Below are positions 1 to 49,259 of a stretch of DNA of 49,259 nt, piece by piece. The translations under genes and the position numbers were made by a program. The notes under the pieces are model-generated. The model was not told the DNA's origin. It made no database searches and saw only the letters and a program-made list of their open reading frames with translations. The stretch is taken from contig NZ_KI421425.1 in assembly GCF_000472285.1 (NCBI RefSeq), positions 1,145-50,403 on the forward strand. The letters run 5' to 3'. Every line of letters starts with the position of its first letter. Within the stretch, counting starts at the first letter, position 1. The DNA comes from Desulfuromonas sp. TF. Its GTDB lineage: Bacteria; Desulfobacterota; Desulfuromonadia; Desulfuromonadales; ATBO01.

Positions 1-36
1 CCTGCCCCGTAGAGCACCTTTCAGCGACGAGCGGTG

Positions 37-65
37 TTTATACCCGATCACCACCCGACTGTCAA
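37..65 (-). promoter_or_regulatory. Sigma70 promoter C of the tandem set, probably for an rRNA operon
   Basis: On the minus strand TTGACA (60-65), a 17-nt spacer and TATAAA (37-42), followed by a GC-rich discriminator (CACCGCT), as often seen at growth-rate-controlled promoters. The transcript would start near 30 and leave the window. Three strong tandem promoters with no ORF start in the next 30 bases suggest a stable-RNA operon. The rRNA gene itself is not visible, so the target is inferred. Confidence 0.7.
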
Positions 66-85
66 GAACCTTTTTCCTATCTTTC

Positions 86-114
86 ATCTTATTGCCGGGG
101 GGGGATTTTGTCAA
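86..114 (-). promoter_or_regulatory. Sigma70 promoter B of the tandem set
   Basis: On the minus strand TTGACA (109-114), a 17-nt spacer containing a run of eight C, and TAAGAT (86-91). The -35 is perfect and the -10 matches 4 of 6. The expected start is near 79. It sits between promoters A and C with the same orientation and spacing. Confidence 0.6.
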
Positions 115-140
115 ATCCGGCCCGTCGCAGCAAGATGCGG

Positions 141-169
141 ACTATAGCCAAAGGAGACCGTCCTGTCAA
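141..169 (-). promoter_or_regulatory. Sigma70 promoter A of a tandem set reading off the left edge
   Basis: On the minus strand TTGACA (164-169) is followed by a 17-nt spacer and TATAGT (141-146), which matches the -35/-10 consensus at 11 of 12 positions. The sequence just upstream (about 170-195) is very AT-rich, like an UP element. It lies directly downstream of the tyrS stop codon and points out of the window. The expected start is near 134. It is the first of three tandem promoters, a layout typical of rRNA operons. Confidence 0.75.
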
Positions 170-188
170 CTCAAATCACAATTAATAT

Positions 189-1406
189 TCAACTAAAAAT
201 CACGCGGACGAATCGCCTCTTTCCTGCCTGCATCACTACCTCCCCATGGGGACCGATTTCCCTGTCGGGATCGGCCACCTTTTCACCATTCAATTTCACC
301 CCCCCCTGTTTGATGAGACGCCGGGCTTCACCATTGGAGGATACCAAGCCGGTGTCCGTCAACAGACGGCATATCCAGACCGGCTCGGAAGCCTGCATCT
401 TAACCTCGGGAATATCTTCGGGAATCTCTTTCTGCTTGAACTGCTGCACGAAATCTTCTTCGGCCTGCCGGGCTAGGAAATCATCGTAAAACCGGGTCAC
501 GAGTTCCCGGGCAAGGGCTTTCTTGCTCTCCATGGGATGGGCACCGTCGGGCTTGCCGAGCACCCCGTCCTTGACGCTCTGCAACATCTCCAGATCGACG
601 TCGGAGAGGAGTTCGTAATACCGGACCATCAGTTCATCGGAAATGCTCATCACCTTGCCGTAGATTTCCTTCGGCTGTTCGGTGATCCCAATATAATTAT
701 TCAGCGATTTGCTCATTTTGTTGAACCCGTCCAGCCCCTCGAGCAGGGGCATGGTAAGGACGGTCTGGGGCCGCTGTCCCTCTTGCTTCTGCAGCTCCCG
801 ACCAACCAGCAGATTGAACTTCTGGTCGGTCCCGCCGAGTTCCACGTCGGCCCTGAGAGCCACCGAATCATAGCCCTGAACGAGGGGATAGAGGAATTCG
901 TGAATGGCAATGGGCTGCTGTGAAGTGAAGCGCTTGTGAAAATCGTCCCGCTCCAGCATACGGGCCACCGTATGGCGGGCGGCAAGGGCGATGAGATCGG
1001 CGGCGGCCATCGGACCCATCCAGGAACTGTTGAAGACAACCTTGGTCCTCTCCGGATCAAGGATCTTGAAAACCTGCTCCTTATAGGTCTGGGCATTCTG
1101 CAGAACCTGATCGCGGGTGAGGGGTTTGCGGGTCTCGTTTTTGCCCGTCGGATCCCCGATCATGCCGGTGAAATCGCCGATAAGGAAATAGATCTCATGC
1201 CCCAGGTCCTGAAACTGCTTGAGCTTCTGAATCAGGACCGTGTGTCCGACGTGAAGGTCCGGAGCGGTCGGGTCGAAGCCCGCCTTGATTTTCAACGGCA
1301 CTCCGGTCCGCACCGATTCCCTGAGTTTCTCTTCCAGTTCCGACTCGACCAGAATTTCAACGGCGCCGCGCCGGATGACCTCCATCTGTTCCTGAACCGA
1401 CCTCAT
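189..1406 (-). CDS. tyrS: Tyrosyl-tRNA synthetase
   Basis: Charges tRNA-Tyr with tyrosine in the cytoplasm. This is a class I synthetase of 405 aa, the usual length. The HIGH-type motif is HVGH (residues 52-55) and the second signature is KMSKS (230-234). The C-terminal part is an S4-like RNA-binding domain, with [16 protein letters not shown] visible near the end. I chose the ATG at 1406 because the family begins close to this point and AGGTGA plus GAGG lie just upstream. A GTG nine codons earlier would add MTKRKRVGE, which is not family-like. It is the last gene of the rny-ymdB-tyrS group, 19 bases after ymdB, and the tandem promoters at the left edge follow it. Confidence 0.97.
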
Positions 1407-1425
1407 TTCACCTACCCTCTTCCTC

Positions 1426-2217
1426 TTAGTCACTGTCGCTGATTTCTTCCAGGATCCGGCGCACCGCCTGCGCCCGCCCCGTATTCTCGTCTATGTCAAA
1501 GAGAACGCCGCAAAGCACGGCGTCTCTCTTCGCCACCTCGAAGCGAACCGGCAGCTGTGTCAGAAATCTTTCAACCGCCAATTCCTTGCGGATACCGATA
1601 ACCGAGTCGCGGCTGCCGGTCATCCCGGCATCGGTGATGTATGCCGTCCCCCCCGGGAGAATGCGTTCATCTGCTGTCTGCACATGGGTGTGGGTCCCCA
1701 CTACCGCCGAAACCCGCCCGTCCAGATAACACCCCATCGCCACCTTTTCACTGGTGGCCTCTGCGTGAAAATCGACCAGGATGACCGGAGTCTTCCGGCG
1801 CAGCTCTTCGACCAGTTCATCGGCGGCGCGAAAGGGGCATTCCAGGTTGTTCATGAATACTCGCCCCTCGAGGTTCAGCACTCCTACCTGGATACCGGCC
1901 GCGGTGGCGAATATACCGCTGCCCCGGCCGGGAGTGCCGGGTGGATAATTGGCGGGACGCAGCAGGGCCGGGAAACTGTCGAGACAAGGGATGATTTCCC
2001 GCTTGTCCCAGATATGGTTGCCGGTGGTGATGACATCCGCCCCAAGATCGAAGAGTTCCTTGGCGATATCCACGGTCAACCCGAAACCGGCGGCAGCGTT
2101 TTCCCCATTGACCACGACGAGGTCGACCGCATGCACATCCACGAGGCGGTCAAGCCGCCGGGAAAGGGCAAGTCGGCCGGGGCGGCCAACGACATCACCG
2201 ACGAAAAGGATTTTCAA
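1426..2217 (-). CDS. ymdB: YmdB/TIGR00282-family metallophosphoesterase
   Basis: A calcineurin-like phosphoesterase of 263 aa. In Bacillus, YmdB hydrolyses 2',3'-cyclic nucleotides and affects biofilm choice; that is family knowledge and is not shown here. The metal-binding signatures are visible: GDVVGRPGR at the N-terminus, [21 protein letters not shown], the [10 protein letters not shown] segment and a [10 protein letters not shown] motif. The start is TTG at 2217 with CGGAG eight bases upstream. It follows rny by 98 bases, a gap filled with a long imperfect hairpin. The rny-ymdB pairing is conserved in many bacteria, which supports a link to RNA turnover. Confidence 0.93.
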
Positions 2218-2242
2218 AGATTCGACTCCGTCACAAGAGGAG

Positions 2243-2312
2243 AAAGGAAAAAGGTGAAAGGGCCAAGGAAAAGCGGCAGGGCTTTTCCTTTACCCTTTAT
2301 TCCTTTCCCTTT
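2243..2312. repeat. Long imperfect inverted repeat between rny and ymdB
   Basis: The arms at 2243-2274 and 2281-2312 are purine-rich and pyrimidine-rich and can pair over about 30 bases with a few mismatches, around a 6-base loop. The arms are built from variants of AAAGG. The element could end or attenuate transcription from rny, or protect its 3' end. It lacks the sharp GC stem plus U-tail of a classical terminator. Confidence 0.6.
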
Positions 2313-2315
2313 TGT

Positions 2316-3878
2316 TTATTTTGCATATTCGACCGCCCGGGTTTCCCGGATAACATTGACCTTGATCTGTCCGGGATAAGTCATCTCCCCCTCGATCTTT
2401 CGGGCGATTTCTCTGGCCAGCACATGAGAATGGGCGTCGGAAACGTCCTCGCTGGAGACCATGACCCGGATCTCCCGGCCAGCCTGAATGGCGAAGCAAC
2501 TGGTCACTCCACTGAAGGAGGTGCCTATGCGCTCCAGATCCTGCAGACGCTTGACATAGGTTTCGAGCATCTCACGGCGGGCGCCGGGGCGGGCGCCGGA
2601 AAGTGCATCGGCGGCCTGCACCAGCACCGCCAGCATCGTCTCGGGCTTTTCGTCCTCGTGGTGGGCTGCCAGGGCATGGACGATTTTGGGTGACTCTCCG
2701 TACTTGCGCGCCAGATCGGCGCCGATTACGGCATGGGAGCCCTCGATCTCATGGTCCACCGCCTTGCCGATATCATGCAGAAGACCCGCGCGCTTAGCCT
2801 GCTTGATGTTCAGCCCTAGTTCGGCGGCCATGATTCCGCAGAGGAAGGCGACTTCCAGAGAATGCTGGAGAACGTTCTGCCCATAGGAAGTCCGATATTT
2901 CAGGCGGCCGATCAGTTTGATGATTTCGGGGTTGATGCCATGCACCCCGACATCGAAGGTCGCCTGCTCGCCGGCCTCGCGGATGGACTCATCCACCTCC
3001 TGAGCAGCCTTGTTGACCACCTCTTCGATGCGGGCGGGGTGAATGCGCCCGTCGGCGATGAGCCGTTCCAGCGCCAGACGGGCAACTTCCCTGCGGACGG
3101 GATTAAAGCCGGAGATGATCACCGCCTCCGGCGTATCGTCGATGATCAGGTCGATGCCGGTCGCTGCCTCGATAGCGCGGATATTGCGTCCTTCCCGACC
3201 AATGATCCTCCCTTTCATTTCGTCCGTGGGAAGCGGCACCACACTAACAGTCTTTTCGGCAACATAGTCACCGGCATATCGCTGAATGGCCAGCGCGAGA
3301 ATTTCCTTGGCCTTTTTGTCGGCCGTCTCCCTGGCTTCATCCTCGATCTGCTTGATGCGCTTGGCGGCATCATGGCGAGCTTCGCTCTCCATGGTCTGGA
3401 TGAGTTGCTCCTTGGCCTCTTCCGAGCTCATCCCCGAGAGACGCTCGAGCCGCTCTTTCTGTTCAAGAATGAGGGCTTCGACATCCTGTTCCCGGCTGCG
3501 CAGACGCTCTTCCTCCTGGGCCAGATACTTCTCCCCTTTGCCGATTTCCTCCTCACGACTTTCCAGCTGCGAGACCTTGCGGTCCAAGTGCTCCTCTTTC
3601 TGAAGCAGCCGTTTTTCCTGGCTCTGGATTTCCCGACGCAGTTCCCGGGATTCTTTCTCCCAGTCGGTCTTGGCCTCGAGGACCGTGTCCTTGGCCTGAA
3701 TGACCGCTTCCTTGCGGATGGTATCCGCTTCTTTTTTTGCGTCCTCAATGATCTGGGCCGAAGCCCTTTCAGCATTGGCGATTTGCGATTCGGCCAGCTT
3801 CCGGCGCAGGAAAATGCCTAAAAAGATCCCGGCGGCCAATGCTGCACCGATCCAGACGAGAGCGATTTCTATTTGCAC
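2316..3878 (-). CDS. rny: Ribonuclease Y
   Basis: Membrane-anchored endoribonuclease that initiates mRNA decay. At 520 aa it has the family length and the standard layout: an N-terminal transmembrane helix (about residues 4-24), a long charged coiled coil (about 30-190), a KH RNA-binding domain with [15 protein letters not shown], and an HD domain with the [12 protein letters not shown] metal motif, then the conserved C-terminal segment. The start is GTG at 3878 preceded by GGAGGAGG. It lies 25 bases after fau and precedes ymdB, so it is probably cotranscribed with both. Confidence 0.97.
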
Positions 3879-3903
3879 AATTCGGGTCCTCCTCCACGTG
3901 TAT

Positions 3904-4488
3904 TTATGAGCTTGGGTTTAGCGACGGCAGGTCGCCAAATCCGAGAGTATGTTCCTCGGTAATAATCATATCCATACGGACATCGTGAGTTTCCACCGGC
4001 AAAGAACTGATCAGCTGCTGTTCGAAACAGAGACCGACCAGCAGGGCGTGAGCTGCGCGCCGATGCAGAATGCGATCGTAAAATCCTTTTCCGTAGCCGA
4101 GTCGGTGCCCGGCCATATCAAAGGCAACCCCGGGCACGAGCAGAAGATCGAGCGAGTCCAGGGACATGATCCGGGAACCCTTCGGCTCCGGAATTCCATA
4201 GATACCCGGGCAGAGTTCACTCCGGTCCGACACTTCGACAAACTCCAAAGTCGTTCCGCACACACGGGGATAGGCCACCCTCTTGCCGAGACGACGGGAT
4301 ACCGAAAAGATCTCCTCCGTAAAAACCTCGTTCAGGACAGGGCTATAGAGGGCCAGACGATCGGCGGCAGCGAATTCTGGCGAAGCCAGCAGTCGCTCCT
4401 GTATCCTGAGGCTCAGTCCCAGACAGGTGGTCGCAGCGAGACCCTTGCGGCGGAGCAACATTTCGTCCCGGATGGATTTTTTCGGCAT
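3904..4488 (-). CDS. fau: 5-formyltetrahydrofolate cyclo-ligase
   Basis: Converts 5-formyltetrahydrofolate to 5,10-methenyltetrahydrofolate with ATP, recycling folate in the cytoplasm. The protein is 194 aa, as is usual. Family features visible are the basic N-terminus with an RR/RK pair, a [13 protein letters not shown] segment, the LLVPGVAFD motif and the glycine/tyrosine-rich [13 protein letters not shown] loop that binds ATP. It follows the 6S RNA gene, the same zapA-ssrS-fau order as in E. coli, where the two are cotranscribed. The ribosome-binding site is weak (GGGGAT). Confidence 0.93.
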
Positions 4489-4561
4489 GGGCAGAGATCC
4501 CCGAGTCGGGAAAATCTCTGTAAGGAGGGATCAGATGTGGACAGGATAGTGAACAACGGAT

Positions 4562-4729
4562 CCGAGTTATTCAGCAGACCGACACGCCAGATTAAAGCTC
4601 CCTGCGGTGCCCTGGTAAAGAAGCAGGCGCCGAAAAGGGGTTCTCCGTAGTTTCAAGAGCGTCTTCCCAAGTGTGAGATCGGGATAGGGACAGAGCGTCA
4701 TTACGGAAAAGCTGAAGCATGCCAGAACT
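4562..4729 (-). ncRNA. ssrS: 6S RNA, regulator of sigma70 RNA polymerase
   Basis: The 332-base gap between zapA and fau holds a 6S-like RNA. Reading the minus strand, the 5' part has GTCCC...CCCGATCTCACAC...GACGCTC and the 3' part has GGGAGCTTTAATCTGGCGTG, which line up by eye with the same blocks in E. coli 6S RNA. The ends can form a closing stem: GAGTT...TTCAGC near 4711-4730 pairs with GCTGAA.AACTC at 4564-4575. A -10-like TAAAAA (4734-4739) sits just before the 5' end. The ends are good to within about 10 bases. A covariance-model search (Rfam 6S) would settle it. Confidence 0.75.
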
Positions 4730-4820
4730 CATCTTTTTATGCAAAACGAGGCTTTTGTAACCGGACCACAAAGCGCCGCGAAACCCTTGACGCGATAACC
4801 ATCTGTCAAACAATCTATCT

Positions 4821-5195
4821 TTAAATCTCCGAACAGAGATCAGTTTTTCTCAAGCCGGACGGAAGATCATGCCCGATATCCTCTTGAGAATTTTTTTTAG
4901 TCCCATCAGCCGCTGGCTCGGGGCACGCCTGTTCAAGGCGAACCAGCAGGTGGCGAATGCGTTCCTCAATTTGCTGATCCGTCGGACTTTGTTCGCTTAA
5001 TCGAAGGTAGGATCCCGACACGTTCAACAAGGCAAGAACCGCAGCATTCAAGCTATCGACTGTTTTGCTTGCCTTCGCCACTTCCTCGAGCCGGTCATTG
5101 ACGAAATCTGCAACTTTCCGGATCTCTTCGGGAGGGGCGGCACTCTTAACCATGTACTGTTGACCAAGTATGGTAACCTGGACGGCTTGTTTCAA
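4821..5195 (-). CDS. zapA: Cell division protein ZapA
   Basis: ZapA binds FtsZ and bundles its filaments at the division ring. The product is 124 aa, with the ZapA start VQVTILGQQYMVKS, a DFVNDRLEEV segment, and a C-terminal helix ending in a variable charged tail. I chose TTG at 5195: it follows GGAG at the right distance, it overlaps the zapB stop in a TTGA arrangement, and upstream in-frame sequence is only the antisense-like low-complexity shadow of zapB. The 4-base overlap implies translational coupling to zapB. 6S RNA follows. Confidence 0.9.
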   Translation of the reverse strand: MKQAVQVTILGQQYMVKSAAPPEEIRKVADFVNDRLEEVAKASKTVDSLNAAVLALLNVSGSYLRLSEQSPTDQQIEERIRHLLVRLEQACPEPAADGTKKNSQEDIGHDLPSGLRKTDLCSEI

Positions 5196-5383
5196 GGGCT
5201 CTCCTGCTCCAGACGATCCAGCTTGGCAAGAATCCTGTCCAGCTCCCTGCGAAAGCGCGCCCGCTCCTCCAGAAGGGCCGATTTTTCCGCGTGAAGGCGC
5301 CGACACTCCTCCTCCAGCTCGTCCTTTCTGTTCAGAAGCTGATCGAACTTTTTTTCCAGCCGCAGAACCAGCTCAAAATCCAC
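5192..5383 (-). CDS. zapB: ZapB-like short coiled-coil division protein
   Basis: A 63-aa protein that is almost entirely heptad-patterned coiled coil rich in Glu, Arg and Leu. ZapB in E. coli is a similar small coiled coil that works with ZapA at the Z-ring. Sequence identity in such proteins is low, so the name rests mainly on size, composition and its overlap with zapA. The start is GTG at 5383 with GGGGAAGGA upstream. A good promoter lies 30-55 bases upstream. Confidence 0.8.
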   Translation of the reverse strand: MDFELVLRLEKKFDQLLNRKDELEEECRRLHAEKSALLEERARFRRELDRILAKLDRLEQESP

Positions 5384-5411
5384 ATGTATATCCTTCCCCA
5401 GCTAAGAGGAA

Positions 5412-5440
5412 ATTCTAGGTAAGCAGGCAACGAAAGTCAA
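5412..5440 (-). promoter_or_regulatory. Sigma70 promoter for the zapB-zapA-ssrS-fau-rny group
   Basis: On the minus strand TTGACT (5435-5440), a 17-nt spacer and TAGAAT (5412-5417): 10 of 12 consensus matches. The expected start is near 5405, giving a leader of about 20 bases before the zapB GTG. It lies in the 63-base gap after ftsY. Confidence 0.75.
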
Positions 5441-5446
5441 GGATTT

Positions 5447-6685
5447 TCAATCCCTTTGGAAAAGAGCCGCAACGAACAGGTCCGGGTCGAAGGGGCGCAG
5501 ATCGTCCAGCCCTTCGCCAATCCCCACATATCGCACGGGCAGACCGAGTTCGGCACCAATGGCCACGACCATACCTCCTCGGGCGGTCCCGTCGAGCTTG
5601 GTCAGGGCAATCCCCGAAACTGCCACCGCTTCCTGGAACAGCCGCGCCTGGACCAAAGCGTTCTGTCCGGTGGTGGCATCGAGTACCAGCAATGTCTCAT
5701 GAGGTCCCCCCGGAATTTCCCGGGAGATGACCCGGCGGATCTTTTTCAATTCCTCCATGAGGTTGACCTTGGTGTGCAGACGTCCGGCGGTATCCAGTAT
5801 GAGAACGTCGGCTTTCCGGGCCACGGCCGCCTTGGCGGCATCGAAGGCCACGGCTGCGGGGTCGGCTCCTTCGGCATGCCGGACGACATCGACACCGGCG
5901 CGTTCGCCCCAGATCGCGAGTTGCTCGGCGGCAGCCGCGCGGAAGGTGTCGCCGGCCCCGAGAAGCACTCTTTTTCCCTCTCCGGAAAACTGGTGAGCAA
6001 GCTTGCCGATGGTGGTCGTTTTGCCGACGCCGTTCACCCCCACCACCACGATGACAAAGGGGGAGGCGGAATTCAGATCGAGAGGGGCGGCTTCCAGCCG
6101 GAGCCGCGTTGCGATCTCGTCCTTGAGGGCATCCCGCAAGGCTTCCGGATCGCCGCCCGCAACCCGTTTCTTCAGGGCCTGGATCAGATCCTGGGTGGTC
6201 TTCATGCCGAAATCGGCGGTGATGAGAATCTCCTCGAGCTCTTCCAGAAGGTCGGCATCGACTCCCCTGCTGCCACTGAGCAGGGCATCGATGCGGCCGA
6301 CCAGGGAAGCCTGTGTCTTGGCCAGACCGGACCGCATCCGTTCGAACAGGCTGACGGCCGGTGGAATCGGCGGCGCTTCGGACTCGACAACGGCCTCGGG
6401 CGCCTCCGCCGGCTCCTCCAGTGCTATTTTTTTTCCAGGGGCAGCGGCCTCTTCAATCTCTTCAGCCTCTTCCTTCGCAGCCTCTTCGGGAGGCGCCTCT
6501 TCCGATGGAGCGGCTCCCTTCCGGCGTCTGCCGGCACGCAGAAGAACGAAAACGAACAGAAAGACGATCAGAGTGACCAGAATAAAGAAGAGTCCAAGGG
6601 CTCCCGGGGTCTGGTAAACTTCCGGGACCCCCATTTCAGCCAGAACACTTGCAACCATCTCTATCCAACGGGAAAACCATTCCAT
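5447..6685 (-). CDS. ftsY: Signal recognition particle receptor FtsY
   Basis: GTPase receptor that docks ribosome-SRP complexes at the inner membrane for cotranslational insertion. The protein is 412 aa with an unusual N-terminus: a predicted transmembrane helix (about residues 29-49) followed by an acidic Ala/Glu/Pro-rich stretch (about 55-115). The NG domain follows, with the N helix bundle, the P-loop [10 protein letters not shown], the [11 protein letters not shown] motif, the DTAGRLH motif, [10 protein letters not shown], and the closing [11 protein letters not shown]. Many FtsY proteins attach only through an amphipathic region, so the clear membrane anchor is worth noting. GAGGAG precedes the ATG. 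Confidence 0.97.
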
Positions 6686-6828
6686 CAGGATACAAACTCC
6701 TCTTCAGGACTGAAGGCCTCGCTAAAGACCTTGTTCTCATAACAGAAGACCCGTGCAGTGTTCGGGAAATCAATCCCTCCATTCATGCCCGGGTATACTC
6801 TATAACTACCTATGGAAAAGACAGAGGA

Positions 6829-7188
6829 TCAGTCGATTTCCTTCTTCAGAAGAGCAACGCAGCGCCTGGCCTCGAACAGCGCACGGCCGAGAACGTCGTC
6901 CCGATTGAGTGTGAGGACCAGAAAATAATCGGGAGTCACCGGCATGATGACAGTCTGAACCTTTTCGGTGGTCACCACAATTTCGCGCACCTGATCATCC
7001 TCCAGCCTTCCCACGACCTCCCTCAGATTCTGAAGGATGACCCCCTTGTGGGCTCCGATGACCTTGAGCTCATAGTCGGCGAGATGTCCGGACTGATCAA
7101 CAGCCTCGCCTTCCCAGTCGGCGAGGATGGCGCCCAGAGCTCCTGGGACCTTGAAGACCAGTTCGCCCAAAAGAGTCTTGAATGACAT
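6829..7188 (-). CDS. Roadblock/LC7-domain (MglB-like) protein
   Basis: A 119-aa single-domain protein of the Roadblock/LC7 fold. Family proteins such as MglB act as GTPase-activating partners of Ras-like MglA proteins. Visible features are the N-terminal VPGALGAILADWEGEAVD segment typical of the fold, an internal amphipathic helix and a closing strand-helix with ALFEARRCVALLKKE. It begins 14 bases after smc with GGAG before the ATG, so it is probably cotranscribed with smc. No MglA-like GTPase is in the window, so its partner is unknown. The 143 bases between it and ftsY show nothing distinctive. Confidence 0.85.
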   Translation of the reverse strand: MSFKTLLGELVFKVPGALGAILADWEGEAVDQSGHLADYELKVIGAHKGVILQNLREVVGRLEDDQVREIVVTTEKVQTVIMPVTPDYFLVLTLNRDDVLGRALFEARRCVALLKKEID

Positions 7189-7202
7189 ATCGGCTCCTAG
7201 AA

Positions 7203-10200
7203 TTAGTTGATCCGAACCGAAACCAGCTTGGAGACCCCCGGCTCCTCCATTGTGACGCCGTAGAGAGTGTCGGCGATTTCCATCGTGTACTTGTTATGAG
7301 TGATGATGATAAATTGCGAAAGCTCCGACATCTCCCGGACTATTTCGTTGAAGCGCCCGATATTGGCATCATCCAGAGGCGCATCGACTTCGTCCAGCAT
7401 ACAAAATGGCGAGGGTTTAACAAGAAAGATGGAGAAAATCAGGGCCACGGCGGTCAGGGCCTTTTCTCCCCCGGAAAGGAGATTAACGCTTTGCAGCTTT
7501 TTACCCGGGGGCTGGGCCACAATCTCTATTCCTGTTTCCAGGAGGTCGCTCTCGTCCGTCATCTTAAGCTCCGCCTTGCCGCCGCGGAAAAGACGGGGGA
7601 AAACCTCTTGAAATTTAATATTGACTTGATCAAAAGTTTCCCGGAACCGTTTGCGTGTAGTCCGGTTGATTTTGCCGATGGCCGTCTGCAATCCCTCCAG
7701 GGACTGTCTAAGATCCTCCTGCTGTGAGGTGAGAAACTCCCAGCGCTCTTCCAACCCCCGGAATTCCTCAATGGCGGTGAGATTCACTTCGCCGATATCA
7801 TCGATCAGCCTTTGCAGCTCCTGCAGTCTCCGCCGCCCTTTTTCGGCATCGAAGTCCTCGGCCGCTTCTCCCAGCCCCTCGGCGAGATCAACCCGGAAGC
7901 GCTCCAGGATGTTCTGTCGCAGGTGATCGGCCTCCATGCCGACTTCCCTGGTTTTCAGCAGCAGGGCACCCAATCCGTCACGGGCCTGGTTGAGGCGGCC
8001 GCGAAACTCCTTGAGCACGGTTTCCTGCTCCTCGATCCGCCGGCTCCCGTCCTCGAATCGATCCCGGACGCGATCGAAGCGGACCTTTTCCTCTTCCCTT
8101 CGGGCGAAGAGCAGATCGAGCTCGGTGTGCAGTCTTTCCTGTTCTGCCTGCAGCCGTTCCGTCTCCCGACCGCCTTCCTCGACTTGGCCGTGCAGCAAAG
8201 CGGTTCGACCTCGAAGTTCCCCGCGCATCGTCGCCAGCCGCTCGAGGCTTCGGCGCCCGCTCTCCTCCCGTTCGCGGATGCTGGCAACGGCCACCTTGAG
8301 GGTTGTCACCTGCTCCCGAAGCACTTCCATTTCCCGCCTCTGCACCTGCAGTTCTTCCTGAAGGCGAGTCACGCTCTCCTCCTGCTCCTTCTTGAGCCGC
8401 TCCCTCTCATCACGCCCCCGGGAGGCCTCCCCGAGCTGCCGCTCCAAGTCCTCCCTCTCTTCGTGCAGCTGGTCCTCCTCGAGGCTGAGAACTTCCAGAC
8501 GCTCCTGCAGGCGGGAGGACTCCTCTTCCATCCGGGTGAGGTCTTTTTCGATGTCGGCCTGCTTGAGTTCCACGCGATGCAGTGCGGCTTCCATCTCCTG
8601 CACCCCCTCCTCTGTCCCGGTCAGGTTCTCACGAAGACTCAGCCGCTCCTGCTGCAATTTCTCGACATCCCCCGAGAGCTGCTCCACCCGGGCGGTCAGC
8701 TCCTTGATTTCGCGTTTCTTGTGCAAAAGCCCCTGATCCAGGGTTTCCCGCCCGCCTCCGGTCAACTCTCCGCGGGGGCTCAGCACCGCACCGGCCGTCG
8801 TCACCAGCGTGACTCCCGGCGGCGATCCGCCATCGAGGAAAGGTCTCAGGCTTTCCACAACGAATACGCCGGAGAGAAGCGCCGACACTTCCTTCCCTGC
8901 TTCCTCGGCAACCATCACCAGAGCGCTCAGGGGGGTCCCTCCTTCCACCGGGAGAGAGGACGAGGGAGGAAACCCGGGCAGCAAAAAAGTGCATCGTCCA
9001 CTCTTATCGGAGAGAAAGTTCAGGGCCTCCACGGCGTCCGCGGAGCAGGGAGCGAGCAGCGACTGCAGCCGATCGCCCAGAACCGCCTCCACTGCCGCTT
9101 CATAGGGAGCAGGCACTTCCAGCACATCGGCAATCATGCGGCCGAAGCGCTTTCGAAACGCGTCCTCACCCAGCAGGGTTCTCACCCCGCCGCCGTATCC
9201 TTCAAGATCCCTTTCCAGTTGCCGCAGAGAGTCGAGGCGGGACCGGTGGCGATGATGCTCCTCCCGTCGTACAAGGAGGGCGTTTTCGGCCTCTTCCAGG
9301 CGGTGGCGCAGCATCCGCAATGTTTCCCGCCCCTCTTCCAGTTCCGTCTGCAGAAAAGTTCGGCGTTCCCTGACTTCCTGCTGCAATCTCTTCAGCTCGT
9401 CGGTTCGTGCCTCGACTTCCGCCTGCTGTTCACGGATGCCTACGGCTTCGCTGCGATTGCGCGCCGCTCGTTCTTCAAGCCCCTGCAATCGCCTTCGCGC
9501 CTCTTCGTGAACGGCGCCCATTCGGGACAGATCGGTCAGCAGATTGTAGAGATCGGTGCGCGCCCCCTCGAGACGATCGGCCAGGGTCTGTTCCTGACAG
9601 GCAAGTTCGTCAACAAGAGACTCGCCTTCGGAAAGACGCCGGATCTCCCGGTCGAGCCCGGACCCCAGCTCAACCTGAGTTTGCCTCAGGGCGGCTTCCT
9701 CCCGATCCAACTCGTCAAGGCGCCGGGCGACCTCTTCACCCTCGGCGGCCAGACGCTCCTTCTGCCGGTCCAGATTGCTCAGTTCCCTGGCACCCAGCTC
9801 TATCCGGCTCTCGACCTTCTGAATCTCGCTGGTGAGATGAAAAACTCGCTCCTGCCCAAGGGTGACTTCCTTTTCCATCCCGATCTGAAGCAGGCGCAGT
9901 TCCTCCAGCCTCAGTTCGCCCTCCTCCGACTGTCCCCCCACCCTGTCGAGCTCCTGCCGGGCGGTCTTCTCCTCGCCGGAAAGACGGGCGAGATCATCCT
10001 GAAGAAACCGGTACCGCTCCAGGGCGAACCGCGTTTCGATCTTTTTGAGTTCCTCCCGGTAGGCTCGGTATCTTTCGGCCTTCTGGGCCTGTCGCTTGAG
10101 ATTGTTCATCTGGCGACGAACCTCGGAAACGATGTCTCCGAGCCGCAGCAGATTCTGTTTGGTGGCGTCGATCTTGCGCAGCGCCGATTTTTTTCGGGAT

Positions 10201-10721
10201 TTGTACTTGGTGATCCCGGCTGCCTCCTCGATGAGGAAGCGGCGATCCTCGGGCTTGGCACTGAGGATCATGCCGATCTTTCCCTGTTCGATAATAGAGT
10301 AGGCTCGAGCGCCGACCCCCGTATCCATGAACAACTCGGTAATATCCAGAAGACGACAGGGGGTTTTATTGAGGTGGTATTCGCTCTCACCGTTGCGATA
10401 CAATCGCCGGGTGACCATGATTTCCGCATAGTCGCTGAACCGGGGGGGCGACGAGCCGTCGTCGTTGACAAAGGTCAGCGACACCTCGGCCATCCCCAGG
10501 GGCTTGCGGGACTCGCTGCCGCCGAATATGACATCCTCCATGGAGCGGCCGCGCAGATTCTTGGCATTCTGTTCCCCCATGGCCCAGCGGATGGCGTCCA
10601 CAATGTTGCTTTTACCGCAGCCGTTGGGCCCCACCACGGCGGTGGTGCCTTCCTGAAAGTCGAGAGATACCCGATCAACGAAGGATTTGAAGCCGATGAT
10701 GTCTACGCGCTTGATTCGCAT
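7203..10721 (-). CDS. smc: Chromosome segregation protein SMC
   Basis: Structural-maintenance-of-chromosomes ATPase that compacts and segregates DNA with ScpA and ScpB. The protein is 1172 aa, as expected. The N-terminal ATPase half has the Walker A GPNGCGKSN (residues 31-39). Two long coiled coils flank a hinge with glycine-rich turns (about 500-660). The C-terminal half has the ABC signature LLSGGEKALTAVAL and the Walker B segment FCMLDEVDAPLDD. I use the ATG at 10721 (MRIKRVDIIGFKSF, the family start) because the longer reading would overlap the promoter. The Shine-Dalgarno sequence is weak. A Roadblock gene follows after 14 bases. Confidence 0.97.
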   Translation of the reverse strand: MRIKRVDIIGFKSFVDRVSLDFQEGTTAVVGPNGCGKSNIVDAIRWAMGEQNAKNLRGRSMEDVIFGGSESRKPLGMAEVSLTFVNDDGSSPPRFSDYAEIMVTRRLYRNGESEYHLNKTPCRLLDITELFMDTGVGARAYSIIEQGKIGMILSAKPEDRRFLIEEAAGITKYKSRKKSALRKIDATKQNLLRLGDIVSEVRRQMNNLKRQAQKAERYRAYREELKKIETRFALERYRFLQDDLARLSGEEKTARQELDRVGGQSEEGELRLEELRLLQIGMEKEVTLGQERVFHLTSEIQKVESRIELGARELSNLDRQKERLAAEGEEVARRLDELDREEAALRQTQVELGSGLDREIRRLSEGESLVDELACQEQTLADRLEGARTDLYNLLTDLSRMGAVHEEARRRLQGLEERAARNRSEAVGIREQQAEVEARTDELKRLQQEVRERRTFLQTELEEGRETLRMLRHRLEEAENALLVRREEHHRHRSRLDSLRQLERDLEGYGGGVRTLLGEDAFRKRFGRMIADVLEVPAPYEAAVEAVLGDRLQSLLAPCSADAVEALNFLSDKSGRCTFLLPGFPPSSSLPVEGGTPLSALVMVAEEAGKEVSALLSGVFVVESLRPFLDGGSPPGVTLVTTAGAVLSPRGELTGGGRETLDQGLLHKKREIKELTARVEQLSGDVEKLQQERLSLRENLTGTEEGVQEMEAALHRVELKQADIEKDLTRMEEESSRLQERLEVLSLEEDQLHEEREDLERQLGEASRGRDERERLKKEQEESVTRLQEELQVQRREMEVLREQVTTLKVAVASIREREESGRRSLERLATMRGELRGRTALLHGQVEEGGRETERLQAEQERLHTELDLLFARREEEKVRFDRVRDRFEDGSRRIEEQETVLKEFRGRLNQARDGLGALLLKTREVGMEADHLRQNILERFRVDLAEGLGEAAEDFDAEKGRRRLQELQRLIDDIGEVNLTAIEEFRGLEERWEFLTSQQEDLRQSLEGLQTAIGKINRTTRKRFRETFDQVNIKFQEVFPRLFRGGKAELKMTDESDLLETGIEIVAQPPGKKLQSVNLLSGGEKALTAVALIFSIFLVKPSPFCMLDEVDAPLDDANIGRFNEIVREMSELSQFIIITHNKYTMEIADTLYGVTMEEPGVSKLVSVRIN

Positions 10722-10776
10722 CTGGAATACAGTGACCGCCCGGGGAAAAGGTCTTTCTCGAGAATTTCGGCGCCTC

Positions 10777-10805
10777 ATGTTAACAAGGTCCAAATACCAT
10801 GTAAA
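10777..10805 (-). promoter_or_regulatory. smc: Candidate sigma70 promoter for smc
   Basis: On the minus strand TTTACA (10800-10805), a 17-nt spacer and TAACAT (10777-10782). The expected start is near 10770, leaving a leader of about 50 bases before the smc ATG. This supports the downstream start codon over in-frame starts at 10793 and 10778. Confidence 0.55.
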
Positions 10806-10885
10806 GAACTAAGCGGCTTCGCATCATGGACCGAAGGCGCAGCGCAGACACTCAGTCCTTGCCTGTCGGACGGGACAGGTTTAAG

Positions 10886-11791
10886 ATGGGGCCCATGATG
10901 ACGACGGAATGGAGCTTGACCGACAAAGAAGACGGACTGACCGCTCTCGATGTGCTGCGGGAAAGGATCCCCGCCGCGCCGGTCTCCTACCTGCGGCAGC
11001 TTCTGCGCCGCGGCAAGGTGCGCAGGGAGGGGCTGGCCCTGACCGAAACCACCGCCCTTCGGGCCGGAGAGCGGATCACCCTTCCCGGCAGCCGGCGGTT
11101 TGAGGAACTGCTTGCGAGCCCTCCCGCCGGAGAAGTGGAGATACTTTTCGAAAGCCGTGAACTTCTGGTGGTCTTCAAGGCGGCCGGGCTGGCGACGCAT
11201 CGGGGTGAGGGGCACGAGGAGGACAACCTTCTGGACCGGGTTCAGGAAATGATTAAAAAACGCCGGGCGCCCTTCATGGTGGCTCCGGCCCACCGCCTCG
11301 ATGCGGGAACCTCGGGGCCGGTCCTCTTCGGCAAGGGCCGCAGGGCCGCCGGTCTGCTGGGAAAACTCTTCATGGAAGACGGGGTGGAAAAGATCTACCT
11401 TGGGCTGGCCGCCGGAAAGATTTCCGGCGCCGGACTGCTCTGCTCGCCCGTGCCGGCCAAGGGAAAAGAGAAAGAGGCGCAGACCGCCTTTTCCGTCCTT
11501 GCCTCCGGAAGCGGTTTTTCCCTTCTGGAGCTGCGCCTGCACAGCGGCCGCACCCACCAGATCCGCCATCAGCTTGCCGAAGCGGGCCACCCCCTGGCCG
11601 GTGACCGGCGCTACGGCGGCCCCCTTCTGCCCGGACTCGACCATCCGTTCCTCCATTGCCGGCGCCTGGCCCTGCAGGATCCCTTCAGCGGTCAACCCCT
11701 GGCTATCGAGTCGCCCCTCCCGGAAGATCTCGGGGACGTCCTCCGTACACTCGGCGTGGAGTTCCCTTTCCGGGACCACGAATCGGGGTAA
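10886..11791 (+). CDS. RluA-family RNA pseudouridine synthase
   Basis: Converts specific uridines in rRNA or tRNA to pseudouridine. The product is 301 aa, with an S4-like N-terminal part (SYLRQLLRRGKVRREG) and the catalytic motif HRLDAGTSG, whose Asp (about residue 139) is the family nucleophile. HSGRTHQIRHQL is the conserved substrate-binding segment. The exact target (RluC/RluD-type or other) cannot be told. I chose the ATG at 10886, preceded by ACAGGT; an in-frame start 20 codons earlier has no family-like sequence. It is divergent from smc. Confidence 0.88.
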   Translation: MGPMMTTEWSLTDKEDGLTALDVLRERIPAAPVSYLRQLLRRGKVRREGLALTETTALRAGERITLPGSRRFEELLASPPAGEVEILFESRELLVVFKAAGLATHRGEGHEEDNLLDRVQEMIKKRRAPFMVAPAHRLDAGTSGPVLFGKGRRAAGLLGKLFMEDGVEKIYLGLAAGKISGAGLLCSPVPAKGKEKEAQTAFSVLASGSGFSLLELRLHSGRTHQIRHQLAEAGHPLAGDRRYGGPLLPGLDHPFLHCRRLALQDPFSGQPLAIESPLPEDLGDVLRTLGVEFPFRDHESG

Positions 11792-11830
11792 AATGACGCC
11801 TTTCATCCATCCCTTCGCCCTTGGATCGTC

Positions 11831-14800
11831 ATGACCCTCCGCCGCCCCCTGCTTATTACCCTTGGTTTGCTGGCTCTATCGGCATCGATTGCGATTGGGG
11901 TTTTCGTCTATACCTTCGATCTCAACCGTTACCGAGGCGAAATTGCCCACAATCTTGCGACGGCCCTCGACCGCCCCGTCCTTTTGGGAGAAGCGCGCCT
12001 TTCCTTGCGCCCCGGCCTCGCCCTCTCCTTTGCCGATCTGCGGGTCGGCTCTATCGACTCGGGAACGGACGAACTCTCAGCCGACCACATGGCTCTCCTC
12101 ATCGATCCATGGCCCTTGCTGAAGGGAGAGCTCATCTTCCGTGAAGTTGCCCTGGACGCTCCCCGACTCACCCTGACCCTAGGTCCTCCCAAGGCAGACG
12201 GCCCGCCGGGACCATCCGGAAGGGAGCACGGCCTGCTCAAAACCACCCTGATCCACACCCTCAAAATCGAAAACGGCGGCCTTCTTCTTCAGGACCGCCG
12301 GAACCCCGACCGCCCGGTGGTTTACGAAATGCAGGATATCCGGGGACAGCTCACCGACCTCTCCCTCGAACGTCCCTGGCGCATGGACCTTCTCGCCGCT
12401 CTGGTCCAGGGGCAAAAAACCGCCGCCCTGACCCTTGCGGGCGAAGTCACTCCGCCGGCAGACCTTGCCCGGTGGAGCGAAGCCCGCCTCGATGTTCAAC
12501 TGGGGGCGCAGGGGCTGGATCCCATGTCCTTGCTGCCGCGCCATGCGGCCTCAGACACCTTTAAAACCGAAGGCAGCCTTTCCCTGCAGATCAACCTGAC
12601 CGGCGCCCCGGCTTCGGGCCTGCGGGTTGAGGGCGCACTGAAGTCGACGGACTTCTCACTGCATCTTCCCCGCCTTTACCGCTCCCCTCTGCCTCTTCAC
12701 CAGGCGTCGATAAAATCCACCTGGACGGCGGCAGCCGACACCCACGAATTCACTGATCTGACCTTCACAGCGGATGAGATCGCCCTTGCGGGCAACCTGT
12801 CGCTGCGCCGCCAGGAGGAAAAATTCTGGCTGGAGGGGGAGCTGTCGAGTCCCGTGCTTTCCCTGGATAGGATCCGCCGTTTTCTTCCTGACCGCAAATC
12901 TCCACTGGCGGCCCTGATCAAGAAGGACCTGACCGGCGGCACATTGCGTCTCGAAGGCGTTCGTTTAGCCGGCTATCCCGATCAGGTCCTGCAATACGCG
13001 CGATTTCCCCTGCAGGAGGGGAACCTTTCGGTGCAGAATGCCGCCTTCCGCCTCGATCAAGGAGAGGCCGTCACGGGCATCTCCATTGACGCCGCATGGA
13101 ATGAGCGTCGCCTCATCATGAAGGAAGGCCGAGGAGTTGCTTACGAGTCTCCCTTCGACTTCTCCGGCTCTCTGACATTCTCCGGACAGGGGTCTCCCGA
13201 AGTGGATATCTCTGCCATGGGTACCGCTTCTTCGGAAAAGCTGCTGTCTCTTGTCCCGATGGAAAAACAATCAGGCATTCTGCTCCACGGACCCGTTTCC
13301 GTTGCCTTAAAGCTCGGCGGAACTTTCGAGCGGCTGGTGGTGGATCTGCAGGCGGATCTGAAACACCTCAGCGGCCGCATGGCTGACAAAATCACCAAGC
13401 CTGCCGGTTTGTCCGGAAATCTCTTCGTTACCGGCGAGATCAGCGCCGGCCGCCTGGAGCTGAGCCACAGCCGCTTATCCATTCCGCCATTGGAATTGCG
13501 GGCGCGGGGCTCCCTGGAAAGGTCTGAGGCCAGAGGCTTTTCCCTGGTACTGGACATCGCGCCCCTTGATCTTCAGAAGGCCCCCTTCCGCACCCCCCTG
13601 CTGGAGAAATTCTCTCCCAGAGGGGAAATTGCCGCCCATTACGAAATGGAAGGGAGGGCAGGAAAAATAGACCGGCGAGGAGGAACGGTATCCCTGCGGG
13701 ACTTCGGCATCCACCTCCCCGGCCCGGTGGGCGATATAAGCCAGGCCAACGGGGAAATACTCCTCCGGAAAGACCGGGCGGAAACGTCCCGCATCACCGC
13801 ACTGCTCGGCTCCTCTCTGGTGGAGGCCGAGGGGAGCCTGGAGGATTTTTCCGACCCCCGTCTCGAATTATGGGTGCGAAGCCAGGCGATCAGGGCGAAC
13901 GATCTGATCTTTCCTTCCGACCGGGCGGTGCTCCGTGACGTCGACGGACACCTGGTCATCACCAGGAAAGGTATTGATTTCGCGCCGGTCAAAGTCCGCC
14001 TCGATGGAGGAACCCGGGCCACGGTGAGTGGGACCCTGCGCAACTTCAAGGCCCCGGAAACCACGCTGGAAATCACGGCGGATTATGGAAACATCGATGA
14101 GGTCATAGCTCTCTGGAGTCAAACTCGGGACAAGGTGCCGTCAGGACCTAAAAAGCGGAGAAAAGTTGGGCTGTACATCGATGCCCGGGTTAGGGAAGGG
14201 GTTCTGGGTCCGCTGCACTTTCAGGACGCTCGGGGGGAAATCACTTTGAATGAGGGGGTTCTGAACATTTTTCCCCTTCGATTCTCCGCCGGGTCGGGCT
14301 CCTGCATGGGGCAGGTCGTCGTCGACGGCAGTAGCGGTCCGCCATCGCTGCTGAAAATATCCGGACACATGGAAAACATCGATGCCGCCGCGCTGCATCA
14401 TGAGCTTCTAAAAAAAAGAGGCCTGATCACCGGCACCATGAGCAGCGACTTCTATCTTGAGGGGCGAGCCGGCAAGGACTTTCTGGCCACCTCGCTCGGC
14501 GGCTTCGACCTCAAGGTCAGGGACGGGGTTTTGCTCAAATTCAGGTCCCTCTCCAGGGTCTTTTCTCTTCTGAACGTATCGCAGATCCTCTCCCTTCAGC
14601 TTCCGGACCTGGACCAGAAAGGGATGCCCTTCGAGCGACTGACCGGGACCTTCGGCCTGCGAGGAGGAATCCTTTCCACCGAAGATCTTTTCGTTAAAAG
14701 CAATGCCATGAATCTCTCACTGGTGGGAGATGCCGACTTGGGGAAGGGTACCGTCGACTTGGTCCTGGGAGTCAAACCGCTCCGGACAGTTGACAAAATC

Positions 14801-15031
14801 ATCACCCAGATCCCCATCGCAGGCTGGCTGCTGGCCGGAGAGGAAAAAGCCCTCATCACGGCTCATTTCCATATCAAAGGCAGAAGCGACGATCCCGAAG
14901 TCATACCTGTTCCCATCACGTCGGTCTCGGAAAAAGTCCGGGGTATTTTCAGGAGAGTCCTGGAACTGCCGGGAAAAGTAATTACGGATATGGAGAATGT
15001 TCTCGGAGGCGAGAAGGAACAGAAGGAATAG
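11831..15031 (+). CDS. Large AsmA-family envelope protein
   Basis: A 1066-aa protein with one N-terminal transmembrane helix (about residues 7-27) and a long, beta-rich periplasmic part, as in AsmA, YhdP and TamB. These form elongated grooves that are thought to carry phospholipids from the inner to the outer membrane. The N-terminal AsmA domain is seen as FDLNRYRGEIAHNLATALDR, and the C-terminal AsmA-like region (about 880-1030) holds LSTEDLFVKSNAMNLSLVGD and the hydrophobic ITQIPIAGWLLAG turn. It begins 39 bases after the pseudouridine synthase gene. The specific subfamily is not settled. It converges on menG. Confidence 0.85.
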   Translation: MTLRRPLLITLGLLALSASIAIGVFVYTFDLNRYRGEIAHNLATALDRPVLLGEARLSLRPGLALSFADLRVGSIDSGTDELSADHMALLIDPWPLLKGELIFREVALDAPRLTLTLGPPKADGPPGPSGREHGLLKTTLIHTLKIENGGLLLQDRRNPDRPVVYEMQDIRGQLTDLSLERPWRMDLLAALVQGQKTAALTLAGEVTPPADLARWSEARLDVQLGAQGLDPMSLLPRHAASDTFKTEGSLSLQINLTGAPASGLRVEGALKSTDFSLHLPRLYRSPLPLHQASIKSTWTAAADTHEFTDLTFTADEIALAGNLSLRRQEEKFWLEGELSSPVLSLDRIRRFLPDRKSPLAALIKKDLTGGTLRLEGVRLAGYPDQVLQYARFPLQEGNLSVQNAAFRLDQGEAVTGISIDAAWNERRLIMKEGRGVAYESPFDFSGSLTFSGQGSPEVDISAMGTASSEKLLSLVPMEKQSGILLHGPVSVALKLGGTFERLVVDLQADLKHLSGRMADKITKPAGLSGNLFVTGEISAGRLELSHSRLSIPPLELRARGSLERSEARGFSLVLDIAPLDLQKAPFRTPLLEKFSPRGEIAAHYEMEGRAGKIDRRGGTVSLRDFGIHLPGPVGDISQANGEILLRKDRAETSRITALLGSSLVEAEGSLEDFSDPRLELWVRSQAIRANDLIFPSDRAVLRDVDGHLVITRKGIDFAPVKVRLDGGTRATVSGTLRNFKAPETTLEITADYGNIDEVIALWSQTRDKVPSGPKKRRKVGLYIDARVREGVLGPLHFQDARGEITLNEGVLNIFPLRFSAGSGSCMGQVVVDGSSGPPSLLKISGHMENIDAAALHHELLKKRGLITGTMSSDFYLEGRAGKDFLATSLGGFDLKVRDGVLLKFRSLSRVFSLLNVSQILSLQLPDLDQKGMPFERLTGTFGLRGGILSTEDLFVKSNAMNLSLVGDADLGKGTVDLVLGVKPLRTVDKIITQIPIAGWLLAGEEKALITAHFHIKGRSDDPEVIPVPITSVSEKVRGIFRRVLELPGKVITDMENVLGGEKEQKE

Positions 15032-15047
15032 AAGGCGCTGTGGCAGA

Positions 15048-15095
15048 TGGCTGATGAGCTCTCGAGGGAGCGAACTTACCGGCCCGCTCTCAGCC
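15048..15095. terminator. Possible bidirectional hairpin between convergent genes
   Basis: The 58-base gap between the AsmA-type gene and menG contains pairing blocks GGCTGA...TCAGCC and GAGCG...CGCTC that can form alternative stems. There is no clear T run, so a terminator role is only possible. Confidence 0.3.
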
Positions 15096-15800
15096 TTTCT
15101 CACCGACGTAAACCGTGGCGATGCCGCAGGTCAGATCGTGGTGCCGCAGGTTGACAAAGCCCGCTTGGCCCATCAGCGCCTTAAAGGACTGCTGGTCGGG
15201 AAATTCCAGGACCGAATCGGGAAGATACTGGTAGGCGCTGCGTTTTGAGAGAAGGCCTCCGACACAGGGGAGGATACGGCGGAAATAGAAGTAGTACAGG
15301 GATTTGAAAAGACGGCTTTTCGGATTCGAGAACTCCAGGATGACCGCCCGACCGCCGGGTTTCAGCACCCGATGCATCTCCCTGAGCCCCTCCAGGCGAT
15401 CGACCACGTTGCGGATTCCGAAGGCGATGGTGACGCCGTCGAAAATGGCGGAAGGGTGGGGCATGGCTTCACAGGGAGCATTGACAAGGGCGATGCGCCG
15501 CCTGTAGGGAGATTTTGCGATCTTCTCCATCCCCTGAACCAGCATTCCCTGGGTGAAATCCTCACCCACTATCGTGACGGAATCGGGGGTCCGGGAGGCG
15601 ATCTCCAGTGCCACATCCCCCGTGCCGGTAGCCACGTCCAGCACTTTTCCACCATTGGGAATCTGCAGCTGGCCCACGGCAAATCTCCGCCAACGCCGGT
15701 CGATGCCGAGGGAAAGCAGGCGATTGAGAAGATCGTAACGGGGTGCGATGGCATCGAACATGTCGCGAATGCCACGCCCTTTTTCGGAAAGGTTGAACAT
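15090..15800 (-). CDS. ubiE: Demethylmenaquinone methyltransferase (UbiE/MenG)
   Basis: SAM-dependent C-methyltransferase for the last step of menaquinone synthesis. In a presumed anaerobic respirer the menaquinone role (menG) is likelier than ubiquinone. The protein is 236 aa, with the family block MFDAIAPRYDLLNRLLSLG, the SAM site VLDVATGTGDVALE, the AFGIRNVVDRLEGLREMHR segment and RVLKPGGRAVILEFS. The ATG at 15800 is preceded by GGAG at good spacing; an earlier in-frame start adds ten non-family residues. It is divergent from the Nudix gene. Confidence 0.95.
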   Translation of the reverse strand: MFNLSEKGRGIRDMFDAIAPRYDLLNRLLSLGIDRRWRRFAVGQLQIPNGGKVLDVATGTGDVALEIASRTPDSVTIVGEDFTQGMLVQGMEKIAKSPYRRRIALVNAPCEAMPHPSAIFDGVTIAFGIRNVVDRLEGLREMHRVLKPGGRAVILEFSNPKSRLFKSLYYFYFRRILPCVGGLLSKRSAYQYLPDSVLEFPDQQSFKALMGQAGFVNLRHHDLTCGIATVYVGEKG

Positions 15801-15850
15801 GGCGGAACTCCGGTTGTCTGCGAATACCAAGAAGGTTCAGCGGGGGCCAT

Positions 15851-15879
15851 CTTTTACCATATCGCTGCCGTTCTGTCAG
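15851..15879 (-). promoter_or_regulatory. Candidate promoter for ubiE/menG
   Basis: On the minus strand CTGACA (15874-15879), a 17-nt spacer and TAAAAG (15851-15856). It matches 9 of 12 consensus positions and lies about 50 bases before the start codon, in the divergent spacer. Confidence 0.4.
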
Positions 15880-15889
15880 CAAAAAAGCC

Positions 15890-15919
15890 TTTCGTCTGAC
15901 CGGCTCCCGCCCCTATACT
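15890..15919 (+). promoter_or_regulatory. Candidate promoter for the Nudix gene
   Basis: A good -10 element TATACT at 15914-15919 with a poor -35 (TTTCGT, 15890-15895) and an 18-nt spacer, about 57 bases before the start codon. Confidence 0.35.
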
Positions 15920-15975
15920 GACCATTATTCCGCCATCCGACACCCCCGTGAATAACACTTCTATCCAGGAGCCCC

Positions 15976-16365
15976 ATGATACCCCTCATTGTCACCGCCG
16001 CCGTCATCCGTGACGGCGATGCCATACTCATCACCCGCCGGCCGCAGGAGAGTCGGCACGGAGGGATGTGGGAATTCCCCGGGGGCAAGCTCGATGCCGG
16101 CGAATCCCCGCAAGAGTGCCTGAGCCGCGAGATACTCGAAGAACTCGGTCTGGAGGTGGCCGTGGAATCGATCTTCGAAATCGCCTACCATCGCTACGAG
16201 TGGGGGCCGGTTCTGATTCTGGCTTTTGAATGCCGCGTTTTGAACGGTGAGATCCGGCACATCGGAATCTCTGATCACCGCTGGGTTTCCCCGGAAGAAA
16301 TGCGCCTTTATGATATCCTTCCCGCTGATCGCCCGATCATCGCCAAACTTCTAAAATCGGTTTAG
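15976..16365 (+). CDS. mutT: MutT-type Nudix hydrolase (8-oxo-dGTP diphosphatase)
   Basis: Probably cleans the nucleotide pool of oxidised dGTP. The product is 129 aa, the size of MutT. The full Nudix box G-x5-E-x7-REUxEExGU is at residues 37-59 (GKLDAGESPQECLSREILEE...). The N-terminal VTAAVIRDGDAILITRRP and the EFPGGK lead-in also match MutT. AGGAG precedes the ATG. Nudix substrates are hard to predict, so the enzyme name is probable and not certain. It stands alone, divergent from ubiE. Confidence 0.88.
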   Translation: MIPLIVTAAVIRDGDAILITRRPQESRHGGMWEFPGGKLDAGESPQECLSREILEELGLEVAVESIFEIAYHRYEWGPVLILAFECRVLNGEIRHIGISDHRWVSPEEMRLYDILPADRPIIAKLLKSV

Positions 16366-16736
16366 CTCCCCCTCTCCAACGCTCGGCCGCCTTAGAGGCG
16401 AGAGGCCCCTTCATAAAACATAATTATTTATACCTCTGCCAAATCGCATTTCGGCTCCCAGTTCATGGACGGTTAAACAGGATGTTTTATGGCAAAATAA
16501 AATGGCTTTATGCTCTGCAAAAAATAAATTGCCGCAAGAAATATGCTACACTTTGTCCCTGGTCGCAGACCTGCTAATGGATAAAAATATAAGTTGACAC
16601 AAATAAAACGGTGTATTACTTGTTTAAGGTGCCAGGTTTTTGACCGCCTGCAATAAACCATCCGGAAGCCTCGGAAGGACTGTCTCGACACAGTCGGCAC
16701 CGAGTGGCAGTCCGCGTTTCCCCAAGGAGCCTCCCA
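16366..16736 (+). other. AT-rich non-coding stretch between mutT and the IclR gene
   Basis: There is no credible gene in these 371 bases. Shortly after the mutT stop, 16384-16408 can form a small hairpin (GCCT-TAG-AGGC inside GGCC...GGCC) that may end mutT transcription. The middle is much richer in A and T than its neighbours. A perfect -35 TTGACA at 16594-16599 has no good -10 at 16-18 bases. ACAC...GTGT around 16597-16614 is a small inverted repeat that could be an operator. AAGGAG at 16724-16729 serves the IclR start. Confidence 0.5.
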
Positions 16737-17498
16737 TTGCCCGCCAGAGGTAAAGATTCATACTCCATCCAGTCAGTTGAAAACGCCTTAGACGTTCTTG
16801 AAGCCCTCTGCGACGAAGGAGACGAAGTCCGGATAAGCCGCTTGAGCGAACGACTCAACATGAACAAAACAAGCGTATTCCGCCTGCTTGCCACCTTCGA
16901 GAACCGGGGGTATGTTGAGCGGGAAGCAGATTCGGGTACGTATCGTCTGGGGCTTTCGGCTTATGAGATCGGACAGAAATTCCTATCCCGCATGGCACTC
17001 CTGCGCAAGGCCAAGCCGGTCATGGAACGTCTGGTCCGGGAATGCAATGAGGCGGCATATCTCGCGGTGCGGCGAGAAGAAGAAGTGCTTTTCTTCGACA
17101 TGGTGGATACCACTCATCAGGTCAAGATCGTTTCCCTGGTGGGAAGACGCTATCCCCTTGCGGCCACCTCGGCAGGCAAGGTAATCCTTGCCAACGCCGC
17201 CGTCCGGGATGAGGGAACCGGGAAACAGGACGATTATGACGGCCTGGCGGACGAATATTCCGCCATCCGCAAGGAAGGGGCCTTTCTCGACCGGGGAGCT
17301 CTCGGCGAGGGGATTGCCAGCGTAGCGGTTCCGCTCTACCGGGCAGGAGGGGAGATTCCCGGCAGCCTTTGTTTCGTCGGGCCTGATTTCCGGATGTCCC
17401 CCGAGAAAATCGAGAAAGAATTTCTTCCGCAGCTGAAGGAGGCGGGAGAAGTCATTTCCTCAATGCTCGGCCACCTTGGAAGTTACATTGGAAACTAA
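16737..17498 (+). CDS. IclR-family transcriptional regulator
   Basis: A 253-aa DNA-binding regulator. The N-terminal winged helix-turn-helix has IQSVENALDVLEAL and LSERLNMNKTSVFRLLATFE, and the C-terminal ligand-binding domain (about residues 80-250) has YPLAATSAGKVILA and GALGEGIASVAVPLY. The start is TTG at 16737, seven bases after AAGGAG; the GTG 11 codons earlier lacks such a site. IclR proteins often sense small carboxylates, and the next genes are a carboxylate symporter pair, so it may control them. That is inference from position. Confidence 0.92.
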   Translation: MPARGKDSYSIQSVENALDVLEALCDEGDEVRISRLSERLNMNKTSVFRLLATFENRGYVEREADSGTYRLGLSAYEIGQKFLSRMALLRKAKPVMERLVRECNEAAYLAVRREEEVLFFDMVDTTHQVKIVSLVGRRYPLAATSAGKVILANAAVRDEGTGKQDDYDGLADEYSAIRKEGAFLDRGALGEGIASVAVPLYRAGGEIPGSLCFVGPDFRMSPEKIEKEFLPQLKEAGEVISSMLGHLGSYIGN

Positions 17499-17523
17499 CT
17501 TAATGGCTTCTCAATAACTCAGA

Positions 17524-17540
17524 GGATGGCGACGCCATCC
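17524..17540 (+). terminator. Short perfect hairpin after the IclR gene
   Basis: GGATGGC-GAC-GCCATCC is a 7-bp perfect stem with a 3-base loop, 26 bases after the IclR stop. There is an A run downstream but no T run, so it may be an attenuating or mRNA-end structure and not a classical terminator. The rest of the gap to 17696 is AT-rich and probably holds the symporter promoter, which I cannot place. Confidence 0.4.
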
Positions 17541-17696
17541 ATCTTCCCAGACGAAAAAAATCCGGCTCCACCCGGCCGGACGGGGAAAAATGCAAAAAAG
17601 GGCTTCAATTGTCCAGAATTTTAATTGAATTTTCCAGTGCCGGAGCTTACCCTCAGGATACGGAATGGCATGGGAGATTTCATAGGGAGGTTCCAT

Positions 17697-18002
17697 ATGG
17701 CAGCGGACAGGGGAAGAGTTTATGTCAACTTTTTCAAGCCCTCGACGGACAGCATGAAGGCTGAAGTCGGCGTTGCTTCCATGGTCATGATCGGCTGGGC
17801 CCTGCTCAGCTACGGAATACCGACCATCATCTGGATTGCCGGCCTGGGGGATCCCACGGGACTGGGGCAGTCATTCATCACCGAGGCCCGCTTCCTCGGC
17901 TTCCCATTGCATTACTGGCTGATTGCTCAGGGCTGCACTATAGGGTACGTCCTGCTCTGCAAACTCTATTGCGCCCTGTGGGACGCAAAAGTCAACCGAT
18001 AG
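17697..18002 (+). CDS. DUF4212 small subunit of a sodium:solute symporter
   Basis: A 101-aa inner-membrane protein with two predicted transmembrane helices (about residues 28-50 and 69-92). DUF4212 proteins occur just upstream of VC_2705-type symporters and are treated as their small partner subunit. Visible family sequence is VYVNFFKPSTDSM near the start and FPLHYWLIAQGCTIGYVLLCK at the second helix. The ATG at 17697 follows GGGAGG at ideal spacing. The large subunit begins 12 bases after its stop, so the two are certainly cotranscribed. Confidence 0.9.
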   Translation: MAADRGRVYVNFFKPSTDSMKAEVGVASMVMIGWALLSYGIPTIIWIAGLGDPTGLGQSFITEARFLGFPLHYWLIAQGCTIGYVLLCKLYCALWDAKVNR

Positions 18003-18014
18003 GACGAATTCGCT

Positions 18015-19682
18015 ATGAATAAAACATTCATGAGCATGGGATTTGCCCTGGCAGCAGTTATTCTCTCCGCCAGCGGCGCCGCGGCCGCCGGCGAGGAGAT
18101 CTATCAGATCGAACAGGGCTTCAAGCTCATCCCTGCCATCATCATGGTGGCCCTGCTGTGCGTCTATGTCGGGGTCGGCTTCATTTCCATGGTTTCCGAA
18201 ACCTCGGGCTACTGGGTGGCCGGACGCGCCATCGGCAAGTACGGAAACGGCGCCGCCATCGCTTCGGACTGGATGTCGGCGGCCTCTTTCATGGGTGTGG
18301 CCGGTCTGCTCTACCTCAAGGGGTGGTTTGGTCTTGGCTACATCATCGGCTGGACAGGCGGATACGTTCTGCTGCTCTGCCTGATCGCCGCTCAGCTCCG
18401 CCGCTTCGGCAAATACACCATCCCCGAGTTCCTTGGCGACCGCTATGACTGCCATGCGGTGCGTCTGATCGCCGCCACCGTCACGGTTATCATCGCCATT
18501 ACCTACTCCACCGCCCAGTTCAAGGGGATAGGTCTGATCTGCGGCTGGATTTTCGGGTTCACCTACACCAGCAGCGTCTTCTTTGCCGCCGGAGTCGTCT
18601 GCACCTACATGCTCCTCTCAGGAATGGCCGGGGTCACCCGCAACCAGCAGATTCAGTATATCGTTCTGATCTCCGCCTTCATGATTCCCCTGTGGATCCT
18701 GATCAAGAAAGCCGGCGGCGCGGGAATCCTGCCCCAGCTCGAGTACGGCGCCATACTCTCCAATCTCATCGAGGGCAAGACCGCCATCGGCCAGCTCGAC
18801 GCGGAAACCACCGCGAACCTGAAAAACGCCTACATGCCTTGGGGAATGGGTGATTTCTATCATTTCGTGGCCCTGGTCTTCACTCTCATGGTCGGCACCG
18901 CCGGCCTGCCCCATATCATGATCCGCTTCTACACCGTCAAGAATGAAGACGTCGCCCGCAAGTCCGTTCTCTGGGGGCTGTTTTTTATCGGCCTGCTCTA
19001 CTGGTCCTCCCCCGTTTACGCCGCCATGGGTCAATTCTGGAATCCCACCGGAGGCAAACCGGTGGCGGACGTCATCATTCTTTCGGCCCCCGAACGTGCA
19101 GGCCTCGGCATCGCCTTTATCGGCTATCTCGCCGCGGGAGCTATGGCCGCCGGCCTTTCCACCGTCGCCGGCCTGCTTGTGGCCGGGGCGTCCGCCATGG
19201 CCCACGACTGGTACGCCACCGTGTTCATGCCCGACTGCACCGACAGGCAGGCTCTCACCGTAGGCCGCATCTTCACCGCGGTTCTGTGCGGCGTGGTCAT
19301 TCTCACCGCCCTGAATCCCCCGGCGCTGATCGCTCAGATCGTCGCCATGGCCTTCGCCATCGCCGGCAACACCATCTTTCCGGTAGTCGTCCTCGGCATC
19401 TGGTATTCCAGATCGAACAAATATGGAGCACTGGCCGGAATGACCTGGGGGCTGGTCATGACCCTGCTGGCCATGGTCGGCTGGGTCGCCAAAATCCCGA
19501 TGTTCGGTGCCGAAGGCCTTCTGCCGGCGACATCCTCGGCCCTCATCGTCTGTCCTCTGGCTTTCCTCATCAACATCGTCGTCTCAAACCTGACGGCCAA
19601 CAGACTGAGCGACGATTCGGCCGACAAGGGCGACAAAATACTGCGCAAGCTGCACAACCTTCCCGGCTGCAAGATGGAGTAA
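18015..19682 (+). CDS. Sodium:solute symporter, VC_2705 family (probable acetate transporter)
   Basis: A 555-aa inner-membrane transporter of the SSS family with a signal-like first segment and about 13 hydrophobic helices. Typical features are SGYWVAGRAIGKYGNGAAI in the second helix region, ASDWMSAASFMGVAGL, TIPEFLGDRYD, and SAGxxA-like stretches (YLAAGAMAAGLSTVAGLL). ActP-related members of this subfamily move acetate and other short carboxylates, and Geobacter relatives are proposed acetate permeases. The substrate here is inferred. It is paired with the DUF4212 gene, with an IclR regulator upstream and a DUF294 regulator downstream. Confidence 0.9.
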   Translation: MNKTFMSMGFALAAVILSASGAAAAGEEIYQIEQGFKLIPAIIMVALLCVYVGVGFISMVSETSGYWVAGRAIGKYGNGAAIASDWMSAASFMGVAGLLYLKGWFGLGYIIGWTGGYVLLLCLIAAQLRRFGKYTIPEFLGDRYDCHAVRLIAATVTVIIAITYSTAQFKGIGLICGWIFGFTYTSSVFFAAGVVCTYMLLSGMAGVTRNQQIQYIVLISAFMIPLWILIKKAGGAGILPQLEYGAILSNLIEGKTAIGQLDAETTANLKNAYMPWGMGDFYHFVALVFTLMVGTAGLPHIMIRFYTVKNEDVARKSVLWGLFFIGLLYWSSPVYAAMGQFWNPTGGKPVADVIILSAPERAGLGIAFIGYLAAGAMAAGLSTVAGLLVAGASAMAHDWYATVFMPDCTDRQALTVGRIFTAVLCGVVILTALNPPALIAQIVAMAFAIAGNTIFPVVVLGIWYSRSNKYGALAGMTWGLVMTLLAMVGWVAKIPMFGAEGLLPATSSALIVCPLAFLINIVVSNLTANRLSDDSADKGDKILRKLHNLPGCKME

Positions 19683-19751
19683 GAAAACCCTTTCCCGCGA
19701 ATTTCCTTCTCTTCCCATCTGGAATTTTGACCGGCAAAGGAAATCTGAGAG

Positions 19752-19991
19752 ATGAAAAGGCTCCTCACACGCAAACGCTTCGCCATGTTTTTCGCAGTGC
19801 TCGGCATCGGCCTCATGGGGGTCGACCTGATGATAACCCGCAATTTCTTTACGCATGTGGGCGAACTGATGGTCGCCAGCATTCTCTGTTTCGTCATCGG
19901 AATCGTTCTAGACCGCGACTCCCGGAGAAAACCAGAAAGAGAGAAGAAGGGAATCCCCCGCAAGAACGGCAAAGGGTTCAAAGCCACCTGA
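19752..19991 (+). CDS. Small two-helix membrane protein of the symporter locus
   Basis: A 79-aa protein with two hydrophobic segments (about residues 10-29 and 36-52) and a very basic C-terminal tail ending in RKNGKGFKAT. I do not recognise the family. It lies 69 bases after the symporter and 119 bases before the DUF294 gene on the same strand, so a role in membrane assembly or regulation of the transporter is possible. The coding call rests on clear hydrophobic patterning and its place in the operon. Confidence 0.65.
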   Translation: MKRLLTRKRFAMFFAVLGIGLMGVDLMITRNFFTHVGELMVASILCFVIGIVLDRDSRRKPEREKKGIPRKNGKGFKAT

Positions 19992-20110
19992 AAAATGATT
20001 GCTATTTGAAGGGCAGATGGTTAAAATTAGAGAGTTTTCAATTTCTTTCCGCGGGTTTATCTTTGCGTGTCGCAGGATGATTTGCCCCAGGTCCTCTCCA
20101 GGTAGCCTCG

Positions 20111-22024
20111 ATGCCGCTGACAAAGCACCTCAAGGATAGCGAACCGTTCAACGGCCTTCCCGATGACCTGTTCCAGGAAATCCGTTCCTCTGCAACCCTC
20201 GCGAAATACCCTCCCCAGACATACATCTTCAGACAGGGCGATCCGCCCACTGGCTATCTCTACGTCATAAAAGCGGGGCTGGTGGAGATGACGGCGCTGA
20301 CGCCCGGAGGCGGCGACATGGTCCTTGATTACCGCAAGGAAGGCGCTTTCTTCGGCGGCACTCCTCTTTTTACCGGCGAACCGTATACCGGTGGAGCACG
20401 TACGGTCAAGGAGACCGAATGCTATCTGATCCCCCAGGAGATTCTCAGGCGGGCTGAACGCAATCATCCCAACCTGAGTCAATATTTCCTCCGGATGGTC
20501 CATTCCCGGGTACGGCGGCTCTATTCGGACATCGTGGCGGATCACAACCGCAAAGTCCTCACCCAGATCGAGGCGTATCCCTTTAAGAAGCGCCTGTCGG
20601 AAATCATGGTTACGCCCGTGGAATCCTGTCTCGCCTCCGAATCCGCGCAGCAGGTGGCTCGTCGACTGAGTGAAAAAAACGTCAGTTCCATCCTGGTTCT
20701 GGGCAAGAGCGGTGATCCGGTCGGCATCATCACCGAGAAAGACATCGTTGCAAAGGTTCTCGCTCCGGAAGACGCCGACCCCAAAATTCTGACCGCCGGG
20801 GAGATCATGACCCCCCATCCCCATGCTCTGCCGCCGGAAACCTACATGTACGAGGCCATGGCCTACATGAACGGTCATCGCATCAAGCATCTCCCGGTGA
20901 TCGACCGGACCGAGGTGGTGGGAATAGTGACGCTGCGGGACCTGATGCGCTACCGCAGTCAAAAAGCCATGTTTCTGGTTGGCAACATACAGGAGGAACA
21001 AAGACTGGAAGGGTTGGCGGCCATTCGCAAGGAACTGCTCACCGTCGCACGCAGTCTCCTCTCCGAAACCCGCAGCACCCCGGAAGTGATGGAAATTCTT
21101 TCTTACATCCATCACAGCATCATCAAACGGGCTTATGAGCTCTGCCTCGAAGAGATGAAATCCGAGGGGCTGGAGCCGCCTGCCATTCGACACTGTTTTC
21201 TGGTGATGGGCAGCGGCGGACGCCGGGAAATGCTTCTGGGTCCCGATCAGGACAACGGCTTCATCTTCGAGAATGTACCGGACGAGCGGATGCCGGAAAT
21301 CGAAGCCTTCTTCGGCCCGTTTTCAGAAAGGCTCGTCCAGGCGCTCGCCCGGATCGGCTACCCTCTCTGTCACGGCAAGGTCATGGCCAACAACCCGGCA
21401 TGGCGCGGCCGCATCAGCGACTGGAAGTCGCGCATCCGTGGGTGGGTCAACGATCCCGAGCCGCAGAATGTGCGCTATTCATCCATATTTTTCGACTTCA
21501 TTCCCCTGATGGGCGATCCGAACCTGGCCCAGACACTTCGTGCCGTCGTCAACACAGAAATCAGGGAATTCCAGGGATTCCTGTACCACATGATGTCCCT
21601 GGATCTGCGTTTCAGAGTTCCCGTGGGTATTCTGGGAAGATTCGCCCTGGAGAAAAACGGCGAACACAAGGGCGAAATCTCACTGAAGCAAGGTGGAAGC
21701 ATCTACATCGTCGACTGCATACGCATGTTTGCGCTGGAAAAAGAACTTACGTCCATAACCACCCAGGAGCGGCTGAAGGCCCTCGTGGACCGAAATGTCT
21801 TCGACCCGGAAACCGCCGAACATATCCGCGCCGCCTTCGAAGCGCTCACCTTTTTCCGGCTGCGCAACGAGATCGCGCTCATCGAAAAGGGGAAAGAGCC
21901 GAGCCATTACATCAATCCCTATGCCCTGTCCAAAAACGAACAGGATCTGCTCAAAGAAGCCTTCCACGCAGTCAGCAAACTTCAGGACGCGACCAAGCGC
22001 CACTTCGGCCGTACACCTTTCTGA
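20111..22024 (+). CDS. cNMP-binding/CBS/DUF294 nucleotidyltransferase-like regulator
   Basis: A 637-aa soluble protein with three parts. The N-terminal cyclic-nucleotide-binding-like domain (about residues 15-130) contains FRQGDPPTGYLYVIKAG. A pair of CBS domains (about 155-285) contains VGIITEKDIVAKVL and VVGIVTLRDLMRYR. The C-terminal DUF294 nucleotidyltransferase-like module (about 300-637) contains FLVMGSGGRREMLLGPDQDN, where GSGGR...DQD is the nucleotidyltransferase-like motif. Such proteins are usual companions of DUF4212/SSS transporters and resemble GlnD-type sensors. It may tune carboxylate uptake to energy or cyclic-nucleotide state. That function is inferred. Confidence 0.92.
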   Translation: MPLTKHLKDSEPFNGLPDDLFQEIRSSATLAKYPPQTYIFRQGDPPTGYLYVIKAGLVEMTALTPGGGDMVLDYRKEGAFFGGTPLFTGEPYTGGARTVKETECYLIPQEILRRAERNHPNLSQYFLRMVHSRVRRLYSDIVADHNRKVLTQIEAYPFKKRLSEIMVTPVESCLASESAQQVARRLSEKNVSSILVLGKSGDPVGIITEKDIVAKVLAPEDADPKILTAGEIMTPHPHALPPETYMYEAMAYMNGHRIKHLPVIDRTEVVGIVTLRDLMRYRSQKAMFLVGNIQEEQRLEGLAAIRKELLTVARSLLSETRSTPEVMEILSYIHHSIIKRAYELCLEEMKSEGLEPPAIRHCFLVMGSGGRREMLLGPDQDNGFIFENVPDERMPEIEAFFGPFSERLVQALARIGYPLCHGKVMANNPAWRGRISDWKSRIRGWVNDPEPQNVRYSSIFFDFIPLMGDPNLAQTLRAVVNTEIREFQGFLYHMMSLDLRFRVPVGILGRFALEKNGEHKGEISLKQGGSIYIVDCIRMFALEKELTSITTQERLKALVDRNVFDPETAEHIRAAFEALTFFRLRNEIALIEKGKEPSHYINPYALSKNEQDLLKEAFHAVSKLQDATKRHFGRTPF

Positions 22025-22088
22025 TTTGTCCATATTCAATCCCAATCTTTCAGATCCCGCATTTCTCCACGGGATTACCGATCGCAGC

Positions 22089-22125
22089 CCGGTCCGGAGC
22101 AAACGGGCCGGATCATTTGCTTTTC
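22089..22125 (+). terminator. Probable terminator after the DUF294 gene
   Basis: CCGGTCC...GGGCCGG (22089-22095 with 22105-22111) forms a 7-bp stem with one wobble pair, followed by a T-rich stretch. A second small stem (ATCCCG...CGGGAT) lies just before it. The remaining gap to 22288 shows no gene. Confidence 0.4.
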
Positions 22126-22288
22126 AGGCCTTTTCAACGTAAACTTAAAACAATGCAAGTATGGATTCACGTTCATGGTTCCCGACCATGTTCATTTTAA
22201 TGGCTGACAAAAACACACCTTAGAAGTGTCCCCTCTGCGAAATCAGCTTCCGGGATTCCGGCTGTCCCGGAAAAGTCAAGGTACAGAA

Positions 22289-22696
22289 ATGGAAGAGGAA
22301 GGCAGATCCGAAAATCCCCCTCACGAGCAGGAATCCCTATCATTTTCTGAAATCGCATCCATTGACGGAAAGTTCCTGGACCGAATCCGGATCCTTCAGG
22401 ATCGGGGGAACCCGGGGCTGCTGAAGAAAGTCATTGGACTCTATTTCCAGGAGGCCCCGAAACTGTTGCAGCGTCTGCGAGACGCCTCCGATCGGGACGA
22501 CAGCAAGGGGATGCAGCAGGCGGCTCATGCCCTGAAGTCGAGCAGCGCGAGCCTCGGGGCCAGCCGGTTGGCGAGGATATGTGAAGAGATGGAAGCCCTG
22601 GCCCGTTCGGAAGAAACTGCGAAAGCGCGGCCCCTGATAACACTGCTCGAAAATGAATATTCCCAGGTTCATGCCGCACTGGATGGGAAGAGATGA
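22289..22696 (+). CDS. Hpt-domain histidine phosphotransfer protein
   Basis: A 135-aa stand-alone phosphotransfer protein. The Hpt signature AAHALKSSSASLGASRL is clear, with the phosphorylated histidine at about residue 80. An acidic, disordered N-terminus of about 20 residues precedes the helical bundle. It would pass phosphate between a hybrid histidine kinase and a separate response regulator. The ATG at 22289 has AAGGT upstream; a GTG at 22226 is possible but unsupported. The only hybrid kinase in the window lies 4.9 kb downstream (27171-29252), so a partnership is conceivable but unproven. Confidence 0.87.
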   Translation: MEEEGRSENPPHEQESLSFSEIASIDGKFLDRIRILQDRGNPGLLKKVIGLYFQEAPKLLQRLRDASDRDDSKGMQQAAHALKSSSASLGASRLARICEEMEALARSEETAKARPLITLLENEYSQVHAALDGKR

Positions 22697-22791
22697 CCAG
22701 CAGTTTTCAGCCGGCGTAACCAACGGAATGGAACCATCAGCCTGCATCTCCATCAGGCAATTCCGCGAAATCCAAAAAAAGGTAAGCTAGC

Positions 22792-23541
22792 ATGTATGTC
22801 ACTCTCGAAGAGGCAAAAAGAACTGTTTGGGAACGCTGGCACGACCCCGCCATCCGGCAGAAGGTAAAAGACTATGTCGGAGAGATCCCGGAATTTTTGC
22901 TCCACGAGCCAAGGGCTGCATTGATAAGGCATCTGCCTACCCCGAATTTTGAACAGCCCTGTTTTGTCGAGGGGGCAAAGAAACTGGGCTTGAAACCGTA
23001 TTGCTCAGCCTTTACAGGCGACAAAATCTGCACCATGAATCCGGATAAGGTTGCGCTGGGCAAAATGAGTTTTTTCTATGGCAAAGGCCGAAAAGGGGGG
23101 GACAGAGTCATTTCTCATCGGGTGATCGATTTCAACAAATATGACGGGAAGTCTTTTGCCGAAGCTAAAACTCTATGGAAAACTGACTTTGTCGATTTTC
23201 ACCGCCAACTTCTTGCCGAAACAATGCCTGATGTTGAACTGACTGATATTACGGAGTGGCTGATAAAGATGGGCGGCAAACCCAAGCTGTTCTGGCATCG
23301 CCTTCTCTCTCTTTTTATCTGCCACGGTATTCTTTTTGAGAATTTTCACTCCCAGGGCCCTGAAGAGAATTTCACAAATGAAATCATCCTGCCCGCGCTG
23401 GAGAAAGTAAAGACCTACTTCGGCCTTAAACCGCTGATCGTTCCCATTGTACCCATTGAGAAAGAACGGGAACCGTATTGGTCGTGGTATCCGGGACACC
23501 TGGAACAACGGGTCAAACATTGTCTGGCCCGAACCGGCTGA
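22792..23541 (+). CDS. Unrecognised 249-aa cytoplasmic protein
   Basis: I do not recognise this protein. It has no signal peptide or membrane helix. Visible features are an amphipathic N-terminus (EEAKRTVWERWHDPAIRQKV), a middle part with PYCSAFTGDKICTMN and LGKMSFFYGKGRKGGDR, and an aromatic C-terminus (EREPYWSWYPGHLEQ) that looks conserved. The coding call is supported by length, a separate start with AAGG upstream and the absence of a competing frame. Its base composition is clearly lower in GC than neighbouring genes (27 of 60 bases in one sampled line). It shares strand and composition with the acetyltransferase gene 72 bases downstream, so they may work together or have arrived together. 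Confidence 0.75.
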   Translation: MYVTLEEAKRTVWERWHDPAIRQKVKDYVGEIPEFLLHEPRAALIRHLPTPNFEQPCFVEGAKKLGLKPYCSAFTGDKICTMNPDKVALGKMSFFYGKGRKGGDRVISHRVIDFNKYDGKSFAEAKTLWKTDFVDFHRQLLAETMPDVELTDITEWLIKMGGKPKLFWHRLLSLFICHGILFENFHSQGPEENFTNEIILPALEKVKTYFGLKPLIVPIVPIEKEREPYWSWYPGHLEQRVKHCLARTG

Positions 23542-23613
23542 CAGGTCGCAGGGTGGACATTCTGCCGTCGAGCGGATGATGGCCGATGACGATTAAAGTG
23601 ATGGGGCTTTTGC

Positions 23614-24144
23614 ATGAGCAGTATAAAAATCGAAATAATCACGGGATACGATGAAAGACTCATCGCCCAACTGGTTGAATTGCAAAAGAAAGCTTTGCCT
23701 CCGCATATGCAGATCACCGAGCCCGCCACATATTACAAAGAAGGATTGCAAGATCGGAATAATATCAATGTCATAATGAGGGACCGGCATAAGGTGATCG
23801 GCTACCTTTTAGGCATACCGCAGAGCAATGTCTATGAGGAACTTCGGCACTGGGACCCGGAAATGGGAGATGATCCCGAGAGATTGTATCTGGACATGAT
23901 CCAGGTCCTGCCTGAAGAAAGAAGGAACAAACGAGGTCTGGCCCTGATCCAAACGGTATGTGCGGAAGCTGAAAAGCGGAATCTCTTCAAACTTTCGATG
24001 CATGCCAGAACAACCACAGGCTGGAGCCAATATCTCCAGAACCTGTTCGCAGACATCAGGTTTCTGCGCCAGATCGAAAACTGGTACGATTTCGGCGAGC
24101 CATGTGATTACCTTGAGGCCACAACCTCCTTGGATACGGTTTGA
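23614..24144 (+). CDS. GNAT-like N-acetyltransferase
   Basis: A 176-aa protein with the layout of the GNAT fold: an N-terminal substrate part with LIAQLVELQKKALPPHMQIT, a central strand VIGYLLGIP, and the acetyl-CoA segment LYLDMIQVLPEERRNKRGLA followed by a long helix (ALIQTVCAEAEKRNL). The pyrophosphate-binding loop is a variant of the usual R/Q-x-x-G-x-G/A. The substrate cannot be predicted. It pairs with the unrecognised gene upstream and has the same low GC content. The TonB-dependent receptor gene starts 60 bases later. Confidence 0.75.
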   Translation: MSSIKIEIITGYDERLIAQLVELQKKALPPHMQITEPATYYKEGLQDRNNINVIMRDRHKVIGYLLGIPQSNVYEELRHWDPEMGDDPERLYLDMIQVLPEERRNKRGLALIQTVCAEAEKRNLFKLSMHARTTTGWSQYLQNLFADIRFLRQIENWYDFGEPCDYLEATTSLDTV

Positions 24145-24204
24145 GGCGACCACTCTCCGGCCTGTTGATGGTGAAATGCGCTTTATCTTATATTGGGGGA
24201 AATA

Positions 24205-26223
24205 ATGAAATCCAGAATCCTTTACGTTGCAGCCATCACCTTCGCCCTCCTTCTTCCCGGTGGATCTTTTTGCAGTGCAGCGGACTTCTCCGATATCGAC
24301 CTGAACATGACCACCGTGGGAGATGAACTCCTCCTGTTCCAGGATATCCCCTCCGTCTTCAGCGCCTCCAAGTACGAGCAAAAGATCACCGAGGCCCCAT
24401 CCTCGGTCAGCATCGTTACTGCCGAAGAGATTAAAAGATACGGCTATCGCACCCTGGCTGACATTCTGAGGGGTCTTCGAGGTTTTTACATAACCAGCGA
24501 CCGCGTCAACCAATACCAGGGTGTCCGTGGTTTCAATCGACCTGGCGACTCAAACAGCCGCTTCCTGTTGCTTGTCGACGGTCTGCGTCTCAATGACAGC
24601 ATCTTCGGTGCCGCCTACATCGATACCTTCTTTATCATCGATGTAGATCTCATTGACCGGGTTGAGGTCATCCGGGGCCCAAGCTCCTCCCTTTACGGGA
24701 CCAATGCCTTTTTCGGGGTCATCAATGTCATCACCAAGCGGGGGAGGGATCTGCAATCGTTGGAAGTCTCCGGCGAGGGGGGCACTCACGACACCTACAA
24801 GGGCCGACTCAGCTACGGCAACCGCTATGGAACCGGCCTGGAGATGCTCCTTTCCGCCACCAAGTACGAGAGCGAAGGAGACGACCGGCTGTACTACCCG
24901 GAGTTCGATACGATCGACACCAACCACGGCGTTGCCAGAAACGGGGACGACGATGAAGTTTACAGATTCTTCGGCAAGTTTGCTTTCGGCGACTTTACCT
25001 TGGAGGGAGCCTATGTCGACCGGGAGAAGAGATTCCCCACCGCCGCTTACGGCACCGAGTTCAACGATCCGCGCAACCGGGTCATCAGCGAGCAGGGCGT
25101 CGGACAGCTGGTCTACGAGCACCACTTCGCCGATCATTTCGATCTTCTGGCCCGGGGCAGCTATAATTACTACTCCTCCGACGGCAATTACGTCTATGAC
25201 TATTCACCAACCCCTGATCCCTTCATCGTAATCAACAAAGACGAGTTCCGCGGCGCCTGGTGGGGGGGAGAAATCCAGGCCACCAAGAGACTGCAAAAAC
25301 ATACCCTGATCTTCGGCGGCGAATACCAGAACCACTACCAGCAGGACCAGAAGAATTTCGATCTGGCGGTTTACCTGGATGAGCAGCACGATTCCGAAAA
25401 CTGGGGAGTGTACATTCAGGACGAATACCAGATCTTCGACGCGCTGATCCTCAATGCCGGAGTGCGGCACGACGAATACAGCACCTTCGGAAGCACCACC
25501 AATCCGCGGCTTGCCCTGATCTACAGCCCTCTGGAGAAAACCACGCTGAAATTCCTTTACGGCGAAGCCTTCCGGGCTCCGAACGCCTTCGAATTCTTTT
25601 ATCACGACGGGCTGGAAACACAGAAACCGAACCCGGATCTCGAACCGGAAAGAATCACCACCTATGAACTGGTCCTTGAGCAGTATCTCGGCAGCCATCT
25701 GCACGGCATCATAAATGGTTTTTATTATGAAACAGAGGACCTGATCAATCTGATGCTCGACCCGGACGACGGATTGCTGGTTTTCGATAATGTGGACGAG
25801 GTCGAAGCCATGGGGGTGGAACTGGAACTGGAGGGGAAATGGAATTCGGGTTTTGAAGGACGGGCCAGCTACTCTTTTCAGGAGGCCAAAAACAGGAAGA
25901 CCGATCAACTCCTCACCAATTCGCCCAAGCATCTGGCCAAGCTCAATCTGATTGTCCCGCTCTACAAGGACAAATTTCTGCTCGGCATCGAGGAACAATA
26001 TGTGGGGAAGAGGAAAACGCGCACCGATGACGAAGCCGGGTCCTTTGCTGTGACCAACCTGACTCTTTTCAGCCAGCACATGGCGGAAGGGCTGGAGTTC
26101 TCCGCGTCCGTCTACAACCTGTTCGACAAAAAGTTCAGCGACCCCGCGTCGGCTGCGCATCGCCAGGACACCATTGAGCAGGACGGGCAGATTTTACGCC
26201 TCAAAATTACCTATATTTTCTGA
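24205..26223 (+). CDS. TonB-dependent outer-membrane receptor
   Basis: A 672-aa outer-membrane active transporter. It has a signal peptide (about residues 1-28), a short stretch before the plug that may contain the TonB box (around DELLLFQDIPSVFSASK), a plug domain (about 60-170, with SIVTAEEIKRYGYRTLADIL and VEVIRGPSSSLYGTNAFFGV), and a 22-strand barrel ending in the aromatic C-terminus LRLKITYIF. The NPDLEPERITTYELVLEQ signature of the family is present. The ATG at 24205 follows GGGGGAAAT. Its ligand is unknown. It is the first gene of a trio with a periplasmic binding protein (21 bases on) and a hybrid kinase. Confidence 0.93.
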   Translation: MKSRILYVAAITFALLLPGGSFCSAADFSDIDLNMTTVGDELLLFQDIPSVFSASKYEQKITEAPSSVSIVTAEEIKRYGYRTLADILRGLRGFYITSDRVNQYQGVRGFNRPGDSNSRFLLLVDGLRLNDSIFGAAYIDTFFIIDVDLIDRVEVIRGPSSSLYGTNAFFGVINVITKRGRDLQSLEVSGEGGTHDTYKGRLSYGNRYGTGLEMLLSATKYESEGDDRLYYPEFDTIDTNHGVARNGDDDEVYRFFGKFAFGDFTLEGAYVDREKRFPTAAYGTEFNDPRNRVISEQGVGQLVYEHHFADHFDLLARGSYNYYSSDGNYVYDYSPTPDPFIVINKDEFRGAWWGGEIQATKRLQKHTLIFGGEYQNHYQQDQKNFDLAVYLDEQHDSENWGVYIQDEYQIFDALILNAGVRHDEYSTFGSTTNPRLALIYSPLEKTTLKFLYGEAFRAPNAFEFFYHDGLETQKPNPDLEPERITTYELVLEQYLGSHLHGIINGFYYETEDLINLMLDPDDGLLVFDNVDEVEAMGVELELEGKWNSGFEGRASYSFQEAKNRKTDQLLTNSPKHLAKLNLIVPLYKDKFLLGIEEQYVGKRKTRTDDEAGSFAVTNLTLFSQHMAEGLEFSASVYNLFDKKFSDPASAAHRQDTIEQDGQILRLKITYIF

Positions 26224-26244
26224 GATCGGTCCCGGAGAATACGC

Positions 26245-27159
26245 TTGACGAGAAGACTTCCCATTTTCTATCTGGTCCTTGTAATCGCCTGGATTGGTCT
26301 CGGCTGGCGCCTGCCCTCCGAAGCCGCCGGGCCGGAGAGGGTTGCGGTGCTGCTCAGCACCGAATCGCCCCCATTCGACAAGGTTCTGGAAGGTTTCCGG
26401 GATTCTCTCGAACAGAAGAAGATTCCGGTCCTTATAAAAATCCTGCCCGACGGCCTGTCAAGTGAGGACACGAAAAATGTCGAATTGATATTCGCCGTGG
26501 GTTCCGAGGCGCTGGTTCAAGCCAGAGTGCAGAACCCGGACATTCCCATCGTCGCGGGGATGATTCTGAGAGAAGAAGATCTCGTAAACTTTCCCCATAC
26601 CACAGGTGTTTATCTGGAACACCCGCCGGAGATCCAGTTAGGATGGATGCGGCGCATCCTGCCCGACGCCCGCAAAATAGGAGTGGTCTACAACGGGACA
26701 GAAAACATGGGTCGCATCGAAAATGCGAAAAAGATCCTGGATCAAATGGGTTTCCAGCTCGTTGCCCAGGAAGTGTCCGGTCCCCGCGAATTGCCGGCGG
26801 CACTGGAGAACCTGGCCAACACGGCCGATGTCCTTTGGGGAGTGAGCGACCATGTCGTCCTGACGCCGCAGACGGCCAGACACATTCTGCTTTTTTCTTT
26901 CCGCAACCGCATCCCCTTCGTGGGGCTCTCCCATGCCTGGACCAAGGCCGGGGCGCTTTATTCCCTGGACAGGGATTATCATGACATCGGACGCCAATGC
27001 GGGGAACTGGCCTATCGAATTCTACAGGGCGAGCCCGCCGGATCGATAGCGCCGGTCGCACCGCGCAAGGTGACGTACTCCTTGAACCTCAAGGCGGCCA
27101 ATCGCATGAAACTGAACATCTCCTCATCAGTTCGCAAGGATGCCGAACAGGTTTATTGA
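26245..27159 (+). CDS. PF04392-type ABC substrate-binding protein
   Basis: A 304-aa periplasmic protein with an N-terminal signal segment (about residues 5-27) and a two-lobed binding fold of the PF04392 (ABC_sub_bind) type. Visible features are [47 protein letters not shown], and the [21 protein letters not shown] segment at the hinge. No ABC permease or ATPase lies nearby, so it may present a ligand to the kinase next door and not to a transporter. That is inference. The start is TTG at 26245 with CCGGAGAA upstream. The kinase gene follows 11 bases after its stop. Confidence 0.85.
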
Positions 27160-27170
27160 GAGGTGCTGAA

Positions 27171-29252
27171 GTGACAATCGGTAAAAAACTGAAACTGGCC
27201 ACCAAGTTCAACCTATCGGCCATACTCCTGATCGTGGTCACGGCCATGGGCATCGCCTTCTACGCCGCCTACAATCAGAAGGCTCTCTCCTATGAAGAGC
27301 TGAAAAACGACGGCTACCACATGCTTGCACTTCTGGCCCAGAGCAGTGAGTACGCCATCTATACCGAAGACGATTCCTCTTTGCAGCAGCTGCTCGACAG
27401 CGTCTTTGCGGAAGAGGATGCCGCCTATGTCGTCATCGCTACCGCCGAAGGGAAAAAGCTGGCGTCAAGAACAGTGGACGCCTCGGTTCACATCCCAAGG
27501 AGCTTTTCCTTTCCCGGCTTCGACCCCGCCGATCCGATCCAGACCAGCAGATTGACCGATCCAGTCACCGGAGATGTCTTTATCGATATGATCACTCCCG
27601 TGCTCACTTCCTCTCTCGACGACCCGGCCGGACTGTTCCCGGAACAGAAAAGGCTCCCTCCCGATACCATCGGCTATGTCCGGTTGGGCCTGAGTCCAAA
27701 AAATCTGGAGCGGAACATTCACCAGTTCTTTCTCTCCACCCTGGTCTTCACCGTCGTGCTGGTGCTGCTCGGCAGCGCCCTCGTCATGCTGCTGGCCCAG
27801 AGAATCACCTCTCCGCTCAAGAGACTTGCTCTGGTCGCGAACGAGATCGCCGGTGGAAAACTCGATCACCGGATCGAAATCAGAAACTCGGATGAAATCT
27901 CCGATCTCGGTCGAGCCTTCAACGTCATGATTGCCCGGCTTCAGGATTACAGAACGCGTGTTGAAAAGCACCGGCAGGAATTGGAAGAGGAGGTTGTGTC
28001 CAGGACTCACGATCTGCAGCGTGCCATGGACGAAGCCATTACCCAGGCTCATCGGGCCGAAGAGGCCAATCGGGCCAAATCCCAGTTTCTGGCGAATATG
28101 AGTCACGAAATCAGGACTCCGATGAATGGAGTCCTGGGGATGACAGAACTCCTCCTGCATACGGATCTGACGCAGAACCAGCGGGGGCTTGCAGAAACCG
28201 TATACAACTCCGGCGAGTTCCTGATGAACATCCTCAATGATATTCTCGACATTTCGAAGATCGAAGCCGGGAAGCTGGAACTGAAGGAAATCGATTTCGA
28301 CCTGCACCAGGCGATCGACACGATTCTGGAAGTCATGTCCAGGCGGGCTCACAAGAAGGGGCTGGAGCTTACCTGTGATATCCCGTCCCACATCCCGAGG
28401 GCCTTGAGAGGCGATCCCGATCGTCTTCGCCAGATTCTCAACAACCTGATCGACAACGCCGTAAAATTCACCGATCATGGGAAGATTGGAATAGAGGTCA
28501 TACTCGTCGAAGCAGATGCACGGCAGGTCACGCTCCGCTTTTCGGTCAGAGACAGCGGCATCGGCATACCCCTTGAATTACAGGAGCATATTTTCGATTC
28601 CTTCTCCCAGGTGGACGCTTCAAACACCCGCAGATATGGAGGCACAGGGCTGGGACTGGCCATCGTCAGGGAGCTTACGGACATGATGGGTGGACAGGTC
28701 AGCTGCGAAAGCGAACCGGACAAGGGATCGATCTTCAGCGTCACGATTCCCCTAAAGAGGCAGGAGATCGGCAAAGCGCCCCTTGCGGATGAAACAAAGG
28801 CCAAAAGAACTCTCCCAAAGCAGAAAAGAAGGGGACTCGTTCTTCTTGCCGAGGACAATCCCGTCAATCTGGAAGTAACCCGGGCCATGCTGAAAGATCT
28901 CGGCATGAGGGTGGAAACCGCTCTGAACGGACACAAAGCGGTGGAAGCCTGCAAACTCAATTCCTATGACCTGATCTTCATGGATTGTCAGATGCCGGTG
29001 ATGGACGGTTTCGAGGCTGCTCGGCTCATCCGGGATGAAGAAAAATCCAGGGGCGAGGGTGAGCATATTCCCATAATCGCCCTGACGGCCCATGTCCTCA
29101 AGAGTGATCAGGACCGCTGCCTGGGCGCGGGTATGGACGATTTTCTCGGAAAGCCCTTCGACCAGGAGCAGTTGAGCGCCATCCTTGAGCGGTGGCTTCC
29201 CACGGCCCTTCGGCGGAAGCGGCAAAAAGAGGACATGCGAGGGCCCGAGTAA
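27171..29252 (+). CDS. Hybrid sensor histidine kinase with receiver domain
   Basis: A 693-aa inner-membrane sensor. Order: transmembrane helix 1 (about 15-33), a periplasmic sensor part (about 35-185), helix 2 (about 186-210), HAMP (about 210-265), coiled coil, HisKA with the phospho-accepting His312 ([15 protein letters not shown]), HATPase_c with [18 protein letters not shown] and [10 protein letters not shown], and a receiver domain with Asp605 ([13 protein letters not shown]). There is no Hpt or output domain. The start is GTG at 27171 with AGGTG upstream; in-frame sequence before it is out of context. It follows the PF04392 binding protein by 11 bases, which suggests that protein is its ligand-sensing partner. 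Confidence 0.93.
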
Positions 29253-29417
29253 GACACTTGTCGAAATTGATATTACCTGCTAAGTATGATCCAGACGCCA
29301 CCTCCCGGCCGGCTCTATTCAGTCGCTTGAGATCTCAAAGGACGCAGAGTTGAGCGAAGCGGACGGGGAGAGGAAGATTGATGCTATCCAGACAAATCTC
29401 ATCAGAAGGAGGAAAAA

Positions 29418-30422
29418 ATGCCGCCGGAGACTTTTACCGCCTTGCTCGTGGAGGAGACCGAGCCGAAAAAATTCACCCGCAGGATCATCGAAAGGAAGAT
29501 CGACGAACTGCCGCCGGGGGAACTGCTGGTGAAGGTTCATTATTCGTCCCTCAACTACAAGGACGCCCTCTCCGCCACCGGCCGTCCCGGAGTGACGAGA
29601 AAATACCCCCACACCCCCGGCATCGACGCCGCGGGAGAAGTCGTGACCAGCGACAGCGATGCATTCGCGCCCGGAGACCGGGTCATCGTCACCGGGCATG
29701 ATCTGGGGATGAATACCGCCGGCGGTTTCGGCCAGTACATCCGCATCCCCGCAGCATGGGCGATACCCCTGCCCGAGGGGCTCTCCCTGCGCGAAAGCAT
29801 GGTTCTGGGAACCGCCGGATTCACCGCGGCCCTTTCCGTCTACAAGCTGGAGAAGTCCGGAGTGCGGCCCGGGGATGGCGACATCCTGGTCACCGGAGCG
29901 ACGGGCGGAGTGGGGAGCATTGCCGTGGCGGTCCTCGCCAGGGCCGGGTACCGGGTGACGGCATCGACCGGGAAAACCGATGAGTCCGAATTTCTGGCCA
30001 CCCTCGGCGCCGCCGAGGTGATCAGCCGCGAAGCCGTGCTGGAAGGGGCGGAAAGGCCCCTGATGAAGGAGCGCTGGGCCGGAGCCGTCGACTGCGTCGG
30101 CGGCGACACGCTGGCCGCCGCTCTCAAGGCCACCCGCTATGGAGGGACGGTCACCTGCTGCGGCCTGGTCGGCTCCCCTGAGCTCCCCGTGAACGTCTTC
30201 CCCTTCATCCTGCGCGGCGTCAGCCTTCTTGGGATCGACTCGGTCGAGTGCCCCCGCGAACCTCGGCAGCAGATCTGGAACAATCTGGCCGGAAAATGGA
30301 AGCCGCGGCATCTCGAAGAGGCGGCCAGCGAATGCACTCTCCAAGAACTCGAAGAGCCGATCCAGGCCATCCTGCAGGGGAAACTGAAGGGGCGCACCGT
30401 GGTCAATCTGCTGGAGAGCTAG
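29418..30422 (+). CDS. YhdH/AcuI-family NADPH-dependent oxidoreductase (acryloyl-CoA reductase type)
   Basis: A 334-aa zinc-free medium-chain reductase. The family member AcuI/YhdH reduces acryloyl-CoA to propionyl-CoA with NADPH. Visible features are HYSSLNYKDALSATGRPGVT at the active site, the TPGIDAAGEV segment, and the NADPH-binding loop VTGATGGVGSIAVAVLARAG, followed by GYRVTASTGK. AAGGAGG precedes the ATG. The enoyl-CoA hydratase gene starts 51 bases after its stop, so the two are cotranscribed. The 165 bases before it, back to the kinase gene, show nothing clear. Confidence 0.88.
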   Translation: MPPETFTALLVEETEPKKFTRRIIERKIDELPPGELLVKVHYSSLNYKDALSATGRPGVTRKYPHTPGIDAAGEVVTSDSDAFAPGDRVIVTGHDLGMNTAGGFGQYIRIPAAWAIPLPEGLSLRESMVLGTAGFTAALSVYKLEKSGVRPGDGDILVTGATGGVGSIAVAVLARAGYRVTASTGKTDESEFLATLGAAEVISREAVLEGAERPLMKERWAGAVDCVGGDTLAAALKATRYGGTVTCCGLVGSPELPVNVFPFILRGVSLLGIDSVECPREPRQQIWNNLAGKWKPRHLEEAASECTLQELEEPIQAILQGKLKGRTVVNLLES

Positions 30423-30473
30423 AAGAGCATTCTCACAAAATTATTTTCAATCCACTTTAAGGAGGATCATTCC

Positions 30474-31256
30474 ATGCAATTCGAAAACCTGCTGGTGGAG
30501 CGGGCCGGTCCCGTGGCCACCGTAACCGTCAACCGTCCCCGGGCCATGAACTCCCTCTCCTTCGACACCTTGCGGGAGATGGAGGAGGCCTTCGCATCGC
30601 TGGAGAAAAACACCGACATCAAGGTGATCATCCTCACCGGAGCGGGTCAGAAATCCTTCGTGGCCGGCGGAGACATCTCGGCCATGGAGAAAATGCCGCC
30701 CATGGACGCCCGCAATTTCGCCCTGCTGGCGCAGAATCTGCTCAACCGCATCGAACGCTGCCGCAAGCCGGTGATCGCGGCCATCAACGGCTATGCCCTC
30801 GGCGGCGGCTGCGAACTGGCCATGAGCTGCGATCTTCGCATCGCCAGCGAGACGGCCCGCTTCGGACAGCCGGAGGTCAACCTGGGGATCATCCCGGGAT
30901 GGGCCGGCACCCAGCGCCTCCCCCGTCTTATCGGCAAGGGCAGGGCTCTGGAACTTCTCTTCACCGGCGACATGATCGACGCCGGTGAAGCCCATCGTAT
31001 CGGGCTGGTCAACCGGGTCGTTCCGGCCGACCAGCTGCTCGAAGAGGCCCGGAAGCTCGCGGAAAAGATCGCCTCAAAAGGGCAGGTCGCCATCGGCTTG
31101 ATCAAGGATGCCGTCAACAACGGGCTGGAGATGGACAGCGCCAGGGCCATCGGGTACGAAGCCGAACTTTTCGGCCTGTGCTTCTCCACCGAGGACCAGA
31201 AGGAGGGGATGAACGCCTTCCTGAACAAACGGAAGGCGGAATTCCGCGACCGGTGA
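30474..31256 (+). CDS. Enoyl-CoA hydratase/crotonase
   Basis: Hydrates 2-enoyl-CoA to 3-hydroxyacyl-CoA, or the reverse. The protein is 260 aa, typical of the family. The oxyanion-hole sequences are GAGQKSFVAGGDIS and INGYALGGGCELAMSCD. Both catalytic glutamates of the hydratase type are present, in FGQPEVNLGIIPG and in ALELLFTGD. AAGGAGG precedes the ATG. Next to an AcuI-type reductase it could handle the 3-hydroxypropionyl-CoA to acryloyl-CoA step, or act in butyrate/fatty-acid oxidation; position alone does not decide. Confidence 0.92.
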   Translation: MQFENLLVERAGPVATVTVNRPRAMNSLSFDTLREMEEAFASLEKNTDIKVIILTGAGQKSFVAGGDISAMEKMPPMDARNFALLAQNLLNRIERCRKPVIAAINGYALGGGCELAMSCDLRIASETARFGQPEVNLGIIPGWAGTQRLPRLIGKGRALELLFTGDMIDAGEAHRIGLVNRVVPADQLLEEARKLAEKIASKGQVAIGLIKDAVNNGLEMDSARAIGYEAELFGLCFSTEDQKEGMNAFLNKRKAEFRDR

Positions 31257-31268
31257 GAAATATTACTC

Positions 31269-31328
31269 AAGGCGCAAAGAACGCAAAGAAATCCATGAAC
31301 AAGGTTTTCTTTGCGTTCTTTGCGCCTT
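31269..31328. repeat. Perfect 23-bp inverted repeat between convergent genes
   Basis: The arms at 31269-31291 and 31306-31328 are exact reverse complements, each built of two CGCAAAGAA units, around a 14-base loop. It sits between the crotonase gene and the stop of the TonB/AgmX-like gene. It could end transcription from both sides, although there is no T run. The CGCAAAGAA-type palindrome looks like a dispersed intergenic element. Confidence 0.85.
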
Positions 31329-31346
31329 TGCGGTGAGTTATTCGCC

Positions 31347-32795
31347 CTACCCCGCCGGCAAAAAGTCGATCGGGTACAGGATGGTCGTCTTCGGCACGCC
31401 TTCTTTCGGGCCAAAGTTGAACCTCTCGACGCGCTCGACGATCTGGGCCACCAGCTCGGCCGAGGCCAGGTCCGTAGACTCCACCCTGCACAGGGACACT
31501 TCGCCGCCCGGCTCAATGATGAGTCGCAGCAACATCTTCCCGCGCAACGTCGGATCCCTGCGGAGTTCCTTGTTGTAAATTCGATAGAGGGTCGCCTTGT
31601 AGCGATCGAATACGATCTGGATTTCCTCGTCCGTCCGGCCCGGACCGGGCCCATCGCTCAGCGGCCGTCCCGCCTCTTCCGCCAGACCCGCCACGGCGCT
31701 TTCCACCCGCGCGAAGCCCACTTTGCCGATGCCGTTTCCACCCTTTCCGCCGCCCCCGGCTCCGATGTTGCGGCTGACCGCGGCGCCTCCGATGCCGCCG
31801 CTGGAGCCCTTCGCCTGCATTGCCACCAGAGAGCGCTGGGCGCGGGCCTGCCCTGCCGCCTGCATGTTCTTGTCGTTCAGACGGGCCTCGGCGCCGAGCT
31901 TCGCCACGGGAGTTTCGTCCATGAGATCGGCAAAGGAGCTCTTGAACGCCAGCACGCCGGTGTTTTCAGCTTTTTTACGCGCCTCCTGCGTTCCGGCCGG
32001 TTTCGAGGCTTCTTTCGCCACCTTCACCTGCTTTTCCTTTGCCGGGCTTTTCTGCGGTTTTTCCGGTTTCTCAGGCTTCTCCGGTTCGGGCTCGGGCTTT
32101 TTCTCTTCCCTGGGCCGCTCCGGAATCGGCTCCGGTCGGGGTGGTTCCTTCTTGACCAGCATGGCCAGCCGGTCAGGAATTTCGACCACGACGGCCGAAC
32201 GGTCCGGGATCGGCAGGTTCACCAGGGGGATGAGAGAGCCGACAACTGCGCTCCAGAAGAGGGCAACCATCAGGAACCGGCGGAATCGCCTTTCGCTCTC
32301 GCCCTCGCCGGTCCAGGGCATGATCATCTGCCGGAATGGAACGGCAGAGATCTCCCGCTCGATGACGAATTCGTCCAGGCGCCGCTCTTCACGGGCGTAC
32401 GCCTGGCGAACCTCTTCGTACAGGCACTCCATTTCCTCGTAAACCCGGCCGGCCTGCGCCTGGAGGGATTCATGTCTTTCCCGGGCACCCCGGATCTCAC
32501 CCTCAAAGCGGACAATGCGTTCCCGAAGCCTCTCACGGTGCCCGGCGGTATCGGCGACCTGCGGGACGCCTTCCCAGAAGAGCTCAGCCGCTCCCATCTC
32601 TTCCAGCGCGTCGAGAGCGGTGCAGACATCCTGCAAGGCATCGAACCGCAGCCGGTCGGCGGAAAACGTTTCGAGCTCTGCCTCTGCAACGCGCAGCTCA
32701 CCTTCGAGCACATCGAGTTTTTCCCGAACTTGCCCGATCTGCGCGTTCAGCGGCTCCAATTCCTGTGTCAATATAGATGTATTCACGGCGTCCAC
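31347..32795 (-). CDS. TonB/AgmX-like energy transducer with N-terminal coiled coil
   Basis: A 482-aa inner-membrane protein. The N-terminal 170 residues are cytoplasmic coiled coil. A single transmembrane helix (about 174-192) is followed by a Pro/Glu/Lys-rich linker (about 217-258), a Gly-rich stretch, and a C-terminal AgmX/PglI or TonB_C-like domain (about 385-482, with RDPTLRGKMLLRLIIEPGGE). TonB proteins lack such a cytoplasmic part, whereas AgmX/GltJ of the Myxococcus gliding machine has one of another type. The start is GTG at 32795, one base after the exbD stop, with CAGGG upstream. It is probably the link between the ExbBD motor and outer-membrane partners. Confidence 0.85.
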   Translation of the reverse strand: MDAVNTSILTQELEPLNAQIGQVREKLDVLEGELRVAEAELETFSADRLRFDALQDVCTALDALEEMGAAELFWEGVPQVADTAGHRERLRERIVRFEGEIRGARERHESLQAQAGRVYEEMECLYEEVRQAYAREERRLDEFVIEREISAVPFRQMIMPWTGEGESERRFRRFLMVALFWSAVVGSLIPLVNLPIPDRSAVVVEIPDRLAMLVKKEPPRPEPIPERPREEKKPEPEPEKPEKPEKPQKSPAKEKQVKVAKEASKPAGTQEARKKAENTGVLAFKSSFADLMDETPVAKLGAEARLNDKNMQAAGQARAQRSLVAMQAKGSSGGIGGAAVSRNIGAGGGGKGGNGIGKVGFARVESAVAGLAEEAGRPLSDGPGPGRTDEEIQIVFDRYKATLYRIYNKELRRDPTLRGKMLLRLIIEPGGEVSLCRVESTDLASAELVAQIVERVERFNFGPKEGVPKTTILYPIDFLPAG

Positions 32796-32796
32796 G

Positions 32797-33291
32797 CTAA
32801 CCCTGCGTTGCCTTCTGAATGACGGCGAGAGAAATCCTGCCGTAACCGAAATGTGTACAGGTCGACATGACTTTCTTGAGGGCGCTGAAGGGAATCGACC
32901 TGTCCGCAAGAAGAGTGATCTCCTTGGCTTCCACGGCCGCCTTCGTACTTATCCCGATCACGTTCCGTTCCAGCCGCTCGAGCCGTTCGGTAATCGCCCC
33001 GATCGTCTCCTGTTCCGATGCAAGGAGTTCGGCCGTACCGATCACGACTTCTCCCTGGACCAGCACCTCCTCGGGACCGACCATGACCACCACCGTTTCC
33101 CGAGGCTTGGCCTCGACCACCGAATCGGGAAGCTTGATCTGCTTGGGGGTGGTCAGAACCTCGCTCGATGACGAGTTGGCGAGCAGGAAGAACACCAGGA
33201 TGGTGAAGACGTCCATCAGCGAGGTCAGGTTCAGGCCCGTCACCTTTTTCCTGTTGCGCCCCATTCGTTTGATGCGTCTGGAATTCCTCAT
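32797..33291 (-). CDS. ExbD/TolR-family biopolymer transport protein (first copy, Asp present)
   Basis: A 164-aa inner-membrane protein. It has a short basic cytoplasmic N-terminus, one transmembrane helix (about 22-40) with the conserved proton-carrying aspartate (Asp27 in LTSLMDVFTILVFF), and a periplasmic domain. With ExbB and the second ExbD it should form a proton-driven motor of the ExbBD/TolQR/AglRQS type. The ATG overlaps the stop of the second exbD by 4 bases (ATGA), so the two are translationally coupled. The TonB/AgmX-like gene starts one base after its stop. Confidence 0.92.
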   Translation of the reverse strand: MRNSRRIKRMGRNRKKVTGLNLTSLMDVFTILVFFLLANSSSSEVLTTPKQIKLPDSVVEAKPRETVVVMVGPEEVLVQGEVVIGTAELLASEQETIGAITERLERLERNVIGISTKAAVEAKEITLLADRSIPFSALKKVMSTCTHFGYGRISLAVIQKATQG

Positions 33292-33779
33292 GGCGCGTCT
33301 CCGATCGATATATTGGGGAAGAGCACGGTCTTCTGAACTTCTTCGCTCTTCGCATCCCTTACCTCGACCCCGCGCACCGTATCCATGACCTGAATCAGAT
33401 GGTCATACTCGATCTGGGGTTCCATCAGGACCGTCGCGTCGTCCTTCTGCGGGTAATCGGCTTTGAGGCGGCTGAGCATTTCGGAGAGCTTCTTCAGATC
33501 GTACTGATCGTCTTTTTTCGGAATCGCAGCCACCACGCTTGCCCCGTTGGCCAGCTCCAGTCCGGCCTTGCGGACAATCACCTCGATACTGAAGTCCGGC
33601 TGGGCCGAAGCCGCACCTCCCGCAGCCGTCGGTACGCTCAACTCCAGGATCGTCACACGCGAGAACACGGCGCTGATGAGAAGAAATGGGACGAGCACCA
33701 CCATCAGATTCAGGAAGGTGGTGATGTCGAGTTCAGGTGCCTCTCTCGTCCGCCTTTTGGAGTGATGTCGTCTGGCCAT
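33288..33779 (-). CDS. ExbD/TolR-family protein (second copy, Asn in place of Asp)
   Basis: A 163-aa ExbD-type protein, one transmembrane helix (about 20-40) and a periplasmic domain. At the position of the conserved aspartate the helix reads ITTFLNLMVVLVPF, so Asn24 replaces Asp. A nearby Asp18 lies before the helix. Without the acid this copy is not expected to carry protons in the usual way and may be a structural partner of the first ExbD. I start at the ATG at 33779, two bases after the exbB stop. An in-frame TTG six bases earlier is an alternative. Confidence 0.9.
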   Translation of the reverse strand: MARRHHSKRRTREAPELDITTFLNLMVVLVPFLLISAVFSRVTILELSVPTAAGGAASAQPDFSIEVIVRKAGLELANGASVVAAIPKKDDQYDLKKLSEMLSRLKADYPQKDDATVLMEPQIEYDHLIQVMDTVRGVEVRDAKSEEVQKTVLFPNISIGDAP

Positions 33780-33781
33780 GG

Positions 33782-34432
33782 TCAACTCGCCGGAAACTGG
33801 CGTTTGGCGAAATTGGAGATGGTGTTCAGCACCTTGACCGAGGCCATCTCAAGGCTGTCCACGACCTGACCGGTGGTCGAAGTCAGCTTGGCGTGAAGGA
33901 TCAGCAGAGGGATCGCGGCCATCAGACCGAAAGCCGTGGTGTTCATGGCCACCGAGATACTGGCGGAGAGCAGGTCGGCCTTCTCGGCGGGGTTCGCATT
34001 GGCCACCGCGGTGAACGCCTCGATCAGGCCCATGATGGTGCCGAGCAGCCCGAGCAGGGTGGCGATATTCGAGAGCAGAGCCACGTAGGGAGTGCGCCGT
34101 TCGAGCTGAGGGATGATCTCCATCATGCTCTCCTCCATGGCGATCTCGATGTCTTCGCGGCGCCGGACCGCTCCCTGACGCGCCAGTCCCATGCTCAGCA
34201 TCTGTGCGATGGTGGATTTGTCCTCGTCGACCATCTCCCGCGCCTTGTCGAACTGACCCTCGGCCAGCAGCGGGTGCACCTCGCCCCACATCCTGCGGTT
34301 GGCATTGCGGACGCGATTCAACTGGATCCATCGCTCGATGGCGATGGCCATGCCGAATGCGAATACGAGAAGAATGGGGTACATGAACAGCCCGCCCTTC
34401 TGAAAAAACGCCACAATAGAATAGATGCCCAT
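33782..34432 (-). CDS. MotA/TolQ/ExbB-family proton channel protein
   Basis: A 216-aa inner-membrane protein with three transmembrane helices (about 11-33, 104-126, 148-172). The family's MNTTAFGL motif in the third helix and the GLLGTIMGL motif in the second are present. By eye, the glutamate that E. coli ExbB has just before this motif is a valine here (ISVAMNTTAFGL). AGGAGG precedes the ATG at good spacing. It is the first gene of the motor module exbB-exbD-exbD-agmX-like, an order close to aglR-aglQ/aglS of Myxococcus. Confidence 0.93.
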   Translation of the reverse strand: MGIYSIVAFFQKGGLFMYPILLVFAFGMAIAIERWIQLNRVRNANRRMWGEVHPLLAEGQFDKAREMVDEDKSTIAQMLSMGLARQGAVRRREDIEIAMEESMMEIIPQLERRTPYVALLSNIATLLGLLGTIMGLIEAFTAVANANPAEKADLLSASISVAMNTTAFGLMAAIPLLILHAKLTSTTGQVVDSLEMASVKVLNTISNFAKRQFPAS

Positions 34433-34520
34433 GGTTTTCCTCCTGCGTGTTGAAGTTGGTTTATTTACGGTGTCGCATCCCCGCGGTCAACGGTCCTGGA
34501 GTCCGTCGCGCGGGGCGTCT

Positions 34521-34847
34521 CTACCGGTTTACTAAGTCAATCCGATGTTCCAGCGCGTGCGGCGACGCGGTCGATTTTGCAATGCTGACCTCATAGAAAT
34601 CGAGCTGCCGCCTGAAGACGTCCCGATCCACCGGAGCGGCCCCTTCGCTCAGCATCATTTTCAGACTGGTCTCCACGCCGACCTCGGAGCTTTTCCAGGG
34701 AACGATATACAGCGATTTCGGAGCTTCGTCGTTTCCGACAATGGACATCCCGGAAAGTTCCTTGGGTTCCGATCCGCTTACCCCGGCCATGGCGATGAAG
34801 GGCGACAGCAGGATCAGACACAGCGTGAGAAACATTACTCGGTACAT
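34521..34847 (-). CDS. Small exported protein of the envelope cluster
   Basis: A 108-aa protein with a signal peptide (about residues 1-21, ending AMA) and an otherwise unremarkable periplasmic part. I do not recognise it. It carries the motif VPWKSSEVG and a C-terminal FYEVSIAKS. The ATG at 34847 follows a strong AAGGAGGTGAC. It sits between the TPR lipoprotein gene and exbB, all on the same strand, so a role in the same machine is likely. The 88 bases to exbB show no other gene. Confidence 0.7.
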   Translation of the reverse strand: MYRVMFLTLCLILLSPFIAMAGVSGSEPKELSGMSIVGNDEAPKSLYIVPWKSSEVGVETSLKMMLSEGAAPVDRDVFRRQLDFYEVSIAKSTASPHALEHRIDLVNR

Positions 34848-34859
34848 AGTCACCTCCTT

Positions 34860-34886
34860 GTAGGGGCGGCGCTTGCGGCCGCCCTT
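34860..34886 (+). repeat. REP-like palindrome with GTAG lead
   Basis: GTAG (34860-34863) is followed by a GC stem GGGCGGC...GCCGCCC (34864-34870 with 34878-34884). GTAG or GGAG just before a GC hairpin is the signature of repetitive extragenic palindromes moved by REP-associated transposases (TnpA-REP/RAYT). It lies next to the ribosome-binding site of the 108-aa gene. Confidence 0.6.
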
Positions 34887-34931
34887 GGGAACCTGCCTTT
34901 TTCTCGACTTGAGCTGCTCCACACATAGCTC

Positions 34932-34961
34932 CTGCAGAATCTGCAGAATAGATGGGTCCTA
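34932..34961. repeat. Short direct and palindromic repeats with TAGGACCCA
   Basis: CTGCAGAAT is repeated in tandem at 34932-34949, followed by TGGGTCCTAT (34953-34962). The reverse complement ATAGGACCCA recurs in the palindromes at 40804-40861 and 46685-46722. All lie between genes of the envelope cluster. Confidence 0.5.
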
Positions 34962-34975
34962 TGCCATTCCGCTGA

Positions 34976-35668
34976 TCAGCCCCCACCTCCGAGCCGCATG
35001 CGCAGGTCGGCAATCCACAGTTTCATCTGCTCATCTTCAGACGCGGCCTCGCTGAAGATCTCGTACTGTTCAAGGGCGCAAGCCGGGTCGTTGAGATACA
35101 GGTCGCAGAGAATCCCGAGATTTCTGCGCGCCGGGAGGTACTCCGGAAAACGGGCGAGCGCCTTTTCGTAGATTTCCCGGGCCTCGGCAAAGCGGCCGCT
35201 TTTTCGCAGCAGCAAACCGTATTCATTGCTCGCCGCCGGGTGCTCGGGGACCAGCCTCAGGGCCGTCTTCAGATGCTGCTCGGCCGGCTCCAGCCTGTCG
35301 ATCGCGGCATAGGCCATCGCGATGTTGATATAGGGGGCCGTGACCTCCGGTGTACTCTCGATCACTTTTTCAAGAAGTTCGACGGCCTCCTCGAATTTCC
35401 GCTCTTTCATCATGGCGACGGCACGGTCGAAATCCCTGCGCGACTCCGCATCCAGACTCGGTGTTTCCCTGATGACGAATCCTTCCCGGCCGTCCTGCAG
35501 CCGCGTCACGGCGGGTCCCTCCACCGCGGTGGGAACCTGCTCAACAGGCTCCTGTTTGACCTTTTTCCCGCCGCTTGCGCATCCGGCAAGGAGCAAAAAC
35601 AGCATCAAAAGTGCCGCGCATCCGGCGGGGGTTCGTGCTCCTGACAGCCGCTTATCAATGATCCGCAT
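34976..35668 (-). CDS. TPR lipoprotein, 230 aa
   Basis: An exported lipoprotein: signal peptide with lipobox LLAGC (Cys30) and then a TPR array (about residues 70-215) including AAIDRLEPAEQHLKTALRL and ALARFPEYLPARRNLG. TPR lipoproteins such as GltE and AglT are also part of the Myxococcus gliding machine, so a scaffold role at the outer membrane is plausible. Its ATG overlaps the stop of the 1075-aa TPR gene by 14 bases, so the two are coupled. The product is followed by a 128-base gap with repeats. Confidence 0.85.
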   Translation of the reverse strand: MRIIDKRLSGARTPAGCAALLMLFLLLAGCASGGKKVKQEPVEQVPTAVEGPAVTRLQDGREGFVIRETPSLDAESRRDFDRAVAMMKERKFEEAVELLEKVIESTPEVTAPYINIAMAYAAIDRLEPAEQHLKTALRLVPEHPAASNEYGLLLRKSGRFAEAREIYEKALARFPEYLPARRNLGILCDLYLNDPACALEQYEIFSEAASEDEQMKLWIADLRMRLGGGG

Positions 35669-38600
35669 TGCCTTGCTCCTCGTTTTTGGATTGTTCGGCC
35701 GAATCTGCCTGATCAGTCAGATCGGTCGGATCCGGGACAGGTTGTCCCGCCGGCACCTCTTCCTCCACCGGCACCTCTTCTTCACCCTGAGGCGGTTCCA
35801 GGATCTGCGCCGACTCGGCAGGCAAGTCCGTCGCACCCGCAGCCTCCTCTTCGGCGACCGGGGGAGCGAGCGGCTCCGGCCTGTCGATGGCGAAGGTGTA
35901 GATCTCGAGAGAAGCGATGATGCCGCTCTCCGCTTCCGGTTTGTCATAGCGGGCGGGTATGAACCTGGCCAGTTCCACCAGGCTCTTTTCGATCCACCCG
36001 TTGTAGATGCCGAGGGAAATCAGCTCCAGGTTGCTCTCGTGGACGGCGATGGCCTTCTCCTCGAAGGGATAGGCCTGCTCCTCGATGGCCAGTTCGTACT
36101 GCTCCATCTCCAACGGGCTCAGTCCCTCGGGGCGCTCGGACTGCATCAGGGCCTTGCTGAAATGGGCGTAAATCTCGGCCAGATAGAAGGTCGCCGCGGA
36201 GGTGACATCCCCGACTTCATAATCAATGAGCCGGCTGAAATCCTGCGTCGCCGTCTTCATCAGGTCCTGTTTCCTGCGCAGGTTGACCTCGAAGGGTTTC
36301 ACCAGCCGGACCCCGGCGAAGCGCTCATAACTCAGCTCGGCCAGTACCAGAGCGGCATTCGCGGCGAGATAGCGGGTCCGCGGCGTGCGCTCGTCAACGG
36401 CAGCCGTCTCGATGGCGACGATCCGGCGGAGTTCATCCAGATAAGGTTCCCTCTCCCCCTGTCCCTTGAGGATTTTGGCGATTTTGCTGCGCGTCTCCAG
36501 GTTGATTTCCACCGGCTGCGGGAAATAGTCCACGTAGCGCCGGTAAACCTCCAGGGTGCTCGCCCTGTCCCCCGCCTCCTCGTGCAACTGCGCCGCGATC
36601 AGCAGGGCCTCCCGGCGAAGCTCCTCGTCCCCGGACTCCCTCTCGATCCGTTCGTACTCCCTGGCCGCCTGGGCAAGCTTGCCGTCCTCCCGGTAGACGA
36701 AGGCGATCTTCTTGGTCACCTCGGGCTGCAGCTCGTGTCCGGGGAAGGTGGCGCGAAATCCAGACAGCACGGCGGCCGCCTCTTTCCACGCCTTGAGCTG
36801 GATCAGGGCCGCGGCCGCATCGTATTCGGCGGTCGGCCTGATCTTCGAAGTCGGCGCCATGAGCCCCACTCGCAGGAAATGATCCGCCGCCACGCGGTAG
36901 TCCTCGATGGCGTTCGCCTCTTCCCCCTGCTTGTAGATCGCTGCGGCGAGATTGTCGATCAGAGCGCTGCGCGCCTTGTCGCCTTCGGGGAGCAGGTCCA
37001 GCACCTTCACATAGGCGCCTTCGGCTTCGCCGTAAAGAAGCAGGTCGTAGGAAGAGTGGGCGACGACCAGCCAGGCAGCTCGCAGGATATCCGTCTCGGC
37101 GCCGGGAAAGGCTTCGATGAGCTTTTGCGCGGCGGCCAGCGCCTGCTCATGGTCGCCCATGTCGTAGAGATCGTCCGCCGCCGCTCCGAGGACGATTGCC
37201 GCCTTCTCGTGCTCCGGAAAGGCTTCGGTGAACTTCAGCGAACTGCGGACAATCTCTAGCCTGAGCGGCTTGCGCTCCTCCGGCGAAACGGCGCCGAGAT
37301 GCTCCCGGTAGGCGTAAACCGCCGCGTAGCCCGCCGTGGAGGATTTCTCGTGGCGAGGATAGCCGTAGGCCGTCTTCTCGTATTCAACGGCAGCCTGCCC
37401 GAATGAGCGATTCTCCAGAAGAATGTCCGCCAGCTGGTAGTTGATGCCCGGCGATTCGACATCCTGCGGGAAGGAGCCGAGGAACTCCCGGTACCAGCGC
37501 AGCGCCTCGGCGAAGTTCGCCGCCTTCTCTTCGACGCGCTGCGGGTTCTGATAGAGCGCGTGGTAATGATTCGCCAGGTCCGTCAGGTTGGTCTTCAGAA
37601 AGCCGAGGACTTCCGGACGGGCCTCCGGTTCGAAATGCCGCCAGTATTCGGCCTTAAGACCGTAGTTGGTGGCGAAGGCCTTTTTCGAGTCGATGACGAG
37701 CGTGGGGAAGCCCCCTGCGATATTGATCTCGATCACCCGCATGTGAAAGTTCGGCGACTTTCTGTGGAAAGGATTGTCGCCTGCAAAGGCCTCGTATGTG
37801 GCGACGGCGTCGCTGTAGCGGCGCTTAGCGACGTAATATTCGGCAAGATTGCCGTAGATGCTGTCCTCGTAGCCGCGTTTGCCGTAACGGGAGAAGTATT
37901 CGACCACGAAATCGGCGCCGCCGAGATTGGAAAAACCCAGGCTGATGACCCGGAAGGTGTCATCCATGCGTTTGCGTTCGGGCTCGTCTTCGGTCTGATC
38001 GAAGTCGTATCCCGCGGACACCTTGGTGTCGAGGAGAGCGATGAACTGGTGCAGGGCGTCTTCGTAGAGTTCCTGCTTGTAGAAGGTCCAGCCGAGCTTG
38101 TACAGGGCCAGTTGAAAGAAGGACGAACCGGCGCCGATGCCGACGATGCTCCTGTAGGCGTCCTCGGCATCCAGGTATTGCCGGCGGGTGAAGAAGTATT
38201 CGGCGCGGCGGAACTGCACCTCATCAAGGTACCGGGAGCGCGGGAAGTCGCTCACCAGCCGGTCCATGACCTCCATCGCCTCATCGATCCGCCCCAGCTC
38301 CTCGTAGGCGCGGGACATCTGATACAGCACCTGATCGTTGCGCTCGTAGTACGGATACTCCTCGAGGAGCTTCCTATAGAGTGCAATGGCCTCGAGGGCT
38401 CCCGCCCTTTCCAGATCGTCCTCCCCTGCCCCGGGGACTGGCCCCTCCCCTGCAGTGCCGGTCGTTTTTGGGCTGCGGGTCGCCCGGCCTTCAAAAGCCG
38501 CCTCGGACTCTTCCTGCGCCGAAGTGGATGCCAAGGCCTGCTCCCAAGGCGCGACCTCCGGCCGCGGCGCGGATTCCGGGGCGGGCAAGGACGCTGCTGC

Positions 38601-38882
38601 AGGGTCCGTCTCCTCGCCTTCCCCCGTGATGAGCCCGTATTCCTTCTCGACCTTCAGGTCCGCAAGGCGGCGGATCGCCTCTGGCGCCAGAGGGGAGTCC
38701 GGCGTTTCGTTCAGAAAGCGCTGATAGCTCTCCATCGCCTTCTCGAGCCCGCCGTCGAGTCTCTCCTCCTTGATTTCGATCTGACGGTTACGCAGCTGGG
38801 CGATCGTTCCCCTGTCGTCGAGCGACGAGCAGGCGGACAATATCACCGGAAGCGCCAGGATGAAGTATCGCGACGCGTTCAT
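35655..38882 (-). CDS. Large TPR lipoprotein, 1075 aa
   Basis: An exported lipoprotein with lipobox LSAC (Cys18), so it is anchored in a membrane after secretion. An acidic, Ala/Glu/Pro-rich low-complexity part (about 85-160) is followed by many tetratricopeptide repeats (about 165-850), such as EEYPYYERNDQVLYQMSRAY. The C-terminus is again acidic and low-complexity, ending DPTDLTDQADSAEQS. TPR arrays bind other proteins, so it is probably the main periplasmic scaffold of the machine. The start overlaps the 635-aa TPR gene stop (ATGA), and the end overlaps the next gene. Confidence 0.85.
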   Translation of the reverse strand: MNASRYFILALPVILSACSSLDDRGTIAQLRNRQIEIKEERLDGGLEKAMESYQRFLNETPDSPLAPEAIRRLADLKVEKEYGLITGEGEETDPAAASLPAPESAPRPEVAPWEQALASTSAQEESEAAFEGRATRSPKTTGTAGEGPVPGAGEDDLERAGALEAIALYRKLLEEYPYYERNDQVLYQMSRAYEELGRIDEAMEVMDRLVSDFPRSRYLDEVQFRRAEYFFTRRQYLDAEDAYRSIVGIGAGSSFFQLALYKLGWTFYKQELYEDALHQFIALLDTKVSAGYDFDQTEDEPERKRMDDTFRVISLGFSNLGGADFVVEYFSRYGKRGYEDSIYGNLAEYYVAKRRYSDAVATYEAFAGDNPFHRKSPNFHMRVIEINIAGGFPTLVIDSKKAFATNYGLKAEYWRHFEPEARPEVLGFLKTNLTDLANHYHALYQNPQRVEEKAANFAEALRWYREFLGSFPQDVESPGINYQLADILLENRSFGQAAVEYEKTAYGYPRHEKSSTAGYAAVYAYREHLGAVSPEERKPLRLEIVRSSLKFTEAFPEHEKAAIVLGAAADDLYDMGDHEQALAAAQKLIEAFPGAETDILRAAWLVVAHSSYDLLLYGEAEGAYVKVLDLLPEGDKARSALIDNLAAAIYKQGEEANAIEDYRVAADHFLRVGLMAPTSKIRPTAEYDAAAALIQLKAWKEAAAVLSGFRATFPGHELQPEVTKKIAFVYREDGKLAQAAREYERIERESGDEELRREALLIAAQLHEEAGDRASTLEVYRRYVDYFPQPVEINLETRSKIAKILKGQGEREPYLDELRRIVAIETAAVDERTPRTRYLAANAALVLAELSYERFAGVRLVKPFEVNLRRKQDLMKTATQDFSRLIDYEVGDVTSAATFYLAEIYAHFSKALMQSERPEGLSPLEMEQYELAIEEQAYPFEEKAIAVHESNLELISLGIYNGWIEKSLVELARFIPARYDKPEAESGIIASLEIYTFAIDRPEPLAPPVAEEEAAGATDLPAESAQILEPPQGEEEVPVEEEVPAGQPVPDPTDLTDQADSAEQSKNEEQGNADH

Positions 38883-40786
38883 TGCTCCACCCCTTCCGCC
38901 CCTTCTACCCGGTTCTCGCCCTGCGCCCGCGCGGCGCGGTCGTAGCTGTCCGCCAGGGCGAAACGCGCCTTGATCTGGAACTCTGCGAGCCGGTCGCGGC
39001 GTATGGTGAGTTCATTCACGGCCATCACTTCGAGCATATGCCCCTGGCGGGCCTTCAGCACCGTCACGTTCTCCCTGGCCTCCTCGATGCGGATCCGCTG
39101 ACGGCCGATCGACTGGCTGTAACCCTGATAGCTTTGCGTGGCGGCCTGGCGGGTGCGCACAAAGGCGGTGTACTGTCTGTTCAACCGATCGATGACGTGA
39201 TTCAGTTCCCGAAGGTTCTTCCAGGCTTCGGTCAGGCGTCGGTCGTAATCGGTATGAATGTTCCAGTCCAGCACCCCCCGCAGACGACGGATCCGTGCCT
39301 CGGCCTCGCCGGGGATCTCGCCTCCGACGGCGGCCAGGGGCTGCTCCATCCCCGCAATCCGTTCCCTGAAGATCCGCTCCTCCGCCGTCGCCAGGTAATC
39401 AGGCCTGGGTGCGGTCAACATGGCCTGGAGACGCTGTTCGATACGGTCCCGCTGCTCCAGGCGCAGGCGCATCTGCGAGTCGAGCCGCCGGAATTCCCGA
39501 TCGGTCTCAGGGAGCAGGGGCTGGTAATACGCCCGGCGTTTTTCGATGATCTCCTCGAAAGCGTTCAGATCCTCCTCCCAGACATCCAGCTTCCTGTGCA
39601 GCTGCTCAAGATCGAGATAGTTTTTCAAGGATTCCTGGAAATCGTGGGAGGCCATCAGTTCGAGCAGGTAGTAAGTCTCGGGCGCCTCCGGCAGCTCACG
39701 GAGCCTGACCACCCAGTTGGAATCCTGTTTCAGTTCCTCACGCACCAGGGCGCGGAGAAATTTGCCTTCGCGGATGCTCCTGATCGAAGCGCCGAGCTTG
39801 TCGACCTCCGTGCCGAACGCCTCCAGGGCGCTGCCGTACATCCGTGCGGCCTTGCTGTGCACCCCCAGCTTTCCATAGGCATAGGGGACGGCGAGCATGG
39901 CTTCCTGCACCGCCGCGTCCGTCACCTCACGCTCGGCGAGGATGCTCCAGGGCACCAGCGCTCTGTCGAATTTTCCCCGGAAGGCGTCGGCCCATCCCGA
40001 GCCGAGCAGCGCCCGGTTGGAGAACGGTCCGCTCAGGCGCACCCGGTCGAGCACCCCTTTGCCTCCCTCGAAGTTGTCTTCCTCCAGCAGCTTGTTGCCA
40101 AGGACGAGGTTCGATTTGTCCTTGATCGCCAGGGTGGCGGGGCTGTCGCTGTCGATGAGGCCGGTGCGGTCGAGAAACCGCCGCCCCTCATCCTCTTTTC
40201 CCTCCCTCAGCAGCGCGATACCGAGGTTGTAGGAGGTAAAGCCTTCCAGGCTCTTCGCATCCTGAAGCTCTCTCAGAATATCCGCGGCCTCGGCGAAGCG
40301 GCCGTTCGCCATGAAGATCTGTGCCCGCAGGAATGAGAGATCGTCGCGAATGGTTGCGGGCACGCTCCCCCTGATGCGCTCCACAGCATGCAGGGCATTG
40401 AGCGGCTGGTCTTTCTGGAAGTAGATCCGGGCCAGACGGAAAATGGCCTCGTTGCGCACCGGCTCCTCTACGTTTCCCTCGATGACCGCCTTGATTGCTC
40501 GGCCGGCCCGGTGATGCATCCGGTAGGCCAGTTCAAAATCCCCCACGGCGAATTCGGCCTGGCCGATGTGGCGGAAAAGGGAGTCGAGTTCCGGCTCGTC
40601 GAGTCCATGGTGCTGCTCCAGCTCGGTGTCGAGCCGGGCGACGGCATCGAACCACTCCCCCTGGAAGGCGTGATACAGAGCCTCTCCGAAATAGAGGTCC
40701 TTCAGCTCCTCGGGCGCGGTGGTGCTGGCGGCCAGTGAAGGAGAAGCGAGCAGCAGAATTGTCAGGAGAATCAAAAATCTCATCAT
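38879..40786 (-). CDS. Exported TPR protein, 635 aa
   Basis: It has a signal peptide (about residues 1-20), then TPR-like helical repeats over the first half (EALYHAFQGEWFDAVARLD, AIFRLARIYFQKDQPLNALH) and long alpha-helical or coiled-coil segments in the second half. I place the start at the ATG at 40786. The longer reading runs back through the intergenic palindrome at 40804-40861, which gives an implausible SYRTYGSYRS peptide. It lies between the small exported gene and the 1075-aa TPR gene, overlapping the latter by 4 bases. Confidence 0.82.
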   Translation of the reverse strand: MMRFLILLTILLLASPSLAASTTAPEELKDLYFGEALYHAFQGEWFDAVARLDTELEQHHGLDEPELDSLFRHIGQAEFAVGDFELAYRMHHRAGRAIKAVIEGNVEEPVRNEAIFRLARIYFQKDQPLNALHAVERIRGSVPATIRDDLSFLRAQIFMANGRFAEAADILRELQDAKSLEGFTSYNLGIALLREGKEDEGRRFLDRTGLIDSDSPATLAIKDKSNLVLGNKLLEEDNFEGGKGVLDRVRLSGPFSNRALLGSGWADAFRGKFDRALVPWSILAEREVTDAAVQEAMLAVPYAYGKLGVHSKAARMYGSALEAFGTEVDKLGASIRSIREGKFLRALVREELKQDSNWVVRLRELPEAPETYYLLELMASHDFQESLKNYLDLEQLHRKLDVWEEDLNAFEEIIEKRRAYYQPLLPETDREFRRLDSQMRLRLEQRDRIEQRLQAMLTAPRPDYLATAEERIFRERIAGMEQPLAAVGGEIPGEAEARIRRLRGVLDWNIHTDYDRRLTEAWKNLRELNHVIDRLNRQYTAFVRTRQAATQSYQGYSQSIGRQRIRIEEARENVTVLKARQGHMLEVMAVNELTIRRDRLAEFQIKARFALADSYDRAARAQGENRVEGAEGVEQ

Positions 40787-40803
40787 GACTGTCTCTAGGT
40801 TTT

Positions 40804-40861
40804 GGCCGCTTCTATAAGACCCATAGGTCCTATAGGAGTTATCTGACCTATGGGGGCGGCC
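40804..40861. repeat. Intergenic palindrome with CCCATAGGTC core
   Basis: The outer GGCCGC...GCGGCC and inner CCCATAGGTC...GACCTATGGG blocks pair around a short AT-rich middle. It lies between two genes of the envelope cluster and shares TAGGACCCATA-type sequence with 34953-34962 and 46685-46722. Confidence 0.75.
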
Positions 40862-40885
40862 TGAAGGTGCGGTCACCCTCAAGTC

Positions 40886-41401
40886 CTACCAATCCTTCAG
40901 CGTGATGACATGGTTCGCCAGCGTGATTTCGACGATCTCGGGGCCGACGTCCTTGTGAATCGTGAAGCTCTCCGTCTTCTGGATATCGCTGCCCCCTTTC
41001 GATTTGCCGGTGAGGGTCACCTGCATCTCATGTTCACCGGTGCGGATATTGCCGGTGTGGATGCGCTGCACGCCTCCCTTCCGCAAGGCTTCGAGTTCCT
41101 TGAAGGTGTAGAGGTGATGCGCCACAGGCTTGCCGCCCAGCTGGATCTCGACCGAATCGAGGCGGAACGTCTCGCCGTCGGCCAGGGATACGAACACCGC
41201 GAGCTGGGTATGGGACGGATAGAGCAGCTTCTCTTCCAGCCGGCTCAGTTCCGCCGCAATGCCGAGAACGTCGCTCTTGATCTCCTGAACCTGTTCGTCC
41301 AGCCCCTTGATCTGCTCCCTTGAGACTTCCTCGGCATGAAGAGGGGAGGTCAGCAGGAGCATCGAAACCGTTAAAATGATTAGTCGTGAGAATTTGAGCA
41401 T
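40886..41401 (-). CDS. Small exported protein with coiled coil, 171 aa
   Basis: It has a signal peptide (about residues 1-23, ending LHA), a short coiled coil (about 30-60) and a beta-rich C-terminal domain containing LDSVEIQLGGKPVAHHLYTF and HTGNIRTGEHEMQVTL. I do not recognise the family. The domain resembles a small carbohydrate- or ligand-binding-type sandwich, but I cannot name it. The ATG at 41401 follows CAGGTGG. It precedes the 635-aa TPR gene by 99 bases, a gap that holds the CCCATAGGTC palindrome. Confidence 0.75.
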   Translation of the reverse strand: MLKFSRLIILTVSMLLLTSPLHAEEVSREQIKGLDEQVQEIKSDVLGIAAELSRLEEKLLYPSHTQLAVFVSLADGETFRLDSVEIQLGGKPVAHHLYTFKELEALRKGGVQRIHTGNIRTGEHEMQVTLTGKSKGGSDIQKTESFTIHKDVGPEIVEITLANHVITLKDW

Positions 41402-41451
41402 GATTGCCACCTGTAATTAGTTGTGCGGTTTTTGAAAAAACCAAGATCTTG

Positions 41452-41552
41452 TCGAACGCAGATAAAGGCGGATGCACGCAGATAAAATCTCAATAACTTG
41501 GAATTGTTTTTTCTGGTTTTATCCGCATTTATCCGATTTTATCGGCGTTCGA
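41452..41552. repeat. Imperfect inverted repeat of the AACGCAGATAAA type
   Basis: The arms 41452-41488 and 41516-41552 are close reverse complements rich in GCAGATAAA/CGGATAAA units, with a 27-base middle. It fills the 171-base gap between the barrel gene and the small exported gene and looks like a dispersed repeat. Confidence 0.75.
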
Positions 41553-41572
41553 TTAATGGCTTTCGTTTTAGA

Positions 41573-44500
41573 TCACATCTTCCCGATAATATTGATGAAC
41601 AGCCCCTGGTGGTCGTAGTCCAGATCGGTCAGGTCATCCGAAAACTTGCTGAAGTTGTACCCGGCGCCTACCTTGACGTGATTGCCGATGTGCCGGTAGA
41701 TGGTCACGAGCGCCCCGCCCAGCCGGTCTTCGGCATCGGGAAGGTCGAGCATGCGCCCCTCGAGGAGGGCATCCCAGCGGTGGAGGAAGTGCCAGTCGGC
41801 ACGCAGCACAACAAGATGGGCCCGGCTTTCGAAGAATTCCCGATCGACACGGTCCTGGCTCACCTCGCCCTGGCGGTAGGCATACTTTCCCCCCACGGTC
41901 CAGCGGGGCGTCACGTCGTACATGACATCGACGGCTCCGATGTGGCTGCGCTGGATGACGGTGGAGCCCGAACCGGAGGCGGTCAGCTGATCGGCGGCCG
42001 GGACGTTGTAGAAATAGGTGTATTTGAACAGCGCATTCAGGCGGTCGTGATGGACGGGGCGATAAGCGTAGCCCAGGACCGCCTCCGTGAAGTCGCCGTC
42101 GTAGAACTGCCCCTGCGAACTCTCGCTGTGGGCGTAGTTGAGTTTTCCGATGAGACGCCAATCCGGTGACAACTGGTATTTGAGGCCGTTTTTCAGCAGC
42201 CAGGTGGTGCGCCTCGTGCTCGTGGCGTCCGGCTGTTCCGAGTCGTCCACGCGGTATTCGACGGCACTGGCGATCTTCAGCCGGTCGAAGCCGTAGCCGA
42301 CGCTCACCCCCGCCGCCGTTCTCTCGAGCTCGGCCCCCGTCTGATTATCCGTGAGGGTTCCGAAGTCGACATTCGCACCGAGGTGGAGGCGGTCGGTGGG
42401 GGCGAGATCCACGCCGGTCGAATGCATCAGCCCTGTCGGGATGTCGCCATGGGTGTAGCGCTCCTCCAGGTAGACGCTGGCGCTGTCCGAATACCGCGTG
42501 CGGAAACCGGAAGCCATGTTCCCCTTCCTGGCCCGCAGACCGTTGTCGGTGCGCTCGTTCTCCAGGGCGTAGTTGAGATAGAGCGTGGTGCGGTCGGAGT
42601 AGAGGTATTCCGTCCCCAGCCGTCCGGCCGCCCCGAGATCCCCCTCCGACACTTCGCCGTTCACCTTGAACCTGTCGGTCACCCGGTAACTGCCGCCGGT
42701 ACCGATCCGGCCGTTATCGTCACGGTTGCCGGTCGTCTTCAAGGACTCCTGTACAAAGCCGTAGGCGCTCCAGCGCGCGCGGGAATCGTACAGCAGCTGA
42801 AGCACCGCATCCGTCCGATCTCCCTCTTCCTGGGTCAGGGGGATCTGCGCGGATTTGTCCTTGCGGCTGTCCTGGCGCACGCCCGAGCTCACTGTCCAGT
42901 GCTCGTCCAGCTGGACATCGAGATTCAGCTCGCCGGCCACGGTCTCGAGCCCTTCGCTCTGAATCAGTTTGTCGCCCTTGATCCTCAGGCCCACCCGGTC
43001 GGAGAACGGCAGCTCCGCGGTGCCGCCGTATTGAGTCGTGTCCCGGTCGGTGAGCAGGCCCGGCGCCGAATAACCGGCTTCGAGGTCCTGGTGGTAGAGG
43101 GTGATCCTCCCCCGCCCCTTTTCAAAGAAGTCCCTGAATCCGATGCTGGCATCGGTGCGATAGGCCCGGGCGTCGATCTCCGAGCCGTCCAGGGGATCGG
43201 GCGCACCGAAATTGAAACCGCCGTCGCTGGAGGCCGTCTCGAGCAGCCCCGGCCCTTCGCTGCGGCCGGCTTCGAGCCTCAGCCAAGACTCGGCCGATTT
43301 GCGCAGGGTCACGTCCGCCCCGCCCAGGGTATTTTCGTCCCCGGCTTCTTCACTCCGGCTGGCGGTCACTCCGATTTTGAGGTAGTCGTTGAACCAGTAG
43401 TGAACCCGGCCCCCCGTCGTCAGGTTGTCCGGGTCGTCGAGGCCGGGGGTGAATTCGTAGCGGACCACCAGGAAGGCGGGGTGGCCGCTGATCGAGCCGC
43501 TGTGCACCAGCAGATCGTCGTCCGCCGTCGATGCCAGGGGCTGGGTCAGCAGCAGGCGCCCCTGCAGGTAATCGATATCGTAATCGAGCACCGGGGTCAG
43601 GTTCTTCACGCCGAGCACCAGGCCGGAGTCCTTGTCGCGGATTTCGATGCGCACCCGCTCGGAACCCTCGAGGACGTCCTGGCGGCGCAGGAAATAGAGA
43701 GAACCGCCGGTTCCCCTCAACTCGTCGCGTCCCGCCACCGTGCCGGGCTCGGCGGCGAACCCGTCGGCCATGAAACGCTCCTCGCCGAAGCTCGTGGCGT
43801 CAGCGCTCTGGGTATGCAGGTTCGCGCCGTAGAGCCCACGGTCGACGTGCGCCAGGGTGTTGTCGGTATAACCGATCTTGAAGTTGCCCCAGAGTCCGTA
43901 GTTCGCGCCGTTTTTCAATTTGACGTAGAATTTGCCGCGGGTCGGAGCGTCCTCCTCGACGGTGCCGTCATCGCCGTAGGTCGGGAAATGGTAATCCGGG
44001 TCAATGCGCCTGAACAGCGCCTCGGGCGACTTGTCGAGGAAGTTGCTGAAGATCTCGTCCAGCGGACCTTCGCGCGTATCGGCGCTCGCCGTCAGCCCCC
44101 AGCCGGCGCCGAATTTGCCTCTGGTGTAAAACGCGAGCCGCCCCTGAATGTCCACATCGTCGTCGTACTGGGGTTTTTCCGGGGCGAGGAGCTTGGCCGG
44201 GCCGTGGGTCTTGTTGGCGGATAGGGTCAGATCGGCGATCCCCACCGTGAACCAATCGCTCTTGTTCAGCGCCAGGTCGCGCAGGAACAGCTCTCCATTC
44301 CCTGATTTGTCGAGAACGGCCACCTCGACGGTATGCATGCCGTCCGGAAGGATTTCCTCGGCGACGAAACGACCTTCCCCGTCCACCGGTACGGCAAAGC
44401 CGGCCAGCCACACCCCGTGTTCGGCAGGGATCGCGGTACCGTGGGCCTGCACCGTACCGCCGCGAAGCTCTATGTTCCGGCTGCCGATACGGCTCTCGCC

Positions 44501-46654
44501 ATATCCGACCAGCAGTTCCTCACGGGGATTCGCCGTCGTCACGGACGGGTCGATCCGGTCGACCACCCACAGTGGCTGGGCCAGCGTTTCGTCGAAGCGC
44601 CCCTTCTCGTCATAAACCCGAACCAGGTATTTCAGCTGGCGCCCAGGCGCGGAGTAGGAATCGAAGTCGGGCTGCCACTGCGCCATGCCGTCGCCGTCCA
44701 TCTCGATGACGGCGAGGGGCGTATCGCGGTCGGACTGTTCCTCTTCGAAAATCCTGACCTCAGCCCGCTCGATGAAGCTGCGATAGTTGGTGTAGAGGCG
44801 GAATTGGACCAGGTTCTCGGCAAATTCGGTATCCTCCAGGTCCTGATAACGGATGGTCCGCGGCCAGGCCGTCACGTTGAGCCGCGGCTCCAGCTTCAGG
44901 GTGTCGTGCTTGAACTCGACCTGGGCCTTTTCGAGGGCTACGTCGATGCAGCGCTGCACATCGGGGATACTCTTCCCGGGATCATCGATCGGTTTTCCGT
45001 CGACCGTGATGCGCATGAGATTCAGGCCGAAGGGATTGGCCGGGTTGACCTCACGGGTCAGACGGGTGATGTCTACCCCTTCATAGTCATCGAGAATGGC
45101 CAGCTCGTCGTAGACCACCTGCACCATGACCCGCGAAGTATCCGACTCGATGAAGCCGGCGTTGACCACGTCATCGGACTGGACGTAACCGCGCCCTTCG
45201 AATTCCGCCTGCGGCTCCGTCAGCGTCATCCGGTCGCTTACGGTCGCCATGGCCCGGCGGGCCCGTGCCGTGGACCAGCCGATGTCGTCCCCATAGACCG
45301 CGGCAGTCCGGCGGTCCAGTCTTTCGTTGCGGGTATAGCCGACGAACCGCAGGCGCACATTGGTCTTGTCCTTGATCTCATCCATGATCCTGCGCAAACG
45401 CTCGGTGGTGCCGGCGGGGAGAACCGGCTTGCCGTCTTCGAACAGGATCGGATCGATGCCGCCCGACGGCGAATCGTAGACACGGGTGACCATTTCGGCG
45501 CCGGCGGCGTCCGGGCACAGCTGCGGCTCATCGGGCAGGTCCTGCAGCGGATCGTCATGCCAGAATTCCACTTCGATGCGGCGATTGAGCGCCCGACCCT
45601 GTTCCGTATCGTTGGAGGCGGCAGGCTGCGCCGCCCCCTTCCCCTCGCCTTCAACGGCGCCGTTGGGCAGGCCCAGACCTTCCTGAACAGCGAGGGCGAC
45701 ACGACGGGCCACCGCCTTCGACAACCCGACATGGTTACCGTAGATGCGCTCGTCACGCCCAGCCAGAGGGCTGTTATCAGTGTAGGCGGTGAACTTGACG
45801 ACCACGTTCTGCTTGCCGCCGAGGTTCCTCAAGGCATATCTGACCTGCTGCTGAAATTCTTCCGGCACCGCCAGCATCCCTTCGTCGTAATGCAGAGGCG
45901 CAATCAGGTTCTTGACGCGGGCGCGATGGGAGTGCCCCTCCTTGTATCGCAATTTACAGACAGTTTCGGTACGGCAGATCTTGAGGCGGTTTACCTCGCG
46001 AGGGACGATTACTTCCTTTTCGGCCAGCTTTTCACCGATCTCGTCATACCAGACCTGAACTTCCACCCGGCGGTTGAGCCGCCGTCCTTCCTCGGTCGCG
46101 TTGCTGGCAACCGGCCGGCTCTCGCCAAGCCCTTCATAGGAGATCGCTTCGGGGGGAAGATCGAGCGCCCGCTGGAAATATTCGGCGGTGGTCCCCGCCC
46201 GCTCTCGCGACAGGCCGGTGTTGTCGCCGTAGAGCTCCTTCAGGGGTCCGCTGAGCGACAGGGAGTCGGCGTGACCGACAAAGTGGAGGCGCACGTTGTT
46301 GCGGCCGCGCATGCTCTCGAGGACCGTGCGAAGCCGCTCAAGATAATCCTCGGGGATCTCCGCCTCGCCGAGACGGAAGTGGATGGGGGGTACCATGTTC
46401 TCAAGCTTGATCGTCCGGACGTCCGGCTCGACGACCTGCCGAATTTCCGTGCGATCGCCCTGGTCCTCATCGAAAATGGAGGGATCGAGCAGCCAGGGCG
46501 TGAAGACCTGGTCGGAAGGCAGATGCATTTCGGACGCCTCGCCGCACGAGGCCGTTTCCCAGACACCGGCATGCGAGTCCGCGGCAACGGCAGTAGCGGC
46601 AACTGCCGAGAAAGCACTGAACATAAATAAGATGGCGATACCGCGCTTCAACAT
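41573..46654 (-). CDS. Outer-membrane protein with three OmpA-like domains and a large predicted beta-barrel
   Basis: A 1693-aa exported protein. Signal peptide (about 1-25). Three OmpA C-terminal-like domains (about 60-205, 230-365, 370-520); the first two have the LNRRVEVQVW / LNRRIEVEFWH segments that contain the peptidoglycan-contacting arginine, and the third is degenerate. Next come Ig-like beta domains (about 620-760), then a long region of alternating strands (about 780-1693) that looks like a barrel and ends in GLFINIIGKM. So it could bind peptidoglycan and also span the outer membrane. The start is ATG at 46654; longer starts cross the palindrome. The gene lies between the DUF11 gene and a small exported gene. 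Confidence 0.85.
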   Translation of the reverse strand: MLKRGIAILFMFSAFSAVAATAVAADSHAGVWETASCGEASEMHLPSDQVFTPWLLDPSIFDEDQGDRTEIRQVVEPDVRTIKLENMVPPIHFRLGEAEIPEDYLERLRTVLESMRGRNNVRLHFVGHADSLSLSGPLKELYGDNTGLSRERAGTTAEYFQRALDLPPEAISYEGLGESRPVASNATEEGRRLNRRVEVQVWYDEIGEKLAEKEVIVPREVNRLKICRTETVCKLRYKEGHSHRARVKNLIAPLHYDEGMLAVPEEFQQQVRYALRNLGGKQNVVVKFTAYTDNSPLAGRDERIYGNHVGLSKAVARRVALAVQEGLGLPNGAVEGEGKGAAQPAASNDTEQGRALNRRIEVEFWHDDPLQDLPDEPQLCPDAAGAEMVTRVYDSPSGGIDPILFEDGKPVLPAGTTERLRRIMDEIKDKTNVRLRFVGYTRNERLDRRTAAVYGDDIGWSTARARRAMATVSDRMTLTEPQAEFEGRGYVQSDDVVNAGFIESDTSRVMVQVVYDELAILDDYEGVDITRLTREVNPANPFGLNLMRITVDGKPIDDPGKSIPDVQRCIDVALEKAQVEFKHDTLKLEPRLNVTAWPRTIRYQDLEDTEFAENLVQFRLYTNYRSFIERAEVRIFEEEQSDRDTPLAVIEMDGDGMAQWQPDFDSYSAPGRQLKYLVRVYDEKGRFDETLAQPLWVVDRIDPSVTTANPREELLVGYGESRIGSRNIELRGGTVQAHGTAIPAEHGVWLAGFAVPVDGEGRFVAEEILPDGMHTVEVAVLDKSGNGELFLRDLALNKSDWFTVGIADLTLSANKTHGPAKLLAPEKPQYDDDVDIQGRLAFYTRGKFGAGWGLTASADTREGPLDEIFSNFLDKSPEALFRRIDPDYHFPTYGDDGTVEEDAPTRGKFYVKLKNGANYGLWGNFKIGYTDNTLAHVDRGLYGANLHTQSADATSFGEERFMADGFAAEPGTVAGRDELRGTGGSLYFLRRQDVLEGSERVRIEIRDKDSGLVLGVKNLTPVLDYDIDYLQGRLLLTQPLASTADDDLLVHSGSISGHPAFLVVRYEFTPGLDDPDNLTTGGRVHYWFNDYLKIGVTASRSEEAGDENTLGGADVTLRKSAESWLRLEAGRSEGPGLLETASSDGGFNFGAPDPLDGSEIDARAYRTDASIGFRDFFEKGRGRITLYHQDLEAGYSAPGLLTDRDTTQYGGTAELPFSDRVGLRIKGDKLIQSEGLETVAGELNLDVQLDEHWTVSSGVRQDSRKDKSAQIPLTQEEGDRTDAVLQLLYDSRARWSAYGFVQESLKTTGNRDDNGRIGTGGSYRVTDRFKVNGEVSEGDLGAAGRLGTEYLYSDRTTLYLNYALENERTDNGLRARKGNMASGFRTRYSDSASVYLEERYTHGDIPTGLMHSTGVDLAPTDRLHLGANVDFGTLTDNQTGAELERTAAGVSVGYGFDRLKIASAVEYRVDDSEQPDATSTRRTTWLLKNGLKYQLSPDWRLIGKLNYAHSESSQGQFYDGDFTEAVLGYAYRPVHHDRLNALFKYTYFYNVPAADQLTASGSGSTVIQRSHIGAVDVMYDVTPRWTVGGKYAYRQGEVSQDRVDREFFESRAHLVVLRADWHFLHRWDALLEGRMLDLPDAEDRLGGALVTIYRHIGNHVKVGAGYNFSKFSDDLTDLDYDHQGLFINIIGKM

Positions 46655-46684
46655 CAATTCCGTCTTTAAAAAGAGGCTTTCAGA

Positions 46685-46722
46685 GGTCCTGTAGGACCCA
46701 TAAGACCTATGGGACCTATTGA
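46685..46722. repeat. Palindrome overlapping the DUF11 gene stop
   Basis: GGTCCTGTAGGACC is a self-complementary hairpin, followed by CCCATAAGACCTATGGG, another palindrome. The right part overlaps the stop codon of the DUF11 gene (46716-46718). Related sequence is at 40804-40861 and 34953-34962. Confidence 0.7.
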
Positions 46723-49259
46723 ACCGGCCCGCCTTTGCGCCAGAAGACCTCGGTCTCAACCGTCAGCCGATAGCCGCGGTCCGAGCGGCCCCAGAGATCG
46801 GCGATCTCCTTCTTCAGAGCCTTGAGACGCTGAGTTACCAGCCCTTCACGCTCCACATCCGCAAGGTAGGACAAGCGCAGCACGGACGGCGCTTTCTTCA
46901 ATTCTTCCAGCAGTTGCCCGATCTTCGGCCGCCACTGCAGGCGCAGCTCCGTGGTCTCCGGCTCGAATACCCCGTCGGCGATATCGATGGAAACCACGTG
47001 GTGGATCGTCGCGCCGAAGTTGAACTTCATCATCTTGCCTCGCGTGGCGCGCTGTACCCGCGGATTTTCTGTGGTCAGGCGATATCCGGTAGGCAGGCTG
47101 CGATCGTCCAGCTTCAGGATGAAGTTGCTCCCCCGATCCTCGTCGGGAACCACCGCACAGGTGATATGGAAGCGGCCGTGTTCGTCGGCGGTTCCGATCA
47201 AGCCGCGGGCCGTCACCACGCGGACCCCGGCCAGCCCCTGCTCGCCCTCGTCCTGGTATCCGTTGAGGTTGCGGTCGTCGAATACCTTGCCGATGACGTC
47301 GGTGCAGTCGAAGGTCGGGTCGGGAATGACCCGCACGGTCGCCGTCGCTTCGCCGGAGACGCTCCCTCCGGTGGCGGTATTGAGCACCTGCGCGCGATTG
47401 ACGTATTCACCTTCGGAGACGCCGGCGCCGACGATCAGCAGCAGCTGGAGCGTACGGCTGCCGTTGACCGGCAGTTCGAGGCCGTCCCAGAGCAGCTCCC
47501 GGCCGCTGGCAGCCGGCTCCAGCGGATCGCCGTCCAGGCGGGCGGAGCCTTCCACGTATTTGAAACCCGCCGGGAAGCGGTCGACGATTCCGACGTCCTG
47601 GAGCGGCACGCCGAACACGTTGTTTACGGTGATCGTGTACGGCACCAGCTGTCCCTTGGTCACGTTGATCAGCGATGAGGTCTTGGTGATCGCCACGGCC
47701 CCATCCAGTGCCGGATCGATGGGGATGGCGTTGTTGAACACCTGGCTTTCACCGGGAATGCTGCCGTTGCTGAGGGTGAGGTGGAGGTGATAGGTGGTGC
47801 CGTCCGTGCGCGGCGCCATCGACGGCGGCGGCACCGAAGCGGAAGCCGTCACCTCGCAGTATTCGGCGGTGGCCGGCACCGCGTCGGCCGCGCTGCCGGG
47901 GCAGGCGGGGACGGAGAAGGGCGCCGTCGTTCCGTCGCTCGCCGGGGGAATGATCCCGGACGGCATCGCCATGTAACCGCTCGCCGGAGGGATCACCTGG
48001 AGGAGATAGCCGCCGCCGGGCGGGCAGGACGGATCGCTGAAATTGACGTCGAGCTTGTAGAACCCGTTCTGTGCGGTGACCTGGTTCTGCTGAACCGGGT
48101 CGTCGAAGCACCGGTCCGGCAGCGGCGTCCCGGTCGCGGCGCTCACCACCGCAAGCCTCGCGCCGGAAACGGATGACCGCCGAACGGAGTCGTAAACCGC
48201 GCCGTTGGGGGTGATCGGCAGATTCAGGTCCTGGAGATTGCCGCCGGAAGCGACCGTCACGCCGCTGATGCGCTGCGGACCGTTGATGAAGGGCGAATCG
48301 GCAGTGCCGAGCGAGGCGGTGTTCGGGCCCGCCCCCGAGGCGCGGAAGCGAAGTTCATAGGAATCGGCCGTCGCCTCGTTGGGGGCGAGGCCGCTGAGAC
48401 GGTAGACGCCCTCCCCGTCCGTCAGCACGGTGGCGAGAAGCCGGCTGCCGCGATAAAGCTCGACCGACCACCCATCGAGGCTCTGCTCGGCTCCGTCGTG
48501 GAGCTTGTCCAGATTCGCGTCGTGCCAGACCCGGCCGTTGAGGATACCGCTCCCCGGGATGCCTCCGATATTCACCGACGCACTGTCCGACGCGGTCTGA
48601 TCCGTGCCCCAGGTCACCTCCGCCGTGTTGGTGATCGTCGTCCCCGTCGGAACGGACGGGCCGATGTTGGCGCGGAACCGAAGGACGGCCGTCGCGCCCG
48701 GCGGCAGGTCGCCACAGGTCGCCGTCAGCACCGGCGCCGCGTAGCCGATGCCGCCGGTCAGACCGTCGAGGGTCGCGGAGCCCGGCACCAGGGGATCGGG
48801 ACCAAGCGGTCCCAGATCATCGATAATCACCACGTCCGTCGCCGTTACGGTGCCGATATTGGTAACGCGGATCGTGTACTCCAGCTGTCCGCCGGCCTGC
48901 GCCGCGCCGCCGATCGCGAAGGCTTCCTTGGTGATGGTCAGCTGCTGGGATCCGCCTACGACCACCTGCGTCGGCTGGTATCCGTTGGCGGGATCACCGT
49001 CCGCGTCGGTCGGCAGCGTCGGCAGCTCACTGAAGGTCACGTTCCCCTGGTTGATGATGATGGTCCCTGCGGGCACGCCGTCATTGACTCTGGCCTCGAA
49101 GGTGATCACTGCGCTGCCGCCCGCCGATACGGTCCCGGCGCCCGGTTGATCAGACGACTGAACCATCAGTCCGGAGATGAGGGGCGACAACCCGCCGTCG
49201 GCACCCAATGCCGCGCCGTTCAGACGAAGGGAATCCTCCACGTAGCCGGTATCGGCGGG
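46716..49259 (-). CDS. DUF11/SdrD B-like surface protein, 5' end outside the window
   Basis: The reading frame is open to the right edge, so only the last 847 codons are seen. The protein has DUF11-type repeats (LTITKEAFAIGGAAQAGGQL, EYTIRVTNIGTVTATDVVII), an SdrD B-like/CNA-B module (NGRVWHDANLDKLHDGAEQ and IGKVFDDRNLNGYQDEGEQG), and a C-terminal part without repeats ending in VFWRKGGPVQ. DUF11 and SdrD B-like domains usually form rod-like stalks of large surface proteins. No anchor or sorting signal is visible at the C-terminus. It is the first gene of the cluster that can be read, 61 bases before the barrel gene. Confidence 0.87.
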   Translation of the reverse strand, partial: PADTGYVEDSLRLNGAALGADGGLSPLISGLMVQSSDQPGAGTVSAGGSAVITFEARVNDGVPAGTIIINQGNVTFSELPTLPTDADGDPANGYQPTQVVVGGSQQLTITKEAFAIGGAAQAGGQLEYTIRVTNIGTVTATDVVIIDDLGPLGPDPLVPGSATLDGLTGGIGYAAPVLTATCGDLPPGATAVLRFRANIGPSVPTGTTITNTAEVTWGTDQTASDSASVNIGGIPGSGILNGRVWHDANLDKLHDGAEQSLDGWSVELYRGSRLLATVLTDGEGVYRLSGLAPNEATADSYELRFRASGAGPNTASLGTADSPFINGPQRISGVTVASGGNLQDLNLPITPNGAVYDSVRRSSVSGARLAVVSAATGTPLPDRCFDDPVQQNQVTAQNGFYKLDVNFSDPSCPPGGGYLLQVIPPASGYMAMPSGIIPPASDGTTAPFSVPACPGSAADAVPATAEYCEVTASASVPPPSMAPRTDGTTYHLHLTLSNGSIPGESQVFNNAIPIDPALDGAVAITKTSSLINVTKGQLVPYTITVNNVFGVPLQDVGIVDRFPAGFKYVEGSARLDGDPLEPAASGRELLWDGLELPVNGSRTLQLLLIVGAGVSEGEYVNRAQVLNTATGGSVSGEATATVRVIPDPTFDCTDVIGKVFDDRNLNGYQDEGEQGLAGVRVVTARGLIGTADEHGRFHITCAVVPDEDRGSNFILKLDDRSLPTGYRLTTENPRVQRATRGKMMKFNFGATIHHVVSIDIADGVFEPETTELRLQWRPKIGQLLEELKKAPSVLRLSYLADVEREGLVTQRLKALKKEIADLWGRSDRGYRLTVETEVFWRKGGPVQ

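Follow-up and report, generated by a model that had tools for sequence, protein, structure and literature searches.

Two machines of Myxococcus xanthus, Agl-Glt for gliding and Agl-Nfs for sporulation, deliver the work of a motor to the cell surface. The core complex behind both processes has been known since 2011 in many non-gliding bacteria, where it was described without an assigned function; as defined by Luciano et al., 2011 (PMC3169522), it consists of aglR, aglQ, aglS, gltC, gltD, gltE and gltG and occurs in Geobacter and Gammaproteobacteria. In the SiiAB/SiiE system of Salmonella SPI-4, a proton motor is encoded with a giant Ig-repeat adhesin that uses type I secretion. Finally, CLIPPER (DUF11) adhesins such as Acinetobacter B9T28_05395 combine a DUF11 stalk with a C-terminal OmpA-like anchor (PMC12617251).

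We analyzed an eleven-gene cluster in a 49,259-nt stretch of Desulfuromonas sp. TF DNA (the window, whose numbering is used here, with extended numbering beyond its end). The nine genes on the motor side of the cluster match that core complex (PMC3169522): both have an ExbB, two ExbD proteins, a TonB/AgmX-like transducer and three TPR proteins in one operon. The text of the 2011 paper mentions one extra unnamed gene, but neither a giant DUF11 protein nor a barrel or riboswitch. Among the operon genes here, none of the Group A set (gltA, B, F, H, I, J and K) was seen. The motor and transducer are of the same type as in Agl-Glt and Agl-Nfs, but the surface part is here a giant adhesin with an OmpA-barrel. 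In contrast to SiiAB/SiiE, an ABC exporter is absent from the cluster, which holds the OmpA-barrel and TPR proteins instead; and unlike in the Acinetobacter-type CLIPPER adhesins, the neighbors of the giant gene encode a distinct barrel protein and a dedicated motor. The initial annotation knew of no described system with this gene set, which was only half right because the motor-side genes match the published core. A literature search for the full set returned only Luciano et al., 2011 and the Myxococcus work; no report was found of the giant, barrel or riboswitch as core-complex partners, in a search that covered few subscription papers, so an earlier description is possible.

Gene order and domain content of the cluster

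The block spans positions 31347-49259, and coordinates, strand and Pfam/NCBIfam domains confirmed eleven genes, all on the minus strand and in the order first described, whose neighbors overlap or are separated by short gaps, as had been noted. Domain support came from DUF11 and SdrD_B, OmpA, TPRs, MotA_ExbB, two ExbD and an AgmX/PglI C-terminal domain. A scan of the window for sigma-70 promoters and terminators gave matches at chance level only.

The first gene encodes a giant DUF11/CLIPPER and SdrD_B adhesin-like protein, of which the window holds the 3′ part (46716..49259; 847 aa). The domains behind the earlier call of a DUF11/SdrD-type surface protein were found, but the gene is cut by the window end; a 54-N assembly gap lies inside it, across which it runs on into L005 to an in-frame start at L005:11309 (55165 in extended window numbering), giving a protein of ~2,800 aa in all (about 1,952 + 847 aa). 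The two gene parts scored 150 bits and 80 bits for DUF11, forming a tandem DUF11 stalk, and the N-terminus carries a hydrophobic signal sequence as judged by eye. The predicted structure of the C-terminus is a b-a-b-a-b domain (pLDDT about 70–91) with a conserved tail of the FWRRGGPP type; a Pfam OmpA match is absent, and the OmpA-like fold is assigned from the order of elements only. The Ig part matches crystal structure 9IFR, a CLIPPER structure from a fibrillar adhesin of Gram-negative origin that has an OmpA-like anchor (PMC12617251).

Next comes the gene for an outer-membrane barrel protein (41573..46654; 1,693 aa from a revised ATG at 46654, with the longest ORF from 46759), comprising a signal peptide, OmpA-type peptidoglycan-binding domains, an Ig-like region and a large C-terminal beta-barrel. 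Of the three OmpA domains originally proposed, two were recovered as significant stretches, while the third repeat is degenerate. The structure model of the barrel was weak (pTM 0.39) and its matches to TonB-dependent receptors, ushers, MtrB and LptD were tied; we therefore dropped family assignment by structure and claim no family. SprA was absent from the matches listed, an absence that carries no weight. TraAB outer membrane exchange was also rejected, the TraB equivalog model scoring 42 bits, where its cut-off is 700, and covering the OmpA part only. In paralogous loci, the DUF11/SdrD module, OmpA and barrel are fused into one protein.

The core follows with sm9 (40886..41410; 174 aa), a small exported protein whose gene leads the core in most relatives. 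Three TPR proteins come next: TPR8, an exported protein (38879..40786; 635 aa from a revised ATG at 40786), and the lipoproteins TPRL (35655..38882; 1075 aa) and TPRs (34976..35668; 230 aa). Their TPR and lipobox features fit GltC, GltD and GltE, of which they are the respective candidate counterparts, the match to the GltE model being weak (E=3.5e-4). A second small exported protein, sm5 (34521..34853; about 108–110 aa from a revised start at 34847-34853), precedes the motor genes.

The motor consists of an ExbB/MotA/AglR-like proton channel subunit (33782..34432; 216 aa) and two ExbD-like stators, one with Asn replacing the proton-site Asp (33288..33785; 165 aa) and one with the invariant Asp (32797..33291; 164 aa). 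PF01618 for the ExbB-like protein and PF02472 for both ExbD-like proteins scored above cut-off. Across relatives, the proton-site residue is Asp in one ExbD (81/81) and Asn in the other (79/82); the counterpart of this Asp in AglQ, D28, is required for motor activity (PMC3858216). The TonB/GltG-like (AgmX-like) transducer (31347..32795; 482 aa from a revised GTG at 32795) has a coiled coil, one TM, a Pro-rich stretch and a C-terminal AgmX/PglI domain (NF033768, 55.4 bits, cut-off 40). It matched the GltG model NF033760 with 64 bits over residues 246–520, below the full-length cut-off of 650. GltG of the core complex carries an FHA domain, whereas the N-terminal part of the transducer here has neither FHA nor any other Pfam domain and reads as coiled coil. 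The GltG/AgmX-type C-terminal domain bears out the earlier call of an AglRQS/Glt-like motor. Two other identities were tried and rejected: for a TonB-ExbBD import system, the ExbB, ExbD and TonB equivalog scores were all under curated cut-offs, and for Tol-Pal, scores were far under the TolQ/TolR cut-offs and a complete Tol-Pal set is present on contig C11.

Conservation in two gene orders and association with riboswitches

The eleven-gene set was kept as a block in about 19 relatives compared while the flanking genes were not shared, which argues that the cluster is not a chance grouping. The core is patchy in the class Desulfuromonadia (34/200 genomes), and a cognate barrel was found in 33/34 genomes with the core; another genome with the barrel, G028, shows part of TPR8 where the contig ends, and in G031 the core stands without cognate giant and barrel beside it. 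Gamma- and Betaproteobacteria have the same parts in a different order. In 34/37 of their loci with enough sequence, the giant either directly follows AgmX or is oriented divergently to the core, and an orthologous barrel was found in 12/12 genomes tested, located beyond the giant wherever contigs allow. In Geobacter and Gammaproteobacteria the core genes lie together in a single region, in agreement with PMC3169522. The initial annotation had taken the eleven genes for one machine, a view to be abandoned if the DUF11 and barrel genes proved not to be conserved beside ExbBD/AgmX in relatives; we found that giant and barrel travel with the motor genes across two phyla and two gene orders, supporting one functional unit. 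Giant/barrel pairs with no motor at the locus also exist (G104, G140, G257, G200 and G035), and these siblings provide a natural comparison for the motor's contribution.

The giant gene is preceded, 153 nt upstream, by a c-di-GMP-I-GGC riboswitch that scored 75 bits (L005:11463-11539 on the minus strand); an intrinsic terminator comes after it. Scanned for Rfam families and tRNAs, the window gave no matches, because this riboswitch is outside it. Of 13 Desulfuromonadia loci, 12 have a c-di-GMP-I aptamer ahead of the giant, often in tandem; aptamers preceded the giant and/or the core in 13 gamma loci, and both transcription units in some Gammaproteobacteria. The aptamers scored above the gathering score and showed covariation (14 pairs changed on both sides, controls much lower). 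In G012 and G026, the riboswitch was present once longer flanks were examined, whereas in G044 no more than a 17-bit remnant is left in the expected position. With the c-di-GMP-I (GEMM-I) riboswitches of Geobacter and relatives they share the RF03167/RF03168 families and the tandem arrangement; our literature search found no published report of this operon as a target of such switches. Geobacter uses cGAMP, and an A at the selectivity position marks cGAMP-type switches. At the position we take to be equivalent to Vc2 G20, the aptamers here have G and not A, except in one paralog locus. By sequence, cGAMP would be disfavored as the ligand outside that locus.

Possible roles of the motor

We lean towards a reading in which a cyclic-dinucleotide-controlled, proton-driven trans-envelope motor works on the giant, a CLIPPER (DUF11) adhesin that is held by an outer-membrane barrel bound to peptidoglycan. 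The giant would be a fibrillar adhesin displayed at the surface, with an N-terminal head, a putative stalk of the isopeptide type and, at the C-terminus, an OmpA-like domain keeping its foot in the periplasm, and the barrel, fixed to peptidoglycan via its OmpA domains, may be the outer-membrane pore or socket that releases and holds the fiber. The ExbB/ExbD/ExbD motor would be powered by the proton gradient, and the GltG/AgmX-like transducer and TPR proteins would transmit this work through the periplasm to the barrel or adhesin foot, so that the cell could pull on, deploy or move the fiber. Transcription would pass through the c-di-GMP-I riboswitches. Of the roles first suggested, adhesion gained support in the form of adhesin handling, unlike export of a surface polymer, for which nothing specific spoke. 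More tentatively, the system may form a separate class of envelope machine, a proton-driven winch that pulls on or pays out an isopeptide-stabilized giant threaded through the wall-anchored barrel. It would have arisen when the Agl/Glt core joined a giant/barrel pair that was older and self-sufficient, and it would be switched on in attached cells by the cyclic-dinucleotide riboswitches. Because some giant/barrel loci lack a motor, the motor could instead have another target or a purely modulating part. The G031 core without its giant and barrel and the weak barrel model also count against our preferred reading. The pairing of a proton-driven motor with a giant surface fiber protein and an outer-membrane anchor, usually behind riboswitches, hints at the purpose of the core, and its association with a single giant adhesin, a single barrel and a cyclic-dinucleotide switch in two phyla and two gene orders makes function testable in culturable Geobacter relatives and Gammaproteobacteria.

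It is conceivable, if rather unlikely, that the motor energizes secretion of the giant through the barrel and idles once the fiber is out, comparably to SiiAB/SiiE. Giant exported protein and large barrel always occur together, usher and LptD pores are among the barrel matches, and SiiAB has been listed with the proton motors that serve type I secretion (PMC12204202). However, the motor-less pairs suggest that export is possible without the motor, unless Tol/Exb motors serve in trans.

Movement of the whole adhesin/barrel complex along the cell surface, as Agl-Glt and Agl-Nfs do with slime or spore-coat glycan in Myxococcus, appears improbable. By domain and published operon content the motor core is the same as that of Glt/Nfs, yet reports of Group A glt genes are confined to Myxococcales and Bdellovibrio, the authors of that survey thought it unlikely that the core drives gliding by itself (PMC3169522), and the OmpA domains should hold the barrel to the wall and not let it travel. 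Tol-Pal-like envelope maintenance, in which the giant gene would be a passive passenger, would fit ExbB/ExbD/TonB-like proteins with OmpA and YbgF/CpoB-like TPRs, but is already disfavored and highly improbable given a complete Tol-Pal set elsewhere in the genome and a gene set that is patchy within the class and tied to the giant.

The gene cluster and its conservation

Gene calls place the eleven-gene cluster on the minus strand, from the right end of the window to position 31347, in the gene order given by the initial annotation, whose domain assignments were also upheld by Pfam and NCBIfam. It comprises a giant adhesin-like protein with DUF11/CLIPPER and SdrD_B domains (the giant), an outer-membrane protein with OmpA domains and a C-terminal beta-barrel (the barrel), and a nine-gene core of ExbB, two ExbD, an AgmX/GltG-like transducer, three TPR proteins and two small exported proteins. 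The window, G000:C14:1145-50403, ends at a 54-N assembly gap inside the giant gene, and the remainder, encoding a signal peptide and DUF11 array, was found on the contig beyond the gap (about 1,952 aa before the gap, 847 aa after). The giants of relatives range from 1,719 to about 4,000 aa; their stalk varies in length, and their C-terminal 850 aa are conserved. The gaps before a TPR gene (40814-40837) and the barrel gene (46691-46719) contain short palindromic repeats of the CCTATAGG/CCCATAGG type (6 matches observed versus 0.05 expected).

If the giant and barrel genes were unrelated neighbours of the ExbBD/AgmX genes, they would not be conserved beside them in relatives. When the surroundings of the exported TPR gene were compared across 20 genomes from the order or class of Desulfuromonas sp. 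TF, the giant-to-AgmX set was complete and in one order wherever contigs were long enough, while the genes flanking the cluster in the window were not common to relatives; the DUF11 and barrel genes thus stay beside ExbBD/AgmX as the flanks differ. One genome (G016) has ExbB relocated to behind AgmX, and another (G031) carries the core with neither giant nor barrel adjoining. In 200 surveyed genomes of the class, which are kin so that counts are not independent events, the long TPR lipoprotein (>700 bits) occurred in 34, the cognate barrel (>1,900 bits, or truncated at a contig end) likewise in 34, and both in 33; the mismatches are G031, without a cognate barrel, and G028, which has the barrel and a fragment of the exported TPR gene at a contig end.

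Scanning named genomes for the long TPR protein yielded 80 loci. Among these, all 29 Desulfuromonadia-type loci with upstream room have the barrel upstream of the core. Gene order in Gamma- and Betaproteobacteria differs from this type. Of the 37 loci there that include AgmX and some flanking sequence, 34 have a profile-recognised giant, lying directly after AgmX or divergently ahead of the core (Curvibacter and Methylibium); of the others, one (L126) has a large exported ORF at the giant's place and two have <500 nt remaining. An orthologous barrel was present in 12/12 genomes tested (1,586 to 1,923 bits), beyond the giant wherever the contig permits. Retention of the same partners under another gene arrangement argues for a functional link between core, giant and barrel.

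A known core and its proposed surface partners

Luciano et al., 2011 (PMC3169522) described, in Geobacter and Gammaproteobacteria, a single region of unknown function that contains aglRQS, gltC, gltD, gltE, gltG and one additional gene; our core agrees with it in composition and taxa. The initial annotation's view that no such system had been described is therefore not supported for the motor core. Our literature search found no paper adding the giant, barrel or riboswitch to the core. We call the system a known motor core with a previously unreported surface half and control.

Giant and barrel also occur without the core. Single-protein fusions of a DUF11/SdrD module, OmpA domain and barrel exist as paralogs in G031 and in Desulfuromonas sp. 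TF, where a second locus (G000:C10:313736-326668; L084/L085) encodes four DUF11 proteins along with a fused SdrD/DUF11-OmpA-barrel protein of 1,998 aa, with two c-di-GMP-I-GGC aptamers in front and no motor. Several genomes of the class carry, without the core, two-gene giant/OmpA-barrel loci, here type 2 (barrel 894-1,292 bits), and no motor genes were present within the five loci opened (L218/L219, L220/L221, L222, L223 and L224). Type 2 giants whose end was read lack the FWRRGGPP tail, and both barrels scanned have one OmpA domain; the G140 barrel adds an N-terminal SPOR domain, and the giant of G104 contains nine DUF7933 and four SdrD_B stretches. Giant and barrel therefore form a unit on their own, to which, judging from these loci, the motor looks like an addition.

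Structure predictions and a proposed mechanism

For the final hundred residues of the giant, the predicted order of elements is β-α-β-α-β, as in the OmpA fold. The Ig domain before them matches 9IFR, a CLIPPER structure from an adhesin that likewise has an OmpA-like domain at its C-terminus (PMC12617251). In the barrel protein, the C-terminal 480 residues are modelled as a large outer-membrane barrel, for which structure-based assignment gave no clear family. One ExbD retains the proton-site Asp in 81/81 sequences; the second (33288-33785) has Asn there in 79/82 relatives, making the stator pair asymmetric. In Myxococcus, AglQ D28N abolished proton conductance (PMC3858216). The transducer carries an AgmX/PglI C-terminal domain, and its GltG match spans the C-terminal half. 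From the giant's C-terminus, the barrel model, the ExbD Asp and the AgmX/PglI domain, we infer that a proton-driven motor would pull on the adhesin through the transducer and TPR proteins while the adhesin is held in the wall-bound barrel.

Riboswitches ahead of the operon

A c-di-GMP-I-GGC aptamer (75 bits) precedes the Desulfuromonas sp. TF giant gene and scores best among the 28 GEMM-I type matches in this 4.4 Mb genome (13 above gathering score, some paired). Among the 13 Desulfuromonadia loci whose sequence extends ahead of the giant, 12 have at least one aptamer above gathering score, several in tandem, and the thirteenth (G044) has a 17-bit remnant at the expected place; an intrinsic terminator follows 31-45 nt past the aptamer in 11/12. 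The fold is backed by covariation. A model built from these aptamers gave 21 matches in 63 loci: 12 directly before a gamma-proteobacterial giant, 6 directly before the core and 3 elsewhere, including the G044 remnant.

By our alignment, the position equivalent to G20 of the Vc2 aptamer, the selectivity position, is G in all operon-linked aptamers with a readable letter, which favours c-di-GMP over cGAMP as the predicted ligand. The aptamer before the fused-barrel/DUF11 locus of G031 (L087:14755-14842) has A at this position and may therefore sense cGAMP instead. Upstream of the operon and outside the window (L005:14787-19283, on the contig beyond the window's end), a 1,498-aa protein reads as a CheB/CheR-PAS-histidine-kinase-receiver hybrid.

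Follow-up and report, generated by a model that had tools for sequence, protein, structure and literature searches.

Gene organization of the locus

The window (the whole stretch of DNA analyzed, 49,259 nt) carries on its minus strand a gene for an ExbB-type channel subunit followed by two genes for ExbD-type proteins, which lie among genes for a TonB-type transducer and several TPR proteins. Throughout, ExbD1 denotes the product of the Asn-bearing gene, which comes earlier in transcription order, and ExbD2 that of the Asp-bearing gene. The features referred to below are the following.

31347–32795, minus strand: GltG-like TonB-type transducer with an AgmX/PglI C-terminal domain (NF033760, NF033768)
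32797–33291, minus strand: ExbD2, 164 aa (PF02472, E = 1e-13); its ATG overlaps the ExbD1 stop codon (ATGA)
33211–33213, minus strand: codon GAC for Asp27 of ExbD2, aligned to E. coli ExbD
33288–33779, minus strand: ExbD1, 163 aa (PF02472, E = 4e-14); alternative start TTG at 33785
33708–33710, minus strand: codon AAT for Asn24 of ExbD1, aligned to E. coli ExbD
33782–34432, minus strand: ExbB/TolQ/AglR-type proton channel subunit, 216 aa (PF01618, E = 7e-25)
33950–33952, minus strand: codon GTG for Val161 of ExbB, at the position of E. coli Glu176
34521–34922, minus strand: 133-aa protein between a TPR lipoprotein and ExbB, without a Pfam or NCBIfam match
34976–35668, minus strand: TPR lipoprotein, 230 aa, GltE-like by position (TPR matches)
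35655–38882, minus strand: TPR lipoprotein, 1075 aa, GltD-like by position (TPR/YbgF/BamD-type matches)
38879–40786, minus strand: TPR protein, 635 aa from the likely ATG, GltC-like by position (weak TPR matches)

All three motor proteins exceed the gathering cut-offs of their Pfam families (PF01618 for ExbB, PF02472 for both ExbDs). The order TPR/TPR/ExbB/ExbD/ExbD/GltG is that of the Agl-Glt "core complex" (AglRQS with GltC, D, E and G), in which an ExbB-type gene is likewise followed by a pair of ExbD-type genes and linked to a GltG-type transducer and TPR proteins; here all are gathered in one operon. The transducer gene, with a suggested start at GTG 32795, reaches 55.5 bits with NF033768 (cut-off 40) and an E-value of 8e-18 with NF033760, the latter far under that model's own cut-off; it lies directly downstream of the motor genes in 66/66 relatives with enough sequence at the locus. 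The TPR proteins occupy the positions of GltC, GltD and GltE, with no Glt model match above cut-off, and both lipoprotein types (230 aa and 1075 aa) were found in 54/54 relatives. A protein similar to the 133-aa one, for whose family we searched Pfam and NCBIfam with no match, occurs near the motor genes in 35/54 relatives by single-sequence search and may correspond to the core complex's unnamed "additional gene".

An asparagine at the proton site of ExbD1

The transmembrane aspartate of ExbD/TolR motors is present in ExbD2 (Asp27, helix LNLTSLMDVFTILVFFLL) and absent in ExbD1, where Asn24 (helix LDITTFLNLMVVLVPFLL) falls in the alignment column of Asp25 of E. coli ExbD, with Pro31 at +7 from the proton site. 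In AlphaFold2 single-chain models, the predicted transmembrane helices of ExbD1 (residues 19–47) and ExbD2 (22–40) each contain the proton-site position. The ExbD1 model (pLDDT 81) further predicts an ExbD-like periplasmic domain; its best PDB match in a structure search is the ExbD periplasmic domain 8pek, a weak one (E = 0.013). In ExbB, the pore threonines Thr132 and Thr166 (T148 and T181 in E. coli) are kept and are invariant in alignment A1, and a HMMER alignment places Val161 opposite Glu176 of E. coli ExbB (5sv0) and opposite the corresponding glutamate of TolQ.

An earlier note, made from the sequence of this DNA, had proposed an asymmetric motor from these three residues, all of which (Asn24, Asp27 and Val161) our sequence inspection and alignments confirm. 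It had also taken the Asp-bearing ExbD as the first and assigned the motor to 33288–34432. The Asn gene, however, is transcribed first, and the Asp gene lies outside that interval.

Conservation of the asymmetry among two-ExbD loci

To place the residues in a wider sample, we collected loci by searching genomes of the phylum (247), of the class (194) and of the phylum of Microbulbifer (299), and ran the ExbB alignment once against named genomes, with no Myxococcota among the matches. Two ExbDs on one strand were found at 144 loci, some of which represent the same genome twice; without near-copies, 120 remain. By the residues of ExbD1/ExbD2, the 144 loci comprise 112 N/D, 10 S/D, 2 C/D and 19 D/D, plus one (L110) with Asn in ExbD1 and an ExbD2 helix made unreadable by a broken frame or a lost gene start. 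ExbD1 is thus non-acidic in 125/144 loci (113 N, 10 S, 2 C), and ExbD2 has Asp in 143/144, the unreadable one being the exception. Among the 120 non-redundant loci, ExbD1 carries N in 102, S in 7, C in 2 and D in 9, and ExbD2 carries D in all. Eighteen of the 19 D/D loci are of the Geobacteraceae type; the remaining one, L164, has a tandem pair of ExbDs that is unrelated.

Over the 102 non-redundant N-type rows the Asn column shows 0 changes, and each of the remaining positions of the scanned segment (−9 to +13) varies at least once in the same rows. The Asn codons are AAC or AAT, so that a single transition (AAY to GAY) would restore Asp. No non-acidic ExbD1 has a charged residue at −3 to +13 of the site. 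Asn24 is hence not a chance feature, since it is invariant in the 102 non-redundant loci and stands without a charge at −3 to +13; the conservation of Asn in orthologs, which the earlier note had named as the check to make, is borne out. Its claim that the acid is lost also survives the search for an Asp or Glu elsewhere in the helix, with no substitute at −3 to +13; residue −6 was considered and rejected as such, for it is not conserved (D in roughly half of the loci, mostly N in the rest).

Beyond the site itself, a proline at +7 occurs in 123/125 non-acidic ExbD1 proteins, in 0 ExbD2 and in 0 D-type ExbD1 proteins. The ExbD1 stop codon overlaps a start codon in 101/144 loci, and ExbD1 is always accompanied by ExbD2 wherever the contig is complete. 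Judged from these sequences, the pairing of ExbDs with a single acid is conserved across more than a hundred genomes, which strongly supports the earlier proposal that only one ExbD carries the proton-binding acid.

In two loci with Ser at the ExbD1 site (L024 and L025), the ORF matching ExbD1 also matches the ExbB profile; the ExbB-like and ExbD1-like parts may be fused there.

The ExbB valine

Although the residue and its alignment to Glu176 hold, the ExbB valine alone is weak evidence for an asymmetric motor, because ordinary single-ExbD Asp motors also have Val or Ile in this column (L152, L153, L155, L157–L159, L162, L163, L166 and L168). These same motors rule out Val as a general mark of asymmetric motors. 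Within the Agl-Glt-like two-ExbD family, the ExbB glutamate is confined to the D/D clade. This single-ExbD group, from the phylum of Microbulbifer, carries the ExbB motif ALYNTAFGL or ALYNTGFGL.

History of the ExbD pair and the Geobacteraceae clade

In an ExbD tree, ExbD1 and ExbD2 form two sister clades with the single ExbDs outside; two rows labelled single that fall within the ExbD1 clade represent ExbD1 genes whose contigs are truncated. This topology indicates that ExbD1 and ExbD2 derive from one old duplication. The loss of the acid in ExbD1 is old as well, since every basal lineage of ExbD1 has N, S or C at the site.

We built a second tree from ExbB, ExbD1 and ExbD2 with the ExbD helices left out, in which the Geobacteraceae D/D clade (L006, L049, L051, L053, L058, L130–L133, L136, L137, L139–L141 and L174–L177) is nested deep within the N clade. 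Forcing the near N-type rows together against the D/D clade was rejected (AU p 0.006, an indicative value, as the group under test was chosen with the larger tree already in view). On the stem of this clade, 0.169 of a total tree length of 50.0, ExbD1 regained Asp and lost the helix proline, and ExbB changed from Val to Glu and from AMNTTAFGL to AMNCTAFGL. The coupled regain of the ExbD1 aspartate and the ExbB glutamate is suggestive only, because it is one event. ExbD1 and ExbD2 helices are 72% identical at the protein level in the D/D clade versus 39% in N-type loci; given this high identity, partial gene conversion from the ExbD2 helix is a possible route to the regained Asp. MAFFT placed the Geobacter Asn before a 6-residue gap; we rejected this placing, as the canonical LTPMMD motif results when the alignment is kept free of gaps and anchored on the FLL.TAVF motif downstream.

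The Geobacteraceae operon shares the motor-gene order of the present locus, with an ExbB 74% and an ExbD1 about 68% identical to ours, but differs in its D/D pair, its ExbB Glu and an ExbD1 without the helix proline. The D/D state of the Geobacteraceae is apparently a reversion to symmetry.

A putative motor with a single proton site

From the residues, their conservation, the gene linkage and the phylogeny, we infer a heterodimer, single-site stepping and the load that is driven, and we consider it probable that the locus encodes a motor of the 5:2 type whose axle is heterodimeric, with the one proton site carried by ExbD2 and with ExbD1 as an inert polar partner. An ExbB pentamer would surround an axle formed by ExbD1 and ExbD2, with Asp27 of ExbD2 as the only proton-binding acid, at which protons would load next to Thr132 and Thr166 of ExbB. 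ExbD1 would be a paralogue fixed in a non-protonatable yet polar state (Asn, or Ser or Cys in sister groups), with the helix proline at +7. Having one site rather than two predicts a stroke of 72 degrees and five protons per turn, where two sites would give 36 degrees and ten protons. Driven by the motor would be the GltG-like transducer and, via the TPR proteins, an outer-membrane partner. A 1:1 ExbD pair is favored, short of proof, because of the adjacency of the two genes, the start/stop overlap, the one shared ExbB and the joint inheritance. Several points count against this reading: the regain of D and E is one event, M. xanthus AglQ needs its Asp, and published 5:2 models assume two essential aspartates (PMC12215075). 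In published structures, the two aspartates sit in unequal environments, and in the models the channel alternates between them in 36-degree steps (PMC12215075; PMC12965293).

It is less probable, though an alternative of some weight, that the ExbB pore holds an ordinary D/D homodimer of ExbD2, with ExbD1 beside the motor as a separate, non-conducting accessory such as a plug, a peptidoglycan anchor or a regulator. An ExbD1 that lacks the acid and conserves a helix proline would suit such a role, as would the presence of the full canonical motif in ExbD2 alone. Nevertheless, a polar residue without change exactly at the ExbD1 proton site fits a helix packed in the pore and not one outside, ExbD1 is constantly paired with ExbD2 on complete contigs, and in M. 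xanthus the loss of either aglQ or aglS destroys the sporulation function of the motor (PMC3858216).

An improbable alternative to the heterodimeric axle with an inert ExbD1 is that Asn, Ser or Cys still passes protons via bound water, so that both halves conduct and the motor is functionally symmetric. The replacements are all small and polar and never hydrophobic, which speaks for this view, but asparagine is not protonated at physiological pH. The D-to-N change at this site in M. xanthus AglQ moreover abolishes conductance (PMC3858216). Finally, functionless drift of Asn in a decaying duplicate is very hard to credit: a dispensable duplicate is expected to drift, but the site shows zero changes over a large tree, the gene is present and coupled everywhere, and the ExbD-type domain is retained.

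Taking the one-acid heterodimer further, we tentatively suggest that these loci might represent a long-conserved and widespread class of one-acid 5:2 motors (72 degrees and five protons per turn; an inert Asn/Ser/Cys+Pro helix in a dedicated partner), from which the Geobacteraceae would have reverted to two sites, perhaps through a copy of the second subunit's helix.

Comparison with known motors

Luciano et al. 2011 (PMC3169522) reported, for Geobacter and Gammaproteobacteria, a core complex that is homologous to the Myxococcus AglRQS-Glt machinery and encoded in one genomic cluster; in Geobacter and non-Deltaproteobacteria it is clustered in one operon (PMC3169522). The present motor resembles E. 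coli ExbBD and TolQR in its Pfam families, in the ExbB threonines (T148/T181 as T132/T166) and in the Asp of one ExbD. E. coli, in contrast, has one ExbD that forms a homodimer with two Asp, and Glu176 in ExbB, whereas here there are two paralogues, one without Asp, and Val in ExbB.

Our comparison with M. xanthus is drawn from the literature (PMC9389320, PMC3858216); a plasmid search for Myxococcus sequences gave no match. According to a review, AglQ and AglS both carry Asp (PMC9389320), in agreement with what the earlier note had stated. Unlike in M. xanthus, where Asp28 of AglQ is essential and AglS is described with Asp, the ExbD at the aglQ position here has Asn (PMC9389320, PMC3858216). 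The D28N substitution in AglQ, which abolishes proton conductance and motility (PMC3858216), is the same change as the natural Asn24 of ExbD1. Because aglQ, at the ExbD1 position, needs its Asp, the proposed scheme does not extend unchanged to the M. xanthus motor.

The operon type is already known, and the proton-site asymmetry is provisionally new: we found no description of such asymmetry in paired ExbDs in the searched literature, which comprised mostly open papers with the original AglRQS motor paper outside; a search of the same literature for AglRQS cryo-EM and MotB D32N heterodimers likewise gave no paper that describes it. Models of ExbBD, TolQR and MotAB in which the channel alternates between two essential aspartates in 36-degree steps (PMC12215075) may not hold here. 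A natural one-Asp motor with a two-Asp sister clade would offer a direct test both of the two-Asp assumption and of what the second site adds in torque and gearing. It is relevant, too, to the need of Agl-type motors for two distinct ExbDs, a question listed as open in a review (PMC9389320).

Heading this gene run, 41573–46759 on the minus strand encodes a protein of 1728 aa that has OmpA-like domains and, after them, a possible beta-barrel (weak match); it is a candidate for an outer-membrane, peptidoglycan-linked partner of the motor.
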